Shown here in pieces: positions 1 to 44,778 of a DNA stretch of 44,778 nucleotides. Origin of the DNA: Bacteroidota bacterium. GTDB lineage: Bacteria; Bacteroidota; Bacteroidia; UKL13-3. The stretch is taken from assembly GCA_030680835.1 (NCBI GenBank), contig JAUXUD010000065.1:1-44778 (forward strand), written 5' to 3'. A model generated the notes under the pieces. It was not told the origin of the DNA. It made no database searches and worked only from the letters and a program-made list of their open reading frames with translations. A program made the translations under genes and the position numbers. How positions within the stretch are numbered: the stretch's first letter is position 1; each line of letters opens with the position of its first letter.

Positions 1-184
1 TGTTGAAACTCCAAGAGAAAAAAGAATGGGGCAGTATCTATGTGAGAATATACTAAGATTGAGTTATTTATGAACATATAAAGCTCCCACCCTTTTTCAC
101 TTTATTATAACAAATATAATGATGAGTGCAACATAGGAGAATCATAGGAAGAAACATAGACACATAGGAATTTCTCGTCTCCCT

Positions 185-200
185 CCCGATAGCTATCGGG
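185..200. repeat. 16-bp perfect palindrome
   Basis: CCCGATAGCTATCGGG reads identically on both strands. It lies 24 bp beyond the stop codon of the WG-repeat gene (-). It could fold as a short hairpin in the transcript, but no T-run follows in the direction of that gene, so a classical terminator is not supported. From memory, similar GC-rich palindromes recur in intergenic DNA of many Bacteroidota; that is background knowledge, not tested here. Confidence 0.6.
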
Positions 201-224
201 ATCCCATCTCTCATTTCTAGCCAA

Positions 225-1337
225 CTAATCAACCCTTGGCAACAACTCGCCTCTGCGGTTCACATATAAATTAATTCCCCTGAAAATCACTTCGGCAAGT
301 CCATCTTCAAAAATTCCTACATTGTCAAATTCAAAGGGAACTGCAATATGTCCTTCCTTATCAATAGCTCCCCATTTTCCTTTAAGTTTAACCGGACAAA
401 GGCCTTCGTTAAAATAGCCGGCTTCCTGAAATGTTGGCTGATAAATATAAGTGCCTTTTGTATCAATAAAAGCCCACTTGTTGTCTAATAATACGGCAGC
501 GCGGCCTTCTGCAAAGGGGCGAACATCATCGTATATTGCTGGAATTACCAATACACCGCTTTTGTTAATAAATCCCATTTTACCTTCGGCTTCAACTGCT
601 GCAAAACCCTGGTTAAATTGTTTGGCATATGTAAATTGTGGTTCTATTACCACTTCACCTAACTTGTTTACATAGCCAAATTTGCCCTGTAAAGAAAATA
701 CCGCCAATGAATCGTTGAAGTTCGACAATGTACTGTATTTGGCTTCACCGATTAGCTTCCCGTTCCTATCAATCATGCCAAAATTTTGTCCGATTAAAAC
801 GCGTACCGGACTTTCATAAAAATCCTCTCCGTCATCAAATATAAATTCGGTTAAATAACTGCCATCTTTTTTGATATAGGCAAATTTGTATCCCAGATTG
901 CTCACATCAACTCCGAATTTATGAACCACAATATCCACTTTTTTACCCACCCGTGCCAGTCCGTTGTAAAAAGGTCGGGCATCATATATTTCGGGAGGCA
1001 ACGTTAGCATCACAACGCCTTTACTGTTCAAATAATAGCGCCGGTATTTATAATCCATCACGGAGGTTAAGCCATCAGAAAACGGACCAATAAACTGGTA
1101 CATTCCGGTATCGATCACGCGATTTTCCTTAATGTCAATCAGGCAAGGCATATTGCCCAATGCAACCGATGCAAAACCTTCATTAAAGCTTTGAGCCAGA
1201 TCGTATTTAAAATCAATAACTACTTTCCCGTTGCCATCCATATAACCCCATTTTCTTTTTTTTGAAACCGGATATAATTGCTGACCCAGAGCCTGAAACC
1301 CAAATAAAAACAATAGTGCAAACCACAAATTTCTCAT
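225..1337 (-). CDS. Secreted WG-repeat protein
   Basis: A 370-residue protein with a signal peptide (about residues 1-18, ending ALGQ) followed by tandem WG repeats. The repeat signature is K-[WFM]-G-[YFA]-[MVI]-x-x-x-G-x-[VI]-[VI], seen as KWGYMDGNGKVVI near the N-terminus and again as KFGYVNKLGEVVI, KMGFINKSGVLVI and KWGAIDKEGHIAV, with PFxxGxAxV segments between. WG repeats form beta-rich structures of unknown role and are common in exported Bacteroidota proteins. The protein is probably periplasmic or surface-exposed. No T9SS C-terminal domain is visible. It stands alone and is divergent from the PKD gene. The function is unknown. Confidence 0.85.
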   Translation of the reverse strand: MRNLWFALLFLFGFQALGQQLYPVSKKRKWGYMDGNGKVVIDFKYDLAQSFNEGFASVALGNMPCLIDIKENRVIDTGMYQFIGPFSDGLTSVMDYKYRRYYLNSKGVVMLTLPPEIYDARPFYNGLARVGKKVDIVVHKFGVDVSNLGYKFAYIKKDGSYLTEFIFDDGEDFYESPVRVLIGQNFGMIDRNGKLIGEAKYSTLSNFNDSLAVFSLQGKFGYVNKLGEVVIEPQFTYAKQFNQGFAAVEAEGKMGFINKSGVLVIPAIYDDVRPFAEGRAAVLLDNKWAFIDTKGTYIYQPTFQEAGYFNEGLCPVKLKGKWGAIDKEGHIAVPFEFDNVGIFEDGLAEVIFRGINLYVNRRGELLPRVD

Positions 1338-1518
1338 GCCGCTAAATTAAGAAGCAAAAAGGTAGTTTTGATAAAAAGATTTCTACAATAACAAACATCT
1401 ACTATCAGAATGTACCAAATATCATATCATAAATTTTAAGTCCCTTGCAACTTTTATGAACCCAAATCAGCCTATATAATAAATTGTTTACTAAGAATTT
1501 ATTAAGAAACAGATAATA

Positions 1519-1526
1519 TATCTTTG
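1519..1526 (+). promoter_or_regulatory. Candidate -7 box (TATCTTTG) of PKD gene
   Basis: TATCTTTG matches the Bacteroidota -7 consensus TAnnTTTG and ends 8 nt before the TTG start at 1535, so a transcript from it would have almost no leader. No TTG stands at the usual -33 distance; the nearest is at 1484-1486, which is too far. It is weak evidence on its own. Confidence 0.35.
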
Positions 1527-1534
1527 ATATCGTT

Positions 1535-4500
1535 TTGAAGCCCCTGCATAAATACAAAATTTTAATTGCCTGTGTGTTACTTTGTTTTAAAGTATTTGGA
1601 CAATTGGCAGCTGATTTTTCGGCCAACCAAACTCAGGGGTGTGCACCTTTATTGGTGCAGTTCACTAATATGTCAACCGGGTCGTACACAAGTGTATTAT
1701 GGAGTTTTGGAAACGGCAACACATCAACTTTAACCCATCCCGGGGCATCGTATATTGTACCCGGAGTTTATTCGGTTTCCCTTACCATTTCAAATGGCAT
1801 TACAAATAATACCAAAACACGAACCAATTTTATTACCGTTTTTCCAAAGCCTGTTGCCAATTTTACAAGCACCCCAAACAGCGGGTGTGCACCCTTACCT
1901 GTATATTTCACCGACTCGAGTAAAGTAGTTGGTTCAAGCATTACAAACTGGAGTTGGGATTTTGGTGATGGAGGGTTTTCTAATTTAAAGAACCCTGTAA
2001 ACAATTATGTTTCTACAGGAAACTATAAGGTAAGCCTTGTTGTTACGGATGGGCATGGTTGTTCAGCCAATATCAGCAAAACAGGACTGATTAATGTAGT
2101 CTCAAAACCCGTTGCAGATTTTACTTCCGATGTAAACTTTGGCTGCGATCCACCATTAACCGTACATTATATGAGTACGGTAAGTCCTGCGGGTTCAAAT
2201 AGTTATTTATGGGACTTTGGCAACGGCAATACTTCAACGGCGGCACATCCAACAAATATCTATACACAGGCAACAAATGCTACGGTTAAACTGCTGGTAT
2301 GGAACAGTCAGCAATGCACAACATCGATGGTAAAATCCAACTACATTCAATTTGGCAATATAAGTCCCAATTTTATTATGGGACCCAACCCTGTTTTGTG
2401 TGCACCGGCTACTATTTCTATATTTAATACCACATTTCCTGTAATAACAGGCATAACTTATGAATGGTATGTAAATAATGTTCTCAGTGGAACCGGAACA
2501 GGACTTCAGTTGAACGGTTTACAAACCGGAACCTATTCTGTTAAATTAAAAGTAAAAGTGGGAGGCTGTGAAAGGTCTGTAGAAAAGCTTAATTTTTTTA
2601 CTGTGAACCCAAAACCCAAATCCTTTTTCAGGGCAAATCAAACTGATTTTTGTAAAACACCCGCCTTTGTACAATTTAGTGATTCAAGTATTTCAGCCAT
2701 TTCGCGTTACTGGAACTTCGGAAATGGACAAACATCTGCCATACTGAGCCCGGGAATATTCTATAATCAATTTGGTAAATTTGATGTAACGCTGATAACT
2801 ACCCATATGAATGGCTGCAGGGATACGCTTATTAAAAAAGAATATATCCGGGTACTTGGACCGAATGTGACCCTGGTAATTAATCCAAAATCAGGATGTA
2901 AATCACTTCCTGTTAATTTTTCAATAATTGACAGTACTGCTTCTCAAATGAACAACTTCACCTGGACATTTGGGGATCCGCTCAGTTCATGGGCTTCAAC
3001 AAAATCGGCCCAGTTCACATATTTAGATACGGGTACTTATCCGGTTACTCTGATTGCAACGAATTCAAGTGGTTGTATAATTAAAAAGCTGGATACCGTT
3101 CGTGTTGGATTAACTCAGACACCCGATTTTAATGCAATAAAACGTGTTTATTGTTTTTCGGACCAACCTGTTATCATTCAAAATTTAACAGATTCAATTT
3201 TACCGGGTACCCAATGGCTTTGGAATTTTGGTGCGGGCGATTACAGTTTAACGGGTGGTTTTGCAGGGAAATATACCTATAAAGATACGGGATTGTTTTC
3301 CATAACGCTTCATGCAATACACAATGGATGTGTAAGCTCTGTAACTAAAGCAAATTATATCAAAATACTGGCACCCATTCCTTCTTTTATATATACACAA
3401 ACACCTTGTGCCAAGACTCCCATTGTATTTACCAATACATCAATTGGCGGAACCCTTTTTAGCTGGAATTTTGGGGATGGGAATACGTATATCGGGAAAA
3501 ATGCAACACATACTTATCAAACTTCAGGTACATTTATAGTAACCTTAACCGTTACAGATATTACAACAGGTTGCACGGGAGTTGTGCGGGATACAATCAT
3601 TACGGATTTTATGGTTGAACCCTCTTTTACACAAAGTTTAAGCGTGGGTTGCGCCCCATTAACGCTGGTATTAACCAATACTTCTACTCCACTTAGCAAT
3701 ATTGCATCCTGTTACTTTACGGTGAACTCATCCACGTATCCTGGAAATACAGTTTCTGTTCCTTTTAAATTACCCGGGGTATATGATATTAAAATGACCA
3801 TAACTGATTTAAAAGGGTGTACTATTCCTTACTTAAAAAAGCAGGCGGTACAAATTGCAGGGGTTCAAACAAATATAATTCTTGACCCGTATTTCGCCTG
3901 TGCACCCATAATAGTTCAGGCATACGACAGCAGCAAATCGGATCTCAAAATTATCAGAAGAGTTTGGCACTGGGGTAATGGGGATTCTACTGTTTATACC
4001 CATAATGATTCAATATTTTCCAGATATCAATATAACCAGGGGCCACTCATCCAAAGCGACGGATATTTTGTTCGTTTGTTTCTAACCGATTCAATGGGAT
4101 GTAAATTTTCTACACAACGTAAAATTTATATATCCAGACCTATGCCTGATTTTGCCACAAAAACATTTAAAATGTGCGAATTTGATTCAATGGTATTTAC
4201 TCCGGTAAATGACAATTTAATCGGACTGGCACCCATTGCGTTCAGGTGGACAATATTGGAACAAACGTATACAGACAGGATTGTGTTCAAAAAGTTTTCG
4301 GGGGATACAAATATTGCAGTAAAGCTATATGTTAAAGATGTATATGCCTGCACTGACAGTATTGTTAAAAATGTGAATGTATCAACAGGATATCCCGATG
4401 CTGATTTTTATGCAACTCCAACATCTGTGAATTGCCCGGGGCCGCCGGTTCACTTTTATGATCAGTCAAAAGGCAAGACTTCCCCAATTGTTTCATGGGA

Positions 4501-6562
4501 ATGGGAGTTTGGCGACGGAGGGAAATCAACACTGCAAAATCCATCAAGAATTTATTTGTTGCCCGGATCTTATTCAGTTTATTTAACTGTTAAGGATTCA
4601 ATTGGTTGTTCGGCATCTAAAACCTTCCCCGATTTTATTTTAATTGGCGGGCCAAGGGGTGATTATAGTTTTTCTCCAAAAAGAGGATGCACACCTCTTA
4701 AAGTTGAATTTAATTCACTTGCAGCCAATGTGGCCAAATATGAATGGGATTTAGCAGATGGAACAATTGACACCAACCGGAATTTATTTCATACGTACTT
4801 AAGACCGGGTATTTATATTCCAAATTTAACTTTAACCGATTCAACAGGCTGCAAAGTGGGATTGCCTCCCATCGACAGTATCGTTATTTTGCCAAATCCA
4901 CAGCCTGATTTCACCCTTAGTAAGTATGTAAGTTGTTTAAATTCGAATATTGTTTTTCAGGAAACCATAAACCATTCTGTGCCCATTGTAAAATGGAACT
5001 GGCTTATTGATACGGTTGTTTATAGCACGCCAGGGCCCATCGTTTACCTGGCCAATAAACTGGGGAGTATTGATGCAAGTTTAAAAGTTACCGATACGGA
5101 AGGTTGTACGGGTTTGATGCTTAAAAAAGCTATTTTAAATGTGTTTAAAGATTCTGTGAACAACGATAAGCCATTCATTTACCGTGCAACCGTAGAGAAT
5201 GACCAGGAAGTTAAACTGGAACTACGGCCTGCCACTGAACCCGATTTTGACCATTATATTTTGTACAGTAATTTTTCGGGAGGTATTCCATTGTCTCAAA
5301 AAAATATTGATGTGCAGGCGGATACTCTTCAACTTTTTACACAGTTAAATACACTACAGAATACCTATACGTACAGGTTGCAAACAGTTGATGTATGTAA
5401 TAATTTTTCGGTAATGAGCAGGCAACATACAACCGTTGAATTAAAAGCGATAGGCCGACTGAACGCAGTTGAGTTAAACTGGAGCGCATATGCAGGCTGG
5501 GATTCGGTAAAAGCATATTCAATATACCGCTATAATGATAACAACGCAAAGTTTGATTCCATAGGTGAAGTAAGCGGGCATCTGAATCAATATTTTGATT
5601 CGGCTACTTATTGTAATAAGGTTTTGTATTATAAAGTTAAAGCCAAAGCCAAAGACTATAAATATAATCAAACCTTTTCATGGAGTGATACCGCTGCAGC
5701 CATCCCTATATTGGTATCTGAAATTCCGCAAACACGCAGTTTAAGAGCAACGGTTTTGAATAATAAAGATGTATTGCTACAATGGTTTGGCCGAAGTCAT
5801 AAATACCCGTTTACATTTATTATTCAAAGAAAATCACAAGACCCGATAAATCAGGATTTGACAATTGAATTAAATGCAAGGGATACTTTTTTTGTGGATA
5901 CCAAGGTAGATGTTCAGCGTTATAGTTATACCTACTTTGTTTATTTAAAAGATATCTGCGGGAGTTTAAGTCTTGCCAGCAATATGGCTAAAACCATTTT
6001 ACTGAAAGCCGAAATTGAAGGGAATGATCATTTAACTGCCGACCCGGTGATCAACTGGAATGCTTATGAAGCATGGAGTTCAGGTATAAAAAATTATGAA
6101 TTGTTTTTTAAGTATGACAGTCTGAGTAATTTTTCATCCATCGCAAGCCGCAACGCTGATGAAGCTTTATCGGTAGTACACCCGTATATTGATTTCAAAC
6201 AGGATGATTATTGTTACCAGGTTATTGCCTATCAGCAGGACAGTGACTGGAATGAAAGCTGGTCAAACATTGCGTGTGTAACCACCTCACCCAGGCTGTT
6301 TGCTCCCAATGCAATTACAATAAATGGGGATGCGCTCAATGAAGGATTTAAATTAAGAGGTGTTTTTATCAAAAGTTATCAGCTTCGTATTTGGGACCGT
6401 TGGGGAACATTGTTATTTGAAACCACCGATATCAATGAAGCCTGGGATGGTACCTATCAGGGGCAACCCATGCCCTCCGGAGTTTTTGTTTTTGAAGCAT
6501 TTGGCTATGGTAAAAAAGGCAAGTACAAATCGGTTAAGGGAAATGTAACTATATTGCGTTAA
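1535..6562 (+). CDS. Giant PKD-repeat surface protein with T9SS type B domain
   Basis: 1675 residues. A signal peptide (about 1-23, ending VFGQ) is followed by about 14 tandem PKD-like units of roughly 85 residues (about 24-1205). Several carry the classic W-x-F-G-[DN]-G core, as in WDFGDGG and WNFGNGQTS, and each usually has a Cys just after its start. Residues about 1208-1575 look like two or three fibronectin-III-like beta domains. The last ~90 residues, from FAPNAITINGD to the end with WDRWGTLLFE and WDGTYQGQ, match the gliding-motility-associated / T9SS type B sorting domain. It is therefore likely secreted through T9SS and displayed as an adhesin or matrix protein. The start must be TTG at 1535: an in-frame TAA lies at 1514-1516 and no ATG precedes the hydrophobic leader. 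Binding partner unknown. Confidence 0.92.
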   Translation: MKPLHKYKILIACVLLCFKVFGQLAADFSANQTQGCAPLLVQFTNMSTGSYTSVLWSFGNGNTSTLTHPGASYIVPGVYSVSLTISNGITNNTKTRTNFITVFPKPVANFTSTPNSGCAPLPVYFTDSSKVVGSSITNWSWDFGDGGFSNLKNPVNNYVSTGNYKVSLVVTDGHGCSANISKTGLINVVSKPVADFTSDVNFGCDPPLTVHYMSTVSPAGSNSYLWDFGNGNTSTAAHPTNIYTQATNATVKLLVWNSQQCTTSMVKSNYIQFGNISPNFIMGPNPVLCAPATISIFNTTFPVITGITYEWYVNNVLSGTGTGLQLNGLQTGTYSVKLKVKVGGCERSVEKLNFFTVNPKPKSFFRANQTDFCKTPAFVQFSDSSISAISRYWNFGNGQTSAILSPGIFYNQFGKFDVTLITTHMNGCRDTLIKKEYIRVLGPNVTLVINPKSGCKSLPVNFSIIDSTASQMNNFTWTFGDPLSSWASTKSAQFTYLDTGTYPVTLIATNSSGCIIKKLDTVRVGLTQTPDFNAIKRVYCFSDQPVIIQNLTDSILPGTQWLWNFGAGDYSLTGGFAGKYTYKDTGLFSITLHAIHNGCVSSVTKANYIKILAPIPSFIYTQTPCAKTPIVFTNTSIGGTLFSWNFGDGNTYIGKNATHTYQTSGTFIVTLTVTDITTGCTGVVRDTIITDFMVEPSFTQSLSVGCAPLTLVLTNTSTPLSNIASCYFTVNSSTYPGNTVSVPFKLPGVYDIKMTITDLKGCTIPYLKKQAVQIAGVQTNIILDPYFACAPIIVQAYDSSKSDLKIIRRVWHWGNGDSTVYTHNDSIFSRYQYNQGPLIQSDGYFVRLFLTDSMGCKFSTQRKIYISRPMPDFATKTFKMCEFDSMVFTPVNDNLIGLAPIAFRWTILEQTYTDRIVFKKFSGDTNIAVKLYVKDVYACTDSIVKNVNVSTGYPDADFYATPTSVNCPGPPVHFYDQSKGKTSPIVSWEWEFGDGGKSTLQNPSRIYLLPGSYSVYLTVKDSIGCSASKTFPDFILIGGPRGDYSFSPKRGCTPLKVEFNSLAANVAKYEWDLADGTIDTNRNLFHTYLRPGIYIPNLTLTDSTGCKVGLPPIDSIVILPNPQPDFTLSKYVSCLNSNIVFQETINHSVPIVKWNWLIDTVVYSTPGPIVYLANKLGSIDASLKVTDTEGCTGLMLKKAILNVFKDSVNNDKPFIYRATVENDQEVKLELRPATEPDFDHYILYSNFSGGIPLSQKNIDVQADTLQLFTQLNTLQNTYTYRLQTVDVCNNFSVMSRQHTTVELKAIGRLNAVELNWSAYAGWDSVKAYSIYRYNDNNAKFDSIGEVSGHLNQYFDSATYCNKVLYYKVKAKAKDYKYNQTFSWSDTAAAIPILVSEIPQTRSLRATVLNNKDVLLQWFGRSHKYPFTFIIQRKSQDPINQDLTIELNARDTFFVDTKVDVQRYSYTYFVYLKDICGSLSLASNMAKTILLKAEIEGNDHLTADPVINWNAYEAWSSGIKNYELFFKYDSLSNFSSIASRNADEALSVVHPYIDFKQDDYCYQVIAYQQDSDWNESWSNIACVTTSPRLFAPNAITINGDALNEGFKLRGVFIKSYQLRIWDRWGTLLFETTDINEAWDGTYQGQPMPSGVFVFEAFGYGKKGKYKSVKGNVTILR

Positions 6563-6644
6563 TTTCAGGTGTATTTTATTCAGTTTATCCGGTAAATTTT
6601 ATTTTGCTAAACCAGTCTTATTTGTAAATTGCATGTCATAAGAA

Positions 6645-6938
6645 ATGGAAAATCCTCGTTTTAATAATCGTATATTTTGGGATGTCAATTTTGAACAGAT
6701 TGATTATCTGGCTAAGGCAGGCTTTGTAATTGAAAGAGTTTTTAACCGTGGAGATGTTGAAGATATCAGGCAATGCCGAAGATTTTATGGCGATGAAAAA
6801 ATAAAAGAAGTTCTAACCCAGGCAAAATGGCTCAATAAAAAAACTGTATATCTGGCATGTGCAGTTTTAGATAATCAATTAGAAGATTACCGATGTTACA
6901 ACCTAGCGCAGTCAAACCCGGAACACTGGAATTATTAA
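6645..6938 (+). CDS. DUF6922-like antitoxin of AbiEii-type module
   Basis: A 97-residue soluble protein beginning MENPRFNNRIFWD and containing a helical segment with FYGDEKIKEVL. It resembles the small DUF6922-type proteins found next to AbiEii nucleotidyltransferases in Bacteroidota, where they are assumed to be the antitoxin. Its last 46 bp overlap the start of the nucleotidyltransferase gene in another frame, implying translational coupling. The family assignment is from recall and from the partner gene; no catalytic motif is expected or seen. The 82 bp upstream separate it from the PKD gene, and I found no convincing TAnnTTTG box there. Confidence 0.7.
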   Translation: MENPRFNNRIFWDVNFEQIDYLAKAGFVIERVFNRGDVEDIRQCRRFYGDEKIKEVLTQAKWLNKKTVYLACAVLDNQLEDYRCYNLAQSNPEHWNY

Positions 6939-7519
6939 GGCAATTACAAGCCATTCCTGAACTGGAAAAATTCTTTCTGGTGGGCGGTACTGCTTTGGCT
7001 TTAAGATTTGGACACCGTTTGTCGGTTGACCTCGATTTATTTAGTACCGAAAAATTCGAAAATAAATACATTATTAACGTTTTAAAACGAAGCTTTGATA
7101 ATTTTGAATACAGGAGTGAGTCTGAAAATGTTGGTATTTTTTGTTTTATTAATGAAATTAAAGTTGACTTTATTCAGCATTATTATTATGGTTTAATCGA
7201 TAATATTTATTCAGATTCAGGTGTACGTATGTTTGGTTTAAAAGATATTGCAGCGATGAAAATAAATGCCATCTTAAAAAGGGCAGCTAAAAAGGATTTT
7301 TATGACTTAAATGAGCTATTAAATCTATATTCAATAACCGAATTAATAGAATATTATTTTCAAAAGTATCCGGACCAGATGTTAACCATTTCGATACCCT
7401 ATGCGATTTGTTATTTTGATGAGGCCGAACATAGTGAAAATCCGGTTTCATTAAATAAAATTTCATGGGAAATAGTTAAAAAGAATATTCAAAAAAAAGT
7501 AAGAGAATATCTTAAGTGA
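6893..7519 (+). CDS. AbiEii/AbiGii-family nucleotidyltransferase toxin
   Basis: 208 residues of the nucleotidyltransferase fold used by AbiEii/MenT-type toxins. The nucleotide-binding motif GGTALAL begins at residue 31 and is followed by the metal-binding pair DLD at 46-48 (GG-x(13)-DxD). The later basic/acidic motif KKDFYDL is at 133-139. Characterised relatives add nucleotides to tRNA or other targets to stop growth or abort phage infection. The protein is complete and all visible key residues are present, so it is probably active. It overlaps the upstream small gene by 46 bp, and the ATG at 6893 is the natural start because it precedes the conserved N-terminal helix. A solitary phage-defence or stabilisation module is likely; the target is unknown. 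Confidence 0.85.
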   Translation: MLQPSAVKPGTLELLRQLQAIPELEKFFLVGGTALALRFGHRLSVDLDLFSTEKFENKYIINVLKRSFDNFEYRSESENVGIFCFINEIKVDFIQHYYYGLIDNIYSDSGVRMFGLKDIAAMKINAILKRAAKKDFYDLNELLNLYSITELIEYYFQKYPDQMLTISIPYAICYFDEAEHSENPVSLNKISWEIVKKNIQKKVREYLK

Positions 7520-7541
7520 TATGCTGATAATTAGTTAAACC

Positions 7542-8615
7542 ATGCCAGTGACCCGCAGCCTGGCTCTCATTCTATTATGCACTTCCATTTGCTGGAGCTG
7601 CAATGCCCGCTATGGTTACAGGAGCAAGGTGAATACCGGCAAAAAGGAAAATTATCAATCAAAAACCGATACAAAGGCACTACTGAAAGAAGAAAAAACT
7701 CAAAGCCCTGAGGAAATTATTACTGCTTCTGTCGAAAAATTTCGATTAATTATAATCAGACCAAATCTAAATTCCATAAATATTAATAAGGATTCAATTC
7801 AGACTTTAGCGCAAGAGAAAAAAATTATACGAACGCATAAAGTGAAAAAACATACTCCGGCAAACAATGTTAAACCACCCGTTAATTATTATGCAAAATG
7901 GGCATTGATCATCACATTGATTTCTTTAACTACAATCCCTTTTATAATTCCAATGATACTAGGTCCACTCGATTTGCTGCTCGGAATTGTTGCGTTAATA
8001 AAAATAAAAAAATCGCATGAAAAGGGGAAGGGCAGGGCAATATTTGCAATACTCACAGGACTTGCCTTTATCGCTTTAACGGCATATATTTTGTTTATTG
8101 GAATTGAGTTACCCATACTGTATCCAACACTGCCAATCGCATTATACATATTGGGATTTAATCTTTTGCTATATTCACTTATCAAAAATGGGAAGAAAAA
8201 TCCTGCCAATAAAGAATGGGTTGAAAAAAGAACTCCTTTGAATAAGAGTACCCGGCATTTTATTTTAGCTGCAGGTATCTTTGCATTGCTCACATTAACA
8301 GGCAGCTTTATGATTATTACTTTTGGTTTTGGCCCAATTACCATAATGATGGCTGCCAAAGCAATCAAGAATATCCCAAAAGGAAAAAGCAATGGAAGGA
8401 CGATAGCGATAATATCACTGGTTATTGGAATCTTGGGAACCATTGCAGTTTGTATATTTGTACCCTGGTTATTAAATATTGATGGAAATTACGATGGAGG
8501 TTATGATATTTTTTTCATCCTTGTTGCATTGGCAACAATTCTCATTACACTGCTTTTTTCCCTGATCGGATTCATCATTTTAACTACTTCAATCAATCAT
8601 GAACAAGAAATTTAG
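7542..8615 (+). CDS. Putative lipoprotein-leader membrane protein with DUF4190-like repeats
   Basis: 357 residues, not assigned to a named family. The N-terminus (LALILLCTSICWSC) looks like a lipoprotein signal with Cys at about 20, followed by a charged, Lys-rich segment of about 100 residues. Then come roughly seven hydrophobic segments (about 118-350). Two blocks have the pattern G-P-[LI]-x(4)-G/A-x-x-A-[LI]-K-x-I followed by GKGRA or GKSNGR and another helix, resembling tandem DUF4190-type two-helix units. A cleaved lipoprotein signal before a polytopic region would be unusual, so residues 1-20 may instead act as an uncleaved anchor. It starts 22 bp after the toxin gene, on the same strand. 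Role unknown. Confidence 0.6.
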   Translation: MPVTRSLALILLCTSICWSCNARYGYRSKVNTGKKENYQSKTDTKALLKEEKTQSPEEIITASVEKFRLIIIRPNLNSININKDSIQTLAQEKKIIRTHKVKKHTPANNVKPPVNYYAKWALIITLISLTTIPFIIPMILGPLDLLLGIVALIKIKKSHEKGKGRAIFAILTGLAFIALTAYILFIGIELPILYPTLPIALYILGFNLLLYSLIKNGKKNPANKEWVEKRTPLNKSTRHFILAAGIFALLTLTGSFMIITFGFGPITIMMAAKAIKNIPKGKSNGRTIAIISLVIGILGTIAVCIFVPWLLNIDGNYDGGYDIFFILVALATILITLLFSLIGFIILTTSINHEQEI

Positions 8616-8690
8616 GAGTATTCGGTGCATTCATTAATAAATTCATAGAAATTATTTAATCAGTTATTCAAATATTAATTTTCTTTTAAA

Positions 8691-8725
8691 CCCCATGCCC
8701 CAGGCTCTCTGTCCCATGCCCAATT
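8691..8725. repeat. Short C-rich heptanucleotide array
   Basis: Five consecutive 7-nt units in the 153-bp gap before recG: CCCCATG, CCCCAGG, CTCTCTG, TCCCATG, CCCAATT. The unit length equals that of the TA-type arrays at the convergent junctions, but the sequence differs and the flanking genes are co-directional. The array is short and degenerate, so chance similarity of the last unit is possible. Confidence 0.45.
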
Positions 8726-8768
8726 TTCCGCTTGTCAATTTCCCTTCCTTTTACCATATTGCACATTG

Positions 8769-10868
8769 ATGAATCCTTTTTTAAATACTCCCATCGAATA
8801 TCTCAAAGGCGTAGGTCCGGCCCGGGGTGAGCTGTTAAAAAAAGAATTGCAGATTTTTACGTTTAACGATTTGCTTTTTCATTTTCCGTACCGGCATATC
8901 GACCGGAGTAAAACATACAAGATTAATGAGATCGGGGCGGATATGCCCTATATTCAAATTAAAGGAATCTTATCAAACCTGCGTACAGTTGGTCCTATTG
9001 GTCAGCAACGTTTGGTGGCTGAACTGCATGACGGAACCGGAACGATTGAACTCGTTTGGTTCCAGGGGCATAAATGGGTTAAAGAGGCCTTGAAGCCCAG
9101 TAAAGTTTATCTGGTTTTTGGCAAACCCAGCGAGTTTAACGGAAGTTACAGCATCATACATCCCAATATGGATGACCCGGATGATATCGAAACCAAAAAG
9201 TATCTTCATATCATGCCTTTGTATTCGGTTACCGAAAAAATGCGGGCCAGGGGTTTGGACTCCAGGGTAATGATGAAACTGGTAAATACCTTATTGCTGG
9301 ATACGCGGTTTTCGGTAGAAGAAAATTTGCCTGAACCCCTTTGTGTTCAGCAAAAATTAATGAACCGGCAGCATGCATTACAATCTATACATTTCCCGCA
9401 AAATGTTACTGAATTGGCCAATGCGGAGTATCGTTTAAAGTTTGAAGAATTCTTTTTTATTCAGTTGCGTTTGCTTCGGTTCAAGATGAAAAGAACCCAA
9501 TTGGTAAATGGAATTAAACTGGAATATATCGGAAAACTTTTTAACGCGTTTTACAATGATTGTTTGCCGTTTGAATTAACCAATGCACAAAAGAAAGTAA
9601 TAAAGGAAATTCGGATTGATGTAAAAAAGGGTATACAAATGAACCGTTTGGTTCAGGGCGATGTAGGCAGCGGAAAAACAGTGGTTGCCTTAATGAGTAT
9701 GTTAATGGCTATTGATAATGGTTATCAGGCATGCATGATGGCCCCTACGGAAATACTCGCTACCCAGCATTTGGAAACAGTTACTCATTTATTGAAGAAA
9801 TTGCCGGTAACCGTAAAATTGTTACGGGGTGCAACCGGCGCAAAAGAAAGACGCATCATACACGAACAATTAGAAAGCGGAGAACTTGATATTTTAATAG
9901 GAACCCATGCCCTGATTGAAAGCAAAGTGAAATTTAAAAATCTGGGAATGGCAATCATTGATGAACAACATCGGTTTGGAGTGGAGCAAAGATCGAAGCT
10001 CTGGCAAAAAAATAAATTTCCACCCCATGTTTTGGTAATGACAGCTACTCCTATTCCACGTACATTGGCCATGACCTTATATGGCGATCTGGATACCTCG
10101 GTGATTGATGAAATGCCTGCAGGAAGAAAACCCATCCAAACCCTTATGCGTTACGACTCGAGCCGCCTGGCCATTTTTGGGTTTCTGAAAAATGAAATTG
10201 CTAAGGGAAGGCAAGTCTATATTGTATACCCCTTAATAGAAGAATCGGAAACTTTAACTTTTAAAAATCTGGTAGAAGGATATGAGAGTATTTGCAAGGA
10301 ATTTCCTGAACCCAAATACCAGGTAAGTATTTTGCATGGCAGGTTAAAGGCCAAAGAAAAAGCCTTTGAAATGAACCGTTTTGTGAAAGGTGAAACACAA
10401 ATTATGGTAGCAACCACAGTTATAGAAGTGGGGGTGAATATTCCCAATGCGAGTGTAATGGTAATTGAAAGTGCACAAAAATTTGGCTTGTCACAACTGC
10501 ATCAGTTACGGGGCAGGGTGGGACGTGGTGCCGATCAGTCGTATTGCATATTAATGAGTGATATGAAGCTTACTACTGAGGCAAAGCAACGTTTAAAAGC
10601 CATGTGCGAAACCAATGATGGTTTTAAAATTGCAGAAATGGACCTTAAATTAAGAGGTCCGGGTGAGCTGGAAGGAACAGCACAAAGTGGTATTTTGGAT
10701 TTAAAAATTGCCGACCTGGCAAAGGATACAAACATTTTGGTATTGGCACGGCAAACCGCACAGGAGGTTTTAAATGAAGACCCGGAATTGAAACTGGAGC
10801 AGAACAAATTATTGGCCTATCATTATGCGCTATACCGTAAAACGGCTAAATGGGGAAGGATTTCTTAA
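8769..10868 (+). CDS. recG: ATP-dependent DNA helicase RecG
   Basis: 699 residues of the monomeric superfamily 2 helicase that regresses stalled replication forks and branch-migrates Holliday junctions. An N-terminal wedge/OB region (YLKGVGPARG and on, about 1-270) is followed by helicase domains. The Walker A motif GDVGSGKT is at about 297-304, the Walker B box DEQH at about 398-401, then VMTATPIPRTLAMT, and the C-terminal domain with GRVGRG. Length and motif order are normal. A TTG lies one codon upstream at 8766, but the ATG at 8769 is the better start. It is probably transcribed alone; its 3' end runs straight into a heptanucleotide array shared with the convergent polyprenyl synthase gene. 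Confidence 0.97.
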   Translation: MNPFLNTPIEYLKGVGPARGELLKKELQIFTFNDLLFHFPYRHIDRSKTYKINEIGADMPYIQIKGILSNLRTVGPIGQQRLVAELHDGTGTIELVWFQGHKWVKEALKPSKVYLVFGKPSEFNGSYSIIHPNMDDPDDIETKKYLHIMPLYSVTEKMRARGLDSRVMMKLVNTLLLDTRFSVEENLPEPLCVQQKLMNRQHALQSIHFPQNVTELANAEYRLKFEEFFFIQLRLLRFKMKRTQLVNGIKLEYIGKLFNAFYNDCLPFELTNAQKKVIKEIRIDVKKGIQMNRLVQGDVGSGKTVVALMSMLMAIDNGYQACMMAPTEILATQHLETVTHLLKKLPVTVKLLRGATGAKERRIIHEQLESGELDILIGTHALIESKVKFKNLGMAIIDEQHRFGVEQRSKLWQKNKFPPHVLVMTATPIPRTLAMTLYGDLDTSVIDEMPAGRKPIQTLMRYDSSRLAIFGFLKNEIAKGRQVYIVYPLIEESETLTFKNLVEGYESICKEFPEPKYQVSILHGRLKAKEKAFEMNRFVKGETQIMVATTVIEVGVNIPNASVMVIESAQKFGLSQLHQLRGRVGRGADQSYCILMSDMKLTTEAKQRLKAMCETNDGFKIAEMDLKLRGPGELEGTAQSGILDLKIADLAKDTNILVLARQTAQEVLNEDPELKLEQNKLLAYHYALYRKTAKWGRIS

Positions 10869-10876
10869 GGAGAATT

Positions 10877-11007
10877 TACGAGTTACGATGTACGATGTAC
10901 AATGTACGATGTACAAATTAACAAATTTAATAACTCATAACTCATACCTCATAACTCATACCTAATAACTCATAACTCATACCTAATAACTCATACCTAA
11001 TAACTCA
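10877..11007. repeat. Heptanucleotide TA-array A (recG / polyprenyl synthase junction)
   Basis: The array starts 8 nt after the recG stop, within the sequence AATTTACGAG. Positions 10877-10918 hold six in-phase 7-mers (TACGAGT, TACGATG, TACGATG, TACAATG, TACGATG, TACAAAT). A 12-nt AT-rich joint (10919-10930) follows, and then eleven perfectly phased 7-mers at 10931-11007 made of TAACTCA, TACCTCA and TACCTAA. Every phased unit begins with TA. The array lies between two convergent genes (recG stop 10868, polyprenyl synthase stop 11043). The two blocks have different consensus units, as in array C. Confidence 0.9.
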
Positions 11008-11042
11008 TAATTTCAATTGATGATGTATTAAAGGAAGAAAGA

Positions 11043-12011
11043 TCAGCTCATGCGTTCCATGAGTTCGAGTGCGGTTTGTTCAAGGGTTTTTTTGCGGGTG
11101 GTTTCAATGTTTACCAGTTGCAGGGATTCAAAAGCCTTTTTTAAATAATCCTGTTTTTTTTGTTCTGCAAATTGTTTGATCTGGTATTTATCGTACAGCT
11201 TTAAAATGCCTTCTATTTTTTTATTCTCGTTTGTTTCATTCAGCATGTTATTCATTAAAATTTTATCATCCTTATGAACCGTTTCCATCAGTTCTATCAA
11301 TAATAATGTTTTTTTATTCGAAGCGATATCTCCACCTATGCGTTTGCCAAACTGCGCTCCGTCGCCAAAACTATCCAGGATATCATCCTGAATTTGAAAT
11401 GCGATGCCCATATTTTTTCCGAATGCATATAAATGATCTGCATCTGAGGTTTCGGCACCACCGATAAGCGCACCTATTTTGAGGGAACATCCCAGCAAGA
11501 CTGCAGTTTTCAATGCAATCATATCTATATACTCATGGTGAGTTACATCATTCCGGGTCTCAAAATTCATATCAATCTGCTGGCCTTCACAAACCTTAGC
11601 TGCGGTATCATTAAATACTTCGAGTATTTGATAGAAACGCGGATTGGGAGTTTTTGCCAGGAGTTCAACAGCCTTAATCATCATTAAATCGCCGCTTAAA
11701 ATGGCAATGGGCATGTCCCATTTTTTATATACGGTTTCCTTGCCTCTGCGCAAAGGGGCATTGTCCATAATATCATCGTGAACCAAAGTAAAGTTGTGAA
11801 ATACTTCAACAGCCAGGGCAGCATTTATTGCCTCGTCAATATTCTTTCCATATAAATCGCAGGCCATTAATGTTAAAACCGGTCGAAGTCTCTTGCCCCC
11901 CAATCCCATCATATAATCTATGGGTTCATACAAGTTTTTTGGGTTTGAACCATAGCTTGTGGAAGCTATTTTGGCGTTGATGCGTTTTAATAATTCTGAA
12001 TAATTCAACAT
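11043..12011 (-). CDS. Polyprenyl (probably geranylgeranyl) diphosphate synthase
   Basis: 322 residues of the trans-isoprenyl diphosphate synthase family, which condenses isopentenyl diphosphate with allylic diphosphates. The motif GGKRLRP is at about 38-44, the first Asp-rich motif DDIMD at 79-83, and the second DDILD at about 209-213. The residue five before the first motif is Phe (F74) and the motif has no two-residue insertion. In family studies this fits short-chain C20 (GGPP) products better than long-chain quinone side-chain synthases, which carry a small residue there; the product is therefore inference. It is the last gene of a (-) run (HD, Usp, hydrolase, synthase) with gaps of 7-33 bp, so it is likely co-transcribed. 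Confidence 0.93.
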   Translation of the reverse strand: MLNYSELLKRINAKIASTSYGSNPKNLYEPIDYMMGLGGKRLRPVLTLMACDLYGKNIDEAINAALAVEVFHNFTLVHDDIMDNAPLRRGKETVYKKWDMPIAILSGDLMMIKAVELLAKTPNPRFYQILEVFNDTAAKVCEGQQIDMNFETRNDVTHHEYIDMIALKTAVLLGCSLKIGALIGGAETSDADHLYAFGKNMGIAFQIQDDILDSFGDGAQFGKRIGGDIASNKKTLLLIELMETVHKDDKILMNNMLNETNENKKIEGILKLYDKYQIKQFAEQKKQDYLKKAFESLQLVNIETTRKKTLEQTALELMERMS

Positions 12012-12044
12012 TTGTGTTCAAACATAAGCAACACAAAATAAAAA

Positions 12045-13007
12045 TCAGGCATGTTCTTCAAAAAAATGTGAAGCCCGTGCCTCACTATAATAATTTCCGT
12101 TTGGCAGATTCAATGAAAACCCTACATGACCGCCGCATTTAGGAGATTCAAAATGCAAAACAGGACTTATCTCATCTTCCGGGCTCAGGTAACATTCTTT
12201 TGATAAAAAAGGGTCGTTTTTGGCATTCACCAATAAGGTTGGGATTTTAATGTTTTTAAGAAACTGCTTGCTGCTGCATTGCCTGTAATAATCGGCTGCA
12301 TCCTTAAAACCATGGATAGGGGCAGTAAACCGGTTATCCCATTCGGTAAATGTTTTGATTTTACTTAATCCGCTTAAATTAAGTGAACCGGGAAATAAGG
12401 CTGCTTTTTCTTTTAATTTATGATTCAGGCTGTCCAGGAAACCAAGCATATAAACTTTATTGGAAAATTTAGCCAGTTGTTTTGTGCATCCTGCCAAATC
12501 AATGGGTACTGAAAAAACTACAGCAGATTTTATTTTTGGATTCAAATTAAAAACACCATCACCCAAATATTTGAGTAATACATTGCCCCCCAAACTAAAA
12601 CCAGCCAGGTTTATAACCTGATAATTATTGGTTTTGCTGATATGCTGTAACACTTCATGTATATCAGGTGTAGAGCCATTGTGATAACTTTTCAACAGGC
12701 GGTTGTGTTCCCCGCTGCAACTTCTGAAATTTACGGCACAAATATCGTATTGCTGTTTGCCAAAATGCAGTGCAAATCCTTTCATGTACTGTGATTCAGA
12801 TGAACCCTCAAGTCCATGAAACATGACAAGAAGTTTCTTATTGTTTTGCTGAACCCAGTCCAGGTCCATAAAATCACCATCTTCAAGATTCAGGCGTTCG
12901 CGTTTGTATTTAACCAAAACCTTTCTAAACAGGGCAGGAGTAAGGGTTTCGAGGTGGGCATTGGTAGAAAACGAATTTCCTGCGAATGCAGAGTTTATCA
13001 AAGGCAT
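12045..13007 (-). CDS. YheT-family alpha/beta hydrolase
   Basis: 320 residues with the alpha/beta-hydrolase fold. An oxyanion strand motif FHGLEGSSESQYM is followed by the nucleophile elbow GFSLGGN (Ser138); Asp265 (in NAKNDPFL) and His294 (in CGGHVGFS) complete the likely catalytic triad. The GLEGSSES and NFRSCSGE signatures are typical of the YheT/ABHD1-3 branch, whose members act as carboxylesterases or lipid-ester hydrolases with poorly defined substrates. The protein has no signal peptide and is presumably cytoplasmic. It lies 33 bp upstream of the polyprenyl synthase gene and 21 bp downstream of the Usp gene, consistent with one transcript. Confidence 0.88.
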   Translation of the reverse strand: MPLINSAFAGNSFSTNAHLETLTPALFRKVLVKYKRERLNLEDGDFMDLDWVQQNNKKLLVMFHGLEGSSESQYMKGFALHFGKQQYDICAVNFRSCSGEHNRLLKSYHNGSTPDIHEVLQHISKTNNYQVINLAGFSLGGNVLLKYLGDGVFNLNPKIKSAVVFSVPIDLAGCTKQLAKFSNKVYMLGFLDSLNHKLKEKAALFPGSLNLSGLSKIKTFTEWDNRFTAPIHGFKDAADYYRQCSSKQFLKNIKIPTLLVNAKNDPFLSKECYLSPEDEISPVLHFESPKCGGHVGFSLNLPNGNYYSEARASHFFEEHA

Positions 13008-13028
13008 GGATTTTTTAAATCAAGTACA

Positions 13029-13859
13029 TTAATGAAAGTAGGTACTAAAACTATAAGCTGTATTTGAAGCTATATGATTGATAACCAAAACAGGGATTTC
13101 AGCATTGTTGGCGATGATAGTCTGTTCAAATGAACCTCCAAAATAAGTAAAAATATTTTCGTGGTTATTAATGATGGTAATTAGGTCTGCATCGAGACTC
13201 TGACCCATTTTAATAAACTCTTTATCGAAGTCCTTTTTTTCAATACCTTTTATTTCATAGGCAACCCCACTTTCTTCCAATAAATCTTTTGCATAGGGAA
13301 TATTGCGTTCAATTTTAGCAGCTATAAACGGATCTTTTTCTTTCACATAAATAATGTGGATTTTTGAATGAAAATATTTTCCGATTTCCCAGGCATATTT
13401 AATACTAAGTTTAACCTCCTGGTTAAAATCAACCGGAATGATAATATTCTTGAATCCTTCCGTTTTCATGGGTTTGCGCTGAACCACGATAAAAGGTACA
13501 TTCGAATTGGTGATCACTTTAAGTGCTTTGGAACCCAATACATGCTGCATGCCTTTTACTCCATGGGTACCCATAACAATTAATTTAGCATCCAGGCGTT
13601 CGGCCACCTTGCCAATATCATCAAAAATATTTCCTATTTCAACAATACCACCGGCTTCAATATTATCTTTTTCAAGCGTTGCCACCTGCGATGCCAATGC
13701 GCTTTTTGCAATGCCAGCATCTTTGGTATTCCCCACAACATGCATCAGTTCAACACGGGCATTTAAAATTTTGGATAATTGGGTAGCATAGGCTACGGCA
13801 CTGTCGCCTACTGGCGAAAAATCAGTTGGAACGAGTAGTACAGGTTTTTTATTCATCAT
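13029..13859 (-). CDS. Tandem-domain universal stress protein (Usp 1)
   Basis: 276 residues made of two Usp domains (about 1-145 and 150-265). The first opens LLVPTDFSPVGDSAVAYA and carries the nucleotide-binding loop GTHGVKGMQHVLGS; the second opens IIPVDFNQEVKLS and has a degenerate loop. This GTHGxKG form has eight residues between the Gly pairs instead of nine and recurs in the other two Usp proteins of the window. Usp proteins bind ATP, and some bind cAMP. It starts 7 bp after the HD gene, the same order and tight spacing as the second HD-Usp pair at 35-36.5 kb. Two adjacent ATG codons (13859 and 13856) could both serve as the start. Confidence 0.92.
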   Translation of the reverse strand: MMNKKPVLLVPTDFSPVGDSAVAYATQLSKILNARVELMHVVGNTKDAGIAKSALASQVATLEKDNIEAGGIVEIGNIFDDIGKVAERLDAKLIVMGTHGVKGMQHVLGSKALKVITNSNVPFIVVQRKPMKTEGFKNIIIPVDFNQEVKLSIKYAWEIGKYFHSKIHIIYVKEKDPFIAAKIERNIPYAKDLLEESGVAYEIKGIEKKDFDKEFIKMGQSLDADLITIINNHENIFTYFGGSFEQTIIANNAEIPVLVINHIASNTAYSFSTYFH

Positions 13860-13866
13860 CTTTATA

Positions 13867-14451
13867 TTAGTAGGAATTTACAATATCTCTTATTTTTTGC
13901 GTGTGTTTTTCTTTTTTTTCCTGGCGCATCCCGAGGGCCGATTTTGTAAAATAGTGATGACTTTCCAGAAATTTTAATTGCAAATGGTTCCAGTCTTTTA
14001 CATCAGACAGAATATGATAAATTTCAAGCTCTTTGAAAAGGGAGTTGGCAATAGATTCAAAATCATCGCGACCCAGGTAATCCAAATCGGCATCACAAAT
14101 AATTTCCTCCAAAATATTTTTGGGAGATTGCGGAATTTTTGTTGCCATAATCATCCCGCAAATTTGTTCTATTTCGCTGTTGGAATAATCAAAATGGGGT
14201 AAATTTTCATGTACGATATTACACCCAATTTCTTCATGATTGGTGGATTGAAGGGTAAATCCGGAATCGTGAAACAAAACAGCTGTTTTCAGTAAAAGTA
14301 CATCCTTACCCTGTATGCCTTCCTTATCTGCCAAAACAATAGCCGCTTTTAACACATCAATGGTATGTGCATAACTGTGATAAAACAAAAAAGGGGGCAA
14401 TTCTTTTTTGAGTTTATCCTGAATAAATATTTCAGCGGCATTAAAATTCAT
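13867..14451 (-). CDS. HD-domain metal-dependent phosphohydrolase (HD 1)
   Basis: 194 residues. The HD signature is complete: His25 and His29 (YHSYAH), His61-Asp62 (LFHDSGF) and Asp120 (ICDADLDYLG), the usual metal ligands of HD phosphohydrolases. Members hydrolyse phosphomonoesters, nucleotides or cyclic nucleotides; the substrate here cannot be read from sequence. It is a clear paralogue of the protein at 35948-36526: both have the HD residues at identical positions, share CDADLDYLGRDD and LKFLESHHYFT or IKFLESHHYFT, and precede a Usp gene by 7-11 bp. The conserved pairing suggests a joint function. No signal peptide or membrane segment is seen. Confidence 0.88.
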   Translation of the reverse strand: MNFNAAEIFIQDKLKKELPPFLFYHSYAHTIDVLKAAIVLADKEGIQGKDVLLLKTAVLFHDSGFTLQSTNHEEIGCNIVHENLPHFDYSNSEIEQICGMIMATKIPQSPKNILEEIICDADLDYLGRDDFESIANSLFKELEIYHILSDVKDWNHLQLKFLESHHYFTKSALGMRQEKKEKHTQKIRDIVNSY

Positions 14452-14558
14452 TACATACGAATTAACAAATTATTTTTAATATTTTCAAAAATAAAAATGG
14501 GAGCACGGCCCCTGATACAAGCTTTAGTTAGGTTCTGTTCAAAAATTTGGATTTTAAC

Positions 14559-14858
14559 CTAATCTTCATTTTCGAATAATCGCAGGCGGTTTTTTGTGGC
14601 TTTTAATTCTTCTTGTAATAGATTTACTTTTTGCAGTAAATGTTGAATGGCATCAATTCCTTCCAGATTGATGTCGAGTTCATGATGCAGGCGAATGAGC
14701 TTCTCCAGATGTTTAATCTGGTTGTTGTATAGATATACGGTCTCTTCTTTTCTGGTTGTTTCAATGAGTCCGTATGCTTCCAATGCGTTGATGAAGGAGA
14801 ATTCAATATGATAATGAATGCAGATTTGTTCTGCCGGTATTAAGGTTTCATTTTCCAT
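14559..14858 (-). CDS. Chaperone modulator CbpM-like protein
   Basis: 99 residues. A MerR-like helical N-terminus ([14 protein letters not shown]) is followed by a segment with EAYGLIE and then a coiled-coil C-terminus (about 65-95). CbpM binds the J-domain of CbpA and inhibits its co-chaperone and DNA-binding activities. The location fits, because it immediately follows the dnaJ/cbpA gene with an 11-bp overlap (its ATG is at 14858, the upstream stop at 14848-14850). The frame is open 16 codons further upstream, but that extension would lie entirely inside dnaJ and is lysine/aromatic-rich, so I chose the ATG at 14858. Assignment rests mainly on context and general pattern. Confidence 0.75.
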
Positions 14859-15768
14859 CTTTATGTATTTTTGATAGTTCCATGAATAATTCTTTTTCTT
14901 TTTCACTCAGGTTTACCGGGGTTTTTATTTGCCAGGTAATATACAAATCACCAAATTCACCTTCTTTTTTATAAACCGGGAAACCTTTGCCTTTGAGTTT
15001 CACCTTTGTTCCATTTTGTGTTTCGGGTTTTATAACCAGTTTTACTTTACCCTCAAATGTATCTACGGTGAGTTCACCCCCTAAAATTGCAATATAAATA
15101 TCGAGTTCAACATTTGCATAAAGGTTAGCGCCTTCGCGTTTAAATTTGGAATGGTTGCTGATTGAAAAAGTAATATACAAATCGCCGTTGGGTCCACCAT
15201 TCGCTCCGGGTGAGCCGTGCCCCGGTATTTTTATGGTTTGTCCGTTTTCAACTCCTGCTGGAATGGTTAGACGGATGCTTTTGCCATTTACCGATAAAGT
15301 TTGCTGATGTGTTTTGTAAACATCTTTTAAGTCAAGTTTCAGTTCAGCATTAAAATCTTCGCCGCGGTATTTAACTTTTCTGCCACCACGCTGTCCTCCG
15401 CTATCACCTCCAAACATCGATTCAAAAAAATCAGAAAAATCACCGCCCGAAAAACCACCTTGTCCGCCCCGTCTTTCCTGCCTGTTGCCGGCATTGCCTT
15501 CGTAAGGATTACTTTGATAGCCTGCTTTTTCAAAAGTGTCGGCATGTTTCCAGTCCTTGCCGTACTTGTCGTATTTTTTTCTTTTTTCGGGGTCGCTTAA
15601 TACCTCGTTGGCCTCATTAATTTGCTGAAATTTTTCTTTCGCCTTTGCATCATTAGGGTTCAAATCGGGATGCAGTTTGCGTGCCAGCCGGCGGTATGCC
15701 TTTTTAATATCCTCTTCCCCGGCATTTTTATCAAGCTCCAAAATTTTATAGTAATCAATAAATTCCAT
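14848..15768 (-). CDS. cbpA: CbpA-like DnaJ co-chaperone
   Basis: 306 residues. An N-terminal J-domain carries the essential HPD tripeptide (33-35) that stimulates DnaK ATPase. A Gly/Phe-rich linker follows (about 75-120, with [10 protein letters not shown]), then the two-part substrate-binding C-terminal domain (about 125-300, with [25 protein letters not shown] and DLYITWQI). The CxxCxGxG zinc-finger repeats of true DnaJ are absent, which identifies the CbpA/DnaJ class II type. It forms an operon with the overlapping cbpM-like gene. A well-formed promoter (TTTG, 16 nt, TACATTTG) lies upstream at 15795-15822. I see no CIRCE element. Confidence 0.92.
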
Positions 15769-15794
15769 TTAATTGCAGGGTTGAAACTGTATGG

Positions 15795-15822
15795 CAAATG
15801 TAATGGAAATTGGGTAAACAAA
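15795..15822 (-). promoter_or_regulatory. Bacteroidota-type promoter of cbpA-cbpM
   Basis: On the minus strand, TTTG (15822-15819) is followed after 16 nt by TACATTTG (15802-15795), matching the -33 TTTG / -7 TAnnTTTG consensus used with the Bacteroidota primary sigma factor. The spacer is slightly short compared with the usual 17-23. It predicts a leader of roughly 20 nt before the ATG at 15768. Confidence 0.6.
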
Positions 15823-15996
15823 TCATGATGGGATTGCGAAGGTAGGTTGGGTGGGATAGCCTTTATTCACGGTTATGAATTAAAACAACACGTTTATCAA
15901 TCGCGCGACTTAAATTTTTGCTCTAATCAATCAGTTTTGCTATTTTCGAATATGATTTTGAGGGCATGGTAATGGCCAGCACATTTAACGTGAAAC

Positions 15997-16004
15997 TAAT
16001 TTTG
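15997..16004 (+). promoter_or_regulatory. Candidate -7 box (TAATTTTG) before T9SS gene
   Basis: TAATTTTG matches TAnnTTTG and ends 7 nt before the ATG at 16012, predicting a nearly leaderless transcript. No -33 TTG lies at the expected distance. The rest of the divergent 243-bp region between this gene and cbpA shows nothing else recognisable. Confidence 0.35.
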
Positions 16005-16011
16005 CAATTTT

Positions 16012-16857
16012 ATGAAAACCATTGTAAGCACAAAATACTTAAGAGCCTTGCCTCTTTTTTCACTTATATTTCTTTTCCCCCATTCCATCCTCTTTGGCCA
16101 GGGTGTCAATCTGGTTTTAAATCCGGGTTTTGAAAACGCTAACAGCATAACAAATTTTATACCACCTACCCCGCCTGATTTTATTAGGCTTTCCGGCACT
16201 AACACACTCAATAATTGGGAAGTTGTTGGTTTGGCTGATTTACATGGATTTGCTCATAGGTATATGGGAGTTGCTCCAAGCGTGGGCAATCATATCGACT
16301 TAAATGCCGATGGAGGCAAAATTACACAAACCATAAACGGACTCGTACCTTCAACGTCCTACATCCTTAAATTTCTTGTCAGCCTTCACCGGGATGCAAC
16401 CTGCACCCCGAATTCATTACGCATTCAATTTGGCGGGTTTAGTGAAGTAATGCAGTTATCCGGTTCAAATATTTTTAACTGGGTAATGGTAACCCGCTTA
16501 GTTACTCCGTTGGCCGCATCACAAGTGCTTACTTTTACCTCAGGGGGATGTAGTACAATCGGTGGCCCACTGATTGATGAGGTTTCAATTTCGGCTAACA
16601 GTGATGCGGGAATAAACGAATCAATAAATCAAACAGTATTCACTGCTTTCCCAAACCCTGTAAAAGATATCCTCCACATTTCATTAAATCAACACAATGC
16701 GGGCTATGAGATAGAGGTCATTAGCCTTATTGGACAAACATTACTTAAAACACAAAACAATAGCAGCATAGACGTTTCACAACTCTGTGAAGGGATTTAT
16801 TTTATCAAAGTATCTAACGGCAATAAATACTACCAGCAAAAATTCATAAAACGATAA
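16012..16857 (+). CDS. Secreted DUF642-like protein with T9SS type A domain
   Basis: 281 residues. The signal peptide ends at about residue 30 (SILFGQ). The central region (about 31-200) begins LVLNPGFEN, contains NNWEVVG and HIDLNADGGKITQTI, and ends IDEVSIS; this order is typical of DUF642/choice-of-anchor galactose-binding-like jelly rolls that bind sugars. The last ~70 residues (FTAFPNPVKDILHI, GIYFIKVSNG, FIKR end) form a T9SS type A sorting domain, so the protein is exported and probably surface-attached. It is a single gene, convergent with the cyclase gene at 17543 across a 685-bp gap. Ligand unknown. Confidence 0.88.
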   Translation: MKTIVSTKYLRALPLFSLIFLFPHSILFGQGVNLVLNPGFENANSITNFIPPTPPDFIRLSGTNTLNNWEVVGLADLHGFAHRYMGVAPSVGNHIDLNADGGKITQTINGLVPSTSYILKFLVSLHRDATCTPNSLRIQFGGFSEVMQLSGSNIFNWVMVTRLVTPLAASQVLTFTSGGCSTIGGPLIDEVSISANSDAGINESINQTVFTAFPNPVKDILHISLNQHNAGYEIEVISLIGQTLLKTQNNSSIDVSQLCEGIYFIKVSNGNKYYQQKFIKR

Positions 16858-17133
16858 TACCAGGCGGAAATCATTCTGATACTCCTGCTTTTTTAGAGAA
16901 ATCGCCTCTGTGAGTATAAGTGTAAAGGGGAGTCGAACCGCTTGAATTTTTTCTTATAATCAACCTATAACCTTGCTTTGCAAGATAGCATGTCCCTCAG
17001 TAAACAATAAACTGTTTTCCAGGTAGACGGTAACGGACAAAAGTCGAACTCTGATTTGTTGTTGAAAGACATGTTGTTATGGGATTTTTAAAATCTAAAT
17101 AAAATTTTAACCCTCTTAAATTTTATAATTTCT

Positions 17134-17151
17134 GGTCCCAATATTGGGACC
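17134..17151. repeat. 18-bp perfect palindrome
   Basis: GGTCCCAATATTGGGACC is fully self-complementary. It could be an operator-like dyad or a short hairpin. Its last two bases overlap the left arm of the next hairpin. Confidence 0.7.
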
Positions 17152-17188
17152 TTGCCTTCGGAAAACACTTTTATCCGAAAGGGCAAGG
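17150..17188. repeat. Bulged stem-loop
   Basis: The left arm CCTTGCCTTCGGA (17150-17162) pairs with the right arm TCCGAAAGGGCAAGG (17174-17188). The stem has 13 base pairs, a 2-nt bulge in the right arm and an 11-nt loop. The 3' side is followed only by TTTCGATTTTAG, so terminator function for the + strand gene ending at 16857 is possible but distant (about 290 nt). Confidence 0.6.
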
Positions 17189-17290
17189 TTTCGATTTTAG
17201 ATTTGCCTAGAAAAACCATCCTGAATGCTCTCTCTTACAAATTTCGCCCTTCATTTTTTGCCAGGCTAAAATGTAAAAAATAATAACTGC

Positions 17291-17391
17291 GCGGCTCCAC
17301 AAGGTTTCTCATAATAACAAATCACTCGCCGCGTAATTAACTGTGATTGCGCGGCCATGAAATCGAATTCCAACAAACCTTGCGAAGCCGC
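17291..17391. repeat. GC-rich nested inverted-repeat element
   Basis: The outer arms GCGGCTCCACAAGGTTT (17291-17307) and AAACCTTGCGAAGCCGC (17375-17391) are complementary at 15 of 17 positions. Inside lie a second dyad, GCCGCG (17328-17333) with CGCGGC (17350-17355), and a competing one, AATCAC (17320-17325) with GTGATT (17343-17348). TGCGCGGC is also repeated directly at 17288 and 17348. The island is GC-rich compared with its surroundings. It may be a structured RNA, a cruciform or the relic of a small mobile repeat. Confidence 0.6.
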
Positions 17392-17453
17392 CGGGAAAAT
17401 AATATTGACATCTACTGAGATTTCACCACTGACGTGGTTTAAAAAAGCTTAAT

Positions 17454-17537
17454 CATCGTACATCGTACATTGTACATCATACATCGTATATCGTACAACG
17501 TACATCGTAATTCGTAACTCGTAACTCGTACTTCGTA
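17454..17537. repeat. Heptanucleotide TA-array B (downstream of cyclase 1)
   Basis: Twelve uninterrupted, perfectly phased 7-mers. Read on the minus strand they begin 5 nt after the cyclase 1 stop codon (17543-17545) with AAATTTACGAAG and continue as TACGAGT (twice), TACGAAT, TACGATG, TACGTTG and similar units. All start with TA on that strand, except that one starts TATGATG rather than TAC. The array matches the first block of arrays A and C in sequence, and its orientation relative to the gene it follows is the same as theirs. Confidence 0.92.
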
Positions 17538-17542
17538 AATTT

Positions 17543-20443
17543 CTAAACAAAATACATATCAATCATGCCTTTGTTTTTGGCATCAATTTTACCTCGGTAC
17601 TGGCAGGTAAATTTGTGTTTTACCAGTTCATGTGTTGTGCCGGTTATGTTAATTTTATTGGCTTCGCTGGTGCTTTCCATACGGCTGGCTACATTTACGG
17701 TGTCGCCCCAGATATCGTAGGCGAATTTTTTTGAACCTACAATGCCTGCTACAACCGGACCGCTGTTTAATCCCACCCGGATATCGAACAGTCCGCCCAG
17801 TTGTTTTCTGTTTTTCATAAACTCAATAATATCACGGGCAGCAAGTATGCATTGAATGGCATGTTCCGGATTTTCATGGGGCAAGCCGCAAACTGCAAGA
17901 TACGCATCACCGATGGTTTTTATTTTTTCCAAACCATGTACATCCATTATTGCATCAAAACCTTTAAAGCATAAATCTATTTCTGCTACCAGTTCGGTTG
18001 GTTTTAACTTTTCACCGATACCGGTAAAATTTACAAAATCGGTAAACATTACAGTTACATGTTCATATTGCCTGGCTTCAGATTTTCCTTTTCGTTTTAA
18101 TTCTTCGGCTACTTCACCCGGTAAAATATTTAAGAGCAAATCATCCGACTTTTTCTTTTCTGTTTTTAATTCAATATTATTTTGTGCCAGTTCTTTTGTT
18201 CGTTCAGCCACCACTTTTTCGAGCTTTTGATTTTTGGTGATCAATACCCTTGAATTAATTTTAATGATGAGGTAAATAAAAAGCAGAGAACACACAATAT
18301 ACAAAAGATATGCATAAATACTCTGGTACCAGGGAGAGAGGATGATGAGCTTGAGTTCAGCTTTTACAGCAGGGATACCTGTTGCATTTTTTGATTCAAC
18401 TTCAAGCAAATAAGACCCTGCTGCAAGTCCGGTTAAATTTAATTTCGATTCGTTTTTCCACGTACTCCAGTTTTCTCCCAATTCTTTAATTTTATATCGG
18501 TACAGGTTTTTATCCGGGTTGATGAAAGAATTAATTCCAAAAGCTACCTGAAGATTATTTTCTGCATGCGGGATTTTCGGGCAATAGTTTTGATCTTTAT
18601 TTTTTGCATCAAAAATAAGTTCTCCATTGCTATTGACTACCCGGTTAATGAATGTTTCGTATTTGGGCGTTTCGACTTCACTTCCATCGTATAAATAAAT
18701 TTTATCTTCAAAAGCAAACCATATTTTTTTGCCGTAGATGCATATGGCTGTGGGCCTTCCGTTAATTGCATAGGGAACAGACTGTTCTGCAATTTTACCG
18801 GCTTTTATTTGCCGGAGTACTTTACTGGTATAAATCCAAAAATCATTGTTAAAATCAAAGTCCATGTTTTTGGCATCCGAAAATATCCGACCTGCCGGTT
18901 CATTTATTTCAAACTGATCTCCCTTTAGTACGTAAACACCTTTTTCAGTTTGAAAAATAAATCCGCTATTATAATTCCGGATGATTACTTCTCCTTCAGA
19001 AAGTTCAGCCGGAGCCTTCTGTTTGGCATCCGTATTAATCAATCCGAAATGATAAGTCCCCAACCAGGGATTTGAACCCGCTTGTTCGGCAATGGAATTG
19101 GCCATTTCATAGTGCCCGCTTAATTTGCCCATTACATTTATAATTGCATCATTGCTTTGCGCATCTGTTCTCAATAGCTGGCAGAAAGTGGTACTGAATG
19201 CATAGATTAAATTTTTGTCGGTATTTGATTTTTGAATATGAACAAATGTTTCATTGGGAACCAAACATTTGGTACTTTGTGAACTCACCTCAAACAAGCC
19301 ATTGGTGGATGCTATCAGGAGTTTATTTTTTAATAATAATAAATCCCAGCATTCGCTGTTCATGCCACTTACAAGAATTGGGGTAGATGGATTTTCTGCA
19401 TCGGTTTTATACAAGCCATTGGTGCTGGCGATATACAAGTTGCCACCCAGAATCTGCATGTCGGTTACGTATCCACTTAAATTAAATTCGTTAAATTCAA
19501 GGATGGGAATATTAATATTTACATGTGTTAAACCTTTGCGATGGGCAACCCAAAGATTTTTTTCGTGATCCAGAAAAAGGCTGTAGATTTCATTAGACGG
19601 TAGTTTTATATTTTGTTCTCTTCCATTTAAACCTTCAAATACTTTTATGCCATCACTAAAGGTTCCCAATGCAATTTGCCGGCCATTTGGCGATGTTGCA
19701 ATGGATGCCAATCCCTTTAGGGCAAAATTATTCAGGGCTCCGTTTATTGCATTAATGCCTTCTTTTTTAAGTTGAAAAATTCCATGATAATTGCTGCCCA
19801 ATAAAAGTCCATCAGCGTATAGGGCTTCTCCTATTAGTGTTTTGCCCTTTAGTTTTTCACCGTCTTTTACGGGATTCAAACGAGACCCATTCCAAACACC
19901 CAAACCCTTATACAACTCGTTTATGTATAATTTTCTATTCCAGGCAAAGGCCCCGCTTATTTCATTTAATGTATTTATTTTTAACCCAAATTCTTTTGCA
20001 TTTATTGTAACGGTATATAAGTATTTGCCAGAAGTAAAAAAGATATCTCCGGCAACTTCAATTACTTTATTATCGCCCGAACCTGTTTGTTTTGCTTTGC
20101 TTAACTGCTCTTTAAAACTATGGTATTCAAACTTGCCACTTTCATCAAACAGAAGCACCCCCAAATCCCCTTCACATGCCAGAAACAGATTCCCGGTTTT
20201 ATCAAATGCCATACTTCTAACAGGTCTGGGAATAGGGTATAAACTCCAGTTATTTCCATCAAAACGTAGAACGCCTTCGTTATTGGCAAACCATATTCTT
20301 CCCTGCGCATCCTGTATAAAACTCCAGATTAAAGGATGGGCATTAAAATCTTTGCCTGAATAATTCTTTGAAGTATAATCCCATGCAAACACAGTTATTG
20401 TTTGAACCAACAGCAGCAGGGTAATAAGTAATACTTTTTTCAT
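17543..20443 (-). CDS. Propeller-sensor adenylyl cyclase (cassette 1)
   Basis: 966 residues. The signal peptide (1-20) is followed by a periplasmic beta-propeller (about 25-600) with the two-component-propeller signature GRIWFANNEGVLRFDG, and a Y_Y_Y domain (about 630-705). A membrane helix lies at about 708-729, followed by a coiled linker with the cyclase-associated motif SDDLLLNILP and a class III nucleotidyl cyclase domain (795-966). Metal ligands Asp802 and Asp846, the adenine-specifying pair Lys842 and Asp910, and transition-state residues Asn917 and Arg921 are all present. It should therefore make cAMP in the cytoplasm in response to a periplasmic signal. It lies 13 bp downstream of the TonB receptor gene and is surely co-transcribed. 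The layout is that of Bacteroides hybrid two-component sensors with the kinase replaced by a cyclase. Confidence 0.93.
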   Translation of the reverse strand: MKKVLLITLLLLVQTITVFAWDYTSKNYSGKDFNAHPLIWSFIQDAQGRIWFANNEGVLRFDGNNWSLYPIPRPVRSMAFDKTGNLFLACEGDLGVLLFDESGKFEYHSFKEQLSKAKQTGSGDNKVIEVAGDIFFTSGKYLYTVTINAKEFGLKINTLNEISGAFAWNRKLYINELYKGLGVWNGSRLNPVKDGEKLKGKTLIGEALYADGLLLGSNYHGIFQLKKEGINAINGALNNFALKGLASIATSPNGRQIALGTFSDGIKVFEGLNGREQNIKLPSNEIYSLFLDHEKNLWVAHRKGLTHVNINIPILEFNEFNLSGYVTDMQILGGNLYIASTNGLYKTDAENPSTPILVSGMNSECWDLLLLKNKLLIASTNGLFEVSSQSTKCLVPNETFVHIQKSNTDKNLIYAFSTTFCQLLRTDAQSNDAIINVMGKLSGHYEMANSIAEQAGSNPWLGTYHFGLINTDAKQKAPAELSEGEVIIRNYNSGFIFQTEKGVYVLKGDQFEINEPAGRIFSDAKNMDFDFNNDFWIYTSKVLRQIKAGKIAEQSVPYAINGRPTAICIYGKKIWFAFEDKIYLYDGSEVETPKYETFINRVVNSNGELIFDAKNKDQNYCPKIPHAENNLQVAFGINSFINPDKNLYRYKIKELGENWSTWKNESKLNLTGLAAGSYLLEVESKNATGIPAVKAELKLIILSPWYQSIYAYLLYIVCSLLFIYLIIKINSRVLITKNQKLEKVVAERTKELAQNNIELKTEKKKSDDLLLNILPGEVAEELKRKGKSEARQYEHVTVMFTDFVNFTGIGEKLKPTELVAEIDLCFKGFDAIMDVHGLEKIKTIGDAYLAVCGLPHENPEHAIQCILAARDIIEFMKNRKQLGGLFDIRVGLNSGPVVAGIVGSKKFAYDIWGDTVNVASRMESTSEANKINITGTTHELVKHKFTCQYRGKIDAKNKGMIDMYFV

Positions 20444-20456
20444 GGGATGCCCATTG

Positions 20457-23450
20457 TTAATTTAAGAGTTCATCAAACAATATCGAAAAATAAAATATCG
20501 CACCTACTGTTGGTGACCCCAATGCCTGGGTATATCTAACATTGGTTATATTGGTTCCTCCTGCTTTAAGCATGGTTTTATATTTGGGTAAATGCATGCT
20601 GATCATCAGGTCTAAATTATAGTATGCATTTAATACTCCCTGTTTGTTATATTCTTTAAAATGTACAATGTCAACCCAACGGTAGTTTGCAGTAAAACCA
20701 AAAATTTTATTGATTTTAATTCCGCTGATTCCGAAGTTCACTTTATTTTTTGGGGTATTAAAATTACCGATAAAATCCTGATCCAGGAATTCAATGGATT
20801 CATACATCTGGTTGAAGTTATAATTTCCGAACAGGGAATAATTTTTGTTCAGGATATAATTAAATGCAAGGGTATACCCGTATGCAGTTACAGGAATTGT
20901 TGAATTTACTCCCATTCTGTAAACCTGGGTATTTTGAACATTTTTAACATACGAAGGGGTAATGGTATCTGAACGGTTCACCGGGCCAATAAATTGCTGT
21001 GTGCTTATTAAATTGCTGAAATGACTGACATATACATTTATATCTGTTTCAAGTTTATCAAACAAAAAACTTCTCCAGCCCAGCTCAATTGCTTTTAACT
21101 GTTCAGGTACGATATCTTTAATTATTGATTTTTTCAATAAGGTTGAATCACCTGTTTTAAGAAAAGCGCTTACAGAACTTTGAATATACATATTTACAAA
21201 ATCGGTACCATCTGATTGCTTTCTTACCAGGTTTAATTTGGCGGCATCGCTGTAAAATCCGCCAAAAGTAATAGCCCTGGGCATAACTATAAAATTAAAC
21301 TGATCAATCAATGCAGGCATTCTGTAACCAACTTGTCCTGATGCACGGATGCTGTGTTGTTTGTGTTTACCCAATAACAAAACAACAGAAGCTCTGGGAC
21401 TTAATTTAGGTTCAAATCGTTGTGTTTTATCCAGTCTTAAAGAAGCCTGTAATTTTAAACGCTCTTCATAAAGATTTTTGGAAGCCTGCACAAACCCTCC
21501 GATTTCATTGGAATAAATCGCTTCTGTTTTATCCGGAAAAACAGTTCCGTGAGTCGCCGGGGCGTTAAAACGATAGTTTGCACCCATTAAAAATGAAACG
21601 GGTAACCTCAGATCTTTCAGGTCGTAGATATATTCTGTGTACCACGATTTTGAAGTGCTGATTAAACGGCTTCCATTTTCTGTGAAGCTATGGTTGGTAA
21701 CATAGTTAAAAGCAGAGTCAAATTCTTTGGTACCGGGCTGAAATTGCGCCCTGCCCAATAGTACATTGGTTATAGCGGTATCATTCAAAAAATTTTGTGC
21801 CCTTCTGGCAAATTCAGAATTGTCTCCATCAGCAAATTTTCTTGCAGCGGCATCATTGCCTCTTTGTATGGTATCCATTTGATCGGCTGCAGGAAGTTGC
21901 GCGTTCAGTGCATTGTAAAAGCCCGAAAAAGCCAGTAAATACTGAGCCATCCAGTTTTCATCAGATTTGGCCCCCCGGTTAATATTTATACCGGTAAGTG
22001 TGGCATCCGACGAATGACCTGTATTTTCAAAATATACATGGGTTCTGAATGTATAGTTTTTCCCTCTGATTTCGAATTTATGCTGATTCAAAAAGAAGTC
22101 TTTAATCTGTGCCCTGTTGTCAACCTGAAAACTGCTGCTGCCTGCACTGAACCGGGAGGTCCATGAAATTTCCATGTGTTTGTTGGGCCGGTAGTAAAAT
22201 GCAAGATCCGTTTTGGCATTATACGGTTTGTATTCAAAGAGCTGCGTTTCTTTATAACCGGTTCTTGAAACTTTTAAAGGTTCATATACCAAAGGAATCG
22301 GGCCAAATGGAGTAGGAACTTTAAAAGTGTTTGAATCAAAAACACTGGTAACCTCATCTCCGCTCAGGTTTGCACCTTCATAACCCGGATTGCCGGGGCC
22401 GGGTTTAAATCCGTAACTTGTTAAATTATTGCTGTATTGATAATTTGCAATATCTGCATAATCTGTTGCCTTCCAGTCGGTGGCACGTAAATAGCCCATC
22501 GTAAATTTATAAGCCCATTTTTGATTTTTAAAGGTATTGGCGTAGCGAAGGCTGAAATCATAAATGGGGGCGGGCTTATTGTCAATACCATCCACATGGT
22601 TAATACCCGACTTATAATTCACACTTAAACCTTTGTAATCGTACGGATTTTTAGACGTTGTATTTAACAAGCCGGTAATCGCATTGGGTCCATATAAAGC
22701 AGATGATGAACCCGGTATTAATTCAACCCTTTCAATATCAAGATCGATGGGGCCGTTTAGCTGATTCAGCGATAAGTTAAAGCCCTGCATGGATAAATCC
22801 ATATTGTCGAATCGTTGAATAAAACGGTGATTATAACTTGCATTAAAGCCACGTGTATTAATGGTTTTATAAGTTACGCTGGTCGTAATTACATCTATTC
22901 CCGACAGGTTCACCAGGCGGTCGTACATAGTCATGGAAGGATTATTCCTGATCTCAATGGCATTTAACAATTCAATGGTAACCGGGCTTTCAAATTTCCG
23001 TTCAGGTTTTCGTGATGCTGAAATAACTACAGCTTTGGCAACCGTAAAATTTTCTTTTAATCTGAAATGTATATAGGCACTGTTTTCATTGGGTTCAAAA
23101 GTTTCGGTAAAAAAACCCAGGTATGAACAAATCAGTTTGCATGGCCGGGTTAAGTTTACTTTAATGGCAAACGAACCATCCATTGACGACAAAACCCCAT
23201 TGCTGGTTCCGTATTCAATAATTGTAGCCAGTGGCAAATGCTCTCCGTTGGCTACCATACTCACTTTTCCGCGAATAATCCGGGCTGTAATGGGGCCTTC
23301 CGGGGCTAACAGCGAATCCGCAATCTGAACCGTTTTTTTAGATTTGGATCTGAAATCCTGGCTTAACAAATCACCCGGTAAAAAAATAAAAATCAGAAAA
23401 AAAAACAGAATGGGTACAGACAATAAAGTATTGTCAAATTTTTCATTCAT
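20457..23450 (-). CDS. TonB-dependent outer-membrane receptor (cassette 1)
   Basis: 997 residues. The signal peptide (about 1-31, ending LLSQ) is followed by a carboxypeptidase-regulatory-like domain (about 56-128, with ATIIEYGTSNGVLSSMDGSF). A possible TonB-box region VVISAS lies at 141-146 and the plug at about 150-260 (INTRGF, RVELIPGSSSALYGPNAITG). A long beta-barrel ends in an aromatic-rich strand (FYFSILFDELLN). It imports or senses an unknown ligand using TonB energy. The frame is open to 23522, but that would overlap the preceding T9SS gene and displace the signal peptide, so the ATG at 23450 is preferred. It is paralogous to the receptor at 30991-34023, with long shared stretches in the plug (FIQRFDNMDLSM). 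Confidence 0.92.
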   Translation of the reverse strand: MNEKFDNTLLSVPILFFFLIFIFLPGDLLSQDFRSKSKKTVQIADSLLAPEGPITARIIRGKVSMVANGEHLPLATIIEYGTSNGVLSSMDGSFAIKVNLTRPCKLICSYLGFFTETFEPNENSAYIHFRLKENFTVAKAVVISASRKPERKFESPVTIELLNAIEIRNNPSMTMYDRLVNLSGIDVITTSVTYKTINTRGFNASYNHRFIQRFDNMDLSMQGFNLSLNQLNGPIDLDIERVELIPGSSSALYGPNAITGLLNTTSKNPYDYKGLSVNYKSGINHVDGIDNKPAPIYDFSLRYANTFKNQKWAYKFTMGYLRATDWKATDYADIANYQYSNNLTSYGFKPGPGNPGYEGANLSGDEVTSVFDSNTFKVPTPFGPIPLVYEPLKVSRTGYKETQLFEYKPYNAKTDLAFYYRPNKHMEISWTSRFSAGSSSFQVDNRAQIKDFFLNQHKFEIRGKNYTFRTHVYFENTGHSSDATLTGININRGAKSDENWMAQYLLAFSGFYNALNAQLPAADQMDTIQRGNDAAARKFADGDNSEFARRAQNFLNDTAITNVLLGRAQFQPGTKEFDSAFNYVTNHSFTENGSRLISTSKSWYTEYIYDLKDLRLPVSFLMGANYRFNAPATHGTVFPDKTEAIYSNEIGGFVQASKNLYEERLKLQASLRLDKTQRFEPKLSPRASVVLLLGKHKQHSIRASGQVGYRMPALIDQFNFIVMPRAITFGGFYSDAAKLNLVRKQSDGTDFVNMYIQSSVSAFLKTGDSTLLKKSIIKDIVPEQLKAIELGWRSFLFDKLETDINVYVSHFSNLISTQQFIGPVNRSDTITPSYVKNVQNTQVYRMGVNSTIPVTAYGYTLAFNYILNKNYSLFGNYNFNQMYESIEFLDQDFIGNFNTPKNKVNFGISGIKINKIFGFTANYRWVDIVHFKEYNKQGVLNAYYNLDLMISMHLPKYKTMLKAGGTNITNVRYTQALGSPTVGAIFYFSILFDELLN

Positions 23451-23487
23451 GGAATTATTAAAAGTTCTCAATTCAATTTTTAATAAT

Positions 23488-24369
23488 TTATTGCACCCAA
23501 AATTTTCTGGTAAATTCACCATCTTCGTTACTTACCTTTAATAGGTATAATCCTGCTTCCAGTTGAGATGTTTGAATATTTGTTTCCTGTATATTTTTAT
23601 ATACGTCTAATACAACTTCTTTTCCCAAAAGGTTGTATAAACTTAGCGACACCTTTGAATAATTTTTATTGAATTTTATATTTAATATCTCATGAGATGG
23701 GTTCGGATATATATCAAAATATGCCGAGGCTTCAATTACTGAAACACCAACATTTCCACCTGTAAAATTAAGATCATCCAATAAAAATTTTGAGCCCGCA
23801 TGGTCGCAGGATAGTGCTACCGAAGCCACGCCAATAATTGCGGTATCGGGTGTGGCTGAGCTATAATATGTAAATGCAACACTTGCCTTTGTATAGATTG
23901 TATCCGTATTATGATGAAATGTAAATGCGGTAGCAATGGTGTCTCTTTTTGCCTGTACGCTATCCCAGCGTGTTAAAATAAAAAGGCCGTTTGCAGTGTC
24001 TGTACCAACGGGTTTATATTTGAACCAATATTCAACATGTGTGGGTCTATAGGTATATTTCATTCCCCATTGTGAACTTGTAAATGTTTGTTTTCCTAAA
24101 AATATCGAACCCCCATAATCGGGCACAAAAATACCTGACGGTTTTGTTGTAATTTTGGCTGCAACCATTTCACATGCGAAACTACCTGAATGTGCATCAT
24201 TGGATTTAAAGATGGTTTGGGGATTCCCAAAAAACATCAATCCATTGGTGCTTACCCAGCTTGTAGGGTCGTTACTGCTCCAACTTTCAAATCCACCATT
24301 TGTTATCTGGGCTGAAGGATTAAAATAGAAGAGGGCAAAGACAACAGTAATCGTAAATTTTGATTTCAT
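23488..24369 (-). CDS. Secreted protein with T9SS type A domain (cassette 1)
   Basis: 293 residues. A signal peptide (1-20) is followed by a beta-rich domain (about 21-205) that begins ITNGGFESW and ends with a conserved VALSCDHAGSKFLLDDL strand, resembling carbohydrate-binding/PCMD-type jelly rolls. A T9SS type A sorting domain (about 215-293) has YFDIYPNPSHE and GLYLLKVSNEDGEFTRKFWVQ at the end. It should be exported to the cell surface. It is the first gene of cassette 1, 37 bp upstream of the receptor gene, so a surface ligand-binding or processing partner of that receptor is plausible. A shortened copy sits at 27309-27728. Cassette 3 lacks it. Confidence 0.85.
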   Translation of the reverse strand: MKSKFTITVVFALFYFNPSAQITNGGFESWSSNDPTSWVSTNGLMFFGNPQTIFKSNDAHSGSFACEMVAAKITTKPSGIFVPDYGGSIFLGKQTFTSSQWGMKYTYRPTHVEYWFKYKPVGTDTANGLFILTRWDSVQAKRDTIATAFTFHHNTDTIYTKASVAFTYYSSATPDTAIIGVASVALSCDHAGSKFLLDDLNFTGGNVGVSVIEASAYFDIYPNPSHEILNIKFNKNYSKVSLSLYNLLGKEVVLDVYKNIQETNIQTSQLEAGLYLLKVSNEDGEFTRKFWVQ

Positions 24370-24547
24370 ATTATTTTGGAATAAAGTATATTAATACCTT
24401 AATATATTTTAATATCAAATAACGGAATAATTTTGATAAATAGGAAGTGAATTAAATATTTTTTGTGCATTAAATATAAATATTCAATATTTTACTGTGA
24501 GCAATTAAAAGGGTATTAAAATGCGTTTTTAAAAATTACAAAGCTAT

Positions 24548-24591
24548 CCTTCGCCATCACCTTCGCAAGGCTACGGTGATTAAGAAAAGCT
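24548..24591. repeat. 44-bp repeat, copy 1 (cyclase 2 stop)
   Basis: This 44-bp segment matches 27951-27994 at 42 of 44 positions. It contains the dyad ATCACC (24556-24561) / GGTGAT (24575-24580), and the tighter alternative CCTT-CGC-AAGG (24560-24570). The repeat covers the last codons and the stop (24580-24582) of the cyclase 2 gene, so part of the repeat is coding. No T-run follows on the minus strand. Confidence 0.85.
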
Positions 24592-26940
24592 ACGGTTAAC
24601 AAAGTACATATCAAGTTCCCCTTTGTTTTTTGCATCTAACTTCCCCCGATAGGTACACACAAATTCATCTTTAACCAGTTCATAAGTTGCGCCACTTATA
24701 TTAATCTCCCCTGCATCGCTGTTGCTTTCCATTCGGCTGGCGGTATTCACGGTATCGCCCCAAATGTCGTATGCGAATTTTTTTACACCTACAATACCTG
24801 CCACTACGGGGCCGGAGTGAATGCCTATTCTGATTTGAAACTTACCTGCATTTTGATTCATATATGCCTGAATCGCAATAGCTGCTTTAACTACCCTTTG
24901 GGCATGATCTTCCATTGGATTCGGTAAACCGCATACAGCCAGATAAGCATCGCCAATGGTTTTTATTTTTTCTATGCCATACTGTTCCATAATGGCATCA
25001 AAAGCGGTAAAATTTTTATGTATTTCGGCAACCAGTTCAACGGGTGTGAGTTGCTCGCTGATGCCGGTGAAGTTTACAAAATCAGTGAAAAGTACCGTAA
25101 CATGGTCATATTGCTTCGCATCACTGCTGCCTTTTTCTTTTAATTCTTCTGCAACTTCTTCAGGTAAGATATTGAGTAACAAATCATCCGATTTTTTCTT
25201 TTCAGCCTGTAATTGCAGGGTACGTTCTTCAACTTTTAACTCAAGTGTTTTGTTATACGCTTCCTGTCTTTGCTGATCCAGTTTCCGGTCGGTAATATCA
25301 TTCATCATCACAATGGCACCTGTAATTCTCCTGTTGCTTTCAAATAGCGGATTGGCTCTTATATCTACATATATATAATCACCGTCTTTTTTTCGAAGCC
25401 TGCCTTCAATATTTAATAATTTCCGGGGATTGTGAAATGCTTTTTCAAATGAGTCATGAACAGATTGCCTGTCGTCGGGATGCATGAAATCATAGGCAGA
25501 AATTCCAATCATTTCCTCCGGTTTAAATCCGATGGTTTTTTTAAAACTCGGACTGGCGAATGTTAAGGTGGCGTTCAAATCAAGGATACTGATTAAATTA
25601 GAGCTCGTATTAATGATATTCCTGAATTTCTTTTCGCTCATTTCTATCTGATCGTATTTTTGACCGAGTTCGGCATTCACAGCATTTAATTGCAGGGTTG
25701 ATTTTTCAACCGTTTCAAATGCATACGAAATACGTGAGGCCAGAATATAAGCCTGTAAAAGGATGTTCATGAAAAACCCCAAAGGGGTAAGGTACCGGCT
25801 ATTAATGATAAGCAAGCTCAGCAACATGTCATTGATGACACAGGCAACCAGCGTGAGCGTAATAATCAGAAAGATTACTGAACCGCTTCGTTTATTTTTA
25901 ATGGCTTTTGGAGAAACAATCAGGATAATATAGAATGCCTTAAAAACAACTAAAATCTGGAATCCAGAGAGCATGGAAGTGTAAAAAGAAGTGCTGGTTA
26001 AACAAATCACCAGCGTTTCAATCAGGGTAATTCCAACTACAATTTTCAGCACCGTTTTCGAAAAATCGAGTGTAAACAGATAATAAACAAAAATGATGAA
26101 TAATGATGAACCATAGCTTAAAGTGAGATATTCCAAACGTAACCCTAAATTCAGATTGAATGAAGGAAAAAAGACGTATAAAAAACGGTCATCTGTTAAC
26201 ATTGACCGAAAGAGTAATGACAAACATAACAAGCCAAACCACAAGGCAATTTTTTCGCTTTTCCTTAAAAAAAATATCCAGATATGATAAATGAATAAGA
26301 TAAACATGATGCCAAACAGAATGGTTTCAAACGCAGCTTCCCGTTCATGCTTATTGATGAGTTGATCCATGGTTCCCAATTGATAACTGGACCATATGCC
26401 TCCTTTGCTGTGGAAATTATTTGATACCTGTACTATAATATCCAGTTCGGAAGTATCAGCAGTGAAACTTCTCAGCATAGGCAGAAACTGGGGTTTCATT
26501 TTATCCGGAATGTCAGATACTACCCCATTGGATGCAACGGATTGTCCGTTAATCCACAATTTAAAAGAAGAAGCCGCATCAAAACATTTTATACCCAATA
26601 TTGGATAGGGATGTTTCAATTTAATTTTTAAATGGTAGGTAGCAAATCCTTTTCCCGGTAATTTATGCGTGTGTTTGGTTTGTTCATTCCAGGTTCCGGG
26701 TATCGAAAGACTCAGAGCAGGCGTATCCACCTGTAAGCGCCTGAAATCATCCGGTGTATACAGTTTATTCCAGTAAAAGTCCCATTTCCCGTCTAATTTC
26801 AGGATTCCGTCTTTTTCAAAATCCCAGTCCGATAAATCAAGAATCCCCTGCACAGCAAGAGGTGGATTCCTTTTGGGATCGTTGCAGGCAAAAATAGAAA
26901 TGATACTGCCAAGAAATACAATTAATTTTATCAGTCTCAT
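24580..26940 (-). CDS. 7TMR-DISM/PAS adenylyl cyclase (cassette 2)
   Basis: 786 residues. The leader ends SIFAC and may be a lipoprotein signal. Then come an extracellular jelly-roll 7TMR-DISMED2-like domain (about 30-190), seven membrane helices (about 205-405), a PAS/PAC domain (about 435-555, with FRNIINTSSNLISILD and ITGAIVMMNDITDRK), a coiled linker with SDDLLLNILP, and a class III cyclase domain (613-786). Asp620 and Asp664 (metals), Lys660 and Asp725 (adenine), and Asn732 and Arg736 are intact. The catalytic domain is closer by eye to cyclase 3 than to cyclase 1 (shared DHAQRV, YMNQN, IRIGIHSGPV, VNTASRMESNS). It overlaps the receptor remnant by 4 bp (ATGA), so it is translationally coupled to it. 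Its sensor is unrelated to the other two cyclases. Confidence 0.93.
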   Translation of the reverse strand: MRLIKLIVFLGSIISIFACNDPKRNPPLAVQGILDLSDWDFEKDGILKLDGKWDFYWNKLYTPDDFRRLQVDTPALSLSIPGTWNEQTKHTHKLPGKGFATYHLKIKLKHPYPILGIKCFDAASSFKLWINGQSVASNGVVSDIPDKMKPQFLPMLRSFTADTSELDIIVQVSNNFHSKGGIWSSYQLGTMDQLINKHEREAAFETILFGIMFILFIYHIWIFFLRKSEKIALWFGLLCLSLLFRSMLTDDRFLYVFFPSFNLNLGLRLEYLTLSYGSSLFIIFVYYLFTLDFSKTVLKIVVGITLIETLVICLTSTSFYTSMLSGFQILVVFKAFYIILIVSPKAIKNKRSGSVIFLIITLTLVACVINDMLLSLLIINSRYLTPLGFFMNILLQAYILASRISYAFETVEKSTLQLNAVNAELGQKYDQIEMSEKKFRNIINTSSNLISILDLNATLTFASPSFKKTIGFKPEEMIGISAYDFMHPDDRQSVHDSFEKAFHNPRKLLNIEGRLRKKDGDYIYVDIRANPLFESNRRITGAIVMMNDITDRKLDQQRQEAYNKTLELKVEERTLQLQAEKKKSDDLLLNILPEEVAEELKEKGSSDAKQYDHVTVLFTDFVNFTGISEQLTPVELVAEIHKNFTAFDAIMEQYGIEKIKTIGDAYLAVCGLPNPMEDHAQRVVKAAIAIQAYMNQNAGKFQIRIGIHSGPVVAGIVGVKKFAYDIWGDTVNTASRMESNSDAGEINISGATYELVKDEFVCTYRGKLDAKNKGELDMYFVNRSFS

Positions 26941-27296
26941 GTATGAACAATAATAATCAGTTTACAGGGTCTGGTTACATTTACTTTAATGTCCAACGAA
27001 CCATCCATTGATGACATTACACCATTGTTGATTCCGGATTCGATAATTGTAGCCAGGGGCAAATGCTCTCCGTTGGCTACCATACTCATTTTCCCGCGAA
27101 TTATTCGTGCATTCATGTGTCCTTCCGGAGGCAGGAGCGAATCAGTTATGTGAACCATTTTTTTAGATTTGGATCTGAATTCCTGGTTCAATAAATTTTC
27201 CGAAAAAAATGTAAAAATCAGAAAGAAAAACAGTGCAGGTCCGGACAAAAAAGTATTGTCAAATTTTTCATTTGTGTATTCAATAAAAGTTCTCAA
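26937..27296 (-). pseudogene. Truncated TonB receptor remnant (cassette 2)
   Basis: An open frame of 119 codons that aligns without gaps to residues 2-107 of the cassette 1 receptor (signal peptide, SKSKK, then RGK, SMVANGEHLPLATIIE, SSMDGS, TRPCKLI). At the ancestral start the ATG reads ACA (27273-27275), leaving only a TTG at 27296 or internal ATGs. After KLI, about 5 extra bases break the frame; a few more bases still match the receptor gene, and then the frame stops at the TGA overlapping the cyclase 2 ATG. Plug and barrel are gone. Several stretches of over 20 bases are identical to the intact gene, so the duplication looks recent. It might still be translated as a short exported leader peptide; I call it a remnant. 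Confidence 0.85.
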
Positions 27297-27308
27297 GTCA
27301 AAACCAAT

Positions 27309-27728
27309 TTATTGCACCCATATTTTTCTGGTAAACTCACCATCTTCATTACTTAGCTTTAAGAGGTATAATCCTGCTTCCATTTGAGATGTTTGAATAT
27401 TTGTATTCTGTATATTTCTTAATTCCTTGTATGCAATCTCTTTTCCCAGAAAATTATATAAACCTAAAGTCATCCCTGAATAATTTTTATCAAACCGTAC
27501 ATTAAAACTCTCATGAGAAGGGTTGGGGTATATATCAAAAATTGCAGATTTTTCAATTGAATTAAGACCAACATTTCCTCCGGTAAAAGCCAGTTCATCC
27601 AATAAAAATTTTGAACCCGCATGGTCGCATAAAAGGGCTACTGAAGCTACACCAATGTTAGTTATCCGGGCATTTATAATTCCGCTTAGGCAGGATAGTA
27701 AAATTGACATGGTATATTTTGTTTTCAT
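27309..27728 (-). pseudogene. Internally deleted T9SS protein (cassette 2)
   Basis: 139 codons: the signal peptide and first residues (ending ITN) are joined directly to IGVASVAL and the T9SS type A sorting domain (IFDIYPNPSHE, GLYLLKLSNEDGEFTRK). Compared with the 293-residue cassette 1 protein, residues 25-178 are missing; 293 minus 154 equals 139 exactly, so a single in-frame deletion of 462 bp explains it. The product could still be exported as little more than a sorting domain. The ATG at 27728 is preferred over a TTG one codon upstream. It lies 12 bp upstream of the receptor remnant. Loss of the entire ligand-binding domain argues for decay, but the intact frame is notable. Confidence 0.85.
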
Positions 27729-27896
27729 CAACTTCCTTATTTTTAATTATTTTAAATAAAAACAATCATAAGTCAAATAAAGGAAAAATTTAGATAAATA
27801 TGAAGCCTTTTTTGAATGCTATTAAAAAGAAATTAAAGTATTTGAATTTTGCACATAACTGATCATGTTGAAGAATTTATAAAATTTTTCAGGGTT

Positions 27897-27911
27897 GTTG
27901 GTGTGACCAAC
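27897..27911. repeat. Small hairpin
   Basis: GTTGGT-GTG-ACCAAC has a perfect 6-bp stem and 3-nt loop. It lies 129 nt beyond the end of the cyclase 3 gene in its direction of transcription; no T-run follows on that strand, so termination is uncertain. Confidence 0.45.
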
Positions 27912-27950
27912 GTAATTATTCTTCGCTAAAAGTATTGAAAACGAAGTTAA

Positions 27951-27994
27951 CCTTCGCTATCACCTTTGCAAGGCTACGGTGATTAAGAAAAGCT
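27951..27994. repeat. 44-bp repeat, copy 2 (downstream of cyclase 3)
   Basis: This is the partner of 24548-24591 with two transitions. Relative to copy 1 there are about 60 extra bases between the repeat and the end of the cyclase coding sequence, including CCTACGCTAAAGCTTCGAAGG-like dyad sequence that I recall as frequent in Bacteroidota intergenic DNA. Confidence 0.8.
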
Positions 27995-28025
27995 AGCTCC
28001 TACGCTAAAGCTTCGAAGGCACGCG

Positions 28026-28070
28026 TATGGTTAACAAAGCTAACCTTCGCCAAAGCTATGGTTAACAAAG
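28026..28070. repeat. Direct repeat at the cyclase 3 stop codon
   Basis: TATGGTTAACAAAG occurs at 28026-28039 and again at 28057-28070, 31 bp apart. The second copy is coding (the Phe-Val-Asn-His part of the cyclase C-terminus); the first lies just outside the stop codon (28040-28042). It looks like a small tandem duplication of the gene end. Confidence 0.75.
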
Positions 28071-30961
28071 TACATATCAAGCATTCCTTTATTTTTTGCA
28101 TCCAATTTTCCCCGGTAAGTACATTCAAACTCATTTTTAACCAATTCATAAGTAGCACCGCTAATATTAATTTGGCCGGCCTCACTGTTACTTTCCATCC
28201 GGCTTGCGGTATTTACGGTATCTCCCCAAATATCGTAAGCGAATTTTTTTGAGCCAACAATGCCTGCCACCACCGGGCCAGAGTGAATTCCAATTCTGAT
28301 TTGAAATCTGCCTGTATTTTGATTCATATAGGTTTGAATATCAATCGCGGCTTTAATAACTCTTTGTGCGTGATCAGCGGTTACCTGCGGCAATCCACAA
28401 ACAGCAAGGTAAGCATCCCCGATTGTTTTTATTTTCTCCAATCCATGTTTTTCAATAATGGAATCAAATGCAGTAAAGTTTTTATGGATATCTCTAACCA
28501 GTTCGGTAGGACTTAATTGTTCGCTAATTCCGGTAAAGTTTACAAAATCGGTAAAGATTACGGTTACATTATTGTAAAGACGGGCTTCAGCAGTTCCTTT
28601 TTCCCTGAGTTCATTTGCCACATCAACAGGTAATATATTATGCAAGAGGTCTTCTGATTTTTGTTTCTCTGTTTTTAATTCTTTTGTGCGTTCATTTACA
28701 ATTTTTTCAAGCTGAATATTTTTTGCAATTAAGCGTTTGTTATTTAAAATAATAGTTGAATAAACCAACAGGATTAACAGACTAACGTAAACCATATAGG
28801 CAACACCGCTCAGGTAAAAAGGTGGAATAATTTTAAAATTAAAAACACCTTCTTCCGACAATTGACCTGTTGCATTCCGGGCTTTTACATGAATGCTGTA
28901 TTTACCGCCGTTTAACCCTTTTAAATGAACAAATGATTCGCTTTGCCAATCAGACCAATCTTTGTTAAGTCCGTCAATTTTATAACTATATAGATTCTTA
29001 AGCGGATTGATAAAAGAGTTTATACCAAATTCAATCCGAAGTGAATTTTCCCCATAATTTATTTCCGGTACCACTTCTTCTGATTCTGAAAGTTCTCCGT
29101 TTTTGTCAATATAAAATCCGCTATAAGCTATTTTTGAATGACCGTATGAAAATTTATTAATCATGGCTTTTATTTTTGTTGGTGGAATGTCTGAAGATTC
29201 TATTAAATAAAGTTTATCTTCAAATGCAAGCCAGAGTTTATTTTTAACTTCAAACAATGCGGTAGGTTTTCCACTTATACAATAAGCTGTTGATTGTTCT
29301 GAAAGTTCATTGTTAATGATTTGTTTCAGCCTATCCTCTGTAAATAGCCAAAAGTTTTTACCAAATTCAAAATCATTATTTTTTGAACCCTGAAATATTT
29401 TTGTTAATCCGTTATTTTCAACAAATGATTTTCCATTAAAAGTATAAACCGAATCTCTTGTTTGAAAAACAGGTTCACTATCTTTTAAACGGATACGAAT
29501 TTCACCATTTAGAAGTCCGCCCGGAAGGGCACTCTTTAATGGTCCTGACATGAGTAGTCCGTTGTGGTATGTTCCAGCCCAAAAGTTTTGATTGGTCTGT
29601 TCCAAAATTGAATTTGCATTTTCAGATAAGCCTGTTAACTTTTCTGAAGTATAAAATACTGAAGGGCTATTTGAATGATGAAGTTTCCAGCAAGCGTTTA
29701 TTCCAAGAGCATATATATCCCCACTCAAATTGCCTTTTTGTAAATGAAGAATTATTTCAGACGGAATCACTGATTTTGAGTTGTTGCCATTTACCTGAAA
29801 TAATCCGTTGGTAGCAGCAACCAACAAATTACTCTTATCAGAAATCAAATCCCAGCATTCTCCAAGCCCAATTACAGGAACTAATGTAACAGGATTGCCG
29901 GTATCCAATTTATACAACCCACTGGTTGTTGCGATATATAAATCGGTTCCTGACAACTGCATATCTGTTGCATATCCCGAAAAAATTAAATCAGGAAACT
30001 GTTTAACAGGCAGACTCATTAATACATGTGACAAACCTTTGGCATGACCAACCCATAAATTATTTTCCCTGTCAACATGTAAACTGTATGTTTCGGGTGA
30101 AGGAAGATCTAAATAATATTTCTCTACTGTGTTAAATTCATTTAAATTATTAAGTGAATAAATTTTTACTCCATCATGAAGGCTACCAATTATTATTTCC
30201 CCATTCCTCATGTTTGTAATAGCAGCTATACCTTTTTGTGTAAACAAGTTAATTGCTCCATTTATTTTCGAGAGTCTTTTGTTCTTCAAAATATATACTC
30301 CGTCGAAAGTGCTTGCGATAATAATCTTGTCTTTTTCAATGCAAACACCGGCAATCTGTTTTCCTGCCAGCTGCTCTCCTCCCTGCACAATATTCAGTTT
30401 TCCATCATTAAATTCAGCCAAACCAAATTTAGCTGAATTTACAAAAAGTTGTTTCCCGTCTGTAAATGAACCTAAAATGTTTTTTATTTTATACAATTCA
30501 GCCTGAAATGATTTTTCAGCTTTTGTGACTTTCACAATCCCGTCCTGTATTGAAAAATAAATTTCGTCTCCAATAGTCTGAACACGGATTATTCCGCTCA
30601 AATTCCTGATAGTTGAACCAAACCGGGCTTTAAAACTTTCATATCTATAAGCACCCTGAGTATTAAATTTTATCATTCCAAAATCTCCCATGCAGGCAAC
30701 AAACAATTCGCCTTTATCATTAAAAGAAATTTGCCTGACAGGATTCGGTGTGTTAAATAATGTCCAGTTATTGCCATCAAACCGAAGCACTCCTTCGTTG
30801 TTTGCAAACCATATTCTTCCATATGCATCTTCTGAAGCATTCCACATTAACTGGTGTGCAGGGTATGATTTATTGTTATATTGATTGATTAAAAAATCCT
30901 GAGGAAATACGGATTTAATCAGGCAGTGAATTAAAGAGAGTATCAAAAATTTTATTTTCAT
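28040..30961 (-). CDS. Propeller-sensor adenylyl cyclase (cassette 3)
   Basis: 973 residues, a full-length paralogue of cyclase 1. A signal peptide (about 1-20) is followed by a beta-propeller (about 25-600) with the same GRIWFANNEGVLRFDGNNW core, a Y_Y_Y domain (about 635-710), a membrane helix (about 718-740), a coiled linker (LLHNILP) and a cyclase domain (798-973). Asp805 and Asp849 (metals), Lys845 and Asp910 (adenine), and Asn917 and Arg921 are present. It should produce cAMP. It follows its receptor gene by 29 bp. Its C-terminus continues past the Phe-Val end of cyclase 1 with NHSFGEG, residues encoded by sequence related to the downstream repeat; cyclase 2 has a comparable NRSFS tail. 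Confidence 0.93.
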   Translation of the reverse strand: MKIKFLILSLIHCLIKSVFPQDFLINQYNNKSYPAHQLMWNASEDAYGRIWFANNEGVLRFDGNNWTLFNTPNPVRQISFNDKGELFVACMGDFGMIKFNTQGAYRYESFKARFGSTIRNLSGIIRVQTIGDEIYFSIQDGIVKVTKAEKSFQAELYKIKNILGSFTDGKQLFVNSAKFGLAEFNDGKLNIVQGGEQLAGKQIAGVCIEKDKIIIASTFDGVYILKNKRLSKINGAINLFTQKGIAAITNMRNGEIIIGSLHDGVKIYSLNNLNEFNTVEKYYLDLPSPETYSLHVDRENNLWVGHAKGLSHVLMSLPVKQFPDLIFSGYATDMQLSGTDLYIATTSGLYKLDTGNPVTLVPVIGLGECWDLISDKSNLLVAATNGLFQVNGNNSKSVIPSEIILHLQKGNLSGDIYALGINACWKLHHSNSPSVFYTSEKLTGLSENANSILEQTNQNFWAGTYHNGLLMSGPLKSALPGGLLNGEIRIRLKDSEPVFQTRDSVYTFNGKSFVENNGLTKIFQGSKNNDFEFGKNFWLFTEDRLKQIINNELSEQSTAYCISGKPTALFEVKNKLWLAFEDKLYLIESSDIPPTKIKAMINKFSYGHSKIAYSGFYIDKNGELSESEEVVPEINYGENSLRIEFGINSFINPLKNLYSYKIDGLNKDWSDWQSESFVHLKGLNGGKYSIHVKARNATGQLSEEGVFNFKIIPPFYLSGVAYMVYVSLLILLVYSTIILNNKRLIAKNIQLEKIVNERTKELKTEKQKSEDLLHNILPVDVANELREKGTAEARLYNNVTVIFTDFVNFTGISEQLSPTELVRDIHKNFTAFDSIIEKHGLEKIKTIGDAYLAVCGLPQVTADHAQRVIKAAIDIQTYMNQNTGRFQIRIGIHSGPVVAGIVGSKKFAYDIWGDTVNTASRMESNSEAGQINISGATYELVKNEFECTYRGKLDAKNKGMLDMYFVNHSFGEG

Positions 30962-30990
30962 GGATCAGGTAAATTAAAAATGAACCCAAA

Positions 30991-33900
30991 TTATCTCAGC
31001 AAATCGTCATATAAAACCGAAAAATAAAAAACCGCTCCCACCATCGGTGCTCCGATTGCCTGTGAATAGCGGTTATTGCTTATGTTTGATCCCGCCAATT
31101 TAAACATGGTATTGTGTTTTGGTACATGATAACTGATCATCATATCTATCAGGTAATACCCTTCAACATGTCCGCTCTGGTGGTACTCATGGTAATTATA
31201 TCCGTCAACCCAGCGAAAATTACAGGTAAAACCAAAGTTTTTTAAAATTTTAACTGATGAAATACCGAGATTTATTTTATGAGCTGGCGTATTAAATCCT
31301 GAAACAAAATCCTGCAGCAAATATGCATTCGTTTCTTTAACAGCATTGTAATTATAATTTGCATGCAGATTTGTTTTCTGTGATAAAAAATAAATGAATG
31401 CAAATGAAAGTCCATAAGAGAGAACAGGTTCTTTTGAATTTACCGATTTACGATAAATTATCGTTCTTTGCGGGTCTGAGATATAAACTGCATTGATGGT
31501 ATCTGTGCGCGTTATAGGGCCTATATACTGTTCAGAGCCTATTAAATTCTGATAGTAATTCAGGTAAAAGCTAAAATCTGTTTCTAATTTACCATACCAA
31601 AAATTCCTCATTCCAATTTCCAGCGTTCTTACTTCTTCGGGCTTTATATTCTTAATAAAAGGTTTAATGAGTTTGCTTGAATCATGGGTATAAAAATATT
31701 CTTTCACCGAGCTTTGGGTATATAAATTTATATAGTCAGTTCCATCGTTAAAAGTTCCGGCCAGATTTAATTTTGCCGCATCATTATAAAACCCACCAAA
31801 ATTATAATAACCCGGAAGCAGAATATTTGTAAACTGATCGGTTAAGGAGGGAGTCCTGAAACCAATTTGTGCAGATGCGCGCAAACTATTCTGCCTTTTT
31901 TGTCCCAGCAATAAAACCGTTGAAACCCTCGGACTAAAACGGGGTTCAAATCTTTGCATATAATCAACCCGGCCTGAAGCCTGCAGCATGAGCCTTTTGT
32001 CCATTAAATCTTTTTTAGCCTGAATGAATATTCCGGTTTCATTAGAATAAATCGGCGTAATGGCATCAGAAAATAAAGTCCCTCCCGATGCCGGAGTATA
32101 AAGCCGGTAGTTGCCTCCCGCCAAAACAGAAACGCTTTTGATTAGGTTTTTAAAATCGAAAATATACTCGGTATACCACATTTTGGAGGTACTGTATAAG
32201 CTTGCCCCTCCATCATTGGGCCCTCTCGAAATGGCATCATTATATGCCAGCTCAAACTCTTTGCTACCCGGCTGCAAACGTGCCCTTCCGAGCATGTATT
32301 TTGCGAGTGTACTGTCGAGAGGCAGCATTGATGCATACATTTGGCTGTTGTCGGTATCCGCAAATTTTCGCGCTGCTGCATCATTAGCTCTGGGTATTGA
32401 ATCATACCCAAGATTTAAAGCCTTATTGATGTCATTAAACCTTCCCGAATAAGCCATCAGGTATTGGGCAAACCAATTTGCATCCGCTTTTGCTGCCCGG
32501 TTAATTAGCATAGAAGCCAGACCAAATGCATATGCACTTCTTAAATGCTCCATACTAACATAAGTTCTGAGTGTATGATTTTGATATTTTACTTCTAACT
32601 TGTGTTGTTGTAATAACAGGCTTTCCAGATGAATACGTGCATCCAGTAAATAGTTTGCATTACCCATGCATACCCGATAATTATAAGATATTTCCGTTTG
32701 TTTGTCAGGATGATAATACAGACCTAAATCTGTTTTAAAATTATAGGTTTTGTAATTGAAAACCTGGTCTTCGGCATATCCGGTTCGTGCAATTTTTAAA
32801 GGATCTTTTAATAATGAAAAACTCCCGAACTGGGTTTTAAATTTATAACTCGAATCAAAAACCAGGGCTACTTCATCCCCTCCGATATTGGTGCCATCAT
32901 ATCCCGGATTTCCATACCCGGGTTTATAGCCATAGGTGCTTAGATTGTTACTGTAGGCATAATCCGATACATCTCTGTAATCGGTGGCATGCCAGTCGTT
33001 GGCGTTCATATAACCCAGAGTTACTTTGTATGCCAGATATTTGTTTAAAACATTCGCATACCTGAAACTTAAATCGAATACGGGTCCTGGTTTTGCATCC
33101 ATCCCGTCAATGTGGTTCACCCCTGTTTTTAAACATGCACTTAAGCCCCGGTACTGAAAAGGATTTTTTGAATAGGTATTCATCAAACCATTCAAAATAT
33201 TCGGGCCATAAAGCGCAGATGCGGTTCCGGGTATGATTTCTACCCGTTCCACATCTAAATCAACAGGTCCATTTAGCATGCCCGCCGAAATATTTAATGC
33301 AGGCATTGACAAATCCATATTATCGAAACGTTGTATGAAACGCCGGTTATATGTTGTGTTGAACCCACGTGTATTGATAACCTTAAATACGATACTGGTT
33401 GTGATAGCATCCACGCCAGCCAGATTTACCACCCGGTCATAAAGATTGATAGTGGGGTTATATTGAAGTTCCCGCATATTGATGGTTTCAATGCTCACCG
33501 GGCTTTCAAATTTTCTTTCGCTTTTGCGGGATGCGGAAACAACAACTTCCCTGCTGCTGACAAATTTTTCCCTGAGACGGAAATTGATAAAAGATGTTTT
33601 TTCATTAACAATGACTGTATCGTTTTCAAAACCCAGATAAAAGCAAATAAGTTTTTGGGGTTTGCTTACGTCCAGGTTAATAAAAAAAGTTCCCCGCTCA
33701 CTGCTAAATACACCTTGCCGGGTACCTAAAACGGATATGGTAGCTATGGCCAGAAATTCACTTTTATGCATGGAGCGTACGGTACCGTATATAGTTCTCG
33801 AAACGGTTTCACCTTCAGCTTCACCTGTGGTATCAGGTTGTTCAGAGTACTTCTTTGCCTGAAAACGGAAATTCTGTGATAATGCTGAAAAGGAGAAGCT

Positions 33901-34023
33901 AATAAACAACAGGTTAATCAAAAACAATTGTCTGATTTTTTTACTGTTATTGTCAGATATATAAAAGGAAACAAAAGCAGTAATTATTGAAATGAATGAA
34001 AGAAAATGAATTTTCTTTTTCAC
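30991..34023 (-). CDS. TonB-dependent outer-membrane receptor (cassette 3)
   Basis: 1010 residues, paralogous to the cassette 1 receptor. A carboxypeptidase-regulatory-like domain (with IYGTVRSMHK and GVFSSERGTFFINLD) is followed by the motif VVVSASRKSERKFESPVSIE, a plug (INTRGF, FIQRFDNMDLSM, RVEIIPGTASALYGPN) and a large barrel ending FYFSVLYDDLLR. The start codon appears to be GTG at 34023. The N-terminus has two hydrophobic stretches, the second ending FSALSQ like a normal signal peptide; no ATG lies between them, so the exact start is uncertain. A good promoter (TTG-N21-TATATTTG, 34041-34072) stands upstream. It heads the cassette 3 operon with the cyclase; no T9SS gene precedes it. Confidence 0.91.
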   Translation of the reverse strand: MKKKIHFLSFISIITAFVSFYISDNNSKKIRQLFLINLLFISFSFSALSQNFRFQAKKYSEQPDTTGEAEGETVSRTIYGTVRSMHKSEFLAIATISVLGTRQGVFSSERGTFFINLDVSKPQKLICFYLGFENDTVIVNEKTSFINFRLREKFVSSREVVVSASRKSERKFESPVSIETINMRELQYNPTINLYDRVVNLAGVDAITTSIVFKVINTRGFNTTYNRRFIQRFDNMDLSMPALNISAGMLNGPVDLDVERVEIIPGTASALYGPNILNGLMNTYSKNPFQYRGLSACLKTGVNHIDGMDAKPGPVFDLSFRYANVLNKYLAYKVTLGYMNANDWHATDYRDVSDYAYSNNLSTYGYKPGYGNPGYDGTNIGGDEVALVFDSSYKFKTQFGSFSLLKDPLKIARTGYAEDQVFNYKTYNFKTDLGLYYHPDKQTEISYNYRVCMGNANYLLDARIHLESLLLQQHKLEVKYQNHTLRTYVSMEHLRSAYAFGLASMLINRAAKADANWFAQYLMAYSGRFNDINKALNLGYDSIPRANDAAARKFADTDNSQMYASMLPLDSTLAKYMLGRARLQPGSKEFELAYNDAISRGPNDGGASLYSTSKMWYTEYIFDFKNLIKSVSVLAGGNYRLYTPASGGTLFSDAITPIYSNETGIFIQAKKDLMDKRLMLQASGRVDYMQRFEPRFSPRVSTVLLLGQKRQNSLRASAQIGFRTPSLTDQFTNILLPGYYNFGGFYNDAAKLNLAGTFNDGTDYINLYTQSSVKEYFYTHDSSKLIKPFIKNIKPEEVRTLEIGMRNFWYGKLETDFSFYLNYYQNLIGSEQYIGPITRTDTINAVYISDPQRTIIYRKSVNSKEPVLSYGLSFAFIYFLSQKTNLHANYNYNAVKETNAYLLQDFVSGFNTPAHKINLGISSVKILKNFGFTCNFRWVDGYNYHEYHQSGHVEGYYLIDMMISYHVPKHNTMFKLAGSNISNNRYSQAIGAPMVGAVFYFSVLYDDLLR

Positions 34024-34040
34024 TATAATAAAATTAGAAT

Positions 34041-34072
34041 CAAATATAAAAGTATTATTTTTTTATAAACAA
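34041..34072 (-). promoter_or_regulatory. Promoter of cassette 3 (TTG-N21-TATATTTG)
   Basis: On the minus strand, TTG (34072-34070), a 21-nt spacer and TATATTTG (34048-34041) match the Bacteroidota -33/-7 consensus in sequence and spacing. The predicted transcript starts around 34036, about 13 nt before the GTG start. This is the best promoter match in the window. Confidence 0.65.
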
Positions 34073-34170
34073 GCAATTGTCCAACTAAATGTGAAATTGC
34101 ACAGTGAAATATGGCATACTATGCCAGAGGTTGCTTCTATACCAGGAATCTTGTGTGTGAAATGCTTTCC

Positions 34171-34965
34171 TTATTGATTGCAACACAGTACCGGAATACC
34201 CATCGTGTTGATTAAAAAGTTTTCTTTATCGCTTACTCCGAATAACACATCATTTTTAGAAACGGTAGACATAATACTGATTAATGAAATATTGTTTTCC
34301 ATTGCATAATCCAGTGTTTGCCTTGAGTAGCCCGCAGAAATTACTTTTAAATCATCCAGTACCCTGCTGAAATTTATATGATGTTCCGAAAAGTAATCTT
34401 TGCTGCTTTGCAGGTTTTTATTCAGTTGATTTTCTATATCCAAGCCAGGCCTGTCGATTTCATATAAAACAATATTGGCAGCTAATTCAACCGCAATTTT
34501 AGTGGTTTGTTTAATTTTGGTTTCAAAATCAGGATGCGGACCTAATGGGAACAGAATGGTATCAATTGCCGATAAATCTTTTTTATTATTTTCCTGAAGT
34601 ACAATACATGGAAAAGGAATTACCTGCACCAGTTTTAATATATGGGCACCAAACAAGTGCTGAAACATGCCTTTTACTCCGTGGGTACATAAGATTACAA
34701 GATCAGGATCAATCTTTTTCAGGATTGCGGGTACCGCATCAAAGAGGTTACCTACCCCAATTTCAGTCTGAATGCTTTCCCAGCTATCCGTATTTTCTTT
34801 TATAAAAGTTTTTAAATCCAATTCAGCCTGGGCAAACTTATCATTAGAAGTTGCTACATTAATTGCGTATAAACGGGCATGGGTTTTATTAGCCAGTAAT
34901 ATCGCCTGGCTTAAAGTAACTTTTGATCCATCTGTAAAATCAACGAGTATGGCAATTTTTTTCAT
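34171..34965 (-). CDS. Divergent tandem universal stress protein (Usp 3)
   Basis: 264 residues with two Usp-like domains. The first opens IAILVDFTDGSKVTLSQAI and keeps a variant loop CTHGVKGMFQHLFGA, in which the Gly before Thr is Cys and the last Gly-Ser is Gly-Ala; the second domain (from about 135) lacks a recognisable loop. Nucleotide binding may therefore be weakened. It lies 110 bp downstream of Usp 2 and 147 bp upstream of the cassette 3 receptor. A near-match to a -7 box (AATATTTG, 34983-34990) with one mismatch could give it its own promoter. It is probably a cytoplasmic stress or nucleotide-responsive regulator; partner unknown. Confidence 0.85.
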   Translation of the reverse strand: MKKIAILVDFTDGSKVTLSQAILLANKTHARLYAINVATSNDKFAQAELDLKTFIKENTDSWESIQTEIGVGNLFDAVPAILKKIDPDLVILCTHGVKGMFQHLFGAHILKLVQVIPFPCIVLQENNKKDLSAIDTILFPLGPHPDFETKIKQTTKIAVELAANIVLYEIDRPGLDIENQLNKNLQSSKDYFSEHHINFSRVLDDLKVISAGYSRQTLDYAMENNISLISIMSTVSKNDVLFGVSDKENFLINTMGIPVLCCNQ

Positions 34966-35075
34966 AAGGATTTTGTTTGATGCAAATATTCACAATTTAA
35001 ATGATAATTTAAGTTGAAATAATTCAGATTATTAATACATTTCATTAAGGAGCGGCAACAGTGTATTTTATAAAC

Positions 35076-35936
35076 TCAAATCATCGCTTCATTTTTGTAA
35101 ATTGATTGCAGGGGGTTCACGCACATTACCGGAATTTGTTCAATGTTATTTATTATCTGCTGCTCAACCGGACCCAGAACCTTGTCTTTAATGCCTTTTT
35201 GTGCTGTTGTTAAAATAATGATTAAATCGGCCTGTACTTTTTTAGAATAGCTAAACAAATCTTTGATAAAATCGCCCCCCTTGTTTTCCTGGGTGCAAAG
35301 GGTAAATAATATTTCATGGTCATTCAAAAACTTTTTCACATAATTTACATTGAGTTGTATTTCATTTTCCGCGGATGAATCAGAAGCTGACATTTTGAAG
35401 AGATGAACTTTGGCATTGAAAATTTTTGCAATTGCAATGGTTTGCAGTGTTTTCTGCCGGGTATCAAATGATGCATCAATGGGTGAAACGATTTCATAAT
35501 AACCTTCCTGCCTGGGTAACTTATTTTGCACAATAATAATGGGTACTTTACTGCTTGCAATTACCTTTATGGCATATGCACCTGTAAAATGCTGAATCCC
35601 TTTAACACCATGAGTTCCCATGATAATTAATGAAGCATTTACTTCGCTGGCTACACTGCCAATTTCATTAAAAATGCTGCCTTCTTTTAATAGAAAATCT
35701 ACTGCTACATTAAATTTCGACTGGTAATATTGTGCCTGCAATTTCAGCTTTTTTTCAAGTATTGAAAAGGTTTCATTTTTTTTTGAAAGTTCTGATTGAA
35801 TTTCTTTGGTAATGATGTGTAACAGCAACAAACTGTTTTCGCTTTTTTGAGCAATCATTCCGGCATGATTGATGGCACATTCGGCAACATGACTAAAGTC
35901 TGTCGGAACCAGGATAAGTTTTTGAGGTCTGGCCAT
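35076..35936 (-). CDS. Tandem-domain universal stress protein (Usp 2)
   Basis: 286 residues, two Usp domains. The first opens LILVPTDFSHVAECAINHA and has the loop GTHGVKGIQHFTGA followed by KVIASSKVPIIIVQ, closely matching Usp 1 (KVITNSNVPFIVVQ). The second (from about 148, IVSPIDASFDTRQ) is degenerate at the loop. It begins 11 bp after the HD 2 gene, reproducing the HD-Usp order of the 13-14.5 kb group, so the pair was probably duplicated as a unit. ATP or cyclic-nucleotide binding is the family expectation; not shown here. Confidence 0.9.
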   Translation of the reverse strand: MARPQKLILVPTDFSHVAECAINHAGMIAQKSENSLLLLHIITKEIQSELSKKNETFSILEKKLKLQAQYYQSKFNVAVDFLLKEGSIFNEIGSVASEVNASLIIMGTHGVKGIQHFTGAYAIKVIASSKVPIIIVQNKLPRQEGYYEIVSPIDASFDTRQKTLQTIAIAKIFNAKVHLFKMSASDSSAENEIQLNVNYVKKFLNDHEILFTLCTQENKGGDFIKDLFSYSKKVQADLIIILTTAQKGIKDKVLGPVEQQIINNIEQIPVMCVNPLQSIYKNEAMI

Positions 35937-35947
35937 TTACGGGAAAA

Positions 35948-36526
35948 TTAAACCACCAGTTCTTTTACGGATTGCAGATGGAAATCTTTCTGTTTTGATC
36001 TTAACTCAATGGAACTGGATGTGAAATAATGATGGGACTCGAGAAACTTGATTTGTATTTTATTCCAGTCGTTTTCTGTTTCCACTACTTTCATAATTTT
36101 CAATTCCTCAAATAGCTGATTTCCGATCTTCCAGAAATCATCCCTCCCCAAATAGTCTAAATCGGCATCACATAGAATCTCTTCGAGATGATTTTTTGGA
36201 CATTGCGGGATTTTTGTAGCCATCACCATTCCGCATATCTTTGCAATTTCAATTTCCGTATAACCAAAACGGGGCAGCGTTTCCTGGATAATCTGGCAAC
36301 CTCGCTCTTCATGATTTCGAGATTCAAACAAAAAACCGGAATCATGATACAGGGCTGCCGTAGAAAGTAGTTCTTTTTCGTAATTACTAATTCCTTCCAT
36401 ATCGGCAAGTATCAGGGCACTTTCCCAAACATCCAAAACATGTTCTAAACTGTGATAATGCAAATCGGGGCTTAACTCCTTTCCAAGCTTCTCAATAATA
36501 AATTGCTTTGCGTTCTCTAATCTCAT
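35948..36526 (-). CDS. HD-domain metal-dependent phosphohydrolase (HD 2)
   Basis: 192 residues, paralogue of HD 1 with all ligands at the same positions: His25, His29 (YHSLEH), His61-Asp62 (LYHDSGF) and Asp120 (LCDADLDYLG). Shared stretches include ICGM, MATKIPQ, CDADLDYLGRDD and KFLESHHYFT. Substrate unknown; cyclic nucleotides are one possibility given the nearby cyclases, but that is inference. It is first in an operon with Usp 2 and perhaps Usp 3, divergent from the histidine kinase gene across 159 bp. A TATTTTTG box at 36531-36538 lies only 4 nt before its ATG. Confidence 0.88.
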   Translation of the reverse strand: MRLENAKQFIIEKLGKELSPDLHYHSLEHVLDVWESALILADMEGISNYEKELLSTAALYHDSGFLFESRNHEERGCQIIQETLPRFGYTEIEIAKICGMVMATKIPQCPKNHLEEILCDADLDYLGRDDFWKIGNQLFEELKIMKVVETENDWNKIQIKFLESHHYFTSSSIELRSKQKDFHLQSVKELVV

Positions 36527-36530
36527 TATA

Positions 36531-36538
36531 CAAAAATA
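36531..36538 (-). promoter_or_regulatory. Candidate -7 box (TATTTTTG) at HD 2 start
   Basis: On the minus strand TATTTTTG ends 4 nt before the HD 2 ATG, a position predicting transcription to begin at or next to the A of the start codon (leaderless). No -33 motif at the standard distance. Confidence 0.4.
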
Positions 36539-36685
36539 AAATTCTAAAAATACATTTACATCCCCAAAAAGGGGGATGAACTTTTTGCTGAACCAAATAT
36601 AAAGTCAATAATTTGTAAATTCTGCTCCTAAAATTGTGGATAAATAGGGACTTTGTATTTAATTTTTATATTAAATTCGAAAATA

Positions 36686-37414
36686 ATGGACTTGTTTTTA
36701 ATAAAATTATTTGTTGTTATCAATGTATTATCAGTAGGGGTATTGTTTTATTTGTTAAGGCTCAGCAGAAAACGATATTCTCTGTTAAAACGGATGGAGG
36801 CAATGCGAAACCGGATTGCGCGCGATTTGCATGATGATATCGGCGCAACCCTGAGCAGCATCTCTTTTTATTGTGAAGCCATTACCCGGCGCATACATGC
36901 CAATAAGATTGATGAAGGACTTAAAGTACTCGATAAAATGGGAGTACAATCCAGAGAGATGATAGAGAACATGAATGATATCGTGTGGATGGTAAATCCC
37001 AAGAATGACAAGATGGACCGGCTTTTTGAAAGACTTGAGGATTATGGCAAAAGTCTTTTTACCTCACAGGGAATAAATTTTATCTTTTATGCCGATCCGC
37101 AATTGCTATCTTCAACTTTTGCAATGGATATCAGGAAGGATTTTTATTTATTGTGTAAAGAAGCATTAAATAACGCCGCCAAATATGCGCAATGCAGCAC
37201 CGTAGAGTTGTTGATTAAAAAAAAAGGTAAGGAATTAATTACCATCATCAGAGATGACGGGATGGGTTTTGTTCTGAATGAAGATACCAGCGGAAACGGA
37301 TTACTGAATATGCAGGTAAGGGCAAATCATATTGGAGGGAAACTGGTGATCGACACAAAATCCGGACAGGGGACTGCCATTTCTTTTGTCAGCAGTTATC
37401 CCCCGAATTGGTGA
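36686..37414 (+). CDS. NarL-type sensor histidine kinase without sensor domain
   Basis: 242 residues. One N-terminal membrane helix (about 4-24) is followed by a HisKA_3 dimerisation/phosphoacceptor segment with RIARDLHDDIGATLSSI (His49) and a HATPase domain (about 140-235) with EALNNAAKYA (N box), DDGMGF (G1 box) and SGNGLLNMQVRA. There is no periplasmic or PAS domain, so the input must come from the membrane segment or a partner. The frame is open to a TTG at 36653, but the ATG at 36686 directly precedes the membrane helix and is preferred. It forms an operon with the response regulator 34 bp downstream. Confidence 0.92.
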   Translation: MDLFLIKLFVVINVLSVGVLFYLLRLSRKRYSLLKRMEAMRNRIARDLHDDIGATLSSISFYCEAITRRIHANKIDEGLKVLDKMGVQSREMIENMNDIVWMVNPKNDKMDRLFERLEDYGKSLFTSQGINFIFYADPQLLSSTFAMDIRKDFYLLCKEALNNAAKYAQCSTVELLIKKKGKELITIIRDDGMGFVLNEDTSGNGLLNMQVRANHIGGKLVIDTKSGQGTAISFVSSYPPNW

Positions 37415-37436
37415 TTTTTAATTCAAACCGTCAGCT

Positions 37437-37444
37437 TATTTTTG
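37437..37444 (+). promoter_or_regulatory. Candidate -7 box (TATTTTTG) at response regulator start
   Basis: TATTTTTG ends 4 nt before the ATG at 37449, inside the short gap after the kinase gene. If active it would give a leaderless transcript for the regulator alone. No -33 motif at the standard distance, and the gene is already in an operon, so it may be chance. Confidence 0.3.
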
Positions 37445-37448
37445 TTAA

Positions 37449-38087
37449 ATGAAAACCAGGGTTTGCATTTTTGATGATAACAGGGCAATACGAAATTCGC
37501 TTCAGTTACTCTTTGAATTTGATGAAGCAATAGAAATCATTGCCGTTTTTCCCGATTGCAATGATGTGGTGAACCGAATAAAAAAGTGCGGTGCGGATGT
37601 GGTATTAATGGATATTGAAATTCCACCGGACACAGGTATTGAAGCTGTTAAAAAAATCCGACAATCTTTAAAAGAGGTATTAATTATTATGTTCACTGTG
37701 TTTGATGAAGATGAACGAATATTTGATTCCATCTGCGCAGGTGCCAATGGATATTTGTTAAAAAACACACCACCCCGGGAAATAATAAAATCTATCAATG
37801 ATGTACTCTCGGGAGGTGCTCCTATGTCGCCTTCCATTGCAAGAAAAGTACTCCAGCTTTTCAGGCAGGGAAATGAAGCAACGGGAAATAAAAATTATGA
37901 ACTTACCCCCCGTGAACTGGAAATATTAAAATTGTTAACCCAGGGATTAAGTTACAAAATGATTGCCGATACGTGTAAAATAAGCTTTGAAACCACCCGG
38001 TCGCATATCAAGAATATTTACAGCAAACTGCATGTGGCATCCATGACAGAAGCAGTGATTAAGGCGATTAATGAGAAGATTGTATAG
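37449..38087 (+). CDS. NarL/FixJ-family response regulator
   Basis: 212 residues. A receiver domain (1-120) has acidic pocket Asp9-Asp10, phosphoacceptor Asp55 (VVLMDIEIP), Thr83 and Lys105 (GYLLKN). A LuxR-type helix-turn-helix (about 147-208) has LTPRELEILKLL and TTRSHIKNIYSKLHV. It is the cognate partner of the kinase 34 bp upstream and should be a DNA-binding transcription regulator when phosphorylated. Targets are unknown; the divergent HD-Usp operon is the nearest candidate. Heptanucleotide array C begins 14 nt after its stop codon. Confidence 0.95.
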   Translation: MKTRVCIFDDNRAIRNSLQLLFEFDEAIEIIAVFPDCNDVVNRIKKCGADVVLMDIEIPPDTGIEAVKKIRQSLKEVLIIMFTVFDEDERIFDSICAGANGYLLKNTPPREIIKSINDVLSGGAPMSPSIARKVLQLFRQGNEATGNKNYELTPRELEILKLLTQGLSYKMIADTCKISFETTRSHIKNIYSKLHVASMTEAVIKAINEKIV

Positions 38088-38101
38088 CGCAAAGGCAAAT
38101 T

Positions 38102-38291
38102 TACGATTTAGGATGTACGATGTACGATGTACGATGTACGATGTACAATGTACAATGTACGATGTACAATGTATGAAATCAATGTATGATGTACAATTTA
38201 TATACTGATTACCGAATACTGAATACTGAATACTCATACTTATAACTCATACTTAATAACTCATACCTCATACCTCATAATTCGTAACTCA
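38102..38291. repeat. Heptanucleotide TA-array C (response regulator / rnr junction)
   Basis: About 27 units in 190 nt, nearly all 7 nt long and almost all starting with TA. Positions 38102-38178 are eleven phased units (TACGATT, TAGGATG, TACGATG four times, TACAATG and related). A middle block has TACTGAT, TACCGAA and TACTGAA twice. A last block (38243-38291) has TAACTCA, TACTTAA, TACCTCA, TAATTCG. It fills the whole gap: lead-in AAATTTACGA 14 nt after the regulator stop, and last unit 1 nt from the rnr stop codon. The order of unit types (TACGATG first, TAACTCA last) is the same as in array A. Confidence 0.92.
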
Positions 38292-38292
38292 A

Positions 38293-40512
38293 CTACCGGC
38301 CGCGTTTTCCCCTGCCCCTGCTTTTGCCCTGTCCTTTTTTGTCCCTGCGCTTCTTTTCCTGATCCCAGCCTTGCTTAAAATTGCTTTTTACGCCTGCATC
38401 CACCAAGCTTAAATCAATCTGACGTTTAAAAATATCAGCAGCTACCACAATTACCTGAATCGGGTCGCCCAACTGAAATTTTCTGCGGGTTCTGCGCCCG
38501 ATAATCCATTGATTGTTTTCATCATATTCGTAAAAATCATCCCCCATATTGTTCAAACGCAACATGCCTTCACACTTGTATTTACTGATCTCAATATAAA
38601 TACCCCATTCGGTTACGCCTGATATGATGCCATCAAATTCATCCCCGATAAATCCACTGATATATTCCACCTGTTTATATCGTACCGAAGCACGTTCGGC
38701 ATCCGCAGCTTTTACTTCCATTAATGAAGATTGCTTGCACATATCTTCGTGATGCGCCTGATCCGCTGATTTTCCATTATTCAGATAGCTAAACAACAAA
38801 CGATGAACCATGAGGTCGGGATAACGCCGGATGGGTGAGGTGAAGTGGGTATAATGATCGAAGGCCAATCCATAATGCATTGATTTTTTGGTGCCATAAT
38901 AAGCTTTGCTCATGGTACGAATGGCCTGACTTTGTACCAGGTTCTGCTCAGGCTTTCCCTCAACTTCAAGCAACAAATTGTTAAACGACTGCGAGATGCT
39001 CTTTTGTGATTGCAATAGAATTTTATATCCAAACCGGCTGGCAAAAATATTGAAGAGTTTCAACTTATCTTCATTAGGTTCCTCATGAATCCGATACACG
39101 AAGGTTTTTTTCTTATCCCCCTTGCCCTGTGCATCGCCATATTCAGCAACTCTTCTGTTGGCCAGCAGCATAAATTCTTCGATAAGTTTATGAGCATCTT
39201 TTCGCACTTTAACATAAAGATCGATGGGTTTAAAGTGTTCATCCAGTCTGAATTTTACCTCCTGGGTTTCAAAACTAATAGCCCCTTTTTTGAAGCGTTT
39301 TTCTTTGAGTTGTTTGGCCAGTTCGTTTAATAAATTGAGTTCGGTGGCTAAATCTCCTTCTTTTGTTTCAAGTCGTTCCTGGGCTTCTTCATAAGAAAAT
39401 CTTCTTTGCGAATGGATTACTGTTTTGCCATACCAGGTATCCAAAACTTCTGCATCTTCATTCATTTTTATCACCACCGAAAAAGTCAGCTTATCTTCAT
39501 TCGGACGTAAAGAACAAACACCATTTGAAAGCTTTTCGGGCAACATCGGAATGGTGCGGTCAACCAGGTATACAGAGGTTGCACGCTTTAATGCCTCTTC
39601 ATCCAGTCTGCCGCCTTCTTTTATATAGTGGGCTACATCAGCAATATGAATTCCAATTTCATAGATTCCTTTTTCGAGTACTTTAAAAGAGATGGCATCA
39701 TCAAAATCTTTGGCATCTTCGGGGTCAATGGTAAAAGTTAATGTTTTGCGGAAATCCCTTCTTTTCTTGATTTCATCATTGCTTATTTTATCCGGAATAT
39801 TATTCGCTTCACGTTCTACTTCAACCGGGAATCTGGTGGCAAATCCATATTCAACCACAATGGCATTCATTTCGGTTTCATGGTCGCCGGGCTTACCCAG
39901 TACTTCTATAATTTCGCCAAAGGGGTTTTCATTTTCTGCCGACCATTCCGTAATTTTGGCAATGGCTTTATCTCCCTGCTTTGCGGATCCTAATTTTTCT
40001 TTCGGAATAAAAATATTGGTATGCATTTTTTTATCATCAGGCACTAAAAATGCATAGTTATAATGCACCTGAACAATCCCTACAAACTGAGTTTTACTAC
40101 GCTCGAGCACTTCAATAATTTCACCGCTTTGCTTGCCATGAATTTTGTGGGCAAAAAGAGAAACTTTCACCTTATCACCATTCAATGCCATGTTTTTGTG
40201 TTCAGAAGAAATGTATATATCTTCCGTTCCGTCTTCGGGAACTACATAAGCAGTACCTTGCTGGGTCATATCCACCCTGCCAATAATAAACTGATGGATG
40301 AATAAAGTTACATATCTTCCGGTATCAATTTCTTCAATTAATTTTTCAGCAGCCAGTTGTTTGAGGGTTATTATTATTTCATTTTTTCCTTCACTGCTGT
40401 CTACTTCCAGTTGTTTTGCAATCTGTTTATAATTCAATATTTTTCGTCCTGCCTCTGCAAATACACGCTGTATTTGTTTCTTTAATTTATTGGTATCTGT
40501 CTTCTTTTTCAT
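38293..40512 (-). CDS. rnr: Ribonuclease R
   Basis: 739 residues of the RNase II/R 3'-to-5' exoribonuclease family. An N-terminal winged-helix region (about 1-65) and cold-shock-type OB domains (about 70-220) are followed by the catalytic RNB domain, with the metal-binding run IDPEDAKDFDDAIS and further on YTHFTSPIRRYPDLMVH. An S1 domain (GDEFDGIISGVTEWGIYIEI) and a Lys/Arg/Gly-rich tail (KSRGRGKRGR) typical of RNase R rather than RNase II complete it. It degrades structured RNA. An in-frame start lies 12 codons upstream (40548), but the ATG at 40512 begins the usual MKKK-type terminus. Its 3' end abuts heptanucleotide array C. Confidence 0.95.
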   Translation of the reverse strand: MKKKTDTNKLKKQIQRVFAEAGRKILNYKQIAKQLEVDSSEGKNEIIITLKQLAAEKLIEEIDTGRYVTLFIHQFIIGRVDMTQQGTAYVVPEDGTEDIYISSEHKNMALNGDKVKVSLFAHKIHGKQSGEIIEVLERSKTQFVGIVQVHYNYAFLVPDDKKMHTNIFIPKEKLGSAKQGDKAIAKITEWSAENENPFGEIIEVLGKPGDHETEMNAIVVEYGFATRFPVEVEREANNIPDKISNDEIKKRRDFRKTLTFTIDPEDAKDFDDAISFKVLEKGIYEIGIHIADVAHYIKEGGRLDEEALKRATSVYLVDRTIPMLPEKLSNGVCSLRPNEDKLTFSVVIKMNEDAEVLDTWYGKTVIHSQRRFSYEEAQERLETKEGDLATELNLLNELAKQLKEKRFKKGAISFETQEVKFRLDEHFKPIDLYVKVRKDAHKLIEEFMLLANRRVAEYGDAQGKGDKKKTFVYRIHEEPNEDKLKLFNIFASRFGYKILLQSQKSISQSFNNLLLEVEGKPEQNLVQSQAIRTMSKAYYGTKKSMHYGLAFDHYTHFTSPIRRYPDLMVHRLLFSYLNNGKSADQAHHEDMCKQSSLMEVKAADAERASVRYKQVEYISGFIGDEFDGIISGVTEWGIYIEISKYKCEGMLRLNNMGDDFYEYDENNQWIIGRRTRRKFQLGDPIQVIVVAADIFKRQIDLSLVDAGVKSNFKQGWDQEKKRRDKKGQGKSRGRGKRGR

Positions 40513-40739
40513 AGTTATCTTGTAATTCGTATCTTTCAATACCCACACAAATTAAGGCTTTTTTTGAACCAGAATGAAACAGGCTCCTTATGACTCAAAT
40601 AAATATCGTTTTTTTCATAGATTTTATCCGGGAACATTTGTACATTCGTGTATCAAATTATTTGAAACCCAAAGGGATAGTGATTTGAACAATTGCCTGC
40701 CAAAAATTTGCCATAAACAAAATTTTAATATACCCGGCC

Positions 40740-43700
40740 ATGAATAAAAAACTATTATTTCTGATTGCCTTCATCATTTTGAGTTCTGGGCTAAATGCAC
40801 AAAATTTCCAATGGGCTAAACAAATTGCAGGATTGTGTTACTCAGGTATAAATAATACCATGGCTGTTGATCACTTTGGAAATATCTACACTACTGGTAA
40901 ATTTAGTGGTACTTTCGATTTTGATCCTGGACCCGCAACATACTACCTTACATCAGCCGGTTCAACTGATATTTTTATTACAAAATCAGATCTTTCAGGC
41001 AACTTAATCCGGGCTGTAAGAATTGGAGGAAGCGCAGGAGATGGAGGGAATTCGATAGCCACTGACGGTTTAGGAAATATTTATGTTTCGGGTATTTACT
41101 ATGGAACGATTGATTTTAATCCGGATACGGGTGTTCAAAATCTGGTATCAACTAATGTTGGAGTATTTGTTTTAAAACTTGATTCATCATTGAATTTTAT
41201 TTGGGCACACGGACCCTATAATAATACAGATTACTCAACCGAAAATTCAATAAGTGTTGACAATGCCGGGTGTTGTTATTTAATGGCAAGGTATAGCACA
41301 TTAACTGCAATTTTGTTTAAGATAAGTCCATCAGGATTCACCATTCGGACTAAATCTTTTTATGGAAACGGGGTTATAACTTTAAAGTCAATAATACACG
41401 ATGATGAAGGTAAGATTTATGTAGTTGGAGAATTTTCAAACATCGAAAATATGGGGACAGGCAACAGAGGTATTAATGGATTACGAACAGACTTTGTGTT
41501 GAAGCTGGATAGCTTATTAGGAGTGGCCATTTGGGTTTATACAATAACGGACTCTGTTCGAATATTCTCTATTGATGCAGGACCATCAGGATCGGTTTAC
41601 ATGACAGGCAGTTTTACAGGAAGTGCAAATTTTGCAACAGGATATTATTTTAATTCAAATGGATTGAATGACATTTTTGTGGCAAAACTAAATGCAAACG
41701 GAACTTTTGTCTGGGCAAAATCAATGGGTGGTATTGGTATAGATAAAGGTTTTGACATTGCTATAGATGATACAGGCAACATATATACTACCGGCTTTTT
41801 TAACGCAACTGTAGATTTTGATCCTGGTATAGGAGTTTATTATTTATCTTCCGCTGGAGGATCTGACATTTTTATTTCAAAACAAAATAATCTTGGAGAG
41901 TTTGCATGGGCTAAAAAATTCGGCAATAATAGCCATGATACCGGAACATCAGTTCTTATTGATCATTCAGGTAATTTTTATGCTACCGGCTCTTATAATG
42001 GACAAGTTGACTTTGATCCGGGCCCCGGTACGTATTATCTGAATTCAGGAGGAACAAGTGCTTATGTTTTAAAAATGGGAACCTGCGGACTCTCAATTAC
42101 AACCCAGCCTAATTATATTACTGTTAGTATTGGTGGCAATGCCCAGTTCATTGTTAACACTCCAAGTAATACTGCAAGCTATCAATGGCAGCAGAATTCA
42201 GGATCAGGTTTTGTGAATCTAACCAATGCGGGATTGTATTCCGGGGTAAACAGTAATATGCTGACGATAAGTAATGTTCCTTATTCCAAAAATAATTATA
42301 CCTATCGATGTGTAATAACTGAAGGTGCATGCACAATCGTAAGTTATACAGCTTTACTTACTGTTGTTTGCGACTTTAATATTAGCGCGCAACCGGTGAA
42401 CAAAAGTGCCCCTGTGGGATCAAGTGTGCTCATCAATGTGGGTACAACATCTACGTCGGCAAATTATCAATGGCAGCAAAACTCGGGAAGTGGGTTTGTT
42501 AATCTTTCAAATGGAGGTATTTATTCCGGTGTAAATACAAATATATTAATGATGAACCCGGTGAGTTATTCATTGAATAATTACACTTATCGTTGTCTGA
42601 TAAGCAATGGTAACTGCAACTATATAACAGATACCGCCAGGCTAACGGTTAATTGTGCATATAATATCAACAGGCAACCTTCCAACATATCAGTCAATTC
42701 AGGCGCTACAGCCATGTTTACTATTCAGGCTTCAAGTCCAACTGCAACTTATCGGTGGCAGGAAAAATCAGGAACCAAATTTTTGGATATTACCGATAGC
42801 GGGCAATATACAGGAACAGGAAATGATACATTGTTTATCAGCAATACCACCTTAAATCAAAATAACAAATACTATCGTTGCCGGGTAGTTGATGAAGGCT
42901 GTCCACTAACCAGTGACAGTGCCAAATTAATTATAAGCTGTGTTTCAACCATTAGTCTGCAACCCGTTAACAAAACAATCAATATAGAAGAAGATGCACA
43001 TTTCGTTGTGAAAAGTACAGCACCCACTACTACATTTCAGTGGCAACAAAACACTGGAAGCGGTTTTGTAAATCTAACCAATTCCGGTCAATTTTCGGGA
43101 GTTACAAAAGATACATTGCGGATCGGTAAAGTTACTCTATCTCAGAACTATTTTGCCTATCGTTGCATCTTGCTTTTTGCAGGATGCAGGGATACTTCCA
43201 ATATTGCAATTCTAACTGTAAATTGCACATTGGCGATCAATACACAGCCTATAAACCAAACTGTGATTGTTGATTCCAATGCAAGGTTTATCATAACTGC
43301 TTCGAGTCCAACCGCAACATTCCAATGGCAACTCAATTCGGGAACTGGCTATATAAATCTTACGAATAGCGGAAAATATACGGGGGTGCTTGATGATACT
43401 TTATACATCAGTAAAACAAGTTTTTCTCAAAATAATTACAGCTTCCGTTGTGTTGTTATGGACAAAGGATGCACAAAGATCAGCAATCCAGCATTGTTAA
43501 AAATCGATTGTCGTTTCAGTATTATTGAGCAACCCGTAAATCAATCGGCATTGATCAATACAGATGCCAGATTCACAATCAAAGCTTCAAAGTCAACACT
43601 AAGCTATCAATGGCAGGAAGATCAGGGAACCGGATTTGTAAATCTTTCAAATAACAGCAGCATTACGGGAGTATATAAAGATACTTTAAGGGTAATCAAT

Positions 43701-44615
43701 GTAAGTTCATCTCAAAATAACCTTAACTATCGTTGCTTGGTTGATGATTCCGGATGCCAGGTAATCAGTAATGCTGCAAAATTAACCGTAACATGTCCGT
43801 TTAATATCACGTATCAACCTGCAAACCAAACGGTCAATGTAGGTAGCAATACAAAATTTATCATTGGTTCATCTGATCCTACAGTAAACTTTCAATGGCA
43901 ACAAAATACAGGGTTGGGTTTTACAAATTTAATAAATGACAATTCGTATTCTGGTGTTACAAATGATACTTTAAATATCACGAATATTAATTTTTCTCAA
44001 AACAATTATCTGTTTCGATGTATTATTTCAGCGGGTAATTGCCAGCTTATTAGTGATGAAGCCAGGTTAACAACAAATTGTAATTTAAATATTGTTTTGC
44101 AACCACAGAATCAAACTGCTTCTGTGCAATCAAAAGCCATGTTTTTAATTGTTGTATCAAATTCTTTTGTAAACTATCAATGGCAGCGAAATGTGGGGTC
44201 AGGGTTTATAAATCTTTCAAATACGTTTCAGTATGAAGGCGTTTTTAATGATACATTAATTCTCAGTTATATTTCAATAAGTCAGAACAATAATTTATAC
44301 CGTTGCCAAATTGACTTTAACGGTTGTTACACAAATAGTGATTCAGCAATTTTAAATGTGTGGCCAACGGGGATTGAACCCTATTACTATCAAAAAAGTT
44401 TTGTGATTTATCCAAATCCTTCTGATGAGCAATTAAGCATAGAGGTAAATAATTTTTTCGGAGATATGGATTATTCGATTTCTGATGCCCAGGGAAAGAT
44501 GCTGGTAAATGGCAAAATAAACAATAAAATTACTTTGGTAAATATGGGTTTGCTATCCCCTGGTTTATACTTTGTACGGGTGGGTAACGATACCCGGAAA
44601 CTGATGAAACAGTAG
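40740..44615 (+). CDS. SBBP-propeller / Ig-repeat surface protein with T9SS type A domain
   Basis: 1291 residues. A signal peptide (1-20, ending LNAQ) leads into an SBBP-type beta-propeller (about 21-445), with repeated D-x-x-GN-[IF]-Y-x-T-G and VDFDPGxG-x-YYL motifs. Eight tandem Ig-like domains of about 94 residues follow (about 448-1210), each beginning C-x-x-x-I-x-x-QP and containing YQWQ or FQWQ and YRC. The C-terminus (about 1219-1291; VIYPNPSDEQLSIE, GLYFVRVGND) is a T9SS type A sorting domain. Function is probably adhesion or extracellular recognition at the cell surface. Its upstream gap to rnr (divergent) has no clear TAnnTTTG box. Near-identical Ig units make domain gain or loss by recombination likely. 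Confidence 0.92.
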   Translation: MNKKLLFLIAFIILSSGLNAQNFQWAKQIAGLCYSGINNTMAVDHFGNIYTTGKFSGTFDFDPGPATYYLTSAGSTDIFITKSDLSGNLIRAVRIGGSAGDGGNSIATDGLGNIYVSGIYYGTIDFNPDTGVQNLVSTNVGVFVLKLDSSLNFIWAHGPYNNTDYSTENSISVDNAGCCYLMARYSTLTAILFKISPSGFTIRTKSFYGNGVITLKSIIHDDEGKIYVVGEFSNIENMGTGNRGINGLRTDFVLKLDSLLGVAIWVYTITDSVRIFSIDAGPSGSVYMTGSFTGSANFATGYYFNSNGLNDIFVAKLNANGTFVWAKSMGGIGIDKGFDIAIDDTGNIYTTGFFNATVDFDPGIGVYYLSSAGGSDIFISKQNNLGEFAWAKKFGNNSHDTGTSVLIDHSGNFYATGSYNGQVDFDPGPGTYYLNSGGTSAYVLKMGTCGLSITTQPNYITVSIGGNAQFIVNTPSNTASYQWQQNSGSGFVNLTNAGLYSGVNSNMLTISNVPYSKNNYTYRCVITEGACTIVSYTALLTVVCDFNISAQPVNKSAPVGSSVLINVGTTSTSANYQWQQNSGSGFVNLSNGGIYSGVNTNILMMNPVSYSLNNYTYRCLISNGNCNYITDTARLTVNCAYNINRQPSNISVNSGATAMFTIQASSPTATYRWQEKSGTKFLDITDSGQYTGTGNDTLFISNTTLNQNNKYYRCRVVDEGCPLTSDSAKLIISCVSTISLQPVNKTINIEEDAHFVVKSTAPTTTFQWQQNTGSGFVNLTNSGQFSGVTKDTLRIGKVTLSQNYFAYRCILLFAGCRDTSNIAILTVNCTLAINTQPINQTVIVDSNARFIITASSPTATFQWQLNSGTGYINLTNSGKYTGVLDDTLYISKTSFSQNNYSFRCVVMDKGCTKISNPALLKIDCRFSIIEQPVNQSALINTDARFTIKASKSTLSYQWQEDQGTGFVNLSNNSSITGVYKDTLRVINVSSSQNNLNYRCLVDDSGCQVISNAAKLTVTCPFNITYQPANQTVNVGSNTKFIIGSSDPTVNFQWQQNTGLGFTNLINDNSYSGVTNDTLNITNINFSQNNYLFRCIISAGNCQLISDEARLTTNCNLNIVLQPQNQTASVQSKAMFLIVVSNSFVNYQWQRNVGSGFINLSNTFQYEGVFNDTLILSYISISQNNNLYRCQIDFNGCYTNSDSAILNVWPTGIEPYYYQKSFVIYPNPSDEQLSIEVNNFFGDMDYSISDAQGKMLVNGKINNKITLVNMGLLSPGLYFVRVGNDTRKLMKQ

Positions 44616-44778
44616 GAGTGTGGTGGTAGTTGAAGTAATCCTTCGGCAGGCTACCAATGACATCTTCCGCATGTGTGTGAAAATCATTAGGTTTCATGTT
44701 GGAGATTATTAGGAACAATTGTCATATTTAATAGTGCGGCCCTTTTTATTAGCGATTTTAATTGCTGCATTTCGAGTT

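Follow-up and report, generated by a model that had tools for sequence, protein, structure and literature searches.

Cassettes of a TonB-dependent receptor and a propeller-sensor cyclase may signal ligand import as cAMP in Bacteroidota

The hybrid two-component systems (HTCS) of Bacteroides polysaccharide utilisation loci are large periplasmic sensors with Reg_prop propellers, a Y_Y_Y domain and a transmembrane segment that are encoded with or near loci containing susC-like receptors (PMC3243724). Reg_prop/Y_Y_Y sensory domains also occur with a cyclic-nucleotide output, as reported for GdpX2 and GdpX3 of Xanthomonas (PMC6637768). Campylobacterota have clusters in which genes for an outer-membrane protein and a phosphodiesterase accompany that of a CHASE2 adenylate cyclase (PMC9239204). 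We found class III cyclases in 188 of 395 sampled Bacteroidota genomes, and no worked-out cAMP circuit for this phylum turned up in the accessible texts of the literature searched. The same openly accessible texts described neither a pairing of a TonB receptor with a propeller adenylyl cyclase nor the HD protein reported below. Here, we analysed a stretch of 44,778 nucleotides from a Bacteroidota bacterium (contig JAUXUD010000065.1; hereafter the window), whose cassettes would bring together, within a small locus, a defined input (an imported ligand), a defined output (cAMP) and a candidate for switching the signal off.

The earlier note on this DNA had described a receptor gene followed closely by a cyclase gene in two cassettes, and its coordinates, strands and gaps of 13-29 bp proved correct (Table 1). 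In cassette 1, 13 bp separate the receptor stop at 20457 from the cyclase start at 20443, and in cassette 3, 29 bp lie between the receptor end at 30991 and the cyclase start at 30961. The probable start of the cassette 1 receptor is a Met at about 23450. Both partners are indeed paralogous between the two cassettes, with 48% identity for the sensors and 51% for the receptors. The pairing thus stands, but not the two-gene size given to the unit: the full unit consists of three genes, encoding a type IX-secreted protein (termed POR here), the receptor and the sensor, and the additional gene, which lies upstream of the cassette 1 receptor and encodes the Por_Secre_tail protein at 23488-24369, is kept in relatives. 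A decayed copy lies upstream of the cassette 2 cyclase gene. In this copy, a tblastn match at 26955-27299 is 74% identical to the cassette 1 receptor (residues 17-131), and a match at 27312-27656 is 75% identical to the intact POR protein (residues 179-293). The cyclase domains of cassettes 2 and 3 share 82% identity.

Table 1 Cassette genes, remnants and HD and universal stress protein genes of the window
Feature	Position	Strand	Basis
First gene of cassette 1: POR, a secreted protein of 293 aa with a PCMD-like body and a C-terminal tail for type IX secretion	23488..24369	-	
Cassette 1 gene 2: TonB-dependent receptor, CarbopepD_reg_2 + Plug, no STN	20457..23522	-	Pfam
Third gene of cassette 1: sensor with signal peptide, Reg_prop propeller, Y_Y_Y, a single TM helix and class III cyclase	17543..20443	-	
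Cassette 2: 7TMR-DISM + PAS + class III cyclase, after decayed POR/receptor pair	24580..26940	-	Pfam
Receptor gene remnant, N-terminal part only	26937..27296	-	tblastn
Secreted-protein gene remnant, C-terminal part with sorting tail	27309..27731	-	identity; Por_Secre_tail 2.7e-14
TonB-dependent receptor of cassette 3, without an upstream POR gene	30991..34023	-	Pfam
Cassette 3 sensor: propeller + Y_Y_Y + TM + class III cyclase	28040..30961	-	Pfam; catalytic motifs
Universal stress protein between HD-USP pair and cassette 3	34171..34965	-	Pfam Usp 1.4e-10
Universal stress protein paired with HD gene	35076..35936	-	Pfam Usp 1e-22
HD-domain protein, candidate cAMP phosphodiesterase	35948..36526	-	cyclase co-occurrence, fusions/neighbours, predicted fold
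Universal stress protein paired with second HD gene	13029..13859	-	Pfam Usp 9.7e-22
HD-domain protein, second copy	13867..14451	-	56% identical

For both sensors, Pfam agreed with the domains read earlier from the letters, namely Reg_prop (E-values of 6.9e-11 and 6.4e-8 for cassettes 1 and 3, respectively), Y_Y_Y (6.7e-8 and 6.6e-10) and Guanylate_cyc (8.8e-52 and 1.6e-55); the signal peptide and membrane helix were called by inspection rather than with a tool. The catalytic motifs FTDFV[NG]FT, EKIKTIGDAY, YDIWGDTVNxAxR and AKNKG are present in all six cyclase-ended sensors of this propeller subfamily found in the window and in relatives, and we take their residues to include the metal aspartates, the adenine-contacting Lys and Asp, and the Asn and Arg. 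The cyclase domain of cassette 3 could moreover be aligned to AC5. Judged by Pfam, motifs and this alignment, the window sensors carry an adenylyl-type class III catalytic domain.

Each of the two receptors consists of CarbopepD_reg_2 and Plug in Pfam. Matches to NCBIfam models of haem, siderophore and B12 receptors were all well below the cut-offs, and therefore we assign no ligand class. As the window receptors lack an STN domain, a direct contact between receptor and sensor finds no support in their sequence. Among the 25 window proteins scanned by Pfam, we found no STN, FecR or ECF sigma factor, and likewise no SusD-family lipoprotein or glycan-active enzyme. The cassette 1 receptor falls within a clade of 11 receptors in the window's family, of which 10 have a POR relative upstream (two receptors in locus L075 have one in common). 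The POR protein itself ends in a type A sorting domain (Por_Secre_tail, 3.5e-16; TIGR04183 in NCBIfam) and thus qualifies as type IX cargo. Its body matches PCMD at 7.8e-7, barely above the cut-off; six of its eight weak PDB sequence matches covered the sorting tail, and a structure model from five sequences was too poor for a fold search (mean pLDDT 55), so that we assign no fold to this protein.

The trio of POR, receptor and sensor was also found in four further genomes of the same genus. In G010, G005 and G001, its genes follow one another in this order and in the same orientation, spaced or overlapping by no more than 15 bp, and so do those of G009, where the sensor gene is split across two contigs. 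The proteins share 34-54% identity with those of the window, and the gene order is still kept. Overall, six cyclase-ended and two kinase-ended sensors from seven genomes and two genera keep the arrangement, and the propeller sensor subfamily is present in 7 of 64 family genomes, with at most 13 candidates scored per genome. Across 25 genomes, one Plug-domain gene was counted per roughly 143 kb, which corresponds to a chance of ~1.5% per gene for a TonB-receptor neighbour at an assumed density of one gene every 1.1 kb. All six cyclase-ended sensors of the subfamily have a TonB receptor directly upstream, called in the relatives' loci by a profile built in this analysis. In contrast, no receptor is visible up to two genes away in either direction for any of 17 non-propeller cyclase genes of the family, five of which have a stretch or contig edge inside this range (Fisher p 1e-5, not corrected for relatedness). 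The six sensors are relatives and therefore do not represent independent events. At seven control cyclase loci, one large neighbour each was inspected by Pfam and no receptor was found; the neighbour in L107 had no match. Receptor-POR pairs of the same clade also occur without a sensor (L129 and L130), and no receptor is visible up to two genes away from five propeller sensors of LuxR type in the family, two of which lie at loci that reach a stretch or contig edge.

In another genus, the trio is present with a different output. The sensor of G033 ends in HisKA/HATPase by Pfam, and G032 of the same genus also carries a kinase-ended trio as judged from its sequence, and its kinase part matches the same record (L148). 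No receiver follows HisKA/HATPase in the single kinase-ended relative that was scanned. Neither genome gave a match to PF00211 (class III cyclase) or to the HD protein. The propellers of the six cyclase-ended sensors form one clade (support 100/100) that includes the kinase-ended propellers, whereas their cyclase domains reject monophyly (p-AU 1.5e-5). The final cyclase tree excluded five long-branch or outlying domains, and a 41-row quick tree that included them gave the same three-way split; the group tested for monophyly was set by the propeller, and the quick tree had already been seen before the AU test. As the propellers form one clade and the cyclase domains do not, the outputs were exchanged or converted. 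Judging from these sequences, the inner end of the sensor, which resembles a cAMP-making cyclase in certain species and a kinase in other ones, would be exchangeable, and a cell may thus report imports via whichever signalling chemistry it uses. In the second genus, nature has replaced the cyclase output by a kinase, which would allow the sensor's part to be examined separately from that of the output.

Outside the family, the nearest propellers that we found belong to LuxR-type regulators. A LuxR-type output is present in 31 of 32 such propeller loci, and 30 of the 32 have a divergent TonB receptor directly adjacent; in L152, the only one checked by Pfam, a SusD_RagB gene follows. Based on these 30 loci, we consider the pairing of receptor and propeller a wider Bacteroidota theme, of which the cAMP output is a variant. 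The more general rule that propeller cyclases adjoin TonB receptors was rejected: among 18 Y_Y_Y cyclases sampled from other families of the phylum, no receptor is encoded on the same strand up to two genes away. These loci (L076-L093) were selected by a match spanning Y_Y_Y and cyclase, with two candidates scored per genome and thus not exhaustively, and Pfam confirmed both Reg_prop and Y_Y_Y in four of them. Six of the 18 adjoin an unrelated, convergent STN-type receptor, and all six belong to family f25 (6/9 loci, with the receptor one gene farther in one further locus); directly adjacent receptors were absent from the nine loci of families other than f25. The convergent receptor of f25 is therefore a second, lineage-specific association. 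In L081 of this family, a FecR gene adjoins the convergent receptor, and an ECF sigma gene lies about 2.4 kb upstream of FecR.

Within the window's family, the HD protein is encoded in 18 of 19 genomes with cyclases versus 0 of 45 other genomes. Class III cyclases have it as a neighbour or as a fused domain. Its gene lies directly downstream of a sensor cyclase in L071, L072 and L073 and one gene on in L070, where a relative of the universal stress protein at 34171..34965 sits in between. Pairs of HD and universal stress protein genes, of which the window holds two, are also found in L104 and L106. Weaker HD homologues (E above about 1e-30, many in open frames of ~400 aa) also occur in cyclase-less genomes, and 42 of 122 HD genomes at E<=1e-15 have no cyclases; the tie to class III cyclases holds for the close HD group only. 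Searches against PDB sequences gave no match below E 0.6. The predicted fold aligned to PDE10A with a VIA-align Z of 17.3 (187/192 residues, rmsd 2.9), tied with the bacterial HD hydrolase 2pq7 (Z 16.6), and Foldseek ranked 2pq7 and YpgQ at the top. The model appears compatible with class I cyclic-nucleotide phosphodiesterases, and the HD protein may degrade cAMP.

Taken together, we propose that the cassettes are operons of a TonB receptor and an inner-membrane sensor dedicated to it, by which ligand import is signalled as cAMP, a reading to which we assign a probability of roughly 60%. The genes of a cassette are probably co-transcribed. The type IX-secreted protein and the receptor would capture and import the ligand, and this import would be the input of the sensor; we recognised no enzymes for sugar degradation among the window's genes. 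The propeller/Y_Y_Y domain might sense either the ligand directly or the loaded receptor in the periplasm, and the single helix and coiled-coil linker would relay the signal to a class III cyclase dimer, with cAMP as the likely product. The linked HD protein would probably hydrolyse cAMP, which the universal stress proteins might bind. More tentatively, and at somewhat less than even odds, Bacteroidota would possess a receptor-linked module of a secreted or surface protein, a TonB receptor and a propeller/Y_Y_Y/membrane-helix sensor, with DNA-binding, kinase or adenylyl cyclase domains as exchangeable outputs, and the cAMP signal would be ended by an HD phosphodiesterase so far undescribed, which in many Bacteroidota is found behind class III cyclases as neighbour or fusion.

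The proximity of the genes might alternatively be a transcriptional convenience only, with receptor and cyclase serving the same nutrient or stress condition while the cyclase senses an envelope cue or periplasmic metabolite that bypasses the receptor. Receptors without an STN signalling domain, POR-receptor pairs without any sensor and the propeller cyclases without a receptor partner in most other families sampled would fit such a scenario. However, the gene order persists at the divergence given above, receptor and propeller remain together while the output domain is exchanged, and propellers outside the family mostly adjoin TonB receptors as well, and we consider convenience unlikely. Signalling in the manner of FecA-FecR, in which the N-terminal periplasmic domain of the receptor touches the inner-membrane sensor and import is unneeded, would agree with adjacent genes on the same strand and with the CarbopepD_reg_2 domains of the receptors, which are expected to face the periplasm. 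With no STN, FecR or ECF sigma factor among the scanned window proteins, FecA-type signalling proper was rejected for the window, and a mechanism resembling it appears improbable to us. The tandem paralogues, the decayed copy, the two HD-USP pairs and the restriction of the subfamily to 7 of 64 genomes could finally point to a local copy-number artefact, in which a sensor was inserted behind a receptor by chance and then duplicated in tandem without functional meaning. Yet the arrangement is kept by the eight sensors in seven genomes and two genera, and receptor neighbours separate these cyclases from others of the family (6/6 versus 0/17, relatedness not corrected). Because the loci exist in other genomes, we set chance duplication aside as the sole explanation and regard the artefact as very improbable.

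Compared with the described systems, the propeller cyclases of the cassettes differ from the Campylobacterota clusters, for which a CHASE2 sensor, a FecR-domain outer-membrane protein and a TPR protein, and no TonB receptor or propeller, are named, and from GdpX2 and GdpX3, whose output is of the GGDEF type and concerns c-di-GMP. FecA/FecR signalling is set apart by its STN, FecR and ECF sigma components. The propeller/Y_Y_Y/LuxR regulators of Mucilaginibacter, Chitinophagaceae and others are relatives by their propellers (22-25% identity for nearly all), but they have a DNA-binding output, a divergent instead of a same-strand receptor, and a SusD (one locus checked by Pfam). With a SusCD-type nutrient locus the cassettes share the TonB-dependent receptor, but not SusD and glycan-active enzymes. 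The earlier note had proposed a design parallel to the hybrid sensors of Bacteroides with another output; conserved order, catalytic motifs and a kinase on the same module speak for this view, which does not extend to a general rule. Unlike HTCS, which unite kinase, receiver and DNA-binding domain in one polypeptide, the window sensors end in Guanylate_cyc, and either a class III cyclase or a histidine kinase alone, with no AraC and no receiver, serves as output across the cassettes. They resemble HTCS in their periplasmic Reg_prop propeller, Y_Y_Y domain (both by Pfam) and transmembrane segment, while their loci, without recognised SusD or glycan-degrading enzymes, carry a type IX-secreted protein at the place of SusD.

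Both receptor cassettes of the window lie on one strand and end in a propeller-sensor cyclase of ~970 residues. Each sensor consists of a signal peptide, Reg_prop repeats, a Y_Y_Y domain, one hydrophobic helix, a probable coiled-coil linker and a class III cyclase domain; the signal peptide, helix and linker were assigned by inspection. The layout and the paralogy of both partners proposed in the earlier note were confirmed by Pfam and by the identity between cassettes 1 and 3 (48% for the sensors, 51% for the receptors). Between them sits another cyclase, whose input part is 7TMR-DISM/PAS. Since remnants of a secreted-protein gene and a receptor gene precede it (26937-27731; 75% and 74% identical, respectively, to the corresponding parts of the cassette 1 genes), the region probably once held three cassettes, one of which has since decayed. 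The sensor slot of the decayed cassette is now occupied by a different cyclase, of the 7TMR-DISM type. Elsewhere, the window encodes an AbiEii-type nucleotidyltransferase (6893-7519); the gene that follows (7542-8615) gave a DUF4190 match only, and no AbiEi partner was recognised there.

Receptor-cyclase cassettes of the window
Feature	Coordinates	Strand	Basis
Cassette 3, receptor and propeller-sensor cyclase	34023-28040	minus	Pfam
Cassette 1, receptor and propeller-sensor cyclase	23522-17543	minus	Pfam

The motifs FTDFV[NG]FT, EKIKTIGDAY, YDIWGDTVNxAxR and AKNKG are kept in all six sensor cyclases, and the cyclase domain of cassette 3 aligns with mammalian AC5. We take these motifs to hold both metal aspartates, the lysine and aspartate contacting adenine, and the Asn/Arg pair. 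With these catalytic residues, the six sensor cyclases are expected to form symmetric adenylyl cyclase dimers.

Using the cassette 3 sensor as query, close propeller relatives were found in 7 of 64 genomes of the window's family, including its own. In G010, G005 and G001, a secreted protein of ~295 residues with a type IX sorting tail (POR), the receptor and the sensor are encoded in this order and in the same direction, neighbouring genes being separated by, or overlapping by, less than 10 bp. The same order is found in G009, where the sensor gene spans two contigs, and in G032 and G033 from another genus, where a histidine kinase forms the end of the sensor (Pfam HisKA and HATPase in G033; sequence and the kinase match of its record in G032) and G032 carries two successive receptors. 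A receptor search yielded 11 close members, each at least 49% identical to the cassette 3 receptor. A POR gene lies upstream of ten, two of which share one (L075), and is missing only in cassette 3 of the window; two receptors (L129, L130) lack a sensor beside them. Within one lineage the pairing is genuine and has been conserved; its unit is a trio of genes rather than a pair. A HisKA_3 kinase and a LuxR response regulator are encoded near the window's receptor cassette (36653-38087), and a similar pair adjoins the sensor-less POR-receptor pair of G033 (L130, 11472-12856).

Given 677 Plug-domain matches in ~96.7 Mb (25 genomes), a receptor neighbour is expected for ~1.5% of genes if there is one gene per 1.1 kb. 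A receptor lies directly upstream of all six cyclase-ended and both kinase-ended sensors; p-values for this pairing overstate the number of events because the genomes are related. Among 17 non-propeller cyclase genes of the same family (15 loci), none had a visible receptor within two genes, five of them reaching the edge of the stretch or contig inside that range, and in seven of these control loci one large neighbouring gene apiece was checked with Pfam, none being a receptor. Likewise, five propeller sensors of the window's family with a LuxR-type output had no receptor in the visible part of the two-gene range. Two LuxR-ended sensors of this family (L142, 4608-7727; L144, 483-3755) adjoin glycan-related genes instead of a TonB receptor, namely a Glyco_hydro_2_C match and CBM48 modules with a sorting tail.

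Outside the family, every search row matching both a Y_Y_Y and a cyclase part was inspected (n = 18, L076-L093), and none had a same-strand receptor within two genes, so that a general pairing of propeller cyclases with receptors is not supported. In another Bacteroidota family, an unrelated receptor directly adjoins the cyclase in convergent orientation at six of nine loci, with one more at one gene's distance; at the one locus examined (L081), the receptor is preceded by a FecR gene and, at a greater distance, by an ECF sigma gene. These tail-to-tail receptors (L081, L083, L084, L085, L088, L089) are of STN type by inspection, and the gene ends overlap by 4-11 bp in five of the six.

A single scan of the named genomes with the propeller alignment returned 36 loci, of which four were cassettes already described above. 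The output was LuxR-type in 31 of the remaining 32, and in 30 a TonB receptor was the sensor's immediate neighbour, divergent on the other strand; the two misses were a contig edge (L156) and a shortened sensor without adjoining receptor (L180). Receptor-propeller pairing is therefore a wider Bacteroidota theme with several outputs, of which the cyclase is one. At the one locus with a Pfam check (L152), a SusD-like gene follows the receptor. At L182 (9893-12794), the LuxR-type propeller sensor next to a full-length receptor is interrupted, giving two open frames.

The propellers form one clade (support 100/100), kinase-ended ones included, whereas the six cyclase domains split over three places on their tree: the four from other genomes group together (100/99), cassette 1 groups with a DISM cyclase of G002 (98/93), and cassette 3 pairs with the DISM cyclase encoded in the same window (95/92; the two are 82% identical). 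Monophyly of the six was rejected (p-AU 1.5e-5), and in the protein alignment the switch of output falls after the common linker. Either gene conversion or recurrent swapping of domains would account for this conflict between trees. Because the output domain has been exchanged, the earlier reading of a parallel design with a different output is supported for these cassettes, though not as a rule for all propeller cyclases.

An HD protein of 194-196 residues is encoded downstream of the sensor cyclase at L071, L072 and L073, and one gene further at L070. The window holds two copies (35948-36526, 13867-14451), each adjoining a universal stress protein gene; cAMP binding by such a protein is known from mycobacteria (PMC11107214). 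These HD-stress protein pairs (13029-14451, 35076-36526) flank the cassettes on both sides, suggesting an older segmental duplication. Within the family, 18 of 64 genomes encode the HD protein. All 18 belong to the 19 genomes that have a class III cyclase, the remaining one being the 65%-complete G054; the 45 genomes without a PF00211 match all lack the HD protein (Fisher 5e-15, genomes treated as unrelated). In a phylum sample of 395 genomes, 188 have PF00211, including 29/29 with HD matches at 1.5e-30 or better; at 1e-15, a cyclase is present in 80 of the 122 matching genomes and missing from 42, so weaker matches are not cyclase-restricted.

Twenty HD loci, mostly the strongest matches, were fetched, six of them (G213, G080, G181, G127, G363, G001) picked after a cyclase had been seen on the same stretch. 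A cyclase lay within the fetched 9-15 kb in 14 of the 20, and none was found there in the other six; among the loci picked without such prior knowledge, 8 of 14 had one. At L194 (5663-11260) and L199 (3689-5275), the HD domain is C-terminal to the cyclase in one polypeptide. The predicted HD model (pLDDT 90) matched PDE10A with Z 17.3 over 187/192 residues. A bacterial HD hydrolase tied with it (Z 16.6 over 158) and was ranked first, together with YpgQ, by Foldseek. The fold alone is indecisive; it is the genomic association that suggests cAMP turnover and makes this neighbour or fusion partner of class III cyclases a candidate cAMP phosphodiesterase. In the vicinity of class III cyclases, HD domains also occurred fused to or beside a membrane protein of the YitT/DUF2179 type (L197, 4350-5810; L195, 5929-6810) and fused to TPR repeats (L198, 2887-5466). 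Eight of the 20 loci (L197, L200, L201, L203, L206, L208, L210, L213) carry, near the HD gene, a class III cyclase only 343-348 residues long, often adjoined by a gene for 123-152 residues; the L206 HD gene, absent from the ORF calls, was placed by its search match.

Among the open-access journal papers searched, we found no description of a TonB receptor-propeller cyclase pairing or of this HD protein. In the mechanism we consider most likely, the secreted protein and receptor would bring a ligand into the periplasm, where the propeller/Y_Y_Y domain would sense it; the cyclase dimer would then make cAMP, which the HD protein may remove. As neither SusD nor recognised glycan-active enzymes occur among the scanned window proteins, a polysaccharide ligand is not to be assumed. 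For the hybrid two-component systems of Bacteroides, binding studies of purified sensor domains indicated oligosaccharide cues (PMC3243724). The wider receptor-propeller theme agrees with these systems, and by analogy they provide the precedent for the first two steps, ligand delivery and propeller sensing, that the cassettes would share.
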